This document shows positions 1-38,359 of a DNA stretch of 38,359 bases, one piece after another (the first letter of the stretch is position 1; each line of letters starts with the position of its first letter). Both the position numbers and the translations under genes were made by a program. The notes beneath the pieces are model-generated. The model saw nothing but the letters and a program-made list of their open reading frames with translations. It ran no database searches and had not been told where the DNA came from. Source of the stretch: a virus; the IMG/VR virus record IMGVR_UViG_3300031999_000091, positions 1 to 38,359 of that record; one strand, 5' to 3'.

Positions 1-315
1 CTTCGCGTGACCTTCCACCATCTCACCGACGACGCCGACTTCCGCATCAGCGAGTCGGCAGCCGTCATCGGATGGGGAGCGAAGAACTGCTCGCCGTCCG
101 AGATCATGCACGGCGTCCTATACGTCTCGGCCCCGGCCGTCACCCGCTGGACGAAAGTGAGCTGGTGCTCACGCCGCAGCCATGTCGCCGTCATCGAGAT
201 CGACGCCGCCGCCGTCGAGGGGATCGACTTCATCACCCTGTCCGACACGGAGACGCTCATCGTCAACCTCGCCGTCGCAACTGTCGCGTCGGTCACCGAA
301 AGGATCAAGCCATGA
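1..315 (+). CDS. unrecognised protein, probably 5'-truncated
   Basis: The reading frame is open from the first base of the window, so the true start may lie upstream. A GTG at 7 would give 102 residues. The C-terminal half alternates strand-like stretches (VLYVSAPAV, HVAVIEIDAAAV, TLIVNLAVATVASV), suggesting a small alpha/beta or beta-rich domain. I recognise no catalytic motif. Its TGA overlaps the ATG of the next gene, so the two are translationally coupled. It is probably the end of an operon that precedes the late region. Confidence 0.55.
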   Translation, partial: LRVTFHHLTDDADFRISESAAVIGWGAKNCSPSEIMHGVLYVSAPAVTRWTKVSWCSRRSHVAVIEIDAAAVEGIDFITLSDTETLIVNLAVATVASVTERIKP

Positions 316-569
316 TGTACGTGCAGTCCAACATCTACGATTCGCTCGCAGACCGTCACGGCTCGAAGTGGAAGCTCATCGCGAGCAACGGCTCGGCGCA
401 CGGCTCGATCGTCAAGCTGCCCGGAACGGTGTATCGCTGGTACGGCCCGGTCGGTCAGCAGGGCGACTGCTCGACGCTTCGCGAGGCGATGAAGCAGTTG
501 CAGCTCGTCGTCCGCGTCTACATCGCAACGTCCCGTTCCCGCAGAACCCGCGTCGAGGCTGCCGCGTGA
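312..569 (+). CDS. small hypothetical protein (85 aa)
   Basis: The start is the ATG that overlaps the stop of the previous gene (ATGATG at 312-317); the ATG at 315 is an alternative. The protein has a strand-rich centre (SKWKLIASNGSAHG, VKLPGTVYRWYGPVGQQG) followed by a helix and a basic C-terminus (SRSRRTRVEAAA). I recognise no family. It is the last gene before the promoter at 575 and the hairpin at 607-625, so it closes the upstream transcription unit. A longer reading from 72 in the same frame only shadows the upstream gene. Confidence 0.55.
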   Translation: MMYVQSNIYDSLADRHGSKWKLIASNGSAHGSIVKLPGTVYRWYGPVGQQGDCSTLREAMKQLQLVVRVYIATSRSRRTRVEAAA

Positions 570-580
570 CAGAGTAGACT
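561..580 (+). promoter_or_regulatory. late-type promoter, GCCGC-N9-TAGACT
   Basis: GCCGC at 561-565 lies exactly 14 nt upstream of the TAGACT box at 575-580. The same spacing occurs at 9630, 15716, 22572 and 36392. Transcription would start near 587, leaving a leader of about 75 nt that contains the hairpin at 607-625 before the lysozyme-like gene at 661. Confidence 0.6.
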
Positions 581-606
581 CCCGAACATAAGGCACGTTG
601 ACCCTC

Positions 607-625
607 GGAGGCGCTAGGCGCCTCC
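607..625 (+). terminator. perfect hairpin, possible terminator or 5' leader structure
   Basis: GGAGGCGC at 607-614 pairs with GCGCCTCC at 618-625 around a 3-nt loop. There is no U tract, which is common for hairpin terminators in high-GC actinobacterial systems. It sits between the promoter at 575 and the start at 661, so it could end the upstream operon, attenuate the downstream one, or shape the leader. Confidence 0.5.
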
Positions 626-660
626 GTCGGCGTTCACTGTCCTAACAGGAGGTCTAGCCC

Positions 661-1332
661 GTGAAGGTGAAGACGTCACTCGCGCTCATCACGATCGCAG
701 CATCCGTCGCCGCTTCGACTTCGACGGCATCGAACACCCCGAAGCTCGGCCCGAGCCTCCCGACGCTCATCGCCGAAACGGAGGTTGCCCTATGGCGCTG
801 CCAAGACCAGCGGCAGATCCCGAGAACGCAATACTCGAAGTCGCCGTGGTCGCTGCCTCGGTCGCACGCCTACCGCAAGTGGACTCTCGCCCTCTGGACG
901 CAACGCCGGAAGGTCTGCATCATCGAGCTTCACTCCCACGACGCCGAGCTGCGTCGCCTCCGCATCGGCCTGACGTCAACGCCGATGGCCGGAAGCGAAC
1001 GCGAGCTACTCAGGGCCGGACTCCACTGGCATATCGCCCCTGAGTTCATCGCAGCCATCGCGGGAACCGAATCGTCGTTCGGAGCCGCCGCCTGCTCGAA
1101 CAACAGATACAACGCGTTCGGACTCAGCTCGTGCGGAGCAGGCTGGCACGTACCTCCATTCCAATCATGGAAAGAAGCCTACGAGTTCATGGGCAGATTC
1201 CTAACGAGCCGCTGGCCGAACGCACGGACAACTTACGACTACCACGGATACGCCGCCTGCAGCTCATGCTGGGGAGCCAAGACCGAAAGCCAGATGCGAC
1301 GGTTCGGAGTAAACAACAGCGTCCGATTCTGA
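661..1332 (+). CDS. exported lysozyme-like muralytic protein
   Basis: The start is GTG with a perfect AGGAGGT at 647-653. The first 25 residues look like a Sec signal peptide: KVK, then a hydrophobic Ala/Ser/Ile core, then small residues. Residues 124-180 resemble a lysozyme-like or glucosaminidase fold (PEFIAAIAGTESSFG, NNRYNAFGLSSC, FQSWKEAYEFMGRFL), with Glu137 as the likely catalytic acid in GTESSFG. Paired cysteines (149-200 region) suit an extracytoplasmic protein. It probably cuts peptidoglycan glycan strands. It is separated from the NlpC-type enzyme at 36418 by the whole structural region. A role in lysis or in entry are both possible. A family more exact than lysozyme-like cannot be given from sequence reading alone. 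Confidence 0.7.
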   Translation: MKVKTSLALITIAASVAASTSTASNTPKLGPSLPTLIAETEVALWRCQDQRQIPRTQYSKSPWSLPRSHAYRKWTLALWTQRRKVCIIELHSHDAELRRLRIGLTSTPMAGSERELLRAGLHWHIAPEFIAAIAGTESSFGAAACSNNRYNAFGLSSCGAGWHVPPFQSWKEAYEFMGRFLTSRWPNARTTYDYHGYAACSSCWGAKTESQMRRFGVNNSVRF

Positions 1333-1511
1333 TGGCCGACCCCTCACGCCCGCCCACCTTCAAGCAATACAACGTCAAACCCTACTGCCACGGCTGCGGC
1401 AGAAAGCTCATCGTGAAACACGAACGCTCCCTATGGTTCACAAGCATCCCCCGCCACGCCGTCTACGGACAATGCTGCTACCGAACCGCCGCACAAACCA
1501 CCGCACCCTAA
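1332..1511 (+). CDS. small zinc-binding protein (59 aa)
   Basis: The ATG overlaps the previous stop (TGATG at 1330-1334), so it is coupled to the lysozyme-like gene. Candidate metal ligands are Cys19 and Cys22 (YCHGCG), with Cys48/Cys49 (YGQCCYR) and His residues at 30 and 42 between them. This is a minimal zinc-ribbon arrangement. No DNA-binding motif can be seen. It is one of several small Cys-pair proteins in this window. The function is unknown. Confidence 0.55.
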   Translation: MADPSRPPTFKQYNVKPYCHGCGRKLIVKHERSLWFTSIPRHAVYGQCCYRTAAQTTAP

Positions 1512-1531
1512 CCAGCGCACCCGCCAATCCC

Positions 1532-1547
1532 TACACTTGCGGCGATG
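1532..1547 (+). promoter_or_regulatory. leaderless start: TACACT box 7 nt before ATG
   Basis: TACACT at 1532-1537 is followed by 7 nt and the ATG of the small terminase gene at 1545. No Shine-Dalgarno sequence lies in between, so the transcript probably begins at or next to the start codon. Confidence 0.6.
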
Positions 1548-2105
1548 TCGCCATCCGACAGTCCACGCGCGCGGAAGCCTGTGACGCTCGGGCAGGCTTC
1601 TGATGATCGTCGTCGCGTGCGCTCGGACATGACGGGTCGCTACCTGTCGAAGCTGACGGACGACACGACCGACAAAGTCGTTTCGGCGCTTCGGAGTGGC
1701 TCGTCGTTCGGTGACGCTGCCGCCTACGCTGGCATCTCGAGGGACACGCTTCACGAGTGGATGAAGGCTGCTCGGGCCACGGACGCACCGGGGAATCTGC
1801 TTGCGTTCATGGCTCAGTGCGACGAGGCGATGGCGACGTGGAAGGTCGCTGCTGTCGGCAAGCTGACGGAGCTGGGGAACCAGGGGAGCAGCAGGTCGCT
1901 CGAGTTCCTGCTCGAACGCCGCTTCCCGTCAGAGTTCGGGCGGCGCTCCACCGTCGAGCATGGGAACGCGAACGGTGAACCGTTCCGGGTGCAGGCGACG
2001 CCTCTGTTCGATCCCGAAATGCTTTCCGACGAGGAGCTTGAGTCGGTCGTCGCGCTGCTCGCGAAAGCACGTCCGCCGCATCTGCCAATAATTGACGCGG
2101 TATGA
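1545..2105 (+). CDS. terminase small subunit
   Basis: The 186-residue protein has a homeodomain-like helix-turn-helix at about 41-77 (DAAAYAGISRDTLHEWMKAA), typical of the DNA-recognition domain of small terminases. An acidic C-terminal segment (about 155-178, EMLSDEELESVVALL) would suit contact with the large subunit. It lies directly upstream of the large terminase gene and overlaps it by 4 nt (ATGA). It would select the packaging site on phage DNA and load the motor. The start is leaderless. Confidence 0.8.
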   Translation: MSPSDSPRARKPVTLGQASDDRRRVRSDMTGRYLSKLTDDTTDKVVSALRSGSSFGDAAAYAGISRDTLHEWMKAARATDAPGNLLAFMAQCDEAMATWKVAAVGKLTELGNQGSSRSLEFLLERRFPSEFGRRSTVEHGNANGEPFRVQATPLFDPEMLSDEELESVVALLAKARPPHLPIIDAV

Positions 2106-3682
2106 CGGCGGTCGAGTTCGTCTACGAGGAGGCCGAGGCTGCCCTGCGGCGTCGGCGCGAAGGGCGGCACCTAGGCCACGAGGCCGAGAACCTATCCGCA
2201 AGCCTCCGCGAGTTCGTGTCAGCCTCATGGCACGTCATCGAGCGTGACACGCCGTTCGTTCCCGGCTGGCATATCGACGCGATCTGCGAGCATCTCGAGG
2301 CCGTCAGCGCCGGAGACATTCGGCGGCTGATCGTCATGGTGCCGCCAGGAACGATGAAGTCGCGAACCGTAAGCGTCATGTGGCCCGTGTGGGAGTGGAC
2401 GCACTCTCCCCGCATCCGCTATCTGACGGCGTCGTACGCTCAGCCGCTCTCGACATACCTTGCCGTCCTGTCCCGCGACCTCATTCGGTCAGCGTGGTAT
2501 CAGGCACGGTGGGGAGACGTCTTCCAGTTGAAGTCGGATCAGAACCTCAAGATGTCGTACGCGAACGACAAAGGCGGCGCTCGTCTCGCGACGTCCGTCG
2601 GCGGCGAGGGCACCGGGCGGCACGCGAACCGCATCATCATCGACGACCCGCTGAACGCTCAGGAGGCCGTGAGTGCCGCCCAGCTCGGAGCCGTCATCAA
2701 CTGGCACGACGGCACCATCTCGACGCGCTTCGCTGACCCGGCCACCGGAAGCGAGGTCATCATCATGCAGCGCCTACATGAACGCGACCTCGTCGGCCAT
2801 GTCCTCGAGCGCGACACCGCCGACCAGTGGACGGTGCTGTGTTTGCCGGAGGAGTACGAGCCTTCGCATCCGTTCGCGTGGCCTGACGACCCCCGCAAAG
2901 AGGAGGGTGACCTGCTGTGGCCGGAACGGATGAACGCCGAGGTGCATGAGGAGCGGAAGCGTTCCCTCGGATCGTTCCGTGCTGCAGGCCAGCTACAGCA
3001 GCGTCCCTCATCCCCGCAGGGAGAGATTCTGCGCCGACGCCTGTGGCGCTACTACGACCCCGCTCTGCTCTCCGACGTGTCGCTGCTGCCGCACTTCACT
3101 CGGCTCGTCGATTCGTGGGACACGTCGTTCAAGGACAAGACGACGTCCGACTACGTGTGCGGAACCCTGTGGGGCGTCCACCGGGCCGACCGCTATCTGC
3201 TTCGCATAACCTGGGAGCGCCTGAGCCTGACGGCTACCTGCACGGCGCTCGGTGACCACCACCGATACGCCGTCGATAACTGGCCGAACGCTGCCCTCAC
3301 GCATCTCGTCGAGAACACCGCGAACGGCCCTGACGTCATCGCGACGATGAAACGGCAGGTAGGCGGCGTCACCGCTGTGCCAGCGAAAGGCGACAAAGTG
3401 CAACGCGCGATCGCAGCGTCACCCGAGCTTGAATCAGGCAACGTGTTCCTACCCGGCTACTACGACCCCGAGCTTGAAGGGTGCGACACCCGGACGCCAG
3501 CTCAGATGCAGGCGTTCATCGAGACGTGCGCGAAGTTTCCGTTTGACCATCACGACGACGCTGTTGACTCATACTCCCAGGCGATCAACTGGCTCCGCAC
3601 GCGAGGCACCGGAGCCGCCTCCATCTCGTCGCCAGCAGGACGCATGATCGGTTCGCCGTCGTCGATCCCGACGGGACGGTGA
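2102..3682 (+). CDS. terminase large subunit
   Basis: The 526-residue packaging motor has a Walker A-like VPPGTMKS at 80-87 and a Walker B RIIIDDP at 177-183. The C-terminal RNase H-like nuclease domain starts around 330 with Asp337/Asp340 (DSWDTSFKD) and ends with the acidic cluster HHDDAVDS (Asp485, Asp486, Asp489). All expected motifs are present and the length is normal for the family. It overlaps the small subunit gene by 4 nt. It would cut concatemeric DNA and pump it into proheads through the portal encoded at 9818. Confidence 0.93.
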   Translation: MTAVEFVYEEAEAALRRRREGRHLGHEAENLSASLREFVSASWHVIERDTPFVPGWHIDAICEHLEAVSAGDIRRLIVMVPPGTMKSRTVSVMWPVWEWTHSPRIRYLTASYAQPLSTYLAVLSRDLIRSAWYQARWGDVFQLKSDQNLKMSYANDKGGARLATSVGGEGTGRHANRIIIDDPLNAQEAVSAAQLGAVINWHDGTISTRFADPATGSEVIIMQRLHERDLVGHVLERDTADQWTVLCLPEEYEPSHPFAWPDDPRKEEGDLLWPERMNAEVHEERKRSLGSFRAAGQLQQRPSSPQGEILRRRLWRYYDPALLSDVSLLPHFTRLVDSWDTSFKDKTTSDYVCGTLWGVHRADRYLLRITWERLSLTATCTALGDHHRYAVDNWPNAALTHLVENTANGPDVIATMKRQVGGVTAVPAKGDKVQRAIAASPELESGNVFLPGYYDPELEGCDTRTPAQMQAFIETCAKFPFDHHDDAVDSYSQAINWLRTRGTGAASISSPAGRMIGSPSSIPTGR

Positions 3683-3686
3683 CATC

Positions 3687-4013
3687 GTGGGCCTCGAACT
3701 GGGCCGCGTTGACCTGTCAACAGGCGTGCGCGTTCTCGTTGCCTGCCAGATATGCGGCACTCCGTACGGCATCAGCCCTCGGACTCTCCGAGGGATGGCT
3801 CAGGCGAAGCGGCTGCCGATCTGCCGCACTTGCCGCAGGCCGCGTCTAGTCTCCCCGAAAGCCACGATGGATCATCGGAAGTTCTGGCTCGATAACTACA
3901 CGATCAGGGAGATCGTCGACATGGCAGAGGAGATGTGGGGGCCGCGCGACAACTGGAAACCCGGCGAGGTCGCCGCCGTCCACGACCCCGACAGTCTGCT
4001 GCCCGTCGCATGA
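3687..4013 (+). CDS. zinc-ribbon protein (108 aa)
   Basis: The GTG start lies 4 nt after the terminase stop. Two CxxC knuckles, Cys20/Cys23 (CQICG) and Cys46/Cys49 (CRTCR), form a canonical zinc ribbon. A basic linker and an acidic C-terminal half (IREIVDMAEEMWG) follow. Position after the terminase suggests a role with nucleic acid, but nothing in the sequence settles this. The stop overlaps the ATG of the first glycosyltransferase. Confidence 0.6.
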   Translation: MGLELGRVDLSTGVRVLVACQICGTPYGISPRTLRGMAQAKRLPICRTCRRPRLVSPKATMDHRKFWLDNYTIREIVDMAEEMWGPRDNWKPGEVAAVHDPDSLLPVA

Positions 4014-4690
4014 TCCATCCGGTCGCCGTCATCATCCCGGTACTCGGGCGTCCCGAACGCGTCGAACCGCTCCTGTCGTCCCTGTACGGCTCCGAGAGAG
4101 ACGTCGAACTGCGTCCCCTGTTCGTCGTATCACCGGGCGACGAGGCCGAGGAGAGCGCCGTACGCGAGTCGGGAGCCGACTGGATGCTCATGCCGAAGAC
4201 CCGCGAGCCGGGTGACTACGCCCGCAAGATCAATCGTGCGTTCGTGTCGGCCTGGGAGAACGGAGTCGAATGGGTGTTCATGGGAGCCGACGACCTCTGC
4301 TTCTGCGAAGGATGGGCTGACGTCGCCCTCGAGGTCGCTGCTGCTACGCCGACGGCAACCGTCATCGGAACGAACGACCTCGGGAACCCTGCCGTCACGA
4401 CAGGCCAGCACGCGACGCACTCGCTCGTGCGCGGCAGCTACCTCGAGGCAGGCACCATCGACGAAACGGGAAAGCTGCTGCACGAGGGCTACCGTCACAA
4501 CTGGGTAGACAACGAGTTCGTCGCGACCGCCCGCCACCGAGGAGTCTTCGTCTTCGCCGCAGGATCTTACGTCGAGCACCTTCACCCCGCCTGGGGAAAG
4601 GCGGAGGACGACGCCATCTATCAGCTCGGCCTCGCTGACTTCAACGACGACAGACTCCTGTTCCGCAATCGCGAAAGCCTGTGGGCGTGA
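4010..4690 (+). CDS. GT2-like glycosyltransferase (226 aa)
   Basis: The start is the ATG overlapping the previous stop. An N-terminal IIPVLGRPERVEPLLSSL is the classic first strand and helix of a GT-A fold. A metal/nucleotide-binding acidic cluster follows at 92-95 (GADD), and NEF/HLHPAW near the C-terminus could form the acceptor site. It would transfer a sugar from a nucleotide donor. It is the first of six sugar genes in a row with overlapping starts. The acceptor is unknown; a virion protein is plausible. Confidence 0.75.
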   Translation: MIHPVAVIIPVLGRPERVEPLLSSLYGSERDVELRPLFVVSPGDEAEESAVRESGADWMLMPKTREPGDYARKINRAFVSAWENGVEWVFMGADDLCFCEGWADVALEVAAATPTATVIGTNDLGNPAVTTGQHATHSLVRGSYLEAGTIDETGKLLHEGYRHNWVDNEFVATARHRGVFVFAAGSYVEHLHPAWGKAEDDAIYQLGLADFNDDRLLFRNRESLWA

Positions 4691-5304
4691 ACGTCTCCGT
4701 CATCATCGGCTGCCACGGCGCAACCGACTGGGCTGACCTCGCGTGGTCGCGTGCCTACCCGTCAGCCATCGGCCAGGGAGCGAACGAGGTGCTCGTGTCG
4801 TTCGAGAAGAACGGGACGATCGCTTCCGCCCGCAACGCCGGAGCCGCAGAGTCGAAGGGCGAGTGGCTCATATTCCTCGACGCCGACGACGAGCTGGCAC
4901 CCGGATACATCGCCGCCATGTTCTCAGCGTCGCTGCGTGAAGGGAACGAGGCGCTGCTTGCCCCGGCCGTGTCGTACTGCGTACTCGGCTACCCGCCGCA
5001 AGAACCGAAGTTCTGGCGGAACGGAGATGCCGACCGCCTCATCTCTGGAAACTGGTTGCTGATCGGCACGGCAGTTCACCGTTCGATATTCGAGGCGGCA
5101 GGAGGTTTCCACGAATGGCCGATCTACGAGGACTGGGATCTGTGGCTGCGCTGCCTCGCCGCAGGAGCGAACCCCGTGAAAGTTCCCGAGGCCGTCTACC
5201 TCGCGCACGTCAACAGCGACTCCCGCAACAAGCGGCTGCGTCACGACGAGCGCGTCAAGATCCACCACGAGATCCTCCGGGCCAATCATCCCGAGCTGTA
5301 CTGA
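4687..5304 (+). CDS. GT2 glycosyltransferase (205 aa)
   Basis: I chose GTG 4687 because it overlaps the previous TGA (GTGA), like its neighbours; GTG 4681 would add two residues. The protein has VSVIIGCHG, then a donor-site pattern (SARNAGAAESKGEW) and the DxD-like DADD at 65-68 (FLDADDEL), then the EDWDLWLR motif (Glu148, Asp149) that usually supplies the catalytic base in GT2 enzymes. This is the most canonical GT2 of the set. The product acceptor is unknown. Confidence 0.85.
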   Translation: MNVSVIIGCHGATDWADLAWSRAYPSAIGQGANEVLVSFEKNGTIASARNAGAAESKGEWLIFLDADDELAPGYIAAMFSASLREGNEALLAPAVSYCVLGYPPQEPKFWRNGDADRLISGNWLLIGTAVHRSIFEAAGGFHEWPIYEDWDLWLRCLAAGANPVKVPEAVYLAHVNSDSRNKRLRHDERVKIHHEILRANHPELY

Positions 5305-5305
5305 C

Positions 5306-5929
5306 ATGCACCTTCTCACCGTCGTCGTCTCCCGCGACCGCTTGCCGTTCCTGAAAGAGACGATCGCCACGTTTCAGGAAACCTGCACGATGCCGTATGA
5401 CCTCGTCATCGTCGATAACGCCTCCGAGCCTGAGACTCGCGAGTGGATCGTCCGGTCGGGAATCACGGCGATCCTGCTGCCTCGAAACCTCTACCCCGGT
5501 GCGGCCTGCAACCTCGGGTTCGGACTCAGGTCGCCGAAGACGACGCACCTTCACCGTTCCGACAACGACATGCGTTTCCTTCCCGGCTGGGCCGACCGGG
5601 TGCTAACCGTGTTCGAGCAGAACAAGAACGTCGTGCAGGTCAGCCTACGGACGAACGAGCAGGAGCCTGCAACCGACGCGGTCGGAGGAAACATGGTCGT
5701 GAGCCGATCGGTGTTCGACGACGGCATCCGATACACCGACGAACCCTGGGACTCGGTGCCGTGGGAGGACGGGCTGCTCACTCAACATATCGTCGAGAGC
5801 GGAGGACTGTGGGCACGCGTCGGAGCCGTCTCAACAATCCATCTCGGAGATCCGCCCGACTTCTCAGATACGTACTATCGTGAGACGTACACGATCAGGG
5901 GATTGGAAGTTCCTGCCGATGAGCGTTGA
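5306..5929 (+). CDS. GT2 glycosyltransferase (207 aa)
   Basis: The ATG lies 1 nt after the previous stop. The N-terminus (LTVVVSRDRLPFLKETI, LVIVDNAS) matches the GT2 nucleotide-binding half. SDND at 85-88 takes the place of the DxD motif, and PWED at 152-155 is a likely catalytic acid/base position. The C-terminus ends in a strand-rich tail. It is the third member of the glycosyltransferase run and overlaps the fourth by 11 nt. Confidence 0.8.
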   Translation: MHLLTVVVSRDRLPFLKETIATFQETCTMPYDLVIVDNASEPETREWIVRSGITAILLPRNLYPGAACNLGFGLRSPKTTHLHRSDNDMRFLPGWADRVLTVFEQNKNVVQVSLRTNEQEPATDAVGGNMVVSRSVFDDGIRYTDEPWDSVPWEDGLLTQHIVESGGLWARVGAVSTIHLGDPPDFSDTYYRETYTIRGLEVPADER

Positions 5930-6524
5930 AGTCTCAATCGTCATACCGACCGTCGATGGCCGGGAACGATGGCTCGAGCTGTGCGTGCAATCGTACGAGC
6001 GCACTCTCGCCGACGTCCCTCATAACATCACGATCATCCGTAACCGCAAGACCTGCGGCGAAGCATGGAACGAGGGCGTCGCCGACATGATGGGAGCCAA
6101 GTTCGTCCATCTGACGGCCGACGACATCGTGGCGCACGACGGCTGGTGGGAGGCAGGGCTGGCACGAATATGGAACGGCGGCATCCCTGCTGCCCGCATC
6201 CTTCACGGCGACGGCACTCTGCAGTCGTGCGGCGACGCCGAGGACAGACCGGAAGGCTGGGCGTCGAAAGACGGGTACGGCGACGGACGCTTCCCGTCAC
6301 GCATACCGCTCCTTCCCGCCGCGCTCGCAGAACGCATCTTCCCGATACCGCCGATCCACTACTACACCGACAACATCGTCTCCGACCGCGCGAGGACGCT
6401 CGGCTGGGATTCGATCGTCACTCGCGACTACCTGTTCACCCACTACCTCGCAGGCGAAGGACGCATCGACTGCCTCGCCGAAGACGGCCTCGTGTACGTC
6501 GCGCATGGCGGCTGGCATCCGTGA
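5919..6524 (+). CDS. GT2-like glycosyltransferase (201 aa)
   Basis: I chose ATG 5919, which places VSIVIPTVDGRERWLEL right at the N-terminus as in the other copies; an upstream ATG at 5880 would add 13 residues inside the previous gene. ADD at 67-69 (HLTADDIV) is the acidic cluster. The region HYYTDNIVSDRARTLGW is a plausible acceptor/catalytic segment. The stop overlaps the GTG of the GT17 gene. Confidence 0.75.
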   Translation: MSVEVSIVIPTVDGRERWLELCVQSYERTLADVPHNITIIRNRKTCGEAWNEGVADMMGAKFVHLTADDIVAHDGWWEAGLARIWNGGIPAARILHGDGTLQSCGDAEDRPEGWASKDGYGDGRFPSRIPLLPAALAERIFPIPPIHYYTDNIVSDRARTLGWDSIVTRDYLFTHYLAGEGRIDCLAEDGLVYVAHGGWHP

Positions 6525-7357
6525 CGACGTGGTCGCTCTCGACGTTCAACAATGAGCTAGACATTCTCGAGATACGGCTCGCGGAGCTGGACGACGTCGT
6601 AGACATATTCGTGATCGGCGAGTCGCGTCTCACGCAGACCGGGCAGACGAAGCCGCTCGTGTTCCTCGAGAACGTCGAACGGTTCGAGAGGTGGATGCCG
6701 AAGATCCGCTATCTCGACATCGACCTCGACGCCTGCCACGGAGACTGGGCACGCGAGTACATGCAACGCGACATGCTCGGCCGAGGACTCGACGGCCTCG
6801 AGGACGACGACCTCATCCTTCTATCCGACGTCGATGAAATACCTCGGGCGTCGCTCGTGGCTGACATCCTGAACGGACGGCATCCGCTCCCGATGTCGGT
6901 GCACTTCCCGATACACGTCTACCGTCTCGACTGGCGGTGGCCCGAAGCCGAGACGGGATTCTGCCGCTGCCGCTTCTTTCACGGCTACGAGCTTACGTGG
7001 GACGCCCACCGAGGCATTTGGTCTGGATGCGGAGTCATCACCGACAGCGAGGCGGCGTGGGCGAGGCCGTCGCTCATCAACAACATCGTGGGTGAGTACG
7101 GGTGGCACTTCTCATACCAGGGTGACGCGCGGCAGATCCAGACGAAGATCGGAAACATGGCCGACAACTGGGTACGCTCGAATCCCGGCTGGGCTGACCT
7201 CGACTGGATCAACGAGAGCATCGACACGGGACGCGACGTGTTCGACCGGGACTTCCGTCAAGCCGAACCCGTCCCTCTCGAATGGCTGCCCGAGTACGTG
7301 CAGCAGAACGCTGACAGGTTCTCCCATCTCATGCGCCCTGTAGGATCGCGGTCGTGA
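6521..7357 (+). CDS. GT17-family glycosyltransferase (278 aa)
   Basis: The GTG overlaps the previous TGA (GTGA). The N-terminus, FNNELDILEIRLAELDDVVD followed by FVIGES, is the hallmark of family GT17 (N-acetylglucosaminyltransferase III-like). SDVDE at 102-106 is the metal-binding acidic motif. The domain fills nearly the whole protein. GT17 enzymes add GlcNAc in beta linkage to mannose in eukaryotic glycans; in phages their acceptors are mostly unknown. The much longer upstream reading in the same frame (from 6065) is a shadow of the preceding gene. Confidence 0.85.
   Translation: MTTWSLSTFNNELDILEIRLAELDDVVDIFVIGESRLTQTGQTKPLVFLENVERFERWMPKIRYLDIDLDACHGDWAREYMQRDMLGRGLDGLEDDDLILLSDVDEIPRASLVADILNGRHPLPMSVHFPIHVYRLDWRWPEAETGFCRCRFFHGYELTWDAHRGIWSGCGVITDSEAAWARPSLINNIVGEYGWHFSYQGDARQIQTKIGNMADNWVRSNPGWADLDWINESIDTGRDVFDRDFRQAEPVPLEWLPEYVQQNADRFSHLMRPVGSRS
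7341..7356 (+). promoter_or_regulatory. possible leaderless start: TAGGAT box 7 nt before GTG
   Basis: TAGGAT at 7341-7346 lies 7 nt before the GTG at 7354. It sits inside the end of the GT17 gene and would allow the epimerase to be transcribed separately. No GCCGC element occurs at the usual distance, so it is weaker than the best examples. Confidence 0.45.
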
Positions 7358-8289
7358 GAATACTCGTCACCGGGGATCAGGGATTCATCGGAACGTGGCT
7401 GTCGCGCGAGCTTCGGCAGCGAGGCCATGTCGTTGACGGCATCGACCATCATGCCGACGGCTGCATCGGAGGCCCGAACGACCTCCGTGTTCCCGGCGTC
7501 GCGCACAATGTCATCCGAGACAGGAACCCCGACGTCGTCGTTCATCTCGCCGCGAAAGTCGGGCGTCTGTTCGGCGAGGAGAACCCTGCCGACACGATCG
7601 ACGACAACGCGGGAATGACGGCGCTCGTCGCTCAGGCCTGCGGCACGTTCGGCGCTCGCCTCATCTACGCGTCCACGTCCGAGGTGTACGGAGACAACGG
7701 AGCCGAAGTGTGCGACGAGGTATACGGCCCGTTCGTCCTCCCGCACAACATCTACGGCCTGTCGAAACGATGGGGGGAGGAGGTCGCTGAGCTGTACGCG
7801 CCGGACGAGCTGACGATACTCCGGTTCTCGATGCCCTACGGCCCAGGACTCCCCGCAGGCCGAGGACGTGCCGCCATCATCAACATGCTCTGGCAGGCCC
7901 GCACGCATCAGACGATCACCGTCCATCGAGGGTCGGAACGGTCGTGGTGTTGGATCGGCGACACCGTCCGGGCAGCTCGCATCGCGATCGAGGAAACCGA
8001 CGGCGGTGCCTTCAACATCGGCCGCGACGACAATCCTGTGCCGATGACGATGGTCGCGCATATGGCTTGCGTCATCGCGAACACCGACGGGCAAGACCTC
8101 ATCGAGCATGTCGATGCGCCAGAAGCTCAGACCGTCGTGAAGCGCCTATCGACCGACGCGATCCGCAAGCTCGGCTGGGAGCCGCTCGTCGATCTCGAGG
8201 ACGGGATGGAACGCACCATGTACGAATGGGTCGAGCTGCTCAACGAAGACGGCTCTGCATCCGCGAGAGCGCTCGCGACACTTCGATGA
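7354..8289 (+). CDS. NAD-dependent sugar epimerase/dehydratase
   Basis: The 311-residue protein is an extended short-chain dehydrogenase. It has the N-terminal Rossmann glycine motif TGDQGFIG (Gly7, Gly10, Gly13), an acidic residue pair DGIDH, and the catalytic Ser (ASTSEVYG, 106-113) plus Tyr134-x3-Lys138 (YGLSK). The C-terminal domain is the usual substrate-binding region. It would convert a nucleotide sugar, possibly by 4-epimerisation, dehydration or reduction, into a donor for the neighbouring transferases. The precise substrate cannot be told. Confidence 0.88.
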   Translation: MRILVTGDQGFIGTWLSRELRQRGHVVDGIDHHADGCIGGPNDLRVPGVAHNVIRDRNPDVVVHLAAKVGRLFGEENPADTIDDNAGMTALVAQACGTFGARLIYASTSEVYGDNGAEVCDEVYGPFVLPHNIYGLSKRWGEEVAELYAPDELTILRFSMPYGPGLPAGRGRAAIINMLWQARTHQTITVHRGSERSWCWIGDTVRAARIAIEETDGGAFNIGRDDNPVPMTMVAHMACVIANTDGQDLIEHVDAPEAQTVVKRLSTDAIRKLGWEPLVDLEDGMERTMYEWVELLNEDGSASARALATLR

Positions 8290-8606
8290 CGACGCCGACA
8301 CCGTTCGTGTTCCTGCTGATCTGTCTCGCGGCGTTCCGCACTACCCGCATCGTCGGATGGGACACCGTGACCGACGTGTGGCGGCGCAGGCTCACGGGAC
8401 TCGGAGACTGGGGCGGCGGCGAGCTGCCTCCCGACTACAGGCGAGGCCTCGACTCTTTCCTCCACTGTCCGTACTGCCTCGGGTTCTGGATCTCGCTCGT
8501 GTGGTTCGCGTTCTACGAGATCGACCCGACTTCCGCCACGATCGTCGCTTGGCCGCTCGCCGTCTCCGCAGCAATCGGCATCATCGCCAAGCAATTCGAC
8601 CCGTAG
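8286..8606 (+). CDS. DUF1360-like small membrane protein (106 aa)
   Basis: The ATG overlaps the epimerase stop (ATGA). It has an N-terminal hydrophobic segment (FVFLLICLAAF) followed by RTTRIVGWDT. A central CPYCLGFWISLVWF combines a CxxC knuckle with the start of a second membrane segment, and a third hydrophobic stretch lies near 88-101. The C-x2-C-x-GFW pattern recalls DUF1360 proteins, found in phages and bacteria. The role is unknown. It is the last gene before the promoter at 8615. Confidence 0.65.
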   Translation: MTTPTPFVFLLICLAAFRTTRIVGWDTVTDVWRRRLTGLGDWGGGELPPDYRRGLDSFLHCPYCLGFWISLVWFAFYEIDPTSATIVAWPLAVSAAIGIIAKQFDP

Positions 8607-8614
8607 ATTGCCTG

Positions 8615-8643
8615 TTGACGCCGCTCAGAATCACCCTGATACT
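8615..8643 (+). promoter_or_regulatory. host-type promoter P1 (TTGACG-17-GATACT)
   Basis: The -35 is TTGACG (8615-8620) and the -10 is GATACT (8638-8643), with a 17-bp spacer. The leader shares CAGTCAGC (8648-8655) and GACTCCCAGGAGGAGAC (8665-8681, containing the ribosome site) with two other promoters at 14976 and 37596. Confidence 0.8.
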
Positions 8644-8684
8644 TAGGCAGTCAGCCAATCACAAGACTCCCAGGAGGAGACGAA

Positions 8685-9557
8685 ATGACAGTCATCACCC
8701 GCACCGACATTCACCGCCCGTCAGAGATGAACCCTGCCGAGTACACCGAGCTTGGTGTGTTCTACCAGGGGCCGAACGAGTACATCGGAGCTGCCTACGG
8801 CTCCCTGCACTCCGAGCTTTCCAGGGCCGAGCAGCCCTACACCCGCTGGACTGCTGGCAACTTCTCACGCAACAGCACGTGCGACCACTGCGGAGCTGCC
8901 TTCCACTACGGCGTCGTCTTCGCCCACACCCCGACGAACGAGACGGTGTCCGTCGGCTGGCAGTGCGCTCAGAACAGCCTCGGCGTTTCGTCCCGGTCGC
9001 AGCAGGCTCGCGACAGGGCCGTTCGCATCGCCGCCCGTCAGCGCGAGATCGACGAGGCAGTCGCCGAGTGTCCCGAGGACGTTCGGATGGCGCTGCAGGC
9101 GAATCGGGATTCGGCAACGCCTAACAGTTTCCTGAGTGACCTCTACTCGAAGCTGTACGTCAAGGGCTACAAGCTCTCCGACCGTCAGTGCGAGGCCGTC
9201 CTCCGCAGCATCACCCGCGACGCGGAATGGGCAGCTCGCAAGGCAGCCGAGGCGCTCGCCCTCGTCGATGCCCCTCCGCTCGTCGCTGGTCGTCAGGTCA
9301 TCGAGGGTGTCATCACTTCGGCGAAGGTCAAGTTCTCCCAGTACGGCGAGAGCCTCAAGATGGTCGTCCAGCTCGACTCAGGCAACAAGGTGTGGGGCAC
9401 GGTACCCGATTCGATTCAGGCGCACTTCGGCTACGGCACGGACGGCATGATCGGCTCGCGCGTCTCGATCGTCGCCGAGGTCACCGTCAGCGACAACGAC
9501 CTGCACTTCGGGTTCTACAAGAGGCCGAAGAACGGAGTGGTAATCGCCTCCGCATAA
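8685..9557 (+). CDS. zinc-binding protein with OB-like C-terminus
   Basis: The ATG follows a strong AGGAGGAG (8672-8679). The N-terminal half has a metal site: Cys66, Cys69 (CDHCG), His74 and Cys94 (VGWQCA). A helical middle (about 100-205) contains basic and acidic residues. The last 85 residues (VIEGVITSAKVKFSQYGESL, KMVVQLDSGNKVWG, RVSIVAEVTV) look like an OB fold. This suggests a nucleic-acid-binding protein, but this is inference and I recognise no named family. It is the sole gene of a promoter-gene-terminator cassette placed between the sugar genes and the portal. Confidence 0.7.
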   Translation: MTVITRTDIHRPSEMNPAEYTELGVFYQGPNEYIGAAYGSLHSELSRAEQPYTRWTAGNFSRNSTCDHCGAAFHYGVVFAHTPTNETVSVGWQCAQNSLGVSSRSQQARDRAVRIAARQREIDEAVAECPEDVRMALQANRDSATPNSFLSDLYSKLYVKGYKLSDRQCEAVLRSITRDAEWAARKAAEALALVDAPPLVAGRQVIEGVITSAKVKFSQYGESLKMVVQLDSGNKVWGTVPDSIQAHFGYGTDGMIGSRVSIVAEVTVSDNDLHFGFYKRPKNGVVIASA

Positions 9558-9589
9558 GTGTCCGTCCCGGTGAGGGATGGCTGACCGAC

Positions 9590-9612
9590 ACGGGCGCCCG
9601 ATGGGCGCCCGT
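9590..9612 (+). terminator. hairpin terminator, 10-bp stem
   Basis: ACGGGCGCCC (9590-9599) pairs perfectly with GGGCGCCCGT (9603-9612) around a 3-nt loop and is followed by TGTCGTTC. It closes the cassette transcribed from P1. Its 3' arm and what follows align without gaps to the terminator-promoter junction at 15691-15735. Confidence 0.8.
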
Positions 9613-9629
9613 TGTCGTTCTGCGCCGAT

Positions 9630-9649
9630 GCCGCCCTGCCGTCTATCCT
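9630..9649 (+). promoter_or_regulatory. late-type promoter, GCCGC-N9-TATCCT
   Basis: GCCGC at 9630 and TATCCT at 9644-9649 have the common 14-nt offset. It lies immediately after the terminator and upstream of the small Cys protein, portal and MuF-protease genes, so it probably drives that operon. The start at 9683 has a GAGAGGAA ribosome site (9672-9679). Confidence 0.65.
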
Positions 9650-9682
9650 AGAAACGGCAAGACCCCCGAGCGAGAGGAACCG

Positions 9683-9814
9683 ATGGGCTGCGGCTGTGGA
9701 GGATCGAACGTGGTGGCGCAACCCGTACCGGGAGCGCCCATGCCAGTCCGTCTGCCGGGAGAGATCCTTCCCGGCTCGACCTGGAATGGCCCGCAGCCGA
9801 AGAAGCCAAGCTAA
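9683..9814 (+). CDS. tiny Cys/Gly-start protein (43 aa)
   Basis: The ATG has a fair ribosome site. The sequence opens with MGCGCGGSNV and continues as a Pro-rich tail (VPGAPMPVRLPGEILPG). No domain can be assigned. Short proteins with a similar MGCGCG start lie next to the portal in other actinobacteriophages, as far as I recall; their role is unknown. It ends 3 nt before the portal GTG. Confidence 0.55.
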   Translation: MGCGCGGSNVVAQPVPGAPMPVRLPGEILPGSTWNGPQPKKPS

Positions 9815-9817
9815 CCA

Positions 9818-11737
9818 GTGGGCGTCATCTCATGGATGAACGGCTCCGGGTGGACGCAGAAGCCGTCCGGTAGCGTCCATTCGCCAGTCGGCCGCTCGAT
9901 CACCGCCGCTGGCGTGAAGATCGAAACGAAGAACGCAGCGTCGATGCGTCGGCTCATCCAGCCGTGGCAGGACAGGGCGCTCAGCTACTACGACCTCGTG
10001 GGAGAGTGCTGGTTTGCCTCCCAGTTCTACGGTCGGTCGCTCGCTCAGATCCGGCTGTTCGTCGGAACGATGGACGAAGAAGGACAGGTCGAGGAGGTCG
10101 AGGGGCCGAACGACGCGACGGCGCTGCTTGACCGTATCCGCGATCCCGGAGGAACCGGGCGCACGCATCTGCAGGCGTCGTACGGACGGCTCATGTTCAT
10201 CACCGGGGAGGGCTACCTGACCGTCACTCAGCCCGAGGGCGAGGAGGAACGCTGGGAGTTCCTGTCGTCGGACGAGCTGCGTGTCTCATCGAACAACGCG
10301 TACGTTCGGTACATCGCGCCGTCGCTCGCGGCCGTCGAGCTGCAGGGCGTCCCTGACGATCAGTACGTGCCTCTCGACGGGGATCAGGCTGCCGTCTACC
10401 GCCTGTGGCGCAAGCATCCTCGCTACTCGTCGCTCGCCGACGCTCCGATGCGGGCCGTCCTCGATCTGTTCGAGGAGCTGCTGCTGCTGCAGCTCGCAGT
10501 CCTGTCTCGCGTCAAGTCGCGGCTGTCTGCCGCAGGCCTGCTGATCATTCCCGAGGAGATCACGCTCGTCTCCCAGGACTCACAGACCGCTGACGAGGAC
10601 ATGACGGAAGACCCGCTGCTCAATCAGCTCATCGGTGCGGCGCAGGCCGCGATACAGGAGCCAGGGACAGCCGCCGCCGTCATTCCCGTCATCCTGCGGG
10701 CGCAAGGCGAATGGATCGAGAAGGTCAGGCATCTGCAGTTCTTTGATCCGGGTCAGGCCTACCCTGAAACGGGACTACGCATGGAGGTCATCAAGCGGAT
10801 CGCTATGGGCCTCGATCTTCCGCCCGAGATCCTGCTCGGCATGAGCGACGCGAACCACTGGACGTCATGGCAGATCGACGAGCAGACCGCGAAAGCCCAT
10901 ATCTTCCCGATCTGCCAGCAGTTCGTGGACGACCTCACTTCCGCCTACCTGCGGCCCGCTGCTCGCGACGAGGGGATCGACGGATGGGAGAACCTTGTTG
11001 TCGGCTACGACCCGGCTGCTCTGCTCGTCGCTCCCGACCGGGCGAAAGACGCGGCGACGATGTTCTCCCTCGGAGAGCTGTCGGGCGAATCGTTGCGCGA
11101 GGCAGGAGGGTTCTCGTCCGACGAAGACGAGCCGACCGAGGAGGAGCGGTGGAGGTACCTCGGCGCGAAGATCGGCGACGCGTCGCTCGCCATGTATGGC
11201 ATCCCGCGCCTCAACAGCCAGTCAGAGCTTGAAACCGCTCCCGGCGTGATCGACGCCGGAACAGAATCACCGGATAGCGGCACCCCCCCGTCCGCTCCGG
11301 TGAAGGGGCCTCCCCCGGCCATGCCAGAGGCGTCGCCAGTAGTGGCCGCGTCAGGGCCGCGCGATGACCTACTCGCGCGGGTACTGGGAGCCGCCGAGTT
11401 TGCCGTCATACGCAGTCGTTCGCTGGCCGGGGCGAGGCTCCGTACTTCCGCGAAGAAGATCCCCGAGTTCACGGCCATGATCGAGAAGCTGCCGAACGGC
11501 TCGGTCGCTGCTGCCCTCAACATTCAGAACGTACATGCCCTCGGACACTCCGAAGCGGGACTCGTGAAGGGAGCGTCGGCCGAGCTTGCCGACGTCCTGA
11601 CCATCATGGGGATAGACCCCGCGCTTGCCGACGCCATCGGCACTCAGGTCGAGCGTCACGCAGCGCAGACGCTCTACCTCGAGGTCGCACCGCCTTTGCC
11701 TGACGGCTTCGCAGCCATGCTGAACGGGAAGCCATGA
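9818..11737 (+). CDS. portal protein
   Basis: The 639-residue protein has a typical portal organisation. An N-terminal alpha/beta region carries LIQPWQDRALSYYDLVGECWF, and the central core carries YRLWRKHPRYSSLADAPMRAVL and SRVKSRLSAAGLLIIP. The clip/stem-like segment is QFFDPGQAYPETGLRMEVIKRIAMGLDLPPEILLGMSDANHWTSW, where the final part is the most diagnostic. A Pro/Ser-rich linker at about 480-525 precedes a helical C-terminal tail. The start is GTG 3 nt after the previous stop. It forms the 12-fold ring through which DNA enters and leaves the head. It overlaps the MuF-protease gene by 4 nt. Confidence 0.87.
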   Translation: MGVISWMNGSGWTQKPSGSVHSPVGRSITAAGVKIETKNAASMRRLIQPWQDRALSYYDLVGECWFASQFYGRSLAQIRLFVGTMDEEGQVEEVEGPNDATALLDRIRDPGGTGRTHLQASYGRLMFITGEGYLTVTQPEGEEERWEFLSSDELRVSSNNAYVRYIAPSLAAVELQGVPDDQYVPLDGDQAAVYRLWRKHPRYSSLADAPMRAVLDLFEELLLLQLAVLSRVKSRLSAAGLLIIPEEITLVSQDSQTADEDMTEDPLLNQLIGAAQAAIQEPGTAAAVIPVILRAQGEWIEKVRHLQFFDPGQAYPETGLRMEVIKRIAMGLDLPPEILLGMSDANHWTSWQIDEQTAKAHIFPICQQFVDDLTSAYLRPAARDEGIDGWENLVVGYDPAALLVAPDRAKDAATMFSLGELSGESLREAGGFSSDEDEPTEEERWRYLGAKIGDASLAMYGIPRLNSQSELETAPGVIDAGTESPDSGTPPSAPVKGPPPAMPEASPVVAASGPRDDLLARVLGAAEFAVIRSRSLAGARLRTSAKKIPEFTAMIEKLPNGSVAAALNIQNVHALGHSEAGLVKGASAELADVLTIMGIDPALADAIGTQVERHAAQTLYLEVAPPLPDGFAAMLNGKP

Positions 11738-14112
11738 ACGCCCGCACGCTCAATCGTAGGCTCAAGCGAGGGCGAGCGCTCGCGATGACGCACGAGGCAG
11801 ACCTGATGGTCGAGTACTCGCGTCTGCTTCGCCGGATGGCTCTCGACATCTCAGAGGCGTTCCGCCAGCAGGCGACGTCTCATCTGACTGCAGGAGCCAC
11901 ACCCACCGATCCGCCGTCGTGGACGCCGCCGCCCGAGGGCGACATCATGGGAGGCCCGTCCGCCAGAGCGGCAGCTTCCGTCCGTCCGATACAGACCAAG
12001 ATGCTGCAGGCGGCGGTGACGGGAGGGCTGGCAGGCGTCGCGTTCGACGTGACCGCGCCGATGAATCAGAGGCTACTTGACCAGCTCGGAAAGCGTGCCG
12101 AGGGGATCGAAGGAGGATTCAGGCAGGCGGTCGCAACGTCGATAGCGCAGTCGTTCGACGAAGGCCTTTCCATCCCTGACGCGGCGTCAGCACTCCTGAC
12201 GGCCACGGAGTCGATTACGGTGTCACAGGCGGTCATGCTTGCCCGCACCGACCTGATCGGCCTCGCGAACGGAGGCAGCTCCATCGCGGTAGACGCCGTG
12301 AACGCTTCGGCGGAAGAAGCGGGCGAGCCGATGTTCCTAACGAAGTCGTGGCTCGCGACGATGGACGACCGCACTCGAGAAACGCATGTCGAGGCCGACG
12401 GCCAGGAAGTGCCGATCGACGCGACATTCACGGTCGGAGAAGACCAGCTCGACTATCCCGGCGACCCGGAAGGATCGGACGCCGAGGTCATCAACTGCCG
12501 CTGCACCGTCCTGTACGACGAAGCACCGTCATCCGATTCGGCGGGTGGCGACGAGCTTGCCGCCTCTGCATCTAACCTGGGAGACACGATGATCGTCACA
12601 AGCGAAAGCACCTCGACCACGAACAATTCGCTGAGCGCCGGAAGCGTCACCATCACGATCGACGACGCCTCCGTTGAAACATCGATGGCCGCTGTGCCGA
12701 CCGCGTGGAAGGCCGTCCTCGCTCTCGAGGGAGTCCCAACGATCGACGGGCGGTACTTCCCGCTCGACTCCCTAACGTGGCGCGATCTCCCGCTGTCCCT
12801 GCTCGCTCAAACCGAAACGGCTCCCGGTCACGACGGAGCCGAGGTGTGCGGGCGCATCGACCGGATCTGGCGGGAGCAGACGGGAGACGACACCGCCTCG
12901 ATCATGGGCGAGGGCGAGTTCACCGGGGAGGAGGGATGCGAGGTCGCGGCGATGGTCGCCGACCTGTCCCTCACGGGCCTGTCCGTCGACGTTGCCGTAG
13001 GATCGACCGCCCTGCGTGATCCGTCCACGGGCGAGATCGTCAGCGAGGACAGCATCGACCTCATGGATCTACTGCTCGGCACGAACGCCTATCAGACCGT
13101 CATGTACGACGGCGTCATCGGAGCCGCGACCGTGTGCGCGTTCCCCGCGTTCGACGACGCGAAGATCGCGGTCGTCGCCACGGCAGGCCAGTGGAGTCAC
13201 GACGACCGCAGTCACCGGATGGTCGTGGTGATGACGAACTCGAAGATTCAACTGGTCGCCGAGGCTCTGTCGGCATCCGCCGCAGGCATGGCCCCGATGC
13301 ACCCTCCGGCCGACTGGTTCCAAGATCCTGCCCTCGACCGTCTGACCGCACTTACCGTCACTGATGAGGGCCGTATCGTCGGCCATCTCGCCGGATGGGA
13401 CACTTGTCATATCGGTTCGCCGGGAGGGCAGGGCACTTGCACCGTGGCTCCCGACTCGAAGTCGGACTACCGATACTTCCACCTGGGAGAGCTGACGACA
13501 GCCGAGGGCGACGACATCTCAGTCGGCAACATCACGCTTGACACCGGGCACGCCGGACTCGGCGCAAGCCGACGGTCGTCCCTGAATCACTACGACAATA
13601 CGGGCAGCGTCGTCGGCGACGTCCGTGTTGGCGAAGACGCCTTCGGAATATGGGTGGCAGGCGCAGCCCGACCGGAGGCGACACCGACCTCCATCCGCAA
13701 GCTGCGGTCGTCGTCGCTGTCGGGAGACTGGCGCACCATCGACGGGCATCTCGAGCTGATCGCCGCCCTGTGCGTCAACGTGCCGGGATTCCCGATCCCG
13801 CGAGCGCAAGCCGCGATCGCCGCTTCCGGCGTCACCGCGATCGTCGCCGCAGGAATCGTTGTCGCCGCGAGCGTCTGCCCCGAGTGCGGAGCCTCCGTCC
13901 CGATGGGCGCAGACGAATGCCCCGCGTGCGGCATGAAGATGAAGATGTCAGCGTTCGCCGCCGTGACCTGCTCGCACTGCGGAGCCGAGAACGTCGAAGG
14001 AGCCGAGGTGTGTGCCGACTGCGGCCAGAAGATGCCGGGAGCCGACGGCATGAGCTTCGCGATGATGGCTGACATGATGGGTGCGATGGCGGCGTTCGTC
14101 GGCATCGAATAA
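11734..14112 (+). CDS. MuF-like head protein fused to capsid maturation protease and two zinc ribbons
   Basis: The 792-residue protein has three parts. Residues 1-260 are a MuF (SPP1 gp7-like) module ending in the conserved pattern RETHVEADGQEVPIDATF and NCRC (254-257). Residues about 310-690 resemble the maturation protease of actinobacteriophages, including LEGVPTIDGRYFP, GEGEFTGEEG, DGRIVGHLAGWDTCHIG, and LSGDWRTIDGHLELIAALCVN. Residues 713-766 carry two tandem zinc ribbons with Cys pairs at 715/718, 729/732, 746/749 and 760/763. MuF proteins enter the head near the portal; the protease would trim the capsid N-terminus. The ATG overlaps the portal stop. Neither a catalytic residue nor a self-cleavage site can be fixed by eye. 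Confidence 0.85.
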   Translation: MNARTLNRRLKRGRALAMTHEADLMVEYSRLLRRMALDISEAFRQQATSHLTAGATPTDPPSWTPPPEGDIMGGPSARAAASVRPIQTKMLQAAVTGGLAGVAFDVTAPMNQRLLDQLGKRAEGIEGGFRQAVATSIAQSFDEGLSIPDAASALLTATESITVSQAVMLARTDLIGLANGGSSIAVDAVNASAEEAGEPMFLTKSWLATMDDRTRETHVEADGQEVPIDATFTVGEDQLDYPGDPEGSDAEVINCRCTVLYDEAPSSDSAGGDELAASASNLGDTMIVTSESTSTTNNSLSAGSVTITIDDASVETSMAAVPTAWKAVLALEGVPTIDGRYFPLDSLTWRDLPLSLLAQTETAPGHDGAEVCGRIDRIWREQTGDDTASIMGEGEFTGEEGCEVAAMVADLSLTGLSVDVAVGSTALRDPSTGEIVSEDSIDLMDLLLGTNAYQTVMYDGVIGAATVCAFPAFDDAKIAVVATAGQWSHDDRSHRMVVVMTNSKIQLVAEALSASAAGMAPMHPPADWFQDPALDRLTALTVTDEGRIVGHLAGWDTCHIGSPGGQGTCTVAPDSKSDYRYFHLGELTTAEGDDISVGNITLDTGHAGLGASRRSSLNHYDNTGSVVGDVRVGEDAFGIWVAGAARPEATPTSIRKLRSSSLSGDWRTIDGHLELIAALCVNVPGFPIPRAQAAIAASGVTAIVAAGIVVAASVCPECGASVPMGADECPACGMKMKMSAFAAVTCSHCGAENVEGAEVCADCGQKMPGADGMSFAMMADMMGAMAAFVGIE

Positions 14113-14297
14113 TGGCCGCGCACCTTCCGTTCGCTGCGCCGAGGGAAGTGAAGCTCGTCGGACGAGGGTGCGGGGTTATCGCCGTATGGCTGTGCCGGAA
14201 AGACGAGACGATCATCGTGTCACCCGAGCGGCTGTCGAAGATCGCCAAGATGCACAAGGTCGCGATCGAAGACCTGTGGTGGATCATCCCCGAGTGA
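14112..14297 (+). CDS. small hypothetical protein (61 aa)
   Basis: The ATG overlaps the MuF-protease stop (TAATG). The basic N-terminal part (PREVKLVGRGCGVIAVWLCRKDETIIV) is strand-rich, and the helical segment ERLSKIAKMHKVAIEDL has the look of a small winged or ribbon-like fold. The family is not recognised. Its stop overlaps the next GTG, so it is embedded in a coupled gene string and is likely real. Confidence 0.6.
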   Translation: MAAHLPFAAPREVKLVGRGCGVIAVWLCRKDETIIVSPERLSKIAKMHKVAIEDLWWIIPE

Positions 14298-14956
14298 AGC
14301 TCGGCGTCTCGGTTCAGCACCATCCTTCCCGCGCCTACCTTCTCGCGCGGCTGCTGCCTCGCCTCGGCACCGACTACCGAGTCGTCATCGACCCGATGGC
14401 GGCGCATCCGTTCCGGTCAGCTTGGCACGCCTACTTCGCGTGCCTCGAGTCTCTCGCGCTCGGCGACACGCATCTGCTCATCATTCAGGACGACGCGATC
14501 CCGTGCGACGGATATATCGACGCCCTGCACTCCGCCATCTCATCCCAGCCCGACCGTGTCATCGTGACCTGCGTCTGCGGCAACGCGAAACGCAACTGCC
14601 GCCGCATGTACCTCGCGTGCGACGCGGGCTACTCGTTCGCCGAGCTGGACGCGAACGAATGGTGTCCGACGGTAGCGACCTGCTACCCGGCCGAGGTCGT
14701 CTACCGCCTGCGTGACTGGCTTGCCCGTCGGACGATGCCCGAGTTCCAACAGGCCGACGACTCCGTGATCGGAGAGTTCCTTCTCTCATCCGGCATCGGT
14801 GCCCTGATGACCGTTCCTTCGCTCGTCGATCATCCCGACGACGCCGTGTCGCTCGTCGCGCCCGACGACACCCGCTACGGCCTCTCGCCCGAACGGTCGG
14901 CCTGCTGCTACATCGGCGACTGCGATCCGTCATCAATCGTGTGGAGAGCGGCTTGA
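14294..14956 (+). CDS. glycosyltransferase-like protein (220 aa)
   Basis: The GTG overlaps the previous TGA (GTGA). The N-terminus (KLGVSVQHHPSRAYLLARLL) resembles a GT-A nucleotide-binding half. The motif LLIIQDDAIPCDGYIDAL (Asp66, Asp67) looks like the acidic DxD-type motif in GT25/GT2-like enzymes. A second acidic patch, QQADDSVIGEFLL, could be catalytic. Multiple cysteines (50, 71 and others) are unusual for the set. The acceptor is unknown. It is the seventh sugar gene in the first half of the window and lies between the head genes. Confidence 0.65.
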   Translation: MKLGVSVQHHPSRAYLLARLLPRLGTDYRVVIDPMAAHPFRSAWHAYFACLESLALGDTHLLIIQDDAIPCDGYIDALHSAISSQPDRVIVTCVCGNAKRNCRRMYLACDAGYSFAELDANEWCPTVATCYPAEVVYRLRDWLARRTMPEFQQADDSVIGEFLLSSGIGALMTVPSLVDHPDDAVSLVAPDDTRYGLSPERSACCYIGDCDPSSIVWRAA

Positions 14957-14975
14957 AACAGCGGGAAATAGGGTG

Positions 14976-15004
14976 TTGACACTCTGACTGGGTGGACTGA
15001 TACT
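14976..15004 (+). promoter_or_regulatory. host-type promoter P2 (TTGACA-17-GATACT)
   Basis: TTGACA (14976-14981), a 17-bp spacer and GATACT (14999-15004). GCGGGAAAT upstream at 14961 is shared with P3. CAGTCAGC (15010-15017) and the 17-nt ribosome-site block (15025-15041) are shared with P1 and P3. Confidence 0.85.
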
Positions 15005-15045
15005 TAGTCCAGTCAGCCAGCCAAGACTCCCAGGAGGAGACAGAA

Positions 15046-15435
15046 ATGACATACGACGGAACCTACCACGTCAGCGCAGAGACTTCGTTCCAGGGTACCT
15101 GGGTTTCAGTCTCCGCCTACTTCGAGACTCACGCCGAGGCCGTCGAAGCCGCAGCAGCCTTCCCGAAGTCATGCAAGGTCAAGGCCTTTGCCTGCACCGT
15201 CGCTACCGAGACAGGCGTCGTCAAAGGGTCAGTCAGGTCGAACGCGAAGCTCAGCGCGAACGCCGTCAATCACGGCGTCAACGAGTCGGGCGTCAAGCGG
15301 ATGAATCGCACGATCGACTTCATCCTCGACGGCGAGTACGACATCTCGTTCGACATGAAGTACAGCAATAGCCTCTCCGAGGGCGAGATCCTCGACTGGC
15401 TCACCCCGACATTCGACACGGCAGAGGAGGCATGA
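15046..15435 (+). CDS. unrecognised protein (129 aa)
   Basis: The ATG follows AGGAGGAG (15032-15039). The N-terminal third is strand-rich (YHVSAETSFQGTWVSVSAYFETHAEA), consistent with a small alpha/beta fold such as a beta-sheet with one long helix. The C-terminus is acidic. I recognise no domain. It is the first gene of the P2 cassette and overlaps the next ATG by 4 nt. Confidence 0.65.
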   Translation: MTYDGTYHVSAETSFQGTWVSVSAYFETHAEAVEAAAAFPKSCKVKAFACTVATETGVVKGSVRSNAKLSANAVNHGVNESGVKRMNRTIDFILDGEYDISFDMKYSNSLSEGEILDWLTPTFDTAEEA

Positions 15436-15650
15436 TGACCGCTCAGCAGACGTTCGACGCAGCTTCGATCAGATACCGCAAGGCTTACGAGTCGGCACGA
15501 CGGGCAGCGAACGCCGCCGAAACCGACGCGCAGTATCAGGCGGCACTCGACAGACTCCACCGGGCGAACGAAGCCTACGACGCGGCCCGCCTCAAGTTCC
15601 ATGCCGCGCGGTCAGCGAACGCCTCATTCGGTTTCGGCCTGATCCGGTAA
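15432..15650 (+). CDS. small coiled-coil-like protein (72 aa)
   Basis: The ATG overlaps the previous stop (ATGATG). Nearly the entire protein is Ala-, Arg- and Glu-rich helix (residues 5-62), with heptad-like spacing (YRKAYESARRAANAAE), and it ends in a short aromatic tail (FGFGLIR). The function is unknown. It is the second and last gene of the P2 cassette, closed by the terminator at 15676. Confidence 0.6.
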   Translation: MMTAQQTFDAASIRYRKAYESARRAANAAETDAQYQAALDRLHRANEAYDAARLKFHAARSANASFGFGLIR

Positions 15651-15675
15651 AGCCACCATCCACAATCAACATCAG

Positions 15676-15697
15676 AGGGCGTCCGCGAGGGCGCCCT
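15676..15697 (+). terminator. hairpin terminator
   Basis: AGGGCG (15676-15681) pairs with CGCCCT (15692-15697) around a 10-nt loop, followed by TTG. It closes the P2 cassette. The distance to the following TACCGT box is the same as at the 9590 terminator. Confidence 0.65.
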
Positions 15698-15715
15698 TTG
15701 TCGTGCTGCGAACCT

Positions 15716-15735
15716 GCCGCGTCAACCGATACCGT
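15716..15735 (+). promoter_or_regulatory. late-type promoter, GCCGC-N9-TACCGT, for the capsid operon
   Basis: GCCGC at 15716-15720 is exactly 14 nt upstream of TACCGT (15730-15735). A leader of about 90 nt precedes the capsid gene, whose ribosome site is AAGGAG (15820-15825). The remaining leader shows no other obvious element. Confidence 0.6.
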
Positions 15736-15831
15736 AGGAACAGCTCCGTGTTCGCATAGCGAGACGGATGCAGGCGAGATCCATAGGCTCCCGCCGCCAG
15801 AAGAACACTCAACCCTGGCAAGGAGCCTGAC

Positions 15832-17562
15832 ATGGATCTGTTTCCCGCTCTCCCTGAGAGCCTCCCGACCGAGAGTGCCGCGCTCGCGGCCCTGCTCGAG
15901 GAGCTGAAGTCGCGACTGGCAGAAGTGCTGGCCGCGTCGAAGCCCGGTGCGACACCCGAGCAGCGCGAGATCATCGGTGACCTCACGACCGAGGACATTC
16001 TCGCCCAGTTCGCGACGGCGACCGTCCAGATCGCCGAGATCGAGACGACCCTCTCCGAGACGATCGCTGCCGAGGAGCTGTTCGTGAAGACGCTCACCGA
16101 CGGCGCCGCATCGGTCGGCGTTCTCGACACGGCCGAGGAGATCGTCGCCGAGGCAGCCGAGGACTTCGCTGCCGAGGCCGAGGAGCCGTCCGACGACGAC
16201 GACGCGGCAGAAGCCGTGATCGCCGACGAGGTCGCAATCCTCGCTTCCGCCGACACGAAGACCATCGTTCCGCGCAGGCCTCCCCCGGCCGCGTCGAAAG
16301 ACCATCAGCCGATCGAGAATGTCCTTCCGGGTGCCGCGCTCGTCGCGTCCCTCGGCATCGACGGCGTCGAAGGCGGAGCATCGCTGAACCGACTCGAGCT
16401 GGCGTCGGCCATCATGCGGGCACGCCGCCAGTACACGTCTGCCCCGGCAGGATTCGAGGAGAAGGCCGTAGTCGCAACCGCGTCGTGGAACCTTCCCCCC
16501 GAGCGCGTCCTCGACGGCGTCGACATGATGACGGACTGGGGCAAGATCGAGGCCGTTCGCGGCCCCGGCGCATGGGGAGCAACCCCCGAAGGCGTCCCGG
16601 CACTCGTCGCATCGGGAGGCCTTTGCGCCCCGGTGAACAACTATTACGAGCTGCAGATGCTCAGCACGGCCGAGCGGCCCGTTCGCGCGGGACTCGTCGG
16701 GTTCCAGGCGACACGCGGCGGCATCAACGCTGCGATGCCTCCCACGCTCCTGTCGGGTGTCGATACGGCAGTCGGCTACAAGACCGAGGCCCAGGATGGC
16801 GGCGGCGGAACGCTGGCGAACAAGACGTGTCAGACGATTCCGTGCCCGACCTTCCATGAGGTCGACATCGAAATGATCTACCACTGCATCACCGTCGGCA
16901 ACATGGTCAGCCGCACGTTCCCTGAGCAGGTCGCTCAGTTCCAAGACCTCGTGATGGCCGCTCACTCGCGGCTAGCGGAAGGCCTGCTGCTGAACGCCCT
17001 GGCAGCCGGATCGACTGCCGTCACGCAGGCGGCTGTGAACGGTTCCGTGTCCACGCTGCTCGGCGGCATCCTGCAGGCCACCGCAGGGTTCCGGTCGAGG
17101 CATCGCACGTCGCCCGACCTTCGCCTCCGGGCGATCTTCCCGGCATGGGTGCTGCAGCATCTCGTCCTCGATCTCGTTCGACAGCAGTTCGATCGGTTCA
17201 GCCGTGACGAGGCGGGCGTCGTCGCCCTTCTCAGAATGTGCGGCATCGAGCCGTCGTTCACGCTCGACTCCGAGACAGGCGGCGGCATGGTGTTCGGCGC
17301 GCAGAACGCAGGCGCGCTGCTCGAGTTCCCCGACACCGTCAAGTGGTTCCTGTATCCCGAGGGCGGGTGGCTCTACCTCGACGGCGGCGTCCTCGAGCTG
17401 GGCATCGTCCGCGACTCCACGCTGAACAGCACGAACGACTACACCATCTTTGGTGAGACGTTCGAGGCAGCAGCCGGAGTCGGCATCGAGTCCCTCTACA
17501 TCACGACCACGTTCTGCCCGAACGGTCAGACCGCAGTTCCGGGCACGGCCCTGACCTGCTAA
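15832..17562 (+). CDS. major capsid protein with scaffold-like N-terminal domain
   Basis: The 576-residue protein starts with about 150 residues of acidic, Ala/Glu-rich helix (LLEELKSRLAEVL, EEIVAEAAEDFAAEAEEP), as expected for a delta/scaffold domain that the maturation protease removes. A linker rich in Pro/Arg (RRPPPAASKD) follows at about 148-157. The rest is a capsid-like region (TDWGKIEAVRGPGAWG, RTFPEQVAQFQDLVMAAHSRLAEGLLLNAL, LRAIFPAWVLQHLVLDLVRQQ) ending in strand-rich segments. HK97-like fold is inferred. The ATG has AAGGAG. It would be synthesised as a precursor with scaffold built in, so no separate scaffold gene is needed. Confidence 0.85.
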   Translation: MDLFPALPESLPTESAALAALLEELKSRLAEVLAASKPGATPEQREIIGDLTTEDILAQFATATVQIAEIETTLSETIAAEELFVKTLTDGAASVGVLDTAEEIVAEAAEDFAAEAEEPSDDDDAAEAVIADEVAILASADTKTIVPRRPPPAASKDHQPIENVLPGAALVASLGIDGVEGGASLNRLELASAIMRARRQYTSAPAGFEEKAVVATASWNLPPERVLDGVDMMTDWGKIEAVRGPGAWGATPEGVPALVASGGLCAPVNNYYELQMLSTAERPVRAGLVGFQATRGGINAAMPPTLLSGVDTAVGYKTEAQDGGGGTLANKTCQTIPCPTFHEVDIEMIYHCITVGNMVSRTFPEQVAQFQDLVMAAHSRLAEGLLLNALAAGSTAVTQAAVNGSVSTLLGGILQATAGFRSRHRTSPDLRLRAIFPAWVLQHLVLDLVRQQFDRFSRDEAGVVALLRMCGIEPSFTLDSETGGGMVFGAQNAGALLEFPDTVKWFLYPEGGWLYLDGGVLELGIVRDSTLNSTNDYTIFGETFEAAAGVGIESLYITTTFCPNGQTAVPGTALTC

Positions 17563-17602
17563 GGCGAATGCAACAGGCGACTGAAAGCAAGGAGGTTCGA
17601 CG

Positions 17603-18469
17603 ATGACGCAGGCTACGTTCGGCGCACCTGTCCTCGTCGACGGGCCGATTCCGCAGCCGCCGCCGTACAGCCTGCTCGCCGTCGCGACTCTGCTCCCTCC
17701 CTCGGTAGACGAGGATGGGGGAGCAGAGGAGCGGTGGGGGCAGGGAGGCACGATTCGGCCGTACTCGCCGAACGTGCCGTCCGGCTTCGATCCGTGCAGC
17801 GAAGGAACCGTCCGAGTCAAGGGGTCAGGCACGACGACAGCGACCTCCACGTTCGGCGCGTTCACCGCATACGTCGCGGAAACCTGCACGGCCTTCAACA
17901 TCATCTCCCCCGCGAACTACTCGCAACGGGCGCTCGCGTCGATGGCTGGCGTCGAGTCGTACGCAGCAGAGATGCAGTTGATGAAGGGGTCGTACATCAA
18001 CACAAACCCGTACATCTGCGACATCTCTGCAACCTTCCCGGTCGGCTTCGCAGCGATCAGCGCGAGGGCCGGACTCGAAGGACTTGAGAACGCGATCGGA
18101 GCAACCGGGAGGCGCGGAGTCATCCATGCCGACCCTGCAACGATCTCGGCGTGGTCGCGCGAGTTCCTCGTCTACGAGAAGCAAGGAAAGCTCGTGACGG
18201 CGAACGGCACGCTCGTCATCTCAGGCGACGGCTACATCGGAGCTGTCCCGCTCGCTCATAACGCGGTGCCGGGATCACGGCAGTCGTGGGCTTTCGCGAC
18301 AGGCCCGGTGAGCTATCAGAGGTCAGCGCAGCTAATCCTGCTGCCCGAACGGATCGACCAAGCGCTCAACCGCTCGAACAACAGCGTCACTTACAGAGCC
18401 GAACGCGACTACCTCGTCGTGTGGGACAGGGTTCTGCAGGCAGGCGTTCTCATCGACAGGAGCATCTGA
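17603..18469 (+). CDS. virion structural protein (288 aa), capsid-associated
   Basis: The ATG follows AAGGAGG (17589-17595). The N-terminal 90 residues are Pro/Gly/Ser-rich (IPQPPPYS, PSGFDPCSEGTVRVKG). The remainder mixes helix and strand (SYAAEMQLMKGSYI, NPYICDI, EGLENAIGATGRRGVIH, RNNSV, LVVWDRVLQAGVLI). Its place directly after the capsid gene and its own strong ribosome site fit an abundant virion protein, perhaps a second capsid-like or decoration protein. I cannot name a family. Confidence 0.65.
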   Translation: MTQATFGAPVLVDGPIPQPPPYSLLAVATLLPPSVDEDGGAEERWGQGGTIRPYSPNVPSGFDPCSEGTVRVKGSGTTTATSTFGAFTAYVAETCTAFNIISPANYSQRALASMAGVESYAAEMQLMKGSYINTNPYICDISATFPVGFAAISARAGLEGLENAIGATGRRGVIHADPATISAWSREFLVYEKQGKLVTANGTLVISGDGYIGAVPLAHNAVPGSRQSWAFATGPVSYQRSAQLILLPERIDQALNRSNNSVTYRAERDYLVVWDRVLQAGVLIDRSI

Positions 18470-18499
18470 TGATGCGCCGCCAGAAGGAGGTCTAACAAC

Positions 18500-19180
18500 A
18501 TGGCTCAGAACCCGACCGTCTGCGGCGTCAGCATCCTGATCTGCCGCGTCCGGGCGACCCTACTCGACACCGACGGCGAGGTACATGTCGGCCCGAACAA
18601 TTCGTACGTGACAGACAATCCGATCCGCGTCACGCTCACGCCCGTAATCGAGTCAGGAAAGGACTCGACGCTCAAGGGTGGGTGCGATTGCATCGTCGCG
18701 GACTACCGTGGCCCCGACCTGCTCAAGAGGTTCGACTTCGAGTTCGACATCGCGACCGTCGAGCCTGCCCTCTACTCGCTCATGCTCGGCTCGACGCTCA
18801 TCAGCGACACGTCAACGTCTCCGGTGCCGATCGGCAACTGGTGGCCAGCCCAGGTTGGCTGCTCGAAGACGCCGCCGCCGCCGATCGCGTTCGAGTTCTG
18901 GAGTCAGGTGTGGGACGGGCAGGCGCAGAACGCGTCATGGCCGTATATCCACCACGTCTACCCGTACACGCTCTGGCAGATCGGAGCGCAGACGTACGAA
19001 GACGACTTCGCTCAACCGAAGCTCACGGGTTTCTCCCGCACGAACGCCCAGTGGGGACACGGGCCGTATGGCGATCAGCCCGATCCCACGCCCATCGACT
19101 CGCCGGGTGGTCAGTTCTACACGGCGACCGCACTACCCACCGCTGTCTGCGGCTACAAGACCGTCGCTGTGAGCAGCTAA
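18500..19180 (+). CDS. probable major tail protein (226 aa)
   Basis: The ATG follows AAGGAGG (18484-18490). The sequence opens with CGVSILICRVRATLLDTDGEV and has alternating beta strands (RFDFEFDIATVEPALYSLM), like tail-tube proteins of siphoviruses. The very acidic N-terminal half and a Trp/Tyr-rich C-terminal half (WPYIHHVYPYTLW) are notable. The assignment rests on size, strand content and abundant expression signal; no such gene occurs in the usual slot between 29866 and 29933. A head-decoration role is an alternative. Confidence 0.6.
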   Translation: MAQNPTVCGVSILICRVRATLLDTDGEVHVGPNNSYVTDNPIRVTLTPVIESGKDSTLKGGCDCIVADYRGPDLLKRFDFEFDIATVEPALYSLMLGSTLISDTSTSPVPIGNWWPAQVGCSKTPPPPIAFEFWSQVWDGQAQNASWPYIHHVYPYTLWQIGAQTYEDDFAQPKLTGFSRTNAQWGHGPYGDQPDPTPIDSPGGQFYTATALPTAVCGYKTVAVSS

Positions 19181-19216
19181 CCCGGTACATCACCGGAGTA
19201 AGAAGGAGGAAAGAGC

Positions 19217-19732
19217 ATGGCAGCCAAGACCTATGCGGTGATGAACGGGGCAGCACCCGGCGCAGCCGCAGCGGTACCGATCACGACGGGTACCGCGATC
19301 AAGACCATGATCCAGCTCGCGACGAACGCAACGACTCCGTCGATGCGGTTCGTCGAGTGGTGGGTCGAGTACGACGGCTCGACGGCGGCAACGCCGATCA
19401 AGACCGAGCTGATCCGTCACACCACGGCTCCGCAGACGACGTTGACCGCGTACGTCACGGCGGACATCGCACGGGTGAACGACCCGCAGGCCCCCGTCTC
19501 CGGCCTGCAGCTCGGGACGGCGCTCTCCGGGTTCTCGAACACCACGACCGAGGTTGCCCCGACGGGTACCCCCGTGTCGCTCGAGACGCACTACGTTCCG
19601 CCGACCTCCGGCATCTATGTCCAGTTCCCGCTGGGCCGCGAGCCGGAGATCCAGGTCGCAGCGTTCGCACGCATCCGCACCACGGCTGCAGCGGCGGTCA
19701 ACTGCTACGCAGGATGCATGTGGGAGGAGTAG
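19217..19732 (+). CDS. virion structural protein (171 aa), unassigned
   Basis: The ATG follows AAGGAGGA (19203-19210). Composition is Ala/Thr-rich with regular strands (MRFVEWWVEYDGS, ATPIKTELIRHTT, PEIQVAAFARIRT), consistent with a beta-sandwich virion protein. The C-terminus contains CYAGCMW. The gene is the last before the strong terminator at 19752, in the same unit as the capsid and two structural genes. Decoration or tail function cannot be separated. Confidence 0.55.
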   Translation: MAAKTYAVMNGAAPGAAAAVPITTGTAIKTMIQLATNATTPSMRFVEWWVEYDGSTAATPIKTELIRHTTAPQTTLTAYVTADIARVNDPQAPVSGLQLGTALSGFSNTTTEVAPTGTPVSLETHYVPPTSGIYVQFPLGREPEIQVAAFARIRTTAAAAVNCYAGCMWEE

Positions 19733-19751
19733 TCAGGTAGGACAACATGGC

Positions 19752-19783
19752 ACGGCGACGGCGCTCACGGGCGCCGTCGCCGT
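19752..19783 (+). terminator. strong hairpin terminator, 13-bp perfect stem
   Basis: ACGGCGACGGCGC (19752-19764) pairs perfectly with GCGCCGTCGCCGT (19771-19783) around a 6-nt loop. It ends the capsid/structural operon and stands just before the TAGCAT box that starts the accessory block. Confidence 0.85.
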
Positions 19784-19791
19784 CCTCCCGA

Positions 19792-19806
19792 TAGCATGTA
19801 ACGATG
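19792..19806 (+). promoter_or_regulatory. leaderless start: TAGCAT box 6 nt before ATG
   Basis: TAGCAT at 19792-19797 is followed by GTAACG and ATG 19804, with no ribosome site. GCCG is present 13 nt upstream, one base off the usual spacing of GCCGC. Confidence 0.6.
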
Positions 19807-20061
19807 TCTCTCAAGATCGTAGGTCGCGGCCCGCGTATGCAATTTCATCGCAACCGCGCCACACCGCAGAACGCGAAAGGCGCTTCGCTGAAATGCGACG
19901 CGTGCGACAAGACCGTCAACGTCTTGTTCCCGTGGGACTGCACGCCGTTCGACCGTCAGCGCCTCATCCGTGAAGCGGCTGACGAGCATCGTCGGATCGG
20001 CTGCACCGCTGGCGAAACGAACGAGCGTCGCAAGTACGCCATATGGTATCCCCGCATGTAG
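19804..20061 (+). CDS. small zinc-finger protein (85 aa)
   Basis: Cys31 and Cys34 (CDACDK), His62 and Cys67 form a C2HC-type site. The N-terminus is basic (VGRGPRMQFHRNRA). A basic C-terminal stretch (ERRKYAIWYPRM) follows the last ligand. It might bind nucleic acid; no known family is assigned. The start is leaderless and the gene is followed 3 nt later by another TAnnnT box. Confidence 0.65.
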   Translation: MSLKIVGRGPRMQFHRNRATPQNAKGASLKCDACDKTVNVLFPWDCTPFDRQRLIREAADEHRRIGCTAGETNERRKYAIWYPRM

Positions 20062-20064
20062 GCA

Positions 20065-20079
20065 TATACTCATCACGTG
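20065..20079 (+). promoter_or_regulatory. leaderless start: TATACT box 6 nt before GTG
   Basis: TATACT (20065-20070), then CATCAC, then GTG at 20077. There is no Shine-Dalgarno. CCCGC lies 14 nt upstream, a one-base variant of GCCGC at the conserved offset. Confidence 0.65.
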
Positions 20080-20601
20080 CAGGGGGATATGTTCCATAGG
20101 TTCAGCGGCGTGTCGTTCGGAGGAGTGGCGTGCGCCCAGTATTGGTGTGACTTCGTTCTGTGGGAGACGGTGCTGAACGCGAACCCGGAGCTGACGGGGA
20201 TCGTCGAGATCGGCACGTTCATGGGTGGGTTCTCCCACTACCTCAACGCTCAGGCGCAGGCTCGAGGAATGAAGTTCGTGACCTACGACGCGATCGTTCC
20301 CGAGGCCACCATCCCTGAGTTCACGAGACTCGACGTGTTCGCATATCCGGGCCGCGTGAAGGACTGGGCCGAAAGCTGCGGCGGGCCTGTCATCCTGTTC
20401 TGCGACGGAGGCAACAAGCCGCGCGAGCTGAGCCTGTTCCCGCCCCTCATGCCCGAACACTCGGTGTACCTCGTCCACGACTGGGGAACCGAGATGCTCG
20501 GATCGGACGTGCCTGAGTTCCTCGACGAAATATATGGCGACTACTGCGACTCCATCGGCTCCGTGACACGAGTGTTCAGAATGAGAGAGGAGACAGAATG
20601 A
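20077..20601 (+). CDS. SAM-dependent methyltransferase-like protein (174 aa)
   Basis: Motif I is IVEIGTFMGGFSHYL at 42-56 (glycine-rich loop EIGTFMGG), and Asp71 follows in the next strand (FVTYDAI). A second acidic motif, FCDGGNK (Asp110), and HDWG at 134-137 match class I folds related to cephalosporin hydroxylase/CmcI-type proteins. The substrate is unknown; sugar methylation is possible given the neighbouring transferases. The start is leaderless GTG. The stop overlaps the next ATG by 4 nt. Confidence 0.65.
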   Translation: MQGDMFHRFSGVSFGGVACAQYWCDFVLWETVLNANPELTGIVEIGTFMGGFSHYLNAQAQARGMKFVTYDAIVPEATIPEFTRLDVFAYPGRVKDWAESCGGPVILFCDGGNKPRELSLFPPLMPEHSVYLVHDWGTEMLGSDVPEFLDEIYGDYCDSIGSVTRVFRMREETE

Positions 20602-21296
20602 CAAGCCTGTCGTGGCCCGACCCGAGGGACGTAGACCGCCTTCGAGCTTTGACCTTCGTCCCTGGCCGCAAGCCGATGGGACGCAGCCAGCAGTTCCCGA
20701 CGGCGGCAGCGAACCATCTCGAGGACGCTCGGGAGATCGTGGCGCTCCGCACGGCGCTCAGCGAGGCGATCATGTTCATCGACGGACTGACGCTCACGGC
20801 TCAACGGATCAGCAGGACGAACGAGGAGCTGCAAGTTCGGGCGGATCTGACCGGGCTGCTGCGGCAGGCGGCTGACATGCTGCGAGCCTCGATTGCCTTC
20901 GAGCGGCCTTCAACCCTGCTGCACTACGAGGCGCTCGTGGACGACGACATGCCCGAGCAGCAGGAGGAGGCCAGCGTCGTAGCCAGTCCCGACCTGCCTG
21001 ATCAGCAGGGCGCTGGTATGCCTGGGAAACATGAGGATACGCCCGGTGCTTCCGCTGTCGCGGAACGGATCGAAATATGGGTGGACACGCTCGGCCTATG
21101 GTGGTGGCGCGTCGTCGCTGACGACGGCAAGATCCTCGTGAAAGACTCCGGTGTGAGCGAAACCTCGGTCGCCGCCGCATATCAAAGTCGCTATCCCGAG
21201 CTGACCGTCTACGTCATCCCTCGCGAGCTGGACGACTCTCGCAACATCGACCAATATGGCCCGCCTCGGCGGATCTGGAATCGAGGAGAAGCATGA
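20598..21296 (+). CDS. unrecognised protein with helical N-terminus and small C-terminal domain (232 aa)
   Basis: Residues 40-100 are mostly helical with hydrophobic periodicity, suggesting a coiled coil. An acidic, Ser/Ala-rich linker (about 115-155) follows. The final 75 residues (IEIWVDTLGLWWWRVVADDG, KILVKDSGVSETSVAAAYQS) resemble a small beta-hairpin/helix repeat like DUF1508, but this is only a shape resemblance. It overlaps both neighbours by 4 nt and sits in the accessory operon. Confidence 0.55.
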   Translation: MTSLSWPDPRDVDRLRALTFVPGRKPMGRSQQFPTAAANHLEDAREIVALRTALSEAIMFIDGLTLTAQRISRTNEELQVRADLTGLLRQAADMLRASIAFERPSTLLHYEALVDDDMPEQQEEASVVASPDLPDQQGAGMPGKHEDTPGASAVAERIEIWVDTLGLWWWRVVADDGKILVKDSGVSETSVAAAYQSRYPELTVYVIPRELDDSRNIDQYGPPRRIWNRGEA

Positions 21297-21979
21297 GCGG
21301 AACGGTAGGAGTCATCGCTGACGCAGCGGCCCGGTACACGATGTTCTGGCAGTGCCTCACGACTCTAAGGACGCCCGTCAATACGGCGGTCGATGTCATG
21401 GTCGGATCAGATCGGGCGGTCGGAAGAAACAAGGTTGTCGAGCGGTCGCTCGAACGTGGCTCCGAATGGTGCTTCTTTGTTGACGACGACCATACGTTCC
21501 GACCGGAGATCCTTACGTGGCTGCTGCATCACGACAAGCCGATCGTCGGCGCTCTGTACCTGCAGCGCACGACTCCGTTCCTGCCGATCGCGATGGGAAC
21601 CCGTGGCGACGCAGGATGGTGGCCGCTCGATCTCGAGGACGCTCCCGAGCATGGACTCGTCGAGGTTGAAGGCATCGGCACCGGAGGACTCCTGATTCGA
21701 TCTGAGGTGTTCCATGCGCTCAGAGAGTCCGACCCTTCCGCCCTGTTCTTTCGCCATACCACCGAGCAGTCTGAGGATCTGCACTTCTGCTCACGCGTTC
21801 GTGACGAACTGGGATGGCCGATCTTCGTTGACATGGACTCGCGGCTCGGCCATCTCGGGCCTGCCGTTGTCGTCCCGAACTTCAATGAGGACATCGGCGA
21901 GTGGGTAGCAGGCCTGTCGTTCGGAGCGTCCTGCTACGTGGAGCTGCCGATACTCAAGCCGCTCGTCGAAGACGAATGA
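21293..21979 (+). CDS. GT2-like glycosyltransferase (228 aa)
   Basis: The ATG overlaps the previous stop. WCFFVDDDHTFRPEIL (VDDDH at 63-67) is a typical donor/metal site, GGLLIRSEVFHAL is the following strand-helix, and SEDLHFCSRVRDELGWPIFVD (Glu161, Asp162) is the characteristic C-terminal motif, with His187 (RLGHLG) as a likely metal ligand. This arrangement recalls Anp1/GT2-related enzymes common in phages. The start region lacks the usual first-strand VSVIIP motif. The acceptor is unknown. Confidence 0.78.
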   Translation: MSGTVGVIADAAARYTMFWQCLTTLRTPVNTAVDVMVGSDRAVGRNKVVERSLERGSEWCFFVDDDHTFRPEILTWLLHHDKPIVGALYLQRTTPFLPIAMGTRGDAGWWPLDLEDAPEHGLVEVEGIGTGGLLIRSEVFHALRESDPSALFFRHTTEQSEDLHFCSRVRDELGWPIFVDMDSRLGHLGPAVVVPNFNEDIGEWVAGLSFGASCYVELPILKPLVEDE

Positions 21980-22593
21980 CGGTCGTCTCCGTCCTGACGC
22001 CCACCATCACCGGGCGAGAGTGGTTCCTCGATCGGTGCAAGCGCAGCGTGGCAGCGAACACCTATGAAGGCACGATCGAGCATGTCGTCGTTGACGGCGA
22101 CGGGCTGACGGCGACGGCAGCGTTCGCGAAGGCGCTCGAGGAATCGACGGGCGACTACATCACGCCTGTCTCCGACGACGACTGGATTGCCCCTCACGCG
22201 ATCGAGGTTCTCGCCCACCATCTCGACAAGCATGATGTTGCTTTCGCCCGCACGATAATCGTGAGTCCGTCGAACACTCGGCTCGTCGATATGGGCGGTG
22301 CCGTGATGTGGAGGCGCACGCTGACCGACCGGGTCGGAGGGTTCGACATGCAGTGGTCTTTCGCTGGCGACACCGACCTGTACGCGAGGTTCGCGATGTG
22401 CGGAGCGAGAGCCGCCTACCATCCCGAGCCGCTCTACTTCTTTACCGAACACGCAGACCACGGAAGCCACGTTCATCGCGAAGAGCTAGAGGAGGAGCTG
22501 GGCCGAATCTACGCTCGGTATCCCGGCGCTCTCCCAGCGTTGGCGGCTGTAAAGAGGATCGGCATGTTGGTGCCGCCATCACCCGTAGACTGA
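21976..22593 (+). CDS. GT2 glycosyltransferase (205 aa)
   Basis: ATG 21976 overlaps the previous stop (ATGA). VSVLTPTITGREWFLDRC begins the GT-A fold, SDDDW at 66-70 is the donor motif, and GGFDMQWSFAGDTDLYAR (GDTD 131-134) is the canonical acceptor/base region. This looks like a complete, functional GT2 enzyme. It is the last of nine sugar-related genes. The TAGACT box for the LamG gene lies inside its 3' end. Confidence 0.85.
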   Translation: MTVVSVLTPTITGREWFLDRCKRSVAANTYEGTIEHVVVDGDGLTATAAFAKALEESTGDYITPVSDDDWIAPHAIEVLAHHLDKHDVAFARTIIVSPSNTRLVDMGGAVMWRRTLTDRVGGFDMQWSFAGDTDLYARFAMCGARAAYHPEPLYFFTEHADHGSHVHREELEEELGRIYARYPGALPALAAVKRIGMLVPPSPVD

Positions 22594-22600
22594 CAGCGTG
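22572..22600 (+). promoter_or_regulatory. late-type leaderless promoter, GCCGC-N9-TAGACT-6-GTG
   Basis: GCCGC at 22572, TAGACT at 22586-22591 and GTG 22598 after 6 nt. A 20-nt stretch (22572-22591) matches 36392-36411 in 19 of 20 positions, although the two lie about 14 kb apart. No Shine-Dalgarno sequence is present. Confidence 0.7.
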
Positions 22601-23311
22601 GCGCTCTATCAACTGAAAGCTGCGGTACTCGCGAACAGCCCGGTTGCTTACTGGCCGATGCAGGAGGCCAGCGGATTCTTCCAAGACTTCTCGGGAAACG
22701 GCCACCACTGCACGACAAGCACCTTCGCGGGTTCCCAGCTCGGTCAGCCGGGGCCGGGGTCAAACGACATTCTCTCCGTCAGCGGCCTGTCCGTCTCGCA
22801 AACATGCCCGGTCGTTTCGACCGCCGTGAGCAACATCTCGTTCGAGACGTGGTTCTGCATCGACGCCCGACCGTCAACGGATCAGGGCCTCTGTAACACC
22901 GGGGTCGGGCTGACCGGGTTTACGTTGTTGACGGGCGCGAACGGGAACACTTTGACGAACCGATCCGTCTGTCAGGGAGTCGCGTTTATGTCGAACTTCT
23001 CTCAGAACTTCACGATCGGAACGTGGTACCACTGTGTTGTCGTCCGGGCAGCCGCAGTGTGGTCGTACTACATCAACGGGCTGGTCGACACCGCGAACGC
23101 CGGAAGCACCGGGCCGAACGCTCCTGCGGTGACGACGGCCATAGGCGGCTCTCAGGGGAACACCGTCAGGCAGACGAACGTCGCGATGTATAACACCGTG
23201 CTGAGCGTCGCTGACGCGTTGAAACACTACCAAGCAGGGCTGGCGGCAGTCGACGCGATCATTGATATGCCGACGAAGCGGCGAGAAAGCAGAGGCGTCT
23301 CATGGGGCTGA
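22598..23311 (+). CDS. LamG/concanavalin A-like carbohydrate-binding protein (237 aa)
   Basis: It begins with PVAYWPMQEASG and carries DFSGNGHH, SFETWFCID, GTWYHCVVVR and YYINGLVD, the standard strand pattern of a LamG-like (PF13385-type) jelly roll. It is probably a virion surface protein that binds a polysaccharide. The protein is Cys/Thr-rich and has a short basic C-terminus. It is the first gene of an accessory run leading to the 961-residue repeat protein. The start is leaderless GTG. Confidence 0.8.
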   Translation: MALYQLKAAVLANSPVAYWPMQEASGFFQDFSGNGHHCTTSTFAGSQLGQPGPGSNDILSVSGLSVSQTCPVVSTAVSNISFETWFCIDARPSTDQGLCNTGVGLTGFTLLTGANGNTLTNRSVCQGVAFMSNFSQNFTIGTWYHCVVVRAAAVWSYYINGLVDTANAGSTGPNAPAVTTAIGGSQGNTVRQTNVAMYNTVLSVADALKHYQAGLAAVDAIIDMPTKRRESRGVSWG

Positions 23312-23318
23312 GCGTCTG

Positions 23319-23831
23319 ATGCCGCTGTTCGGATTCCAGACTGGATCGGGAGAGGTTGCACCCGGAGGCGACATCGTTGAGGGAAGCGTCTACACGCTGA
23401 GCCAGCGCGGAACGATGTTTAGCATGGGACTACGGCTCAGGACGCTCTCGCTCTCCGCTTTCAGATTGGGCATCTGGAATGTCTCGGGAGGTCTTCCAAC
23501 GTACCTGCTTGGAGCGACAGGCGAGATAACCGTAACGAACGGGACGCAGCAGAACGTCGAGGTGGGTTTGCAGTTTCCGTTCGCTCTGAATCCGGATGAC
23601 TACTTCCTCGGAGCGTGGACGAAAGACGGGGCAAGCAGGCTGCAGACCACGGCGGCGGCAGGAACGTCTGCTTCGGCAGGAGCGATCTACAGCGCCTCTG
23701 TGAACACGAACATTCTCAAGCTGGTATCGCCGAGCGCGGGAACGAATAAGGACGCAATATGGGCGAACTACTGGCTCGACGACACGCTGCCGAAGCACAA
23801 CATTCGACGGTCGCGAAAGACATCGTGGTGA
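23319..23831 (+). CDS. beta-rich hypothetical protein (170 aa), putative virion surface protein
   Basis: The ATG lies 7 nt after the previous stop. The sequence is dominated by beta strands (MFSMGLRLRTLSLSAFRLGIWNV, TPTITV-like stretches, VEVGLQFPFALNPDDYFLGAW), as in carbohydrate-binding or jelly-roll domains. No family is recognised. It ends with a basic tail (HNIRRSRKTSW). Gene order with a lectin-like gene and a duplicated beta protein suggests surface or decoration function. Confidence 0.6.
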   Translation: MPLFGFQTGSGEVAPGGDIVEGSVYTLSQRGTMFSMGLRLRTLSLSAFRLGIWNVSGGLPTYLLGATGEITVTNGTQQNVEVGLQFPFALNPDDYFLGAWTKDGASRLQTTAAAGTSASAGAIYSASVNTNILKLVSPSAGTNKDAIWANYWLDDTLPKHNIRRSRKTSW

Positions 23832-23838
23832 ACGTCTG

Positions 23839-24738
23839 ATGGGTTTGCTTGCCGGAACGAACTACGACCCAGCCATCGCAGCGTCGATCTCGACGGCCAC
23901 GCTCAACGTCGTCACGGCGATCGACACAACGAACCTGCGGCTGACGTTCACGGTGCCAGCGAACGGATCTGTCCTCGTCAGGATGCGGGCGCCCGTGCAT
24001 GGAGCGACGACCTTCCCCGAGATTCTGTGGGCCGTTCTCGAAGGTACAACGGTACGCGCCCGTTCCGTCCCGCTCGGAGCGTTGAAGACGACTGCTGTCG
24101 CAACAGCCCAGCTTACGCAGGAGTCCCTCGCCGTCGTCACCGGACTGACGCCCGGAGCGTCGCTGACGTGGGATGCCGCCTACCAAGTGAAGGCTGTCGT
24201 CGCCTCCACGAATATCAAGTACGGCGGGCCGAACGACACAACGACGGACAACGCATGGGGAGGGTTCGTATTCGAGATATGGAATACGCCGAACCTGCTC
24301 GGGGCGATCCTGTACGACCCTGCCGCCGAAGTATCTAAGGTGACCTCGTCACGTCTCGGGATGACGGCGTTCGACACCACGAATCTAAGAATCACGTTCA
24401 ACGCGCCGGACAGCAGAAATGTTCTCGTCCGAGTCAAGTGCTCGGTTGAAGGTGCTACGACGATGCCAACTATTCTGCTCGGAGTCTTGGAAGGAGCGTC
24501 TGTTGTCGGACGCCAGTCTCCCGTCGGCGGCATCCTCGGAACGGCGGCGGCCGTGACGCATATTTCCCATGAGGCGTCGTTCCTCGTGAAAGGATTGACG
24601 GAAGGATCGCACGTATATGACGCCGCGTACGGAGTGGAGATTCTGCTCGCCTCCACGAGTATCCAATACGGCGGGCCGAACGACACGTCGGCGAACAGCG
24701 CGACAGGCGGACTCGGCTTCGAGATATGGGCCGTCTGA
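23839..24738 (+). CDS. beta protein with internal tandem duplication (299 aa)
   Basis: Two copies of a domain of about 146 residues (roughly 3-149 and 153-298) have matching landmarks 149-150 residues apart: DTTNLRLTF/DTTNLRITF, VLVRMR/VLVRVK, GATTFP/GATTMP, WDAAY/YDAAY and YGGPNDT in both. The domain is strand-rich and looks like a virion surface or carbohydrate-binding module. No named family is recognised. The gene follows the 170-residue beta protein by 7 nt and overlaps the start of the Arg-rich gene. Confidence 0.7.
   Translation: MGLLAGTNYDPAIAASISTATLNVVTAIDTTNLRLTFTVPANGSVLVRMRAPVHGATTFPEILWAVLEGTTVRARSVPLGALKTTAVATAQLTQESLAVVTGLTPGASLTWDAAYQVKAVVASTNIKYGGPNDTTTDNAWGGFVFEIWNTPNLLGAILYDPAAEVSKVTSSRLGMTAFDTTNLRITFNAPDSRNVLVRVKCSVEGATTMPTILLGVLEGASVVGRQSPVGGILGTAAAVTHISHEASFLVKGLTEGSHVYDAAYGVEILLASTSIQYGGPNDTSANSATGGLGFEIWAV
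23845..24732 (+). repeat. two tandem copies of a domain of about 147 codons
   Basis: The gene at 23839 holds two diverged tandem copies, roughly 23845-24285 and 24295-24732. Copies keep the same order of motifs and a period close to 450 nt. The divergence at both residue and base level shows this is an old duplication, not a recent slippage. Confidence 0.7.
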
Positions 24739-24962
24739 TGGTGATGCGCCTCGCTGCCGTACGCACGTCAGCCATACGGCACGCTGAAACGCACCGTCAC
24801 AGACTCACGAGAATCCGCCGTCCGATCGTCAGGGTTGCCAGACGGGTTCTCAGGGTTCCGCGCTCTAGGCGACGGCGCGTGTTCGTTCGCGCACCGATTC
24901 GTCGTTCGTCGTCAAGTAGCGGCGGGAGCGAACCTCACTTAGCTGAACGGCTGGTCGCATGA
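24738..24962 (+). CDS. Arg-rich small basic protein (74 aa)
   Basis: The ATG overlaps the previous TGA (TGATG), and the stop overlaps the next ATG (ATGA), so gene packing supports it as real. Residues 10-58 are dominated by Arg (RHRLTRIRRPIVRVARRVLR, RSRRRRVFVRAPIRRSSSSS), with alternating hydrophobic residues. No globular domain is visible. It could bind nucleic acid or acidic surfaces. An alternative is that it is a degenerate copy of the adjacent repeat sequence in another frame. Confidence 0.5.
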   Translation: MVMRLAAVRTSAIRHAETHRHRLTRIRRPIVRVARRVLRVPRSRRRRVFVRAPIRRSSSSSGGSEPHLAERLVA

Positions 24963-27844
24963 CTAGCCTGATCCTTCTCATCAATTCTCCGAATCCGATG
25001 GTGCCGGATTCGGAGGGAGCAGGATTCGCTGCTCGCGGGTACGACAGATACGCGGGACGAACACGACGGGCGACAACTACGAGGCTGCTAGGGCCGCAGC
25101 CGCCAATCCTGTTCGTGTGGAACTACACGGTTCAAGGCAGGCCCATCCTGACGCGGCTGGTGAGAATCACGCCTCCGCCCGTCCTGTCGAGGCTGTCGCC
25201 GCCGACGGTCATCACCATCCCTCAACCGTTCGTCGCTCGACCTGTCGACACGACGTTCGTTCCTTCCCCGCTGAACGCACGCAAGCCGTTCTCGCACCTG
25301 CCGGATGTCATCTATAAGCCGCGCGTCTACACCGGAATCCAAGGACGTCTGACTCCGCCTCGAGCAACGAACCCGACCGTCAGGTCGCGGCTGATAAGGC
25401 CGATATTTCAGCCGCAGATATCGCGAATCTACGGTGTACTGACGCCGCCGAGAAGCACGAACCCGACCGTCAGGTCGCGGCTGAGTCTCACGACGGTCAC
25501 GGCTGCTGCCGACCTTCTCTATTCCGCCTTCGTCACGTTCGCGTACTCGTCTCGAGGTACTCCGAAGTCGCGGCTGTTCCCTCCGTCGGTCGTCGGGACG
25601 CCCGAGCCGTACCTGCGGCCAATCGACACGACGTTCGCGTACTCGTCTCGAGGGACTCCGAAGTCGAGGTTGCCGCAAGTCGCCGTCCAGGGCGTCGAGC
25701 CTCTGGCGCGGCCGACCGTAACGAAGGTCGTTCGGATACCGCCGCAGACTGACGATCGTCGGGCTGCTCACCCGAAGCTCCCGACATACATTGTCGCCGC
25801 CGTCATCCTCCCTGAGATCGACGGATACCTGACGCCGCCACGCAGCACGACATGGCCGTTCCGGTCGAAGCTCAATCCTCCGGCAGTCGTCAAAGCTCCG
25901 TTCGTTGCCGCGCCGATCGCTACGACACTCGCGTACCAGCGTCGAGGGCTTGCCAAGTCGAGGCTATCGAACTTCGTTGTGCCGTCGATCATCCTGCCAG
26001 AGATCGACGGGTATCTCACCCCGCCGCGAAGCATGTCGTGGCCGACCCGATCGAAGCTCAGTCCTCCTGCACCTGACTTCAGGGTCGCGTTCGTTGCCAC
26101 GCCGATCGCGGCCACGCTCACTTATTCCCTGGCAGGCAAGCCGAAGCCGCGCCTGTATCCGCCAGTTGTTGTCGGCCCAGTTCTGGCGAAGCCGATCGAC
26201 ACGACGTTCGCTCCTTCGCCGCTGGCAGCACGTAAGCCGTTCTCGCGTCTGCAAGACCCCGCTGTTGTTGATCAAGCCCTGACGTCGGTTCCGCCGAGCG
26301 TGACGGCGCTCGCGTACTCGTCGCGAGGGCTGGCGAAGTCGCGGCTGCGAGGCCCGACCGTCGTCGGCCTCGTGCTTGCACGCCCGACTCTGTTGCATCT
26401 CGCGTATTCGTCTCGAGGAACGGCGAAGCCGAGGCTCCTGCCTCCCGCTGTCGTCGCCCCGATCCTCGCTCGGCCCGAGCTTGTGCATCTCGCGTATTCG
26501 TCTCGAGGAACGGCCAAGTCGCGGCTGCGTCTGCCGTCTGTTGTCTCGCCCGTTCTGGCGGCTCCGACCGCGACGACGTTCGCGCGAATCCGCCCTGCTG
26601 CCGTCCATTCGATCCTGCGACGGCCGACCGATCTTGTCGATCAGCAGGACGTCGGCGCTGTTTCCGCAACGCTCGCCTACAGCGTCAGAGGCAATCCGAA
26701 GTCGAGGCTGCAGAAGCCAGTTGCCGTCGGCCCCGTCCTCGCGCCGCCGACGCTGACGAGCCTCGCGTACTCGTCTCGAGGAAAGCCGAAGTCGAAACTG
26801 CATAGTCCTACAGCGGTCGGCCCTGTTCTCTCGCGCCGCAGGATCGAGCATCTCGCGTACAGCGTACGCGGTGTCGCGAAGTCGCGGCTCGGAATCCCGT
26901 CGAAGTTCGCGGCTCAACCTCGGGCCGTCACCGTCCTGCTCGTCCATCTCGCGTACAGCTTGCGTGGCAAGCCGAAGTCGCGTTTGCAAGGCCCGACGGT
27001 CGTCACTCCCGCCGCCGCGTTCCTGCGGCCCATCGACACGACGCTCGTCCGAATCAGGCCTCCCGCCACAATCGCAAGGCTGCGGCGTCCGACGGACACG
27101 ACGGGCATCGAGGATCAGGGATCAGTAGCGGTAACGCTCGCGTACAGCTCGCGAGGCAAACCGAAGTCGAAGCTGAGTCTGCCGACACGCGTCGCGCCAG
27201 TCCTGGCACGGACGATCGACACTCCGTTCGCATATCAGTCGCGCGGGAAACCGAAGTCGCGTCTGCGGCCTCCCGCCGTCGTCGGACAGGTTCTCGCTCG
27301 CCCGACACTCGTCAGCCTCGCTCCGTCGCACGGTGGAGTCACGCATAGCATCGTGCGGCCTCCTGCGCTGCTGCCTGGGCTTCCGAGAGCGATCCTTACT
27401 GTTCTATCGCCGTCGTCACGCTGCCTCGCTAAGAGCGTCCTGCTGCCTCCGACGGTACTGGGTGTTCCGTCTGCCGGAACGCTCTCGACGACGTTCGCGA
27501 CGATCAAGCCGCCGCCAGTCCATTCGCGCCTGACGCTGACCGCGATCGTTCAGCCTACGCCGACGTCCGTCACGATCTCGACGACGTTCGCCAGAATCAG
27601 GCCGAGGCCGACGCTCACGATCCTCCGTCCCGGCGTCGTCATTCATCCGTGCTTCGGCGTCGGCATCGGAACCATCACCGCCGCTGCCGACAACGCGATC
27701 GTCGATGCGCCAGTCGCGCAGTCGTCCAGCAGCATCGTCGCGGGAGCTGCGGCGGCAGGCTCCATCACGGCACCATCTACGATAGGGACAGCGCGGCCGT
27801 CGGCCGAGAACGACATCAGCGACGAACAACGAGAGGGATGCTAG
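24959..27844 (+). CDS. giant Arg/Pro-rich repeat protein (961 aa), undescribed family
   Basis: A 961-residue protein built from degenerate units of about 30 residues. The core is AYSSRG-x-PKSRL followed by PxVVxPVLARP. Copies start at residues 195, 227, 325, 388, 452, 482, 512, 573, 603, 633, 665, 728 and 758; many are exactly 30 residues apart. Variants include FARIRP and LTPPRS. The residue mix is basic and Pro-rich, with no Cys in the array. An extended fibre-like or proline-rich repeat structure is likely. The last 75 residues turn Ala/Ser-rich and acidic. It lies between surface proteins and head-tail connectors. A structural or decoration role is inferred. I recognise no named domain. 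Confidence 0.7.
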   Translation: MTSLILLINSPNPMVPDSEGAGFAARGYDRYAGRTRRATTTRLLGPQPPILFVWNYTVQGRPILTRLVRITPPPVLSRLSPPTVITIPQPFVARPVDTTFVPSPLNARKPFSHLPDVIYKPRVYTGIQGRLTPPRATNPTVRSRLIRPIFQPQISRIYGVLTPPRSTNPTVRSRLSLTTVTAAADLLYSAFVTFAYSSRGTPKSRLFPPSVVGTPEPYLRPIDTTFAYSSRGTPKSRLPQVAVQGVEPLARPTVTKVVRIPPQTDDRRAAHPKLPTYIVAAVILPEIDGYLTPPRSTTWPFRSKLNPPAVVKAPFVAAPIATTLAYQRRGLAKSRLSNFVVPSIILPEIDGYLTPPRSMSWPTRSKLSPPAPDFRVAFVATPIAATLTYSLAGKPKPRLYPPVVVGPVLAKPIDTTFAPSPLAARKPFSRLQDPAVVDQALTSVPPSVTALAYSSRGLAKSRLRGPTVVGLVLARPTLLHLAYSSRGTAKPRLLPPAVVAPILARPELVHLAYSSRGTAKSRLRLPSVVSPVLAAPTATTFARIRPAAVHSILRRPTDLVDQQDVGAVSATLAYSVRGNPKSRLQKPVAVGPVLAPPTLTSLAYSSRGKPKSKLHSPTAVGPVLSRRRIEHLAYSVRGVAKSRLGIPSKFAAQPRAVTVLLVHLAYSLRGKPKSRLQGPTVVTPAAAFLRPIDTTLVRIRPPATIARLRRPTDTTGIEDQGSVAVTLAYSSRGKPKSKLSLPTRVAPVLARTIDTPFAYQSRGKPKSRLRPPAVVGQVLARPTLVSLAPSHGGVTHSIVRPPALLPGLPRAILTVLSPSSRCLAKSVLLPPTVLGVPSAGTLSTTFATIKPPPVHSRLTLTAIVQPTPTSVTISTTFARIRPRPTLTILRPGVVIHPCFGVGIGTITAAADNAIVDAPVAQSSSSIVAGAAAAGSITAPSTIGTARPSAENDISDEQREGC
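26312..26581 (+). repeat. best-conserved 90-bp repeat units of the repeat protein
   Basis: GCGTAYTCGTCKCGAGG-type cores recur at 26312, 26402 and 26492. The same 90-nt spacing holds at 26675/26765/26855 and at 27140/27230. The repeats stay in frame and match at the protein level (AYSSRG...KSRL) better than at the base level. Confidence 0.8.
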
Positions 27845-29007
27845 TGGGCGCTTTCCAGCTCGGCACCGGAGTCGTCATCACCGAACACGTGACCGTGCTC
27901 GGCGTCCTGACAGACCCGACGACCGTCGTGTTCAACGTCCGGCTGCCCGACAATTCGGTAGACATCTACACGCTCGGCATCGACGCCGAAGTGAGCCATC
28001 CTTCCGTCGGTACGTTCGTGCTGACGCTCGATCCGCTACAGGTCGCGCTGCAGGGGAACTACCACTACGACTGTGTTGGCACCGGGGCCGTCGAGATCAC
28101 GTCGGGCGGCGACTTCTCGATGATCCCTCCCGGCACGTCCGAGGTCGCCCCGCCGAAGCCAGTGAACGGCCCGTGCCAGCCGTGGTGTGACGCATCAGAT
28201 GTCGCCGTCTACGCGGGAGACACCGGGTCGATCGACCTGACGAAATACGCGTATGAGGCGTCGGCGCTTCTGTACGAACTGAGCGCCCGCCAGTACAGCG
28301 GAACCTGCGTGCGGAAGGTTCGCCCGTGTTCGCAAGGATGGTGCGGATGGTGGGGAAGCGGCTACTGGCAGTCGGCAGAGGGTCAGAACTTCTGGACTGG
28401 TACGGCGTGGGGATGGGGCGGCGGGTACAACGAACACTGGGGCAGCACGACGTCTCAGTGTGGCTGCAACCATCTGTGCGAGGTACGGCTGTCCGGCTAT
28501 CCCGTATGGTCGATCGTCGAAGTCAAGATCGACGGCGCGGTGGTTGCGCCCGCAACATATCGTCTTGACGGATGGGAGAACCTCGTTCGGGTCAGGCTGC
28601 TTTCGACCGACCCGCAGCTTTGTTGGCCGACCTGCCAGAACCTCGATCTTCCCGACACTCAAGACGGCACGTTCTCCGTGTCGTACTTGTGCGGCGTCGA
28701 TCCTCCGCTGCTCGGGAAAGACGCTGCCGCCCAGCTCGCCGCGCAGTTCTACTTCGCTGCGACGGGAGCGGCGTGCGCCCTTCCCGTCGGGACAACGAAG
28801 CTCGTTCGTCAGGGCGTCACGATCGAGCGGGCGCTGTTCGCGTCGTGGGCGCAGAACGCAGACGGCCAGTGGGCGACAGGACTCCCGATCGTCGATGCGT
28901 TCCTCGCCGGGTACAACAAGAATGGGCTGCGGCGGCGAGGCGCAGTATGGTCGCCTGACGTTCAGCCGTACGCTCGGAAGCTCGGCTCGATTCCTGGCGG
29001 ATCGTGA
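27838..29007 (+). CDS. head-tail connector protein with N-terminal beta domain and Trp/Gly/Cys insert
   Basis: I chose ATG 27838, which overlaps the previous stop by 7 nt; GTG 27844 is an alternative. Residues 1-100 form a beta-sandwich-like module (FNVRLPDNSVDIYTLGIDAEV, TFVLTLDPLQV). Residues 118-389 match actinobacteriophage connector/adaptor proteins (YEASALLYELSARQYSGTC, GYPVWSIVEVKIDGAVV, LDLPDTQDGTFSVSYLCGVD, and GLRRRGAVWSPDVQPYARK). A Trp/Gly/Cys-rich insert at 164-214 has 8 Trp in 34 residues (168-201). The protein would bridge the portal and tail. Confidence 0.75.
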   Translation: MLVGAFQLGTGVVITEHVTVLGVLTDPTTVVFNVRLPDNSVDIYTLGIDAEVSHPSVGTFVLTLDPLQVALQGNYHYDCVGTGAVEITSGGDFSMIPPGTSEVAPPKPVNGPCQPWCDASDVAVYAGDTGSIDLTKYAYEASALLYELSARQYSGTCVRKVRPCSQGWCGWWGSGYWQSAEGQNFWTGTAWGWGGGYNEHWGSTTSQCGCNHLCEVRLSGYPVWSIVEVKIDGAVVAPATYRLDGWENLVRVRLLSTDPQLCWPTCQNLDLPDTQDGTFSVSYLCGVDPPLLGKDAAAQLAAQFYFAATGAACALPVGTTKLVRQGVTIERALFASWAQNADGQWATGLPIVDAFLAGYNKNGLRRRGAVWSPDVQPYARKLGSIPGGS

Positions 29008-29516
29008 CAGCCTCCACCATCGCGACGCAGTACGCGTTCGCTGCTGACCTGCTGTCGGTGTGCGAGGCAGCGCTCGTCGCTACGACAGGAGGAGCGATCG
29101 GCCGCGCCTACGTTTCGCCGGGACTGCCTGCCCTCGACTGCGAGCTGATCGCCGTGACCTGCACGGGCCTCATGCCGAAGCAATCGAACTCCATGCCTGC
29201 CGGACGGCTCGCTCGCGACCCGTCCGTCAACATGCTTGCGTTCGCGGTCACCGTCACCCGAGACTGCCAGCCTGTCGTCGCGAACCAGTATGGCGGGCCG
29301 AACGCTCCGACCGTCGCCCAGCTACAGGCTGCGGCTCAGATTCTCTCCGAGGACGTGTGGGCAATCTGGAACGCCATCCCTGCCGCCGCCAGAACTGGCG
29401 CTCTGTTCGAGGGACGGTGTTCGTTCCTGTATCTCGATCAGGCGTTCGCGCTCGCCGAGCAAGGCGGAATCGGAGGATGGCAGATCGACGTCCATACTCA
29501 GATCGACGGGTTCTGA
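29004..29516 (+). CDS. head-tail connector / tail terminator-like protein (170 aa)
   Basis: The GTG overlaps the previous TGA (GTGA). The helical N-terminus (YAFAADLLSVCEAAL) is followed by strand-rich central regions (MLAFAVTVTRDCQPVV) and a helix (ILSEDVWAIWNAIP). Size and position between an adaptor and a gp10-like protein fit the tail terminator or head completion family. No decisive motif is visible. Confidence 0.65.
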   Translation: MTASTIATQYAFAADLLSVCEAALVATTGGAIGRAYVSPGLPALDCELIAVTCTGLMPKQSNSMPAGRLARDPSVNMLAFAVTVTRDCQPVVANQYGGPNAPTVAQLQAAAQILSEDVWAIWNAIPAAARTGALFEGRCSFLYLDQAFALAEQGGIGGWQIDVHTQIDGF

Positions 29517-29866
29517 TGGCAGGCGGCGTCGACTTCATCTGGAATGAGGCAGAGCTGCATCGGCTTCTCAAGTCTCCGCACGGCGCCGTCGCCCGCGACA
29601 TGAGCCGCCGAATGATCCGCTGCGTCAATCAGGCGAAGCGCAACGCGTCCGTTCCTCGAGGAAACGCCGTCCCGAACGTCACCGGGCCATCGGTCGACAC
29701 TGGGCGGCTGCGCTCGTCTATCTCATGGCGGATTGGCGAGGACGCCGCAGGACTGTATGGCGACTACGGGACGAATGTTCCGTACGGCTACTACCTCGAA
29801 ACAGGTCTGCGGAACGGAACAAAGTACCCGTTTCTCATTCCAGCTCTGCCCGCAGCACGCGTCTAG
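29516..29866 (+). CDS. HK97 gp10-like neck protein (116 aa)
   Basis: The ATG at 29516 overlaps the preceding stop (TGATG). The region VDTGRLRSSISWRIGED followed by YGTNVPYGYYLETGLRNGTK and YPFLIPAL is the conserved pattern of gp10-like neck and tail-completion proteins. Length is typical. The longer reading in the same frame from 29060 shadows the upstream gene. Confidence 0.8.
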   Translation: MAGGVDFIWNEAELHRLLKSPHGAVARDMSRRMIRCVNQAKRNASVPRGNAVPNVTGPSVDTGRLRSSISWRIGEDAAGLYGDYGTNVPYGYYLETGLRNGTKYPFLIPALPAARV

Positions 29867-29890
29867 CGGCAAGCGGTTTCGCAGGCCCGA

Positions 29891-29896
29891 TACCCT
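29891..29896 (+). promoter_or_regulatory. TACCCT -10-like box before the tail chaperone genes
   Basis: TACCCT at 29891 follows CCGA, as at the capsid promoter (CCGATACCGT at 15726-15735). A GGGAGG ribosome site (29923-29928) precedes the ATG at 29933. No GCCGC element lies at the usual offset, so this site is weaker. Confidence 0.4.
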
Positions 29897-29932
29897 GCAT
29901 GGTGACAGCGCCACCAATCCCAGGGAGGCACG

Positions 29933-30328
29933 ATGAAAGACTTTGACATCGCACGAGACGAACGGTCAGCACAAGACCGTGATTTCAGGATCGGCGGGGA
30001 GAGCTTCCGAATGAAGTCGGCTGTTCGGCCCGAAGCGATGATCGGCTACGAAGGCCTGACGGGGGAGACGTCGGCGCTCGACGCGCTACGCGTCGTCGAT
30101 GACATGGTCATCTCGTTCCTCGAGGGAGCCGACGCGGAAGCCCGCTACCGCAAGCTGCGCGAACGAGACGAAGACCCCGTCAGCATGGATGACCTCAACG
30201 CGCTCGTCGAATGGCTGGTGACGGAACAGACCGGGCGCCCTACGCAAGTGCCCTCACCCTCCTCGGGTGGGCACGAATCAACAGGGGCGTCGTCGACGGA
30301 TGGGCCAGTCTTGGCGGCTGTGACATAG
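29933..30328 (+). CDS. tail assembly chaperone, short form (gpG-like, 131 aa)
   Basis: Fairly acidic and helical (VVDDMVISFLEGADAEARYRKLRERDED, MDDLNALVEWLVTEQTG) with a Ser/Thr/Pro-rich C-terminal tail (SPSSGGHESTGASSTDG), as in actinobacteriophage gpG proteins. The tail-adjacent position upstream of the tape measure gene supports the role. Its TAG ends inside a second open frame, the gpT-like segment. Confidence 0.8.
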   Translation: MKDFDIARDERSAQDRDFRIGGESFRMKSAVRPEAMIGYEGLTGETSALDALRVVDDMVISFLEGADAEARYRKLRERDEDPVSMDDLNALVEWLVTEQTGRPTQVPSPSSGGHESTGASSTDGPVLAAVT

Positions 30329-30549
30329 AGATGCTTTCCCTGCGCCGATACCTCAACGTCGTCTATGTCCTGCTGATCGAGAAGACACGCGGCGAGGGAG
30401 TCTCGTGGGCGAAAGCTCAGCAGGCGATCGACGATGCCATCGCACCGCCCGAGGATCAGGCTCTCGTGACGGCCCGTCAGAACATGGAGTCGATGAGGCA
30501 GCTATCGGCCATGATGTCCGGCCTCACTCCGGGGCCAGCTCGTGCCTGA
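30241..30549 (+). CDS. tail assembly chaperone, frameshifted extension (gpT-like)
   Basis: This frame is -1 relative to the gpG gene, open from 30193, and contains LTLLGWARINRGVVDGW then LSLRRYLNVVYVLLI, the expected gpT-type sequence. I place the slip at CCT (30239-30241), where the tRNA reading CCT could re-pair with CCC at 30238-30240, giving a product of about 205 residues. Internal starts (ATG 30211, ATG 30331) are less likely alternatives. The extension ends by overlapping the tape measure GTG. Confidence 0.6.
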   Translation, partial: YASALTLLGWARINRGVVDGWASLGGCDIEMLSLRRYLNVVYVLLIEKTRGEGVSWAKAQQAIDDAIAPPEDQALVTARQNMESMRQLSAMMSGLTPGPARA

Positions 30550-33058
30550 AGTCGCACAAGCGTTCGTCCGTGTTCGCGCGAACACCACAGGGTTCCGCAA
30601 GGACGTCGCGGCCGGGATCGGCCCGAACCTCAAGCACGCCGTGTTCGGTTTCGCCGGGATCACGGCAGGCCTGCTCGGGATGGAAGCAGCCGTCCATACC
30701 TTACGCGAGTCGGTGCAGGAGGCAGGTCAGGTACAGAAGTCGGTCGAGACGATCAATCAGGTGTTCGGCGAATCGGGAAAGAGGATCGAGGAGTGGGCGA
30801 CGACAACGGCGGCGTCGCTCGGCGTCACGGACATAGCCGCTCTCGAGGCGGCTTCACGCGTCGGCATCCTGGCGAAGAACCTCAAGATCGGTCAGGAGAA
30901 GGCTGCAACAATGACGCTCGGGTTCGAGCAGCTCGTCGCCGCGATCTCATCCATCCGAGGCAGCGACCCGAACCTGACGTTCAAGAAGCTGCCCCTCGTC
31001 CTCGCCGGGAACATTCGGTCGCTGAAGGAACTGGGCTTCACGTTCTCGTCACTCGAGATCAAGCAGCAGGCCGTCAAGGACGGGCTGATCAAGATGACGG
31101 GCACCGTCACTCCCGCCGTGAAAGCCCAGGCCATCTACTCACTCATCACGAAGAACCTCGGCTACTACCAGGGACTCGCCGCGAAACACTCAGGCGACCT
31201 CATCAACAAGCAGCGGCAGCTATCGGCTGAGTGGGCGCTCGCGCAGCAGCGTCTCGGGAAGGAGCTGCTGCCAGCGGTCACGAAGGCCGTGACGTACTTC
31301 TCAGACAAACTGCCGAACGCAGTCAACAAGACCGCCATCGCTTACAACAGATTGAAAGCGGTGGTCGTTCCCATCACCGACGTCCTCGGAGGACTCGGGA
31401 ACGTCATCAAAGTGCTGATCGGATACAAGCTCGCGGGCATCCTGATCGGATGGGGCACGAAGCTCGCGGCGCTCGGAACCACGGCGACGGCAACTGCGGC
31501 CGTCGTCGTCGAGGCTCAGGCGATCGAAGATGTAGCCATCCAGTCAACGATCGCATGGGTCATTGATCTCGAAACCGCGCTCGTGTCTGTCGGGCCAGCA
31601 GCAGCGAAGGGAGCGGCGGGCGTCACGGGAGCGATGGCCGTCGAGACGGCAGCGATCGGACGGACAGCGGGCGCTGCCTCAATTCTCAGAGGCTCGCTCA
31701 TGGGCCTGTCGAAGATCGCGGCGATCCTGATACCCGTCACGATGGTCGTGACCGCCATCACGAAAGGCCCGAAGCAATACTTCAAGGACATCGCGGGCGA
31801 CCTCAACCCGTTCAGCGATTCGTCCGTCAAGGGCAATCTGCTCAAGGATCTGTTCGGCACCGACCTGGGCGCTCAGGCGCTCGGCGACACCGTAACGAAG
31901 CAGCTCGACAAACTGTGGGACGCGGCTGGGCTACCGAACAAAGCTCGCGACCGAGCGTTGAAAGCCGCAGCCGAGAAGCAGCGAAAGGTAGACGTCCGGC
32001 CGAGGCCTACCCAGCCTGGAATCCTCGGGCCGATGGCTCCAAGTTTCCTGACGCAGATATCGGGTGGCATGTTCGGCCTCACGTCGATCGGTACTCCCGC
32101 ATCCGACGTCGCGAAGATCACGAAGCCTCTGCAGAAGTATCAGCAGCTACAGCTTGACGCGCTCGCGGCGCTCCGCACGAAGTCTCTGGCCGACGACCTC
32201 AAGGTCGCGAGGGCCGTCGCCGACATATTCAATCGTCGGGTCAAGACGACGAAGCTCGTCGGGAAGGCGCTGTACGACCTCAAGACTCAGCAGCAGCAGG
32301 CATTGAACACCGTCGCCCAGCTCGAGGAGCAGATCACGGCCGACGCACAATCCGCTGCGGCCGAGCGCACCCGCAAGGCCGAGGATGCGGCAGCCAAGCG
32401 GAAGGACGCAGCCGACAAACTGAAAGCCGCGCAGGAGAAGCACCTTGCCGACGTGAAGGCGTCGATCGACCTGCAGCAGGCACGCCTCGACACGAAGATC
32501 CAGTCGGCGATATTCACGACGCCGAAAGACACGAGCGACGAGGGAAGGCTGTACCGGGCAAACATCGCGTTCGTCGATATTCAGATCCGCAACATAATGA
32601 AGCTCAAGAAACGGACGACCGATCAGAACACTGCGCTCGAAACACTCAGGCAGCAGCGCCTCGATCTCCGTCAGAAGATCCGTGATCTCAAGAAGGACAC
32701 GAGCGACGGCGGAGGGTTCTCGCTGCAAGACCTGTGGGGAGAGGCCGTCCGACAATTCAACGAGTTCGGAAGCAACGTGTCGGGATCGCCGACGACTCCG
32801 GGCGGCGCGATCGGCGCGGTCGCGGGAGGCATCCTCGCTCAGAAGCCTGGGCTGTCGAAGGTCGATGCCGACAAGCTGAGCGCCGCAGGAATAACGAACG
32901 GGCTGCTCGGCGAGATCCTGCTCGCGATCCAGGGCGACGGCAGGACGTCATCGAACGGAAGTGGAAAGACAGCCTACGACCCGATGCCTCGCGGCGCGGG
33001 CGTCGGCCACCGCACGGCAGCGCAAGCTAGGCGACAAGCGAAAGTGAGGGGAAAGTAG
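30542..33058 (+). CDS. tape measure protein (838 aa)
   Basis: The GTG overlaps the previous stop by 8 nt. The N-terminal region is helical and amphipathic (LKHAVFGFAGITAGLLGMEAAVH). Membrane-like segments lie at about 280-325 and 395-410 (LSKIAAILIPVTMVVTAIT). Coiled-coil stretches rich in Lys/Ala/Gln occupy about 560-720. Gly/Ser-rich and basic residues end the protein. Using about 0.15 nm per residue, the tail would be near 125 nm, which is inference. It measures tail length and probably enters the host envelope on ejection. Confidence 0.9.
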   Translation: MPEVAQAFVRVRANTTGFRKDVAAGIGPNLKHAVFGFAGITAGLLGMEAAVHTLRESVQEAGQVQKSVETINQVFGESGKRIEEWATTTAASLGVTDIAALEAASRVGILAKNLKIGQEKAATMTLGFEQLVAAISSIRGSDPNLTFKKLPLVLAGNIRSLKELGFTFSSLEIKQQAVKDGLIKMTGTVTPAVKAQAIYSLITKNLGYYQGLAAKHSGDLINKQRQLSAEWALAQQRLGKELLPAVTKAVTYFSDKLPNAVNKTAIAYNRLKAVVVPITDVLGGLGNVIKVLIGYKLAGILIGWGTKLAALGTTATATAAVVVEAQAIEDVAIQSTIAWVIDLETALVSVGPAAAKGAAGVTGAMAVETAAIGRTAGAASILRGSLMGLSKIAAILIPVTMVVTAITKGPKQYFKDIAGDLNPFSDSSVKGNLLKDLFGTDLGAQALGDTVTKQLDKLWDAAGLPNKARDRALKAAAEKQRKVDVRPRPTQPGILGPMAPSFLTQISGGMFGLTSIGTPASDVAKITKPLQKYQQLQLDALAALRTKSLADDLKVARAVADIFNRRVKTTKLVGKALYDLKTQQQQALNTVAQLEEQITADAQSAAAERTRKAEDAAAKRKDAADKLKAAQEKHLADVKASIDLQQARLDTKIQSAIFTTPKDTSDEGRLYRANIAFVDIQIRNIMKLKKRTTDQNTALETLRQQRLDLRQKIRDLKKDTSDGGGFSLQDLWGEAVRQFNEFGSNVSGSPTTPGGAIGAVAGGILAQKPGLSKVDADKLSAAGITNGLLGEILLAIQGDGRTSSNGSGKTAYDPMPRGAGVGHRTAAQARRQAKVRGK

Positions 33059-33940
33059 ATGCCGATTGCCGACTGGACTGTGCCGTTCAACCTGACGTCA
33101 TCGGTGTATAGCGGGTCGCTGCTTCCGTTCAATACTCAGACCACGACGGGGATCTACCTTCTGCATCCGCAGGAATGTCACTTGGCGAACGCCGTCCGAA
33201 TGAACAAGACGCACGTTCCGCAGGCCGACGGCGACATACTCCATCGGAGGTTCGTCGCTGGCATGGAGATGAGCTTGACCGTCCAGTTGTGGGAGACGAT
33301 CGGCAATCCCGCCTGCGGCGCAACCCTGCAGACGATGACCGACACGTTCCTCGGGTACGCCTACGGGCTGCTGAACGCCGGAGACAATCAGGGACGCATA
33401 TCGTGGACGCCTGCGGGCCAGTCGGTACGGATGCTCGACGACATTCGTCTGATGACATACCCGGAGGAGAAGCAGGAGGAGGGCGGGCCGTTGTCGCTCA
33501 GCATGATCATCGACTGCAACCTCCCGTATAGCCAGAACCTCACGCAGTCCACTCCTTCGCTGACGGGCGGAACGGGAACCGTCACGAACGCAGGAAACAG
33601 ACCGTCGTATCCGGTGTGGCAAATATACGGCCCGTACTCGGCGTTCACTCTCACGAACACGACCGTCACGCCGAACGTCGCGTTCTCGTGGAGCGAAGCT
33701 CAGCCGGGGGCCGGAGCCGCCCTGCTCGTGAACGAGTACATCGAGATCGACACGTTCAACAATACGGCGACGAAGGTGGTGCCTGGGCCGACGCTCTCGA
33801 ATGTCGAGGCGGGAATCGTGATGACGTCATCGGAGTTCTTTCAGATCCCTCCGGGGGCGAACGCCATCACGGTCGGCTACACGGGCGGCGGCGCTGGGAA
33901 CAATTCGTCGCAGGCACTCATCAACGCTGCCTGGGCTTAG
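33059..33940 (+). CDS. distal tail / minor tail protein (293 aa)
   Basis: The ATG follows the tape measure stop with no gap. The C-terminal part (GTGTVTNAGNRPSYPVWQIYGP, FTLTNTTVTPNVAFSW, EYIEIDTFNN) is typical of siphovirus distal-tail (Dit-like) proteins, with N-terminal strands that build the ring. It would connect the tail tube to the adsorption apparatus. Position directly after the tape measure supports it. Confidence 0.75.
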   Translation: MPIADWTVPFNLTSSVYSGSLLPFNTQTTTGIYLLHPQECHLANAVRMNKTHVPQADGDILHRRFVAGMEMSLTVQLWETIGNPACGATLQTMTDTFLGYAYGLLNAGDNQGRISWTPAGQSVRMLDDIRLMTYPEEKQEEGGPLSLSMIIDCNLPYSQNLTQSTPSLTGGTGTVTNAGNRPSYPVWQIYGPYSAFTLTNTTVTPNVAFSWSEAQPGAGAALLVNEYIEIDTFNNTATKVVPGPTLSNVEAGIVMTSSEFFQIPPGANAITVGYTGGGAGNNSSQALINAAWA

Positions 33941-33943
33941 CCG

Positions 33944-35284
33944 ATGGCTTCGAGCCTGTCGCCGCTGTGGAGGTTTCTCATCACCGACCTCGGCGGCGTC
34001 GGGATCACGCTGCTTGACCACCTTGCGTCCGACCGTGTCGTAACGCCGAAGCTGAACGAGCCGCTCGAGGTCGTCGTGTCCGTCCCGTCCGACAGCCCAT
34101 ACGTGAACGGGCTTCGCTCTGACGGATACCCGGCCGTCGCCGAGGGAGTCCGACAGCTCTACTGTTTCCGTCGCGAGTCCGACACCATCCCGTACTACAA
34201 GATCAGAGCATCGACGCTCATCATGCAGGTCGATGACGCCGCTCACTCGGACGACGGCACGACACGCATCACGGCATACGACCCGTGGCTGTATCTGTTC
34301 TCGCGTCCAGTCCTGACGGCGCTCGGGAAGCCTCTGCCCGCAGGAGGCTCCGTCTACTCGTCTGCCGCTACAGCAGACGTCATCATCATGGATCTGCTCG
34401 ACAACGCTTCCCTGTGGGCCGACCTGACTGCGCCAGCGGCAGCGCAAGAAATGTTCATTGACCGGGTGTTCGGAACGATCGAAACATGCTCGCCGTTCTC
34501 TACGGGTTGGGTCGTTCAGCAGGGCACTTCGGTAGGTCAGGCGATCCTCGACATCGTGTCTACCGGGTACTGCGACGTGGTGCTGACGCCCATCTACGAC
34601 ACGACGCAGCCTGGGATTCTCTGCACCCTGAACATCTACACGCAGACGTCTCCCGCGAACGGCGCAGGCATATTCAACTACAACGCGGGGATGGCATGGG
34701 ACATGCCTGGGCGCAGCGTCGTCGGCGTCGACAATCTCTACGACGGAACGTCGCGCGCGAACGTCGTCCAATACTTCAACGGGCAGGGCGGGCCTCCCGT
34801 CGCGAAGCAGAAGAACACCGGGTCGGTCGCGATCTACGGGGAGTACTGGACGCAGCAGTTCTTTCCATCTCAGACGAAAGCTCCCGCTGTTGTCGCCATC
34901 GCCGCCGAGCAGCTCGCTCTCCGCAAGACGTTCAAGGAAACGCTGACGCTGAACCCTGCTCCCGAGCGAGCGCCGCAGCCGTTCGTTGACTACTACCTCG
35001 GCGACAGACTTCCCGTCTACGTGTCGAACCGTTTGCGGCAGGCTCTACCCGGAGCTGCTCTCACGTTCGCGTGGCAGCGCGTCTACGGAATCCCCTGCGA
35101 GATCGACGACAACGGAGTCGAGACGGTACGCGAGCTGATCGTCGGCCCCGTCGGAGGGCCACCGCCCGTCAAGGTCGCGCTGTCGAAATATACTGGTGTG
35201 TCGGTCGCCGCCTCTGGCGTCCAGCAGCGCCGACGCCGCAAGACGCAGTCGACCCTGAAACCCCCCACGAAGATCAATCCGTAG
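33944..35284 (+). CDS. minor tail protein, tail-hub-like (446 aa)
   Basis: The ATG lies 3 nt after the previous stop. The order of strands and helices (LNEPLEVVVSVPSDSPYVNG, GTTRITAYDPWLYLF, GTSVGQAILDIVSTGYCDVV, RSVVGVDNLYDGTS) resembles tail-hub or Tal-like proteins. A basic C-terminal tail (QQRRRRKTQSTLKPPTKINP) is notable. No catalytic domain is visible. It probably forms the central tail-tip hub. Confidence 0.72.
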   Translation: MASSLSPLWRFLITDLGGVGITLLDHLASDRVVTPKLNEPLEVVVSVPSDSPYVNGLRSDGYPAVAEGVRQLYCFRRESDTIPYYKIRASTLIMQVDDAAHSDDGTTRITAYDPWLYLFSRPVLTALGKPLPAGGSVYSSAATADVIIMDLLDNASLWADLTAPAAAQEMFIDRVFGTIETCSPFSTGWVVQQGTSVGQAILDIVSTGYCDVVLTPIYDTTQPGILCTLNIYTQTSPANGAGIFNYNAGMAWDMPGRSVVGVDNLYDGTSRANVVQYFNGQGGPPVAKQKNTGSVAIYGEYWTQQFFPSQTKAPAVVAIAAEQLALRKTFKETLTLNPAPERAPQPFVDYYLGDRLPVYVSNRLRQALPGAALTFAWQRVYGIPCEIDDNGVETVRELIVGPVGGPPPVKVALSKYTGVSVAASGVQQRRRRKTQSTLKPPTKINP

Positions 35285-35299
35285 GATGGTGAAGCCGTG
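35282..35299 (+). promoter_or_regulatory. possible near-leaderless promoter: TAGGAT 9 nt before GTG
   Basis: TAGGAT at 35282-35287 is followed 9 nt later by GTG 35297, and the previous stop lies inside the box. GCCGC is not at the usual offset, so this is one of the weaker sites. Confidence 0.35.
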
Positions 35300-36100
35300 A
35301 CCGCGCCGTACAGACGCAACGACGAAAGCGATGTCGTCGACGACCATCAGGATCGCATACGTCGTGTCGAGGCAACGAAGCAGGGAATCAACTTCGACAC
35401 GTATCCGCAAGACGGCAGCTACCTGTACTTGAAGACTCGGGACGGCGGCATCGACATGAACATGTTTGACCCCGGTGTGTTCGGCCCGTTCATCGACTTC
35501 AGCATGGCGATCCTCGACGACGCAGATTCCAGTCCGTTCGCGGCAGGGATCGTTATGGCTTCGACGACCGGGATCAATACTTACATCGGCGGCGACGTCG
35601 CGAACAGCAACCTCGCGAAGTATTCGCCGTTCTCGGGATGGAGCATCACGCTGCAGGCTGGCGGCGGATACATGGATCTGTACGGCGTCGGAGACGGTAC
35701 GTGCTTCTGCGACATCATCACGAATCAAGCGCAAGTCTCTGGCGTCATTAGTTGTGACGTCAATGTTGTGACGTCCGGCTCTAGCGACGGAAGCGGCGGC
35801 GACTTCAATTTGAGGGTAGGACGCGACATCAATCTCAGAGCCGACGACGACGTCGCAGGAATAGTCGGCGACTGCAACCTCACCGTGAACAACGACTTCA
35901 ACCAGTCGGTCGGACGGAACATCAACATGAACGCTGCAGGAAACATCAACATCGGAAACGGGTTCGGGCTGGTCGGGTTCCAGGGTGCTGCTGCGATCGC
36001 CGTTCCGACCATCACTGGAGCGAAGGGCGGGAACGTCGCGCTCACTAACCTGCTCACCGAGCTTGCGAACTACGGCCTAGTGATCGACGCGACGACATGA
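35297..36100 (+). CDS. beta-helix-like tail tip protein (267 aa)
   Basis: The N-terminal 30 residues are helical and charged. From about 165 to 222 the sequence repeats short N/D-rich strands (GGDFNLRVGRDINLRADDD, DCNLTVNNDFNQSVG, RNINMNAAGNINIGNG). This recalls the octad beta-helix of phage spike and VgrG-like proteins. It would make a rigid spike at the tail tip. The C-terminal 30 residues are helical (KGGNVALTNLLTELANYG). The fold call is inferred from periodicity only. Confidence 0.6.
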   Translation: MTAPYRRNDESDVVDDHQDRIRRVEATKQGINFDTYPQDGSYLYLKTRDGGIDMNMFDPGVFGPFIDFSMAILDDADSSPFAAGIVMASTTGINTYIGGDVANSNLAKYSPFSGWSITLQAGGGYMDLYGVGDGTCFCDIITNQAQVSGVISCDVNVVTSGSSDGSGGDFNLRVGRDINLRADDDVAGIVGDCNLTVNNDFNQSVGRNINMNAAGNINIGNGFGLVGFQGAAAIAVPTITGAKGGNVALTNLLTELANYGLVIDATT

Positions 36101-36252
36101 GTCCTCGAGACGTCAACCTCCCGACGGCAACCGGACGTCAGCTCGTCGTTCTCACTTGCTGCTGCTGCGGAGCCGTGTTTCAGATATCTCCATTCAGCGT
36201 TCAGCCTCCCGAACCTTTCACGTGCGGGCCATGCCGAACGACGAACAAGTAG
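36097..36252 (+). CDS. small zinc-ribbon protein (51 aa)
   Basis: The ATG overlaps the previous stop (ATGA). Cys21 to Cys24 (CCCCG) and Cys43/Cys46 (CGPC) make two metal-binding pairs. A short loop (VFQISPFSVQPPEPF) separates them. No basic surface is evident. It overlaps the next small gene by 22 nt. The gene is very short, so the call relies on coupling and on the Cys spacing. Confidence 0.55.
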   Translation: MSPRDVNLPTATGRQLVVLTCCCCGAVFQISPFSVQPPEPFTCGPCRTTNK

Positions 36253-36431
36253 GCGACGCTCGGCTCGTTCGCGCCACCGTCAACCTGCACGGACTCAAGG
36301 CAGGAGACTGGACATGGATCGACTGGCCTCCGACCGACTACTGCGCGAGGTTCCTTGCCTGCTCGTGGCTCGTTCTCGTCGATGCGCCTTCGCCGCCCTC
36401 ACCCGTAGACTCGGAAGATGACACCGACTGA
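36231..36431 (+). CDS. small hypothetical protein (66 aa)
   Basis: ATG 36231 sits 22 nt inside the previous gene. The order of segments (LVRATVNLHGLKAGDWTWID, WPPTDYCARFLACSWLVLVD) is typical of short phage proteins with a tiny beta barrel-like core, and it ends in an acidic tail (VDSEDDTD). The role is unknown. Its end overlaps the endolysin start by 14 nt. Confidence 0.55.
   Translation: MPNDEQVGDARLVRATVNLHGLKAGDWTWIDWPPTDYCARFLACSWLVLVDAPSPPSPVDSEDDTD
36392..36420 (+). promoter_or_regulatory. late-type leaderless promoter, GCCGC-N9-TAGACT-6-ATG
   Basis: GCCGC at 36392, TAGACT at 36406-36411 and ATG 36418 after 6 nt. It lies within the 3' end of the 66-residue gene. The stretch 36392-36411 is nearly identical to 22572-22591. 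It can give an independent transcript of the lysis genes. Confidence 0.72.
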
Positions 36432-36912
36432 GCGTCTTCGAGTTCGCACGTCCATCGAGAGCTACTGCCTCGCCGCCGAGGCAGCTCAGGTGAGATGGAA
36501 CTATTCGATGCAAAGGCCGTTCCACGGATACGGCATCCCGCCCGCCGAGCGACACGTCACCGACTGCTCCGGCTACGTGTCGCTCATATTCCAGTGGGCG
36601 TCCGTTCACGCGAAAGTGTGGATGCACGATCCGCTCGACGAGCACTACAGCGGTTTCGGGAACACCGGATCTCTGTACGAGTACTCGCTCGCTCACTGCA
36701 CGAGATCCCCCGTGAACAAGTACCTCGTCGGAGACTGGGTCATCTACGGCTGGCCGAACGACACCGTTCATACTTCCGTCTGTCGAAAGCGAGGCACGGC
36801 GAAGACGGCGGTGTTCTCATCGAACGGCAACGAACGCGCTCCGCAGCCGAGACTCCTTCACGAGCATCCCGATCCGATCCTCGGTGTGTGGAGGCACCCG
36901 GCGCTCGCATGA
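36418..36912 (+). CDS. NlpC/P60-like peptidoglycan peptidase (164 aa)
   Basis: Residues 46-60 (HVTDCSGYVSLIFQW) hold the catalytic Cys50, and VGDWVIYGWPNDTVHTSVCR places His118 at the second catalytic position. The overall length fits the minimal NlpC/P60 or CHAP-like fold. It would cut the peptide cross-links of peptidoglycan. No signal peptide is present, so release would depend on a holin. Two predicted membrane proteins follow directly. It is the second muralytic enzyme in the window. Confidence 0.78.
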   Translation: MTPTERLRVRTSIESYCLAAEAAQVRWNYSMQRPFHGYGIPPAERHVTDCSGYVSLIFQWASVHAKVWMHDPLDEHYSGFGNTGSLYEYSLAHCTRSPVNKYLVGDWVIYGWPNDTVHTSVCRKRGTAKTAVFSSNGNERAPQPRLLHEHPDPILGVWRHPALA

Positions 36913-37316
36913 TCCTCGCGGCGAAGACGGTCGGAGTTGTCGCGGTGTTGGCGACCATCTTCGACGGGAGCTGGTCGGACGCAGCGTCGATCGTGGTCGA
37001 CGTCGTTGCGCTCGCCACCATCGCCGGGGCACTCACGATCTACAGCCGCACGAAGGTTGCCCTGTCCGTGTCCGAGTCAACGGCTCGGTCGTGGCATGAG
37101 GAGAAGGACGCTGCCGTCGCCCGCGCCGACAGACTTCTCACCGACTCGTCGTCCCTGAGAGCAACCATCGCCGTACTCGAAAACAGGCCCGACCTCACCG
37201 TTCTGCAGTTACTCGTCTCCGATCAGACGAAGGCTATGGCGAGCCATGAGACGTCTGCCGAAACGCGGGCCGACCGGATCGTCGCTGCGATCGAAAGCCT
37301 GAGAGGAGGTATCTGA
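36909..37316 (+). CDS. membrane protein with coiled-coil tail (135 aa), holin-related?
   Basis: ATG 36909 overlaps the endolysin stop. Two hydrophobic segments (about 5-17 and 24-45, IVVDVVALATIAGALTIY) precede a charged helical tail (about 55-130) with coiled-coil character. Such two-segment proteins next to an endolysin are often holins or holin partners. The long soluble tail is unusual for a minimal holin. The stop overlaps the next ATG. Confidence 0.6.
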   Translation: MILAAKTVGVVAVLATIFDGSWSDAASIVVDVVALATIAGALTIYSRTKVALSVSESTARSWHEEKDAAVARADRLLTDSSSLRATIAVLENRPDLTVLQLLVSDQTKAMASHETSAETRADRIVAAIESLRGGI

Positions 37317-37498
37317 TGCTGACGAAAGTTTCCGCAACGACCGCGTTCCTGACAGCAGTCCTGAACGCCGTCGTCGCACTCGGCTGGTGGAACATCACTG
37401 GGGAGCAAGTCGCCGTCGTGACGCTCGTCGTCGTCGCGGCCGGGACGCTCGCGCACGTGTGGTTCAACCCGTCGATCCCGTTCGGCGTGAAGGCCTGA
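37316..37498 (+). CDS. holin-like small membrane protein (60 aa)
   Basis: Two hydrophobic segments (ATTAFLTAVLNAVVALGW, then VAVVTLVVVAAGTLAHVW) are joined by a short turn, which is a typical class II holin layout. The C-terminus is short and slightly basic. It directly follows the endolysin and the coiled-coil membrane protein. It would form the membrane lesions that release the enzyme. A hairpin follows at 37507. Confidence 0.65.
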   Translation: MLTKVSATTAFLTAVLNAVVALGWWNITGEQVAVVTLVVVAAGTLAHVWFNPSIPFGVKA

Positions 37499-37506
37499 AT
37501 CCTCGA

Positions 37507-37542
37507 GGCCCGTTGCGCCGTCCTGACATGGCGCAGCGGGCC
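37507..37542 (+). terminator. hairpin terminator, 13-bp stem with one G-U pair
   Basis: GGCCCGTTGCGCC (37507-37519) pairs with GGCGCAGCGGGCC (37530-37542) around a 10-nt loop; only one position is not Watson-Crick. It ends the lysis operon and stands ahead of P3. Confidence 0.8.
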
Positions 37543-37595
37543 GATGTCCGTGCATGCTCTCCGCACTCCCGCATAGACAAGCGGGAAATTGGGTG

Positions 37596-37624
37596 TTGAC
37601 ACCGCATGTTCGTGGAGTGATATT
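37596..37624 (+). promoter_or_regulatory. host-type promoter P3 (TTGACA-17-GATATT)
   Basis: TTGACA at 37596-37601, a 17-bp spacer and GATATT at 37619-37624. The upstream GCGGGAAAT (37581), CAGTCAGC (37629-37636) and the 17-nt ribosome-site block (37644-37660) match P2 and P1. Confidence 0.85.
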
Positions 37625-37665
37625 TAGGCAGTCAGCTAATCCCGACTCCCAGGAGGAGACACGAA

Positions 37666-38359
37666 ATGCCCATCACTTACGACTACTCAGCAGGTTCTTA
37701 TCAGGTGTCCTGTTCGATCTGCGGCACCGCAGCTCACACTGACAGCCCGAACCGCTCGGACGCACTTCGCACCGACCTCGAAGGTCAGCTCGTCAGCGAC
37801 ACGTTCGCATGGGATCGCAGCGGCCGTCGGTTCTACTCTTGGTGCCGCCCCTGCACGCGGGAACGGGCACGCGCTCGCCGAGCCGCTGGTACTCCGAGGC
37901 GGGCGTCGGCAACAATGTCGACCGGAACGGCTCGCGGCATCGACCGGAACTTCGGCGTCGAGCTTGAGCTGATCTTCCCGGCTCACGTCAACCGCAGCCA
38001 GATCCAGTCCGCGATCCAGGCCGGAAGCTCCGACTGGCGCGTCAAGACGGACGGCTCGCTCAGCGGTAACGGCGCGGGAAACGGATGGGAAGTCGTCTCG
38101 CCAGTCCTGTCCGGCGAGGACGGCATGGAGCAGATCAAGCGGGTATGCGAAGCGGTACGCGCCCTCGGCGCAACCGTCAACCGCACCTGCGGCCTGCACG
38201 TCCATCACGACGTCCGCGAGATGACGGTCGAGAACATCAAGACCGCTGCATCGTCTTGGTACAACGCTCGCCCGATTGTCGACGGACTCGTCGCTCCGTC
38301 GAGGCGCGAGGGTGGCAGCTACTACTGCAAGCCGCTTGAGCAGAACGACATCGCTCGGA
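37666..38359 (+). CDS. zinc-ribbon-led amidoligase-like protein, 3'-truncated
   Basis: The frame runs open from ATG 37666 (after AGGAGGAG, 37651-37658) to the end of the window, 231 codons. Two Cys pairs at 16/19 and 60/63 form a likely zinc ribbon. Residues from about 91 match the amidoligase family (PF12224-type): NFGVELELIFP (95-105), KTDGSLS (127-133), WEVVSP (141-146) and CGLHVHHD (175-182). The rest lies outside the window. This family is an ATP-grasp-like ligase relative of glutamine synthetase; the substrates are unknown. It is the first gene after P3. Confidence 0.75.
   Translation, partial: MPITYDYSAGSYQVSCSICGTAAHTDSPNRSDALRTDLEGQLVSDTFAWDRSGRRFYSWCRPCTRERARARRAAGTPRRASATMSTGTARGIDRNFGVELELIFPAHVNRSQIQSAIQAGSSDWRVKTDGSLSGNGAGNGWEVVSPVLSGEDGMEQIKRVCEAVRALGATVNRTCGLHVHHDVREMTVENIKTAASSWYNARPIVDGLVAPSRREGGSYYCKPLEQNDIAR

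Follow-up and report, generated by a model that had tools for sequence, protein, structure and literature searches.

The 38,359-nt window (the whole stretch of DNA that was analyzed) belongs to an uncultured tailed phage whose host is probably an actinobacterium. Eight predicted glycosyltransferases (A to E, G, J, and K) and a nucleotide-sugar epimerase (F) were found among its terminase, portal, capsid, and tail genes (Table 1), in agreement with the nine sugar-modifying genes that the first-pass annotation had placed in the structural region. Its single block of four GT2-like genes, a GT17 gene, and an epimerase was also recovered (A to D, E, and F, respectively, at 4010-8289), and neighboring genes in this block overlap or nearly abut. 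The other transferases likewise lie where it had put them, one after the MuF-protease (G, with a predicted GT-A fold) and two before the lectin-like gene (J and K), and the acidic motif claimed for every transferase is present in all eight. A methyltransferase had been described beside the last transferase pair, and this part could not be confirmed, as the candidate, H, has no family match. A further gene intervenes between H and J/K.

Table 1. Predicted sugar-modifying genes of the window and the structural genes around them.
Feature	Position (nt)	Strand	Match or basis
GT_A, GT-A-fold glycosyltransferase, motif GADD	4010..4690	+	phrog_14945 glycosyltransferase 5e-6; relatives match PF00535
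GT_B, GT2 glycosyltransferase, motif DADDE	4681..5304	+	PF00535 4e-10
GT_C, GT2 glycosyltransferase, motif SDND	5306..5929	+	PF00535 2e-9
GT_D, GT2-like glycosyltransferase, motif TADD	5919..6524	+	PF00535 0.09 in window; homologues up to 1.6e-6
GT_E, GT17-family glycosyltransferase, motif SDVDE	6521..7357	+	PF04724 4e-24
Epi_F, extended-SDR nucleotide-sugar epimerase/dehydratase	7354..8289	+	PF01370 2e-37
Portal protein (context)	9818..11737	+	phrog_776 2e-103
MuF/head-maturation protease fusion, C-terminal zinc ribbons (context)	11734..14112	+	phrog_859 5e-114, phrog_18402 3e-68; PF04233 1.5e-6, PF13240
GT_G, Che8 gp110/cluster O gp36-family glycosyltransferase, QDDA motif	14294..14956	+	phrog_854 glucosyltransferase 5e-13
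Major capsid protein, C terminus ...ALTC (context)	15832..17562	+	phrog_777 7e-69
Major tail protein, C-terminal Ser codon 19175-19177	18500..19180	+	phrog_792 major tail protein 3e-22
H, putative methyltransferase	20077..20601	+	SAM-type motif by eye
Gene of unknown function between H and J/K	20598-21296		
GT_J, Anp1/GT2-like glycosyltransferase, motif VDDDH	21293..21979	+	Anp1 PF03452 1e-4, homologues up to 2e-6; phrog_1574 6e-11
GT_K, GT2 glycosyltransferase, motif SDDDW	21976..22593	+	PF00535 3e-8
Concanavalin A/laminin-G-like (lectin-like) protein, follows K (context)	22598..23311	+	Laminin_G_3 PF13385 1e-8

The Pfam cut-offs were passed by B, C, E, F, and K. For E, the score against PF04724 was 85.7 bits (curated cut-off, 26), and the acidic motif is of the DxD type. 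This family was matched in the window only and in none of 17 related records, a related-locus search seeded with this GT17 ORF found no relatives, and no good phage match to E was obtained. The closest solved relatives of F were dTDP-glucose dehydratase-related, UDP-glucuronate decarboxylase, and UDP-glucose epimerase chains. For H, no match was obtained in Pfam, in NCBIfam, or to RMNT_CmcI (PF04989), and sequence searches of the PDB with E and with H returned nothing useful. Homologues of H were nevertheless found in three related loci (L144, L155, and L170), in two of which (L155 and L170) they lie near GT_J genes. A leader repeat near positions 8666, 15026, and 37645 gave ten matches in viral contigs, mostly in unrelated contexts.

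The most informative of these genes was G. Homologues were detected in Che8 (gp110, 7e-11) and Firecracker (gp36, 5e-13), these being the sole matches at E <= 0.05 among 992 background ORFs, and a 39-sequence profile raised them to 1e-23 and 5e-19, respectively. No Pfam match was found for G, and the 39 family members searched against Pfam likewise gave no glycosyltransferase model. The AlphaFold model of G is a confident GT-A fold (pLDDT 94.5), and its best structural matches were mostly protein or viral glycosyltransferases (POMGNT1, COLGALT1, mimivirus R655, and phage Ardmore gp87, the last being the best viral match). Che8 gp110 and Corndog gp38 are reported to be essential for capsid glycosylation (PMC12363180), and homologues of gp110 occur in about 700 phage records; Firecracker gp36 was equated with Corndog gp38 by position and length rather than from the Corndog sequence. 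Among 79 loci of uncultured phages, the gene immediately upstream of G was MuF in 70, and G was flanked by MuF and the major capsid protein in 63. G is thus a fixed gene across a wide group of uncultured phages. The earlier suggestion of virion glycosylation was strengthened by the membership of G in the Che8 gp110/Corndog gp38 family and by its conserved place beside the capsid gene, and G is predicted to be the initiating virion O-glycosyltransferase.

The model of GT_A was also a confident GT-A fold (pLDDT 91.0), with SpsA as the top structural match, and GT_A was the next recognized gene after TerL in nine relatives. The remaining transferases, B to E, J, and K, are a variable accessory set. 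Accessory transferase genes and a gp110/gp38-family glycosyltransferase are carried by one genome.

The candidate acceptor was deduced from protein C termini, and the resulting pattern is what is new in this analysis. The major tail protein ended in Ser or Thr in 50 of 52 nonredundant relatives bearing G (the other two ended in His or Pro), the corresponding share being 10-57% in nine other protein families of the same loci and 5/16 in a tail clade lacking G. In the G-bearing relatives, this terminus kept Ser or Thr through exchange of the two residues and amid varied flanking residues. Isolates, in which presence or absence of the enzyme was checked genome-wide and which are not phylogenetically independent, followed the same trend: a Ser-ended tail protein was found in 10 of 10 read and a Ser-ended capsid in 10/11 where a gp110-family enzyme was present, against 2/13 and 3/13, respectively, where it was absent. 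The tail family offered only three phylogenetically independent contrasts, of which 2.3 agreed on average and none opposed, a number with which significance is impossible.

These data point to the Ser that ends the major tail protein as the predicted glycan acceptor. Glycans are reported to be located at the C termini of capsid and tail-tube subunits (PMC12619734). Since the window capsid does not end in Ser, the tail tube is predicted to be the main acceptor, and the capsid was dropped as a C-terminal Ser acceptor for this lineage, a terminal Ser being present in only 8/62 relatives. The first-pass annotation had listed capsid, tail, and repeat proteins as those to be checked for glycans; the tail protein is favored by the C-terminal pattern, while the capsid is not, and the repeat protein is not where the evidence points. 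It was also considered that virions are indeed glycosylated but that the main acceptor is the capsid, the repeat protein, or the product of the lectin-like gene, the Ser/Thr terminus of the tail being simply inherited. The capsid is a reported acceptor in Che8 and Corndog, the lectin-like gene has J and K next to it, and the HK97 and HK022 capsids end in GS where the enzyme is absent, from which it follows that a terminal Ser is not sufficient. This explanation was nonetheless judged unlikely, as the capsid C terminus is Cys, Asp, or Glu in most relatives, the tail terminus is retained despite sequence change around it, and phiAsp2 shows the same pattern of a terminal Ser in the tail protein only.

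Comparison with characterized phages gave both likenesses and differences. Virion glycosylation in Che8 reportedly involves gp108-gp110, in work said to be that of Freeman et al. 2023. Besides the gp110 homology of G, gp108 was weakly matched by GT_B (1e-6), and the Che8 tail protein is Ser-ended. Unlike the window, with eight glycosyltransferases among its structural genes, Che8 has only three such genes, which lie at the extreme right of its genome, and both its capsid and tail proteins end in GS. The Gordonia phages Sixama, GMA2, Forza, and Phendrix and the Actinoplanes phage phiAsp2 have a homologous Ser-ended tail protein and a gp110-family transferase, but in these phages the transferase genes come after tail genes or after that of the head-tail adaptor. 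The four Gordonia phages form a clade nested among enzyme-lacking phages, and three of their virion proteins end in GS, namely the tail protein, the capsid, and another protein of the head, whereas the phiAsp2 capsid, as in the window, has no terminal Ser. In cluster O, an O-methyltransferase and three glycosyltransferase genes lie between portal and protease (PMC4351075). As in the window, transferases stand between the portal and capsid genes (Corndog and Firecracker), and in cluster O an O-methyltransferase is nearby. The cluster O homologue of G is directly upstream of the protease and capsid genes, whereas G in the window follows the MuF-protease, and the window has, in addition, a block of transferases that separates terminase from portal, with GT17 and the epimerase. 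H is not recognizably the same O-methyltransferase.

Modification of the host envelope had been discounted on the ground that an actinobacterium lacks lipopolysaccharide. This argument was found insufficient because actinobacteria carry other surface glycans, such as wall teichoic acid, arabinogalactan, or capsule-type polymers, and because the host is itself deduced. The TerL search returned only contigs of mixed taxonomy (the best was Glaciihabitans at 49%, on a 4.9-kb contig), and a Gemmatimonadetes contig (L209) carries TerL-GT_A-portal. Such contigs may have come from phages and been mis-binned, which leaves the host as one that we infer, and alignment of the capsid against genome contigs revealed no prophage. 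Glycosylation of a host polymer, leading to superinfection block or lysogenic conversion, would accord with the weak matches of B, C, and K to envelope or exopolysaccharide transferase models and with TarP, a teichoic-acid transferase, as a lower-ranked structural match of A and G. It was deemed quite improbable, however, given that the family of G is tied to virion glycosylation, that none of the eight transferases contains a segment hydrophobic enough to be typical of a membrane helix, that nothing resembling a flippase was noted in the block, and that dozens of phages preserve the location within the structural region. The C-terminal Ser/Thr pattern of the tail would also be left unexplained.

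Metagenomic phages with many glycosyltransferases are known to glycosylate DNA, and the enzymes could theoretically act on hypermodified bases (hydroxymethyl-pyrimidine or TET-type). C5-cytosine methylase genes were present in 7/22 related records, but they are patchy where G is constant. No thymidylate-synthase-family gene was found in the 22 records, which are mostly fragments, with working controls, and no Tet_JBP match was found in 18 records, also mostly fragments, by a search run without a positive control. Action on DNA was accordingly rated highly improbable.

Virion-protein glycosylation is therefore the best-supported reading of the gene set, being supported rather than shown. We assign a probability of roughly 0.74 to the proposal that the genes at 4010-22593 are a virion-glycosylation module in which G would add the first sugar to the tail C terminus. 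From the gene set we infer the enzyme activities, their order of action, the acceptor, and roles such as particle shielding or surface variation. GT_G, produced with the head proteins, would place the first sugar on the major tail protein, at the hydroxyl of its terminal Ser or Thr; GT_A, usually beside TerL, and the variable B to E, J, and K would extend or branch the glycan; F would supply or alter a nucleotide sugar; and H may methylate it. A broader hypothesis, to which we give slightly less than even odds, is that gp110-family enzymes are widespread phage protein O-glycosyltransferases for the free C-terminal Ser/Thr of the tail tube (in some phages, the capsid), the initiating enzyme being fixed in the head operon of a large uncultured group and the elongating enzymes forming an exchangeable cassette that diversifies the sugar coat.

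To our knowledge, phage virion glycosylation has been demonstrated only in a few mycobacteriophages, and the effect studied there was on antibodies. The phage group described here, known from metagenomes, would extend virion glycosylation widely, which raises the question of what use a phage has for a sugar coat where antibodies are not an obvious selective force. With the C-terminal Ser/Thr pattern, what was a loose guess comes down to a test of one residue in existing isolates (Che8, Firecracker, Sixama, GMA2, and phiAsp2).

The nine-gene sugar-modifying set proposed by the first-pass annotation was found in the window at the positions claimed. The glycosyltransferase (GT) genes GT_A to GT_E and the epimerase gene Epi_F lie closely packed between terminase and portal, as a block of genes that overlap or nearly touch; GT_G comes after the MuF-protease gene, and GT_J and GT_K precede a laminin-G/concanavalin A-like gene. 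Pfam cut-offs were passed by GT_B, GT_C, GT_E, Epi_F and GT_K, and homologues of GT_D and GT_J, weak by themselves, match Pfam GT models. The sequence support for GT_A and GT_G came from PHROG only. Their confident AlphaFold models (pLDDT 91.0 and 94.5, respectively) were matched by Foldseek to GT-A enzymes. For GT_A these were GT2-like proteins including SpsA (E 4e-8), and for GT_G they included mimivirus R655 and human POMGNT1 (E 1e-6 to 6e-6); the VIA comparison of the GT_G model with POMGNT1 gave Z 15.3 over 197 residues (rmsd 3.2). An acidic motif was present in all eight transferases, and the methyltransferase assignment of gene H could not be confirmed.

Coordinates of features in the window and in comparison phages
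Feature	Sequence	Coordinates
GT_A to GT_E, Epi_F	window	4010-8289
Leader copy 1	window	8601-8686
Double zinc ribbon of MuF-protease	window	13876-14037
GT_G	window	14294-14956
Leader copy 2	window	14961-15047
Major tail protein	window	18500-19180
H	window	20077-20601
GT_J	window	21293-21979
GT_K	window	21976-22593
Repeat protein	window	24959-27844
Leader copy 3	window	37581-37667
Amidoligase_2 gene	window	37666-38359
gp38	Corndog	18907-19527
gp110-family GT	mEp390	38736-39305
GT row	phiAsp2	28287-31466

GT_G matched mycobacteriophage proteins Che8 gp110 (7e-11) and Firecracker gp36 (5e-13), and its top viral structural match was gp87 of Mycobacterium phage Ardmore. Searching with a profile built from 39 uncultured relatives recovered the Che8 and Firecracker proteins at 1e-23 and 5e-19 and nothing else among 992 ORFs. 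According to PMC12363180, Che8 gp110 and Corndog gp38 are indispensable for capsid glycosylation, and PMC11256854 and PMC11600133 give a matching account of the Che8 and cluster O glycans. Corndog gp38 lies directly upstream of protease gp39 (PMC4351075); Firecracker gp36 equals it in position and length. Invariant in the family are R13, Q65, D67, D155, D156, H180 and D182 (window numbering).

Viral contigs yielded GT_G homologues at 79 loci, where the next recognised family was MuF upstream at 70, the capsid protein MCP downstream at 64, and both at 63. In nine relatives (L004, L006-L008, L011-L014, L016), the first recognised gene to follow TerL is GT_A. The other transferases differ from locus to locus, and the GT17 gene GT_E was absent from all 17 other records searched. 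GT_G, and mostly GT_A, are therefore core genes, and the remaining transferases look like an exchangeable set. The MuF-protease ends in a double zinc ribbon (residues 715-767; PF13240 2e-10).

Because mycobacteriophage glycans are located at the C termini of capsid and tail-tube subunits, according to PMC12619734, the C termini of virion proteins were compared. The major tail protein, assigned by PHROG, ends in Ser in 43 and Thr in 7 of 52 nonredundant GT_G-bearing loci, while terminal Ser/Thr in nine other families at these loci ranged from 10 to 57% (TerL 10%, portal 15%, MCP 15%, MuF 23%, p29004 57%). The residues just upstream are variable, and Ser and Thr exchange even where the preceding residues differ. 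Since the last residue of the capsid protein is usually Cys, Asp or Glu across the window and its relatives, the tail tube is predicted from sequence to be the main acceptor, as in phiAsp2, where the tail ends in SS and the capsid in CCP. The virion glycosylation proposed earlier is supported, and the tail tube becomes its likely acceptor.

Isolates were scored for the gp110 family over whole genomes. The tail protein was Ser-ended in 10 of 10 read with the family and 2 of 13 without it; for the capsid, the counts were 10 of 11 and 3 of 13 (Fisher, nominal p 7e-5 and 0.001, the lineages not being independent). The tail tree provided only 3 independent contrasts (on average 2.3 agreeing and 0 opposing), a number that does not allow a test. 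The contrast is sharpest for the Sixama/GMA2/Forza/Phendrix clade, which is nested with good support among phages without the enzyme and in which GS ends the capsid, second head protein and tail. Terminal GS alone proves nothing, because the HK97 and HK022 capsids show it without a gp110-family enzyme. Escherichia phage mEp390 (NC_019721), of the HK97 kind, has a gp110-family GT (6e-19) and a tail ending in ASGS; that of HK022 ends in VVTP. Matches were also counted in other phages of Escherichia, Klebsiella, Serratia and Cronobacter. In phiAsp2 (NC_005885), three consecutive genes encode a GT, a protein whose annotation is DNA methyltransferase although its note says O-methyltransferase, and a gp110-family GT; they probably make up a glycosylation set that was wrongly annotated as DNA modification.

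Glycosylation of phage DNA by the enzymes is unlikely, because no thymidylate-synthase-family enzyme was found in 22 related records (controls positive), Tet_JBP gave no match in 18 records in a search lacking a positive control, and cytosine methylases are patchy. Modification of the envelope is a less likely alternative to virion glycosylation, as membrane-type GTs are absent; the first-pass argument that an actinobacterium would lack lipopolysaccharide does not settle the question. The window is an IMG/VR virus record of 38,359 bases. Its portal, capsid and tail proteins most resemble those of actinobacteriophages, and the host is likely an actinobacterium. The closest TerL matches in genome assemblies lie on contigs of mixed taxonomy. 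A 19-kb Gemmatimonadetes MAG contig (L209) carries TerL, GT_A, GT_C and portal in the window's order, and would be either a host clue outside the actinobacteria or a mis-binned phage contig.

Three leaders, each with a TTGAC[AG]-17-GATACT-like promoter (TTGACA...TGATATTTA in the third), a TTAG...CAGTCAGC stretch and GACTCCCAGGAGGAGAC directly before ATG, look like copies of one promoter-RBS cassette, each driving a different gene. Their 17-mer is identical in all three copies (0.15 matches expected by chance even at 3 mismatches). Behind the third lies a gene that is truncated where the contig stops and that matches Amidoligase_2 (PF12224, 3e-21). A 961-residue protein of degenerate ~30-residue repeats (LAYSSRGKPKSRLxxPxVVGPVLARP) had no Pfam match and no relative among related loci.

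Since GT_G is constant and gp110/gp38 are reported as required, we infer that GT_G is the starter of the glycan chain. It would add the first sugar to the tail C terminus, and GT_A and the variable transferases would extend the glycan. Nucleotide sugar would be fed in by Epi_F, which is about equally like UDP-glucuronate decarboxylases, dTDP-glucose dehydratases and UDP-glucose epimerases, and H may cap the glycan through methylation.
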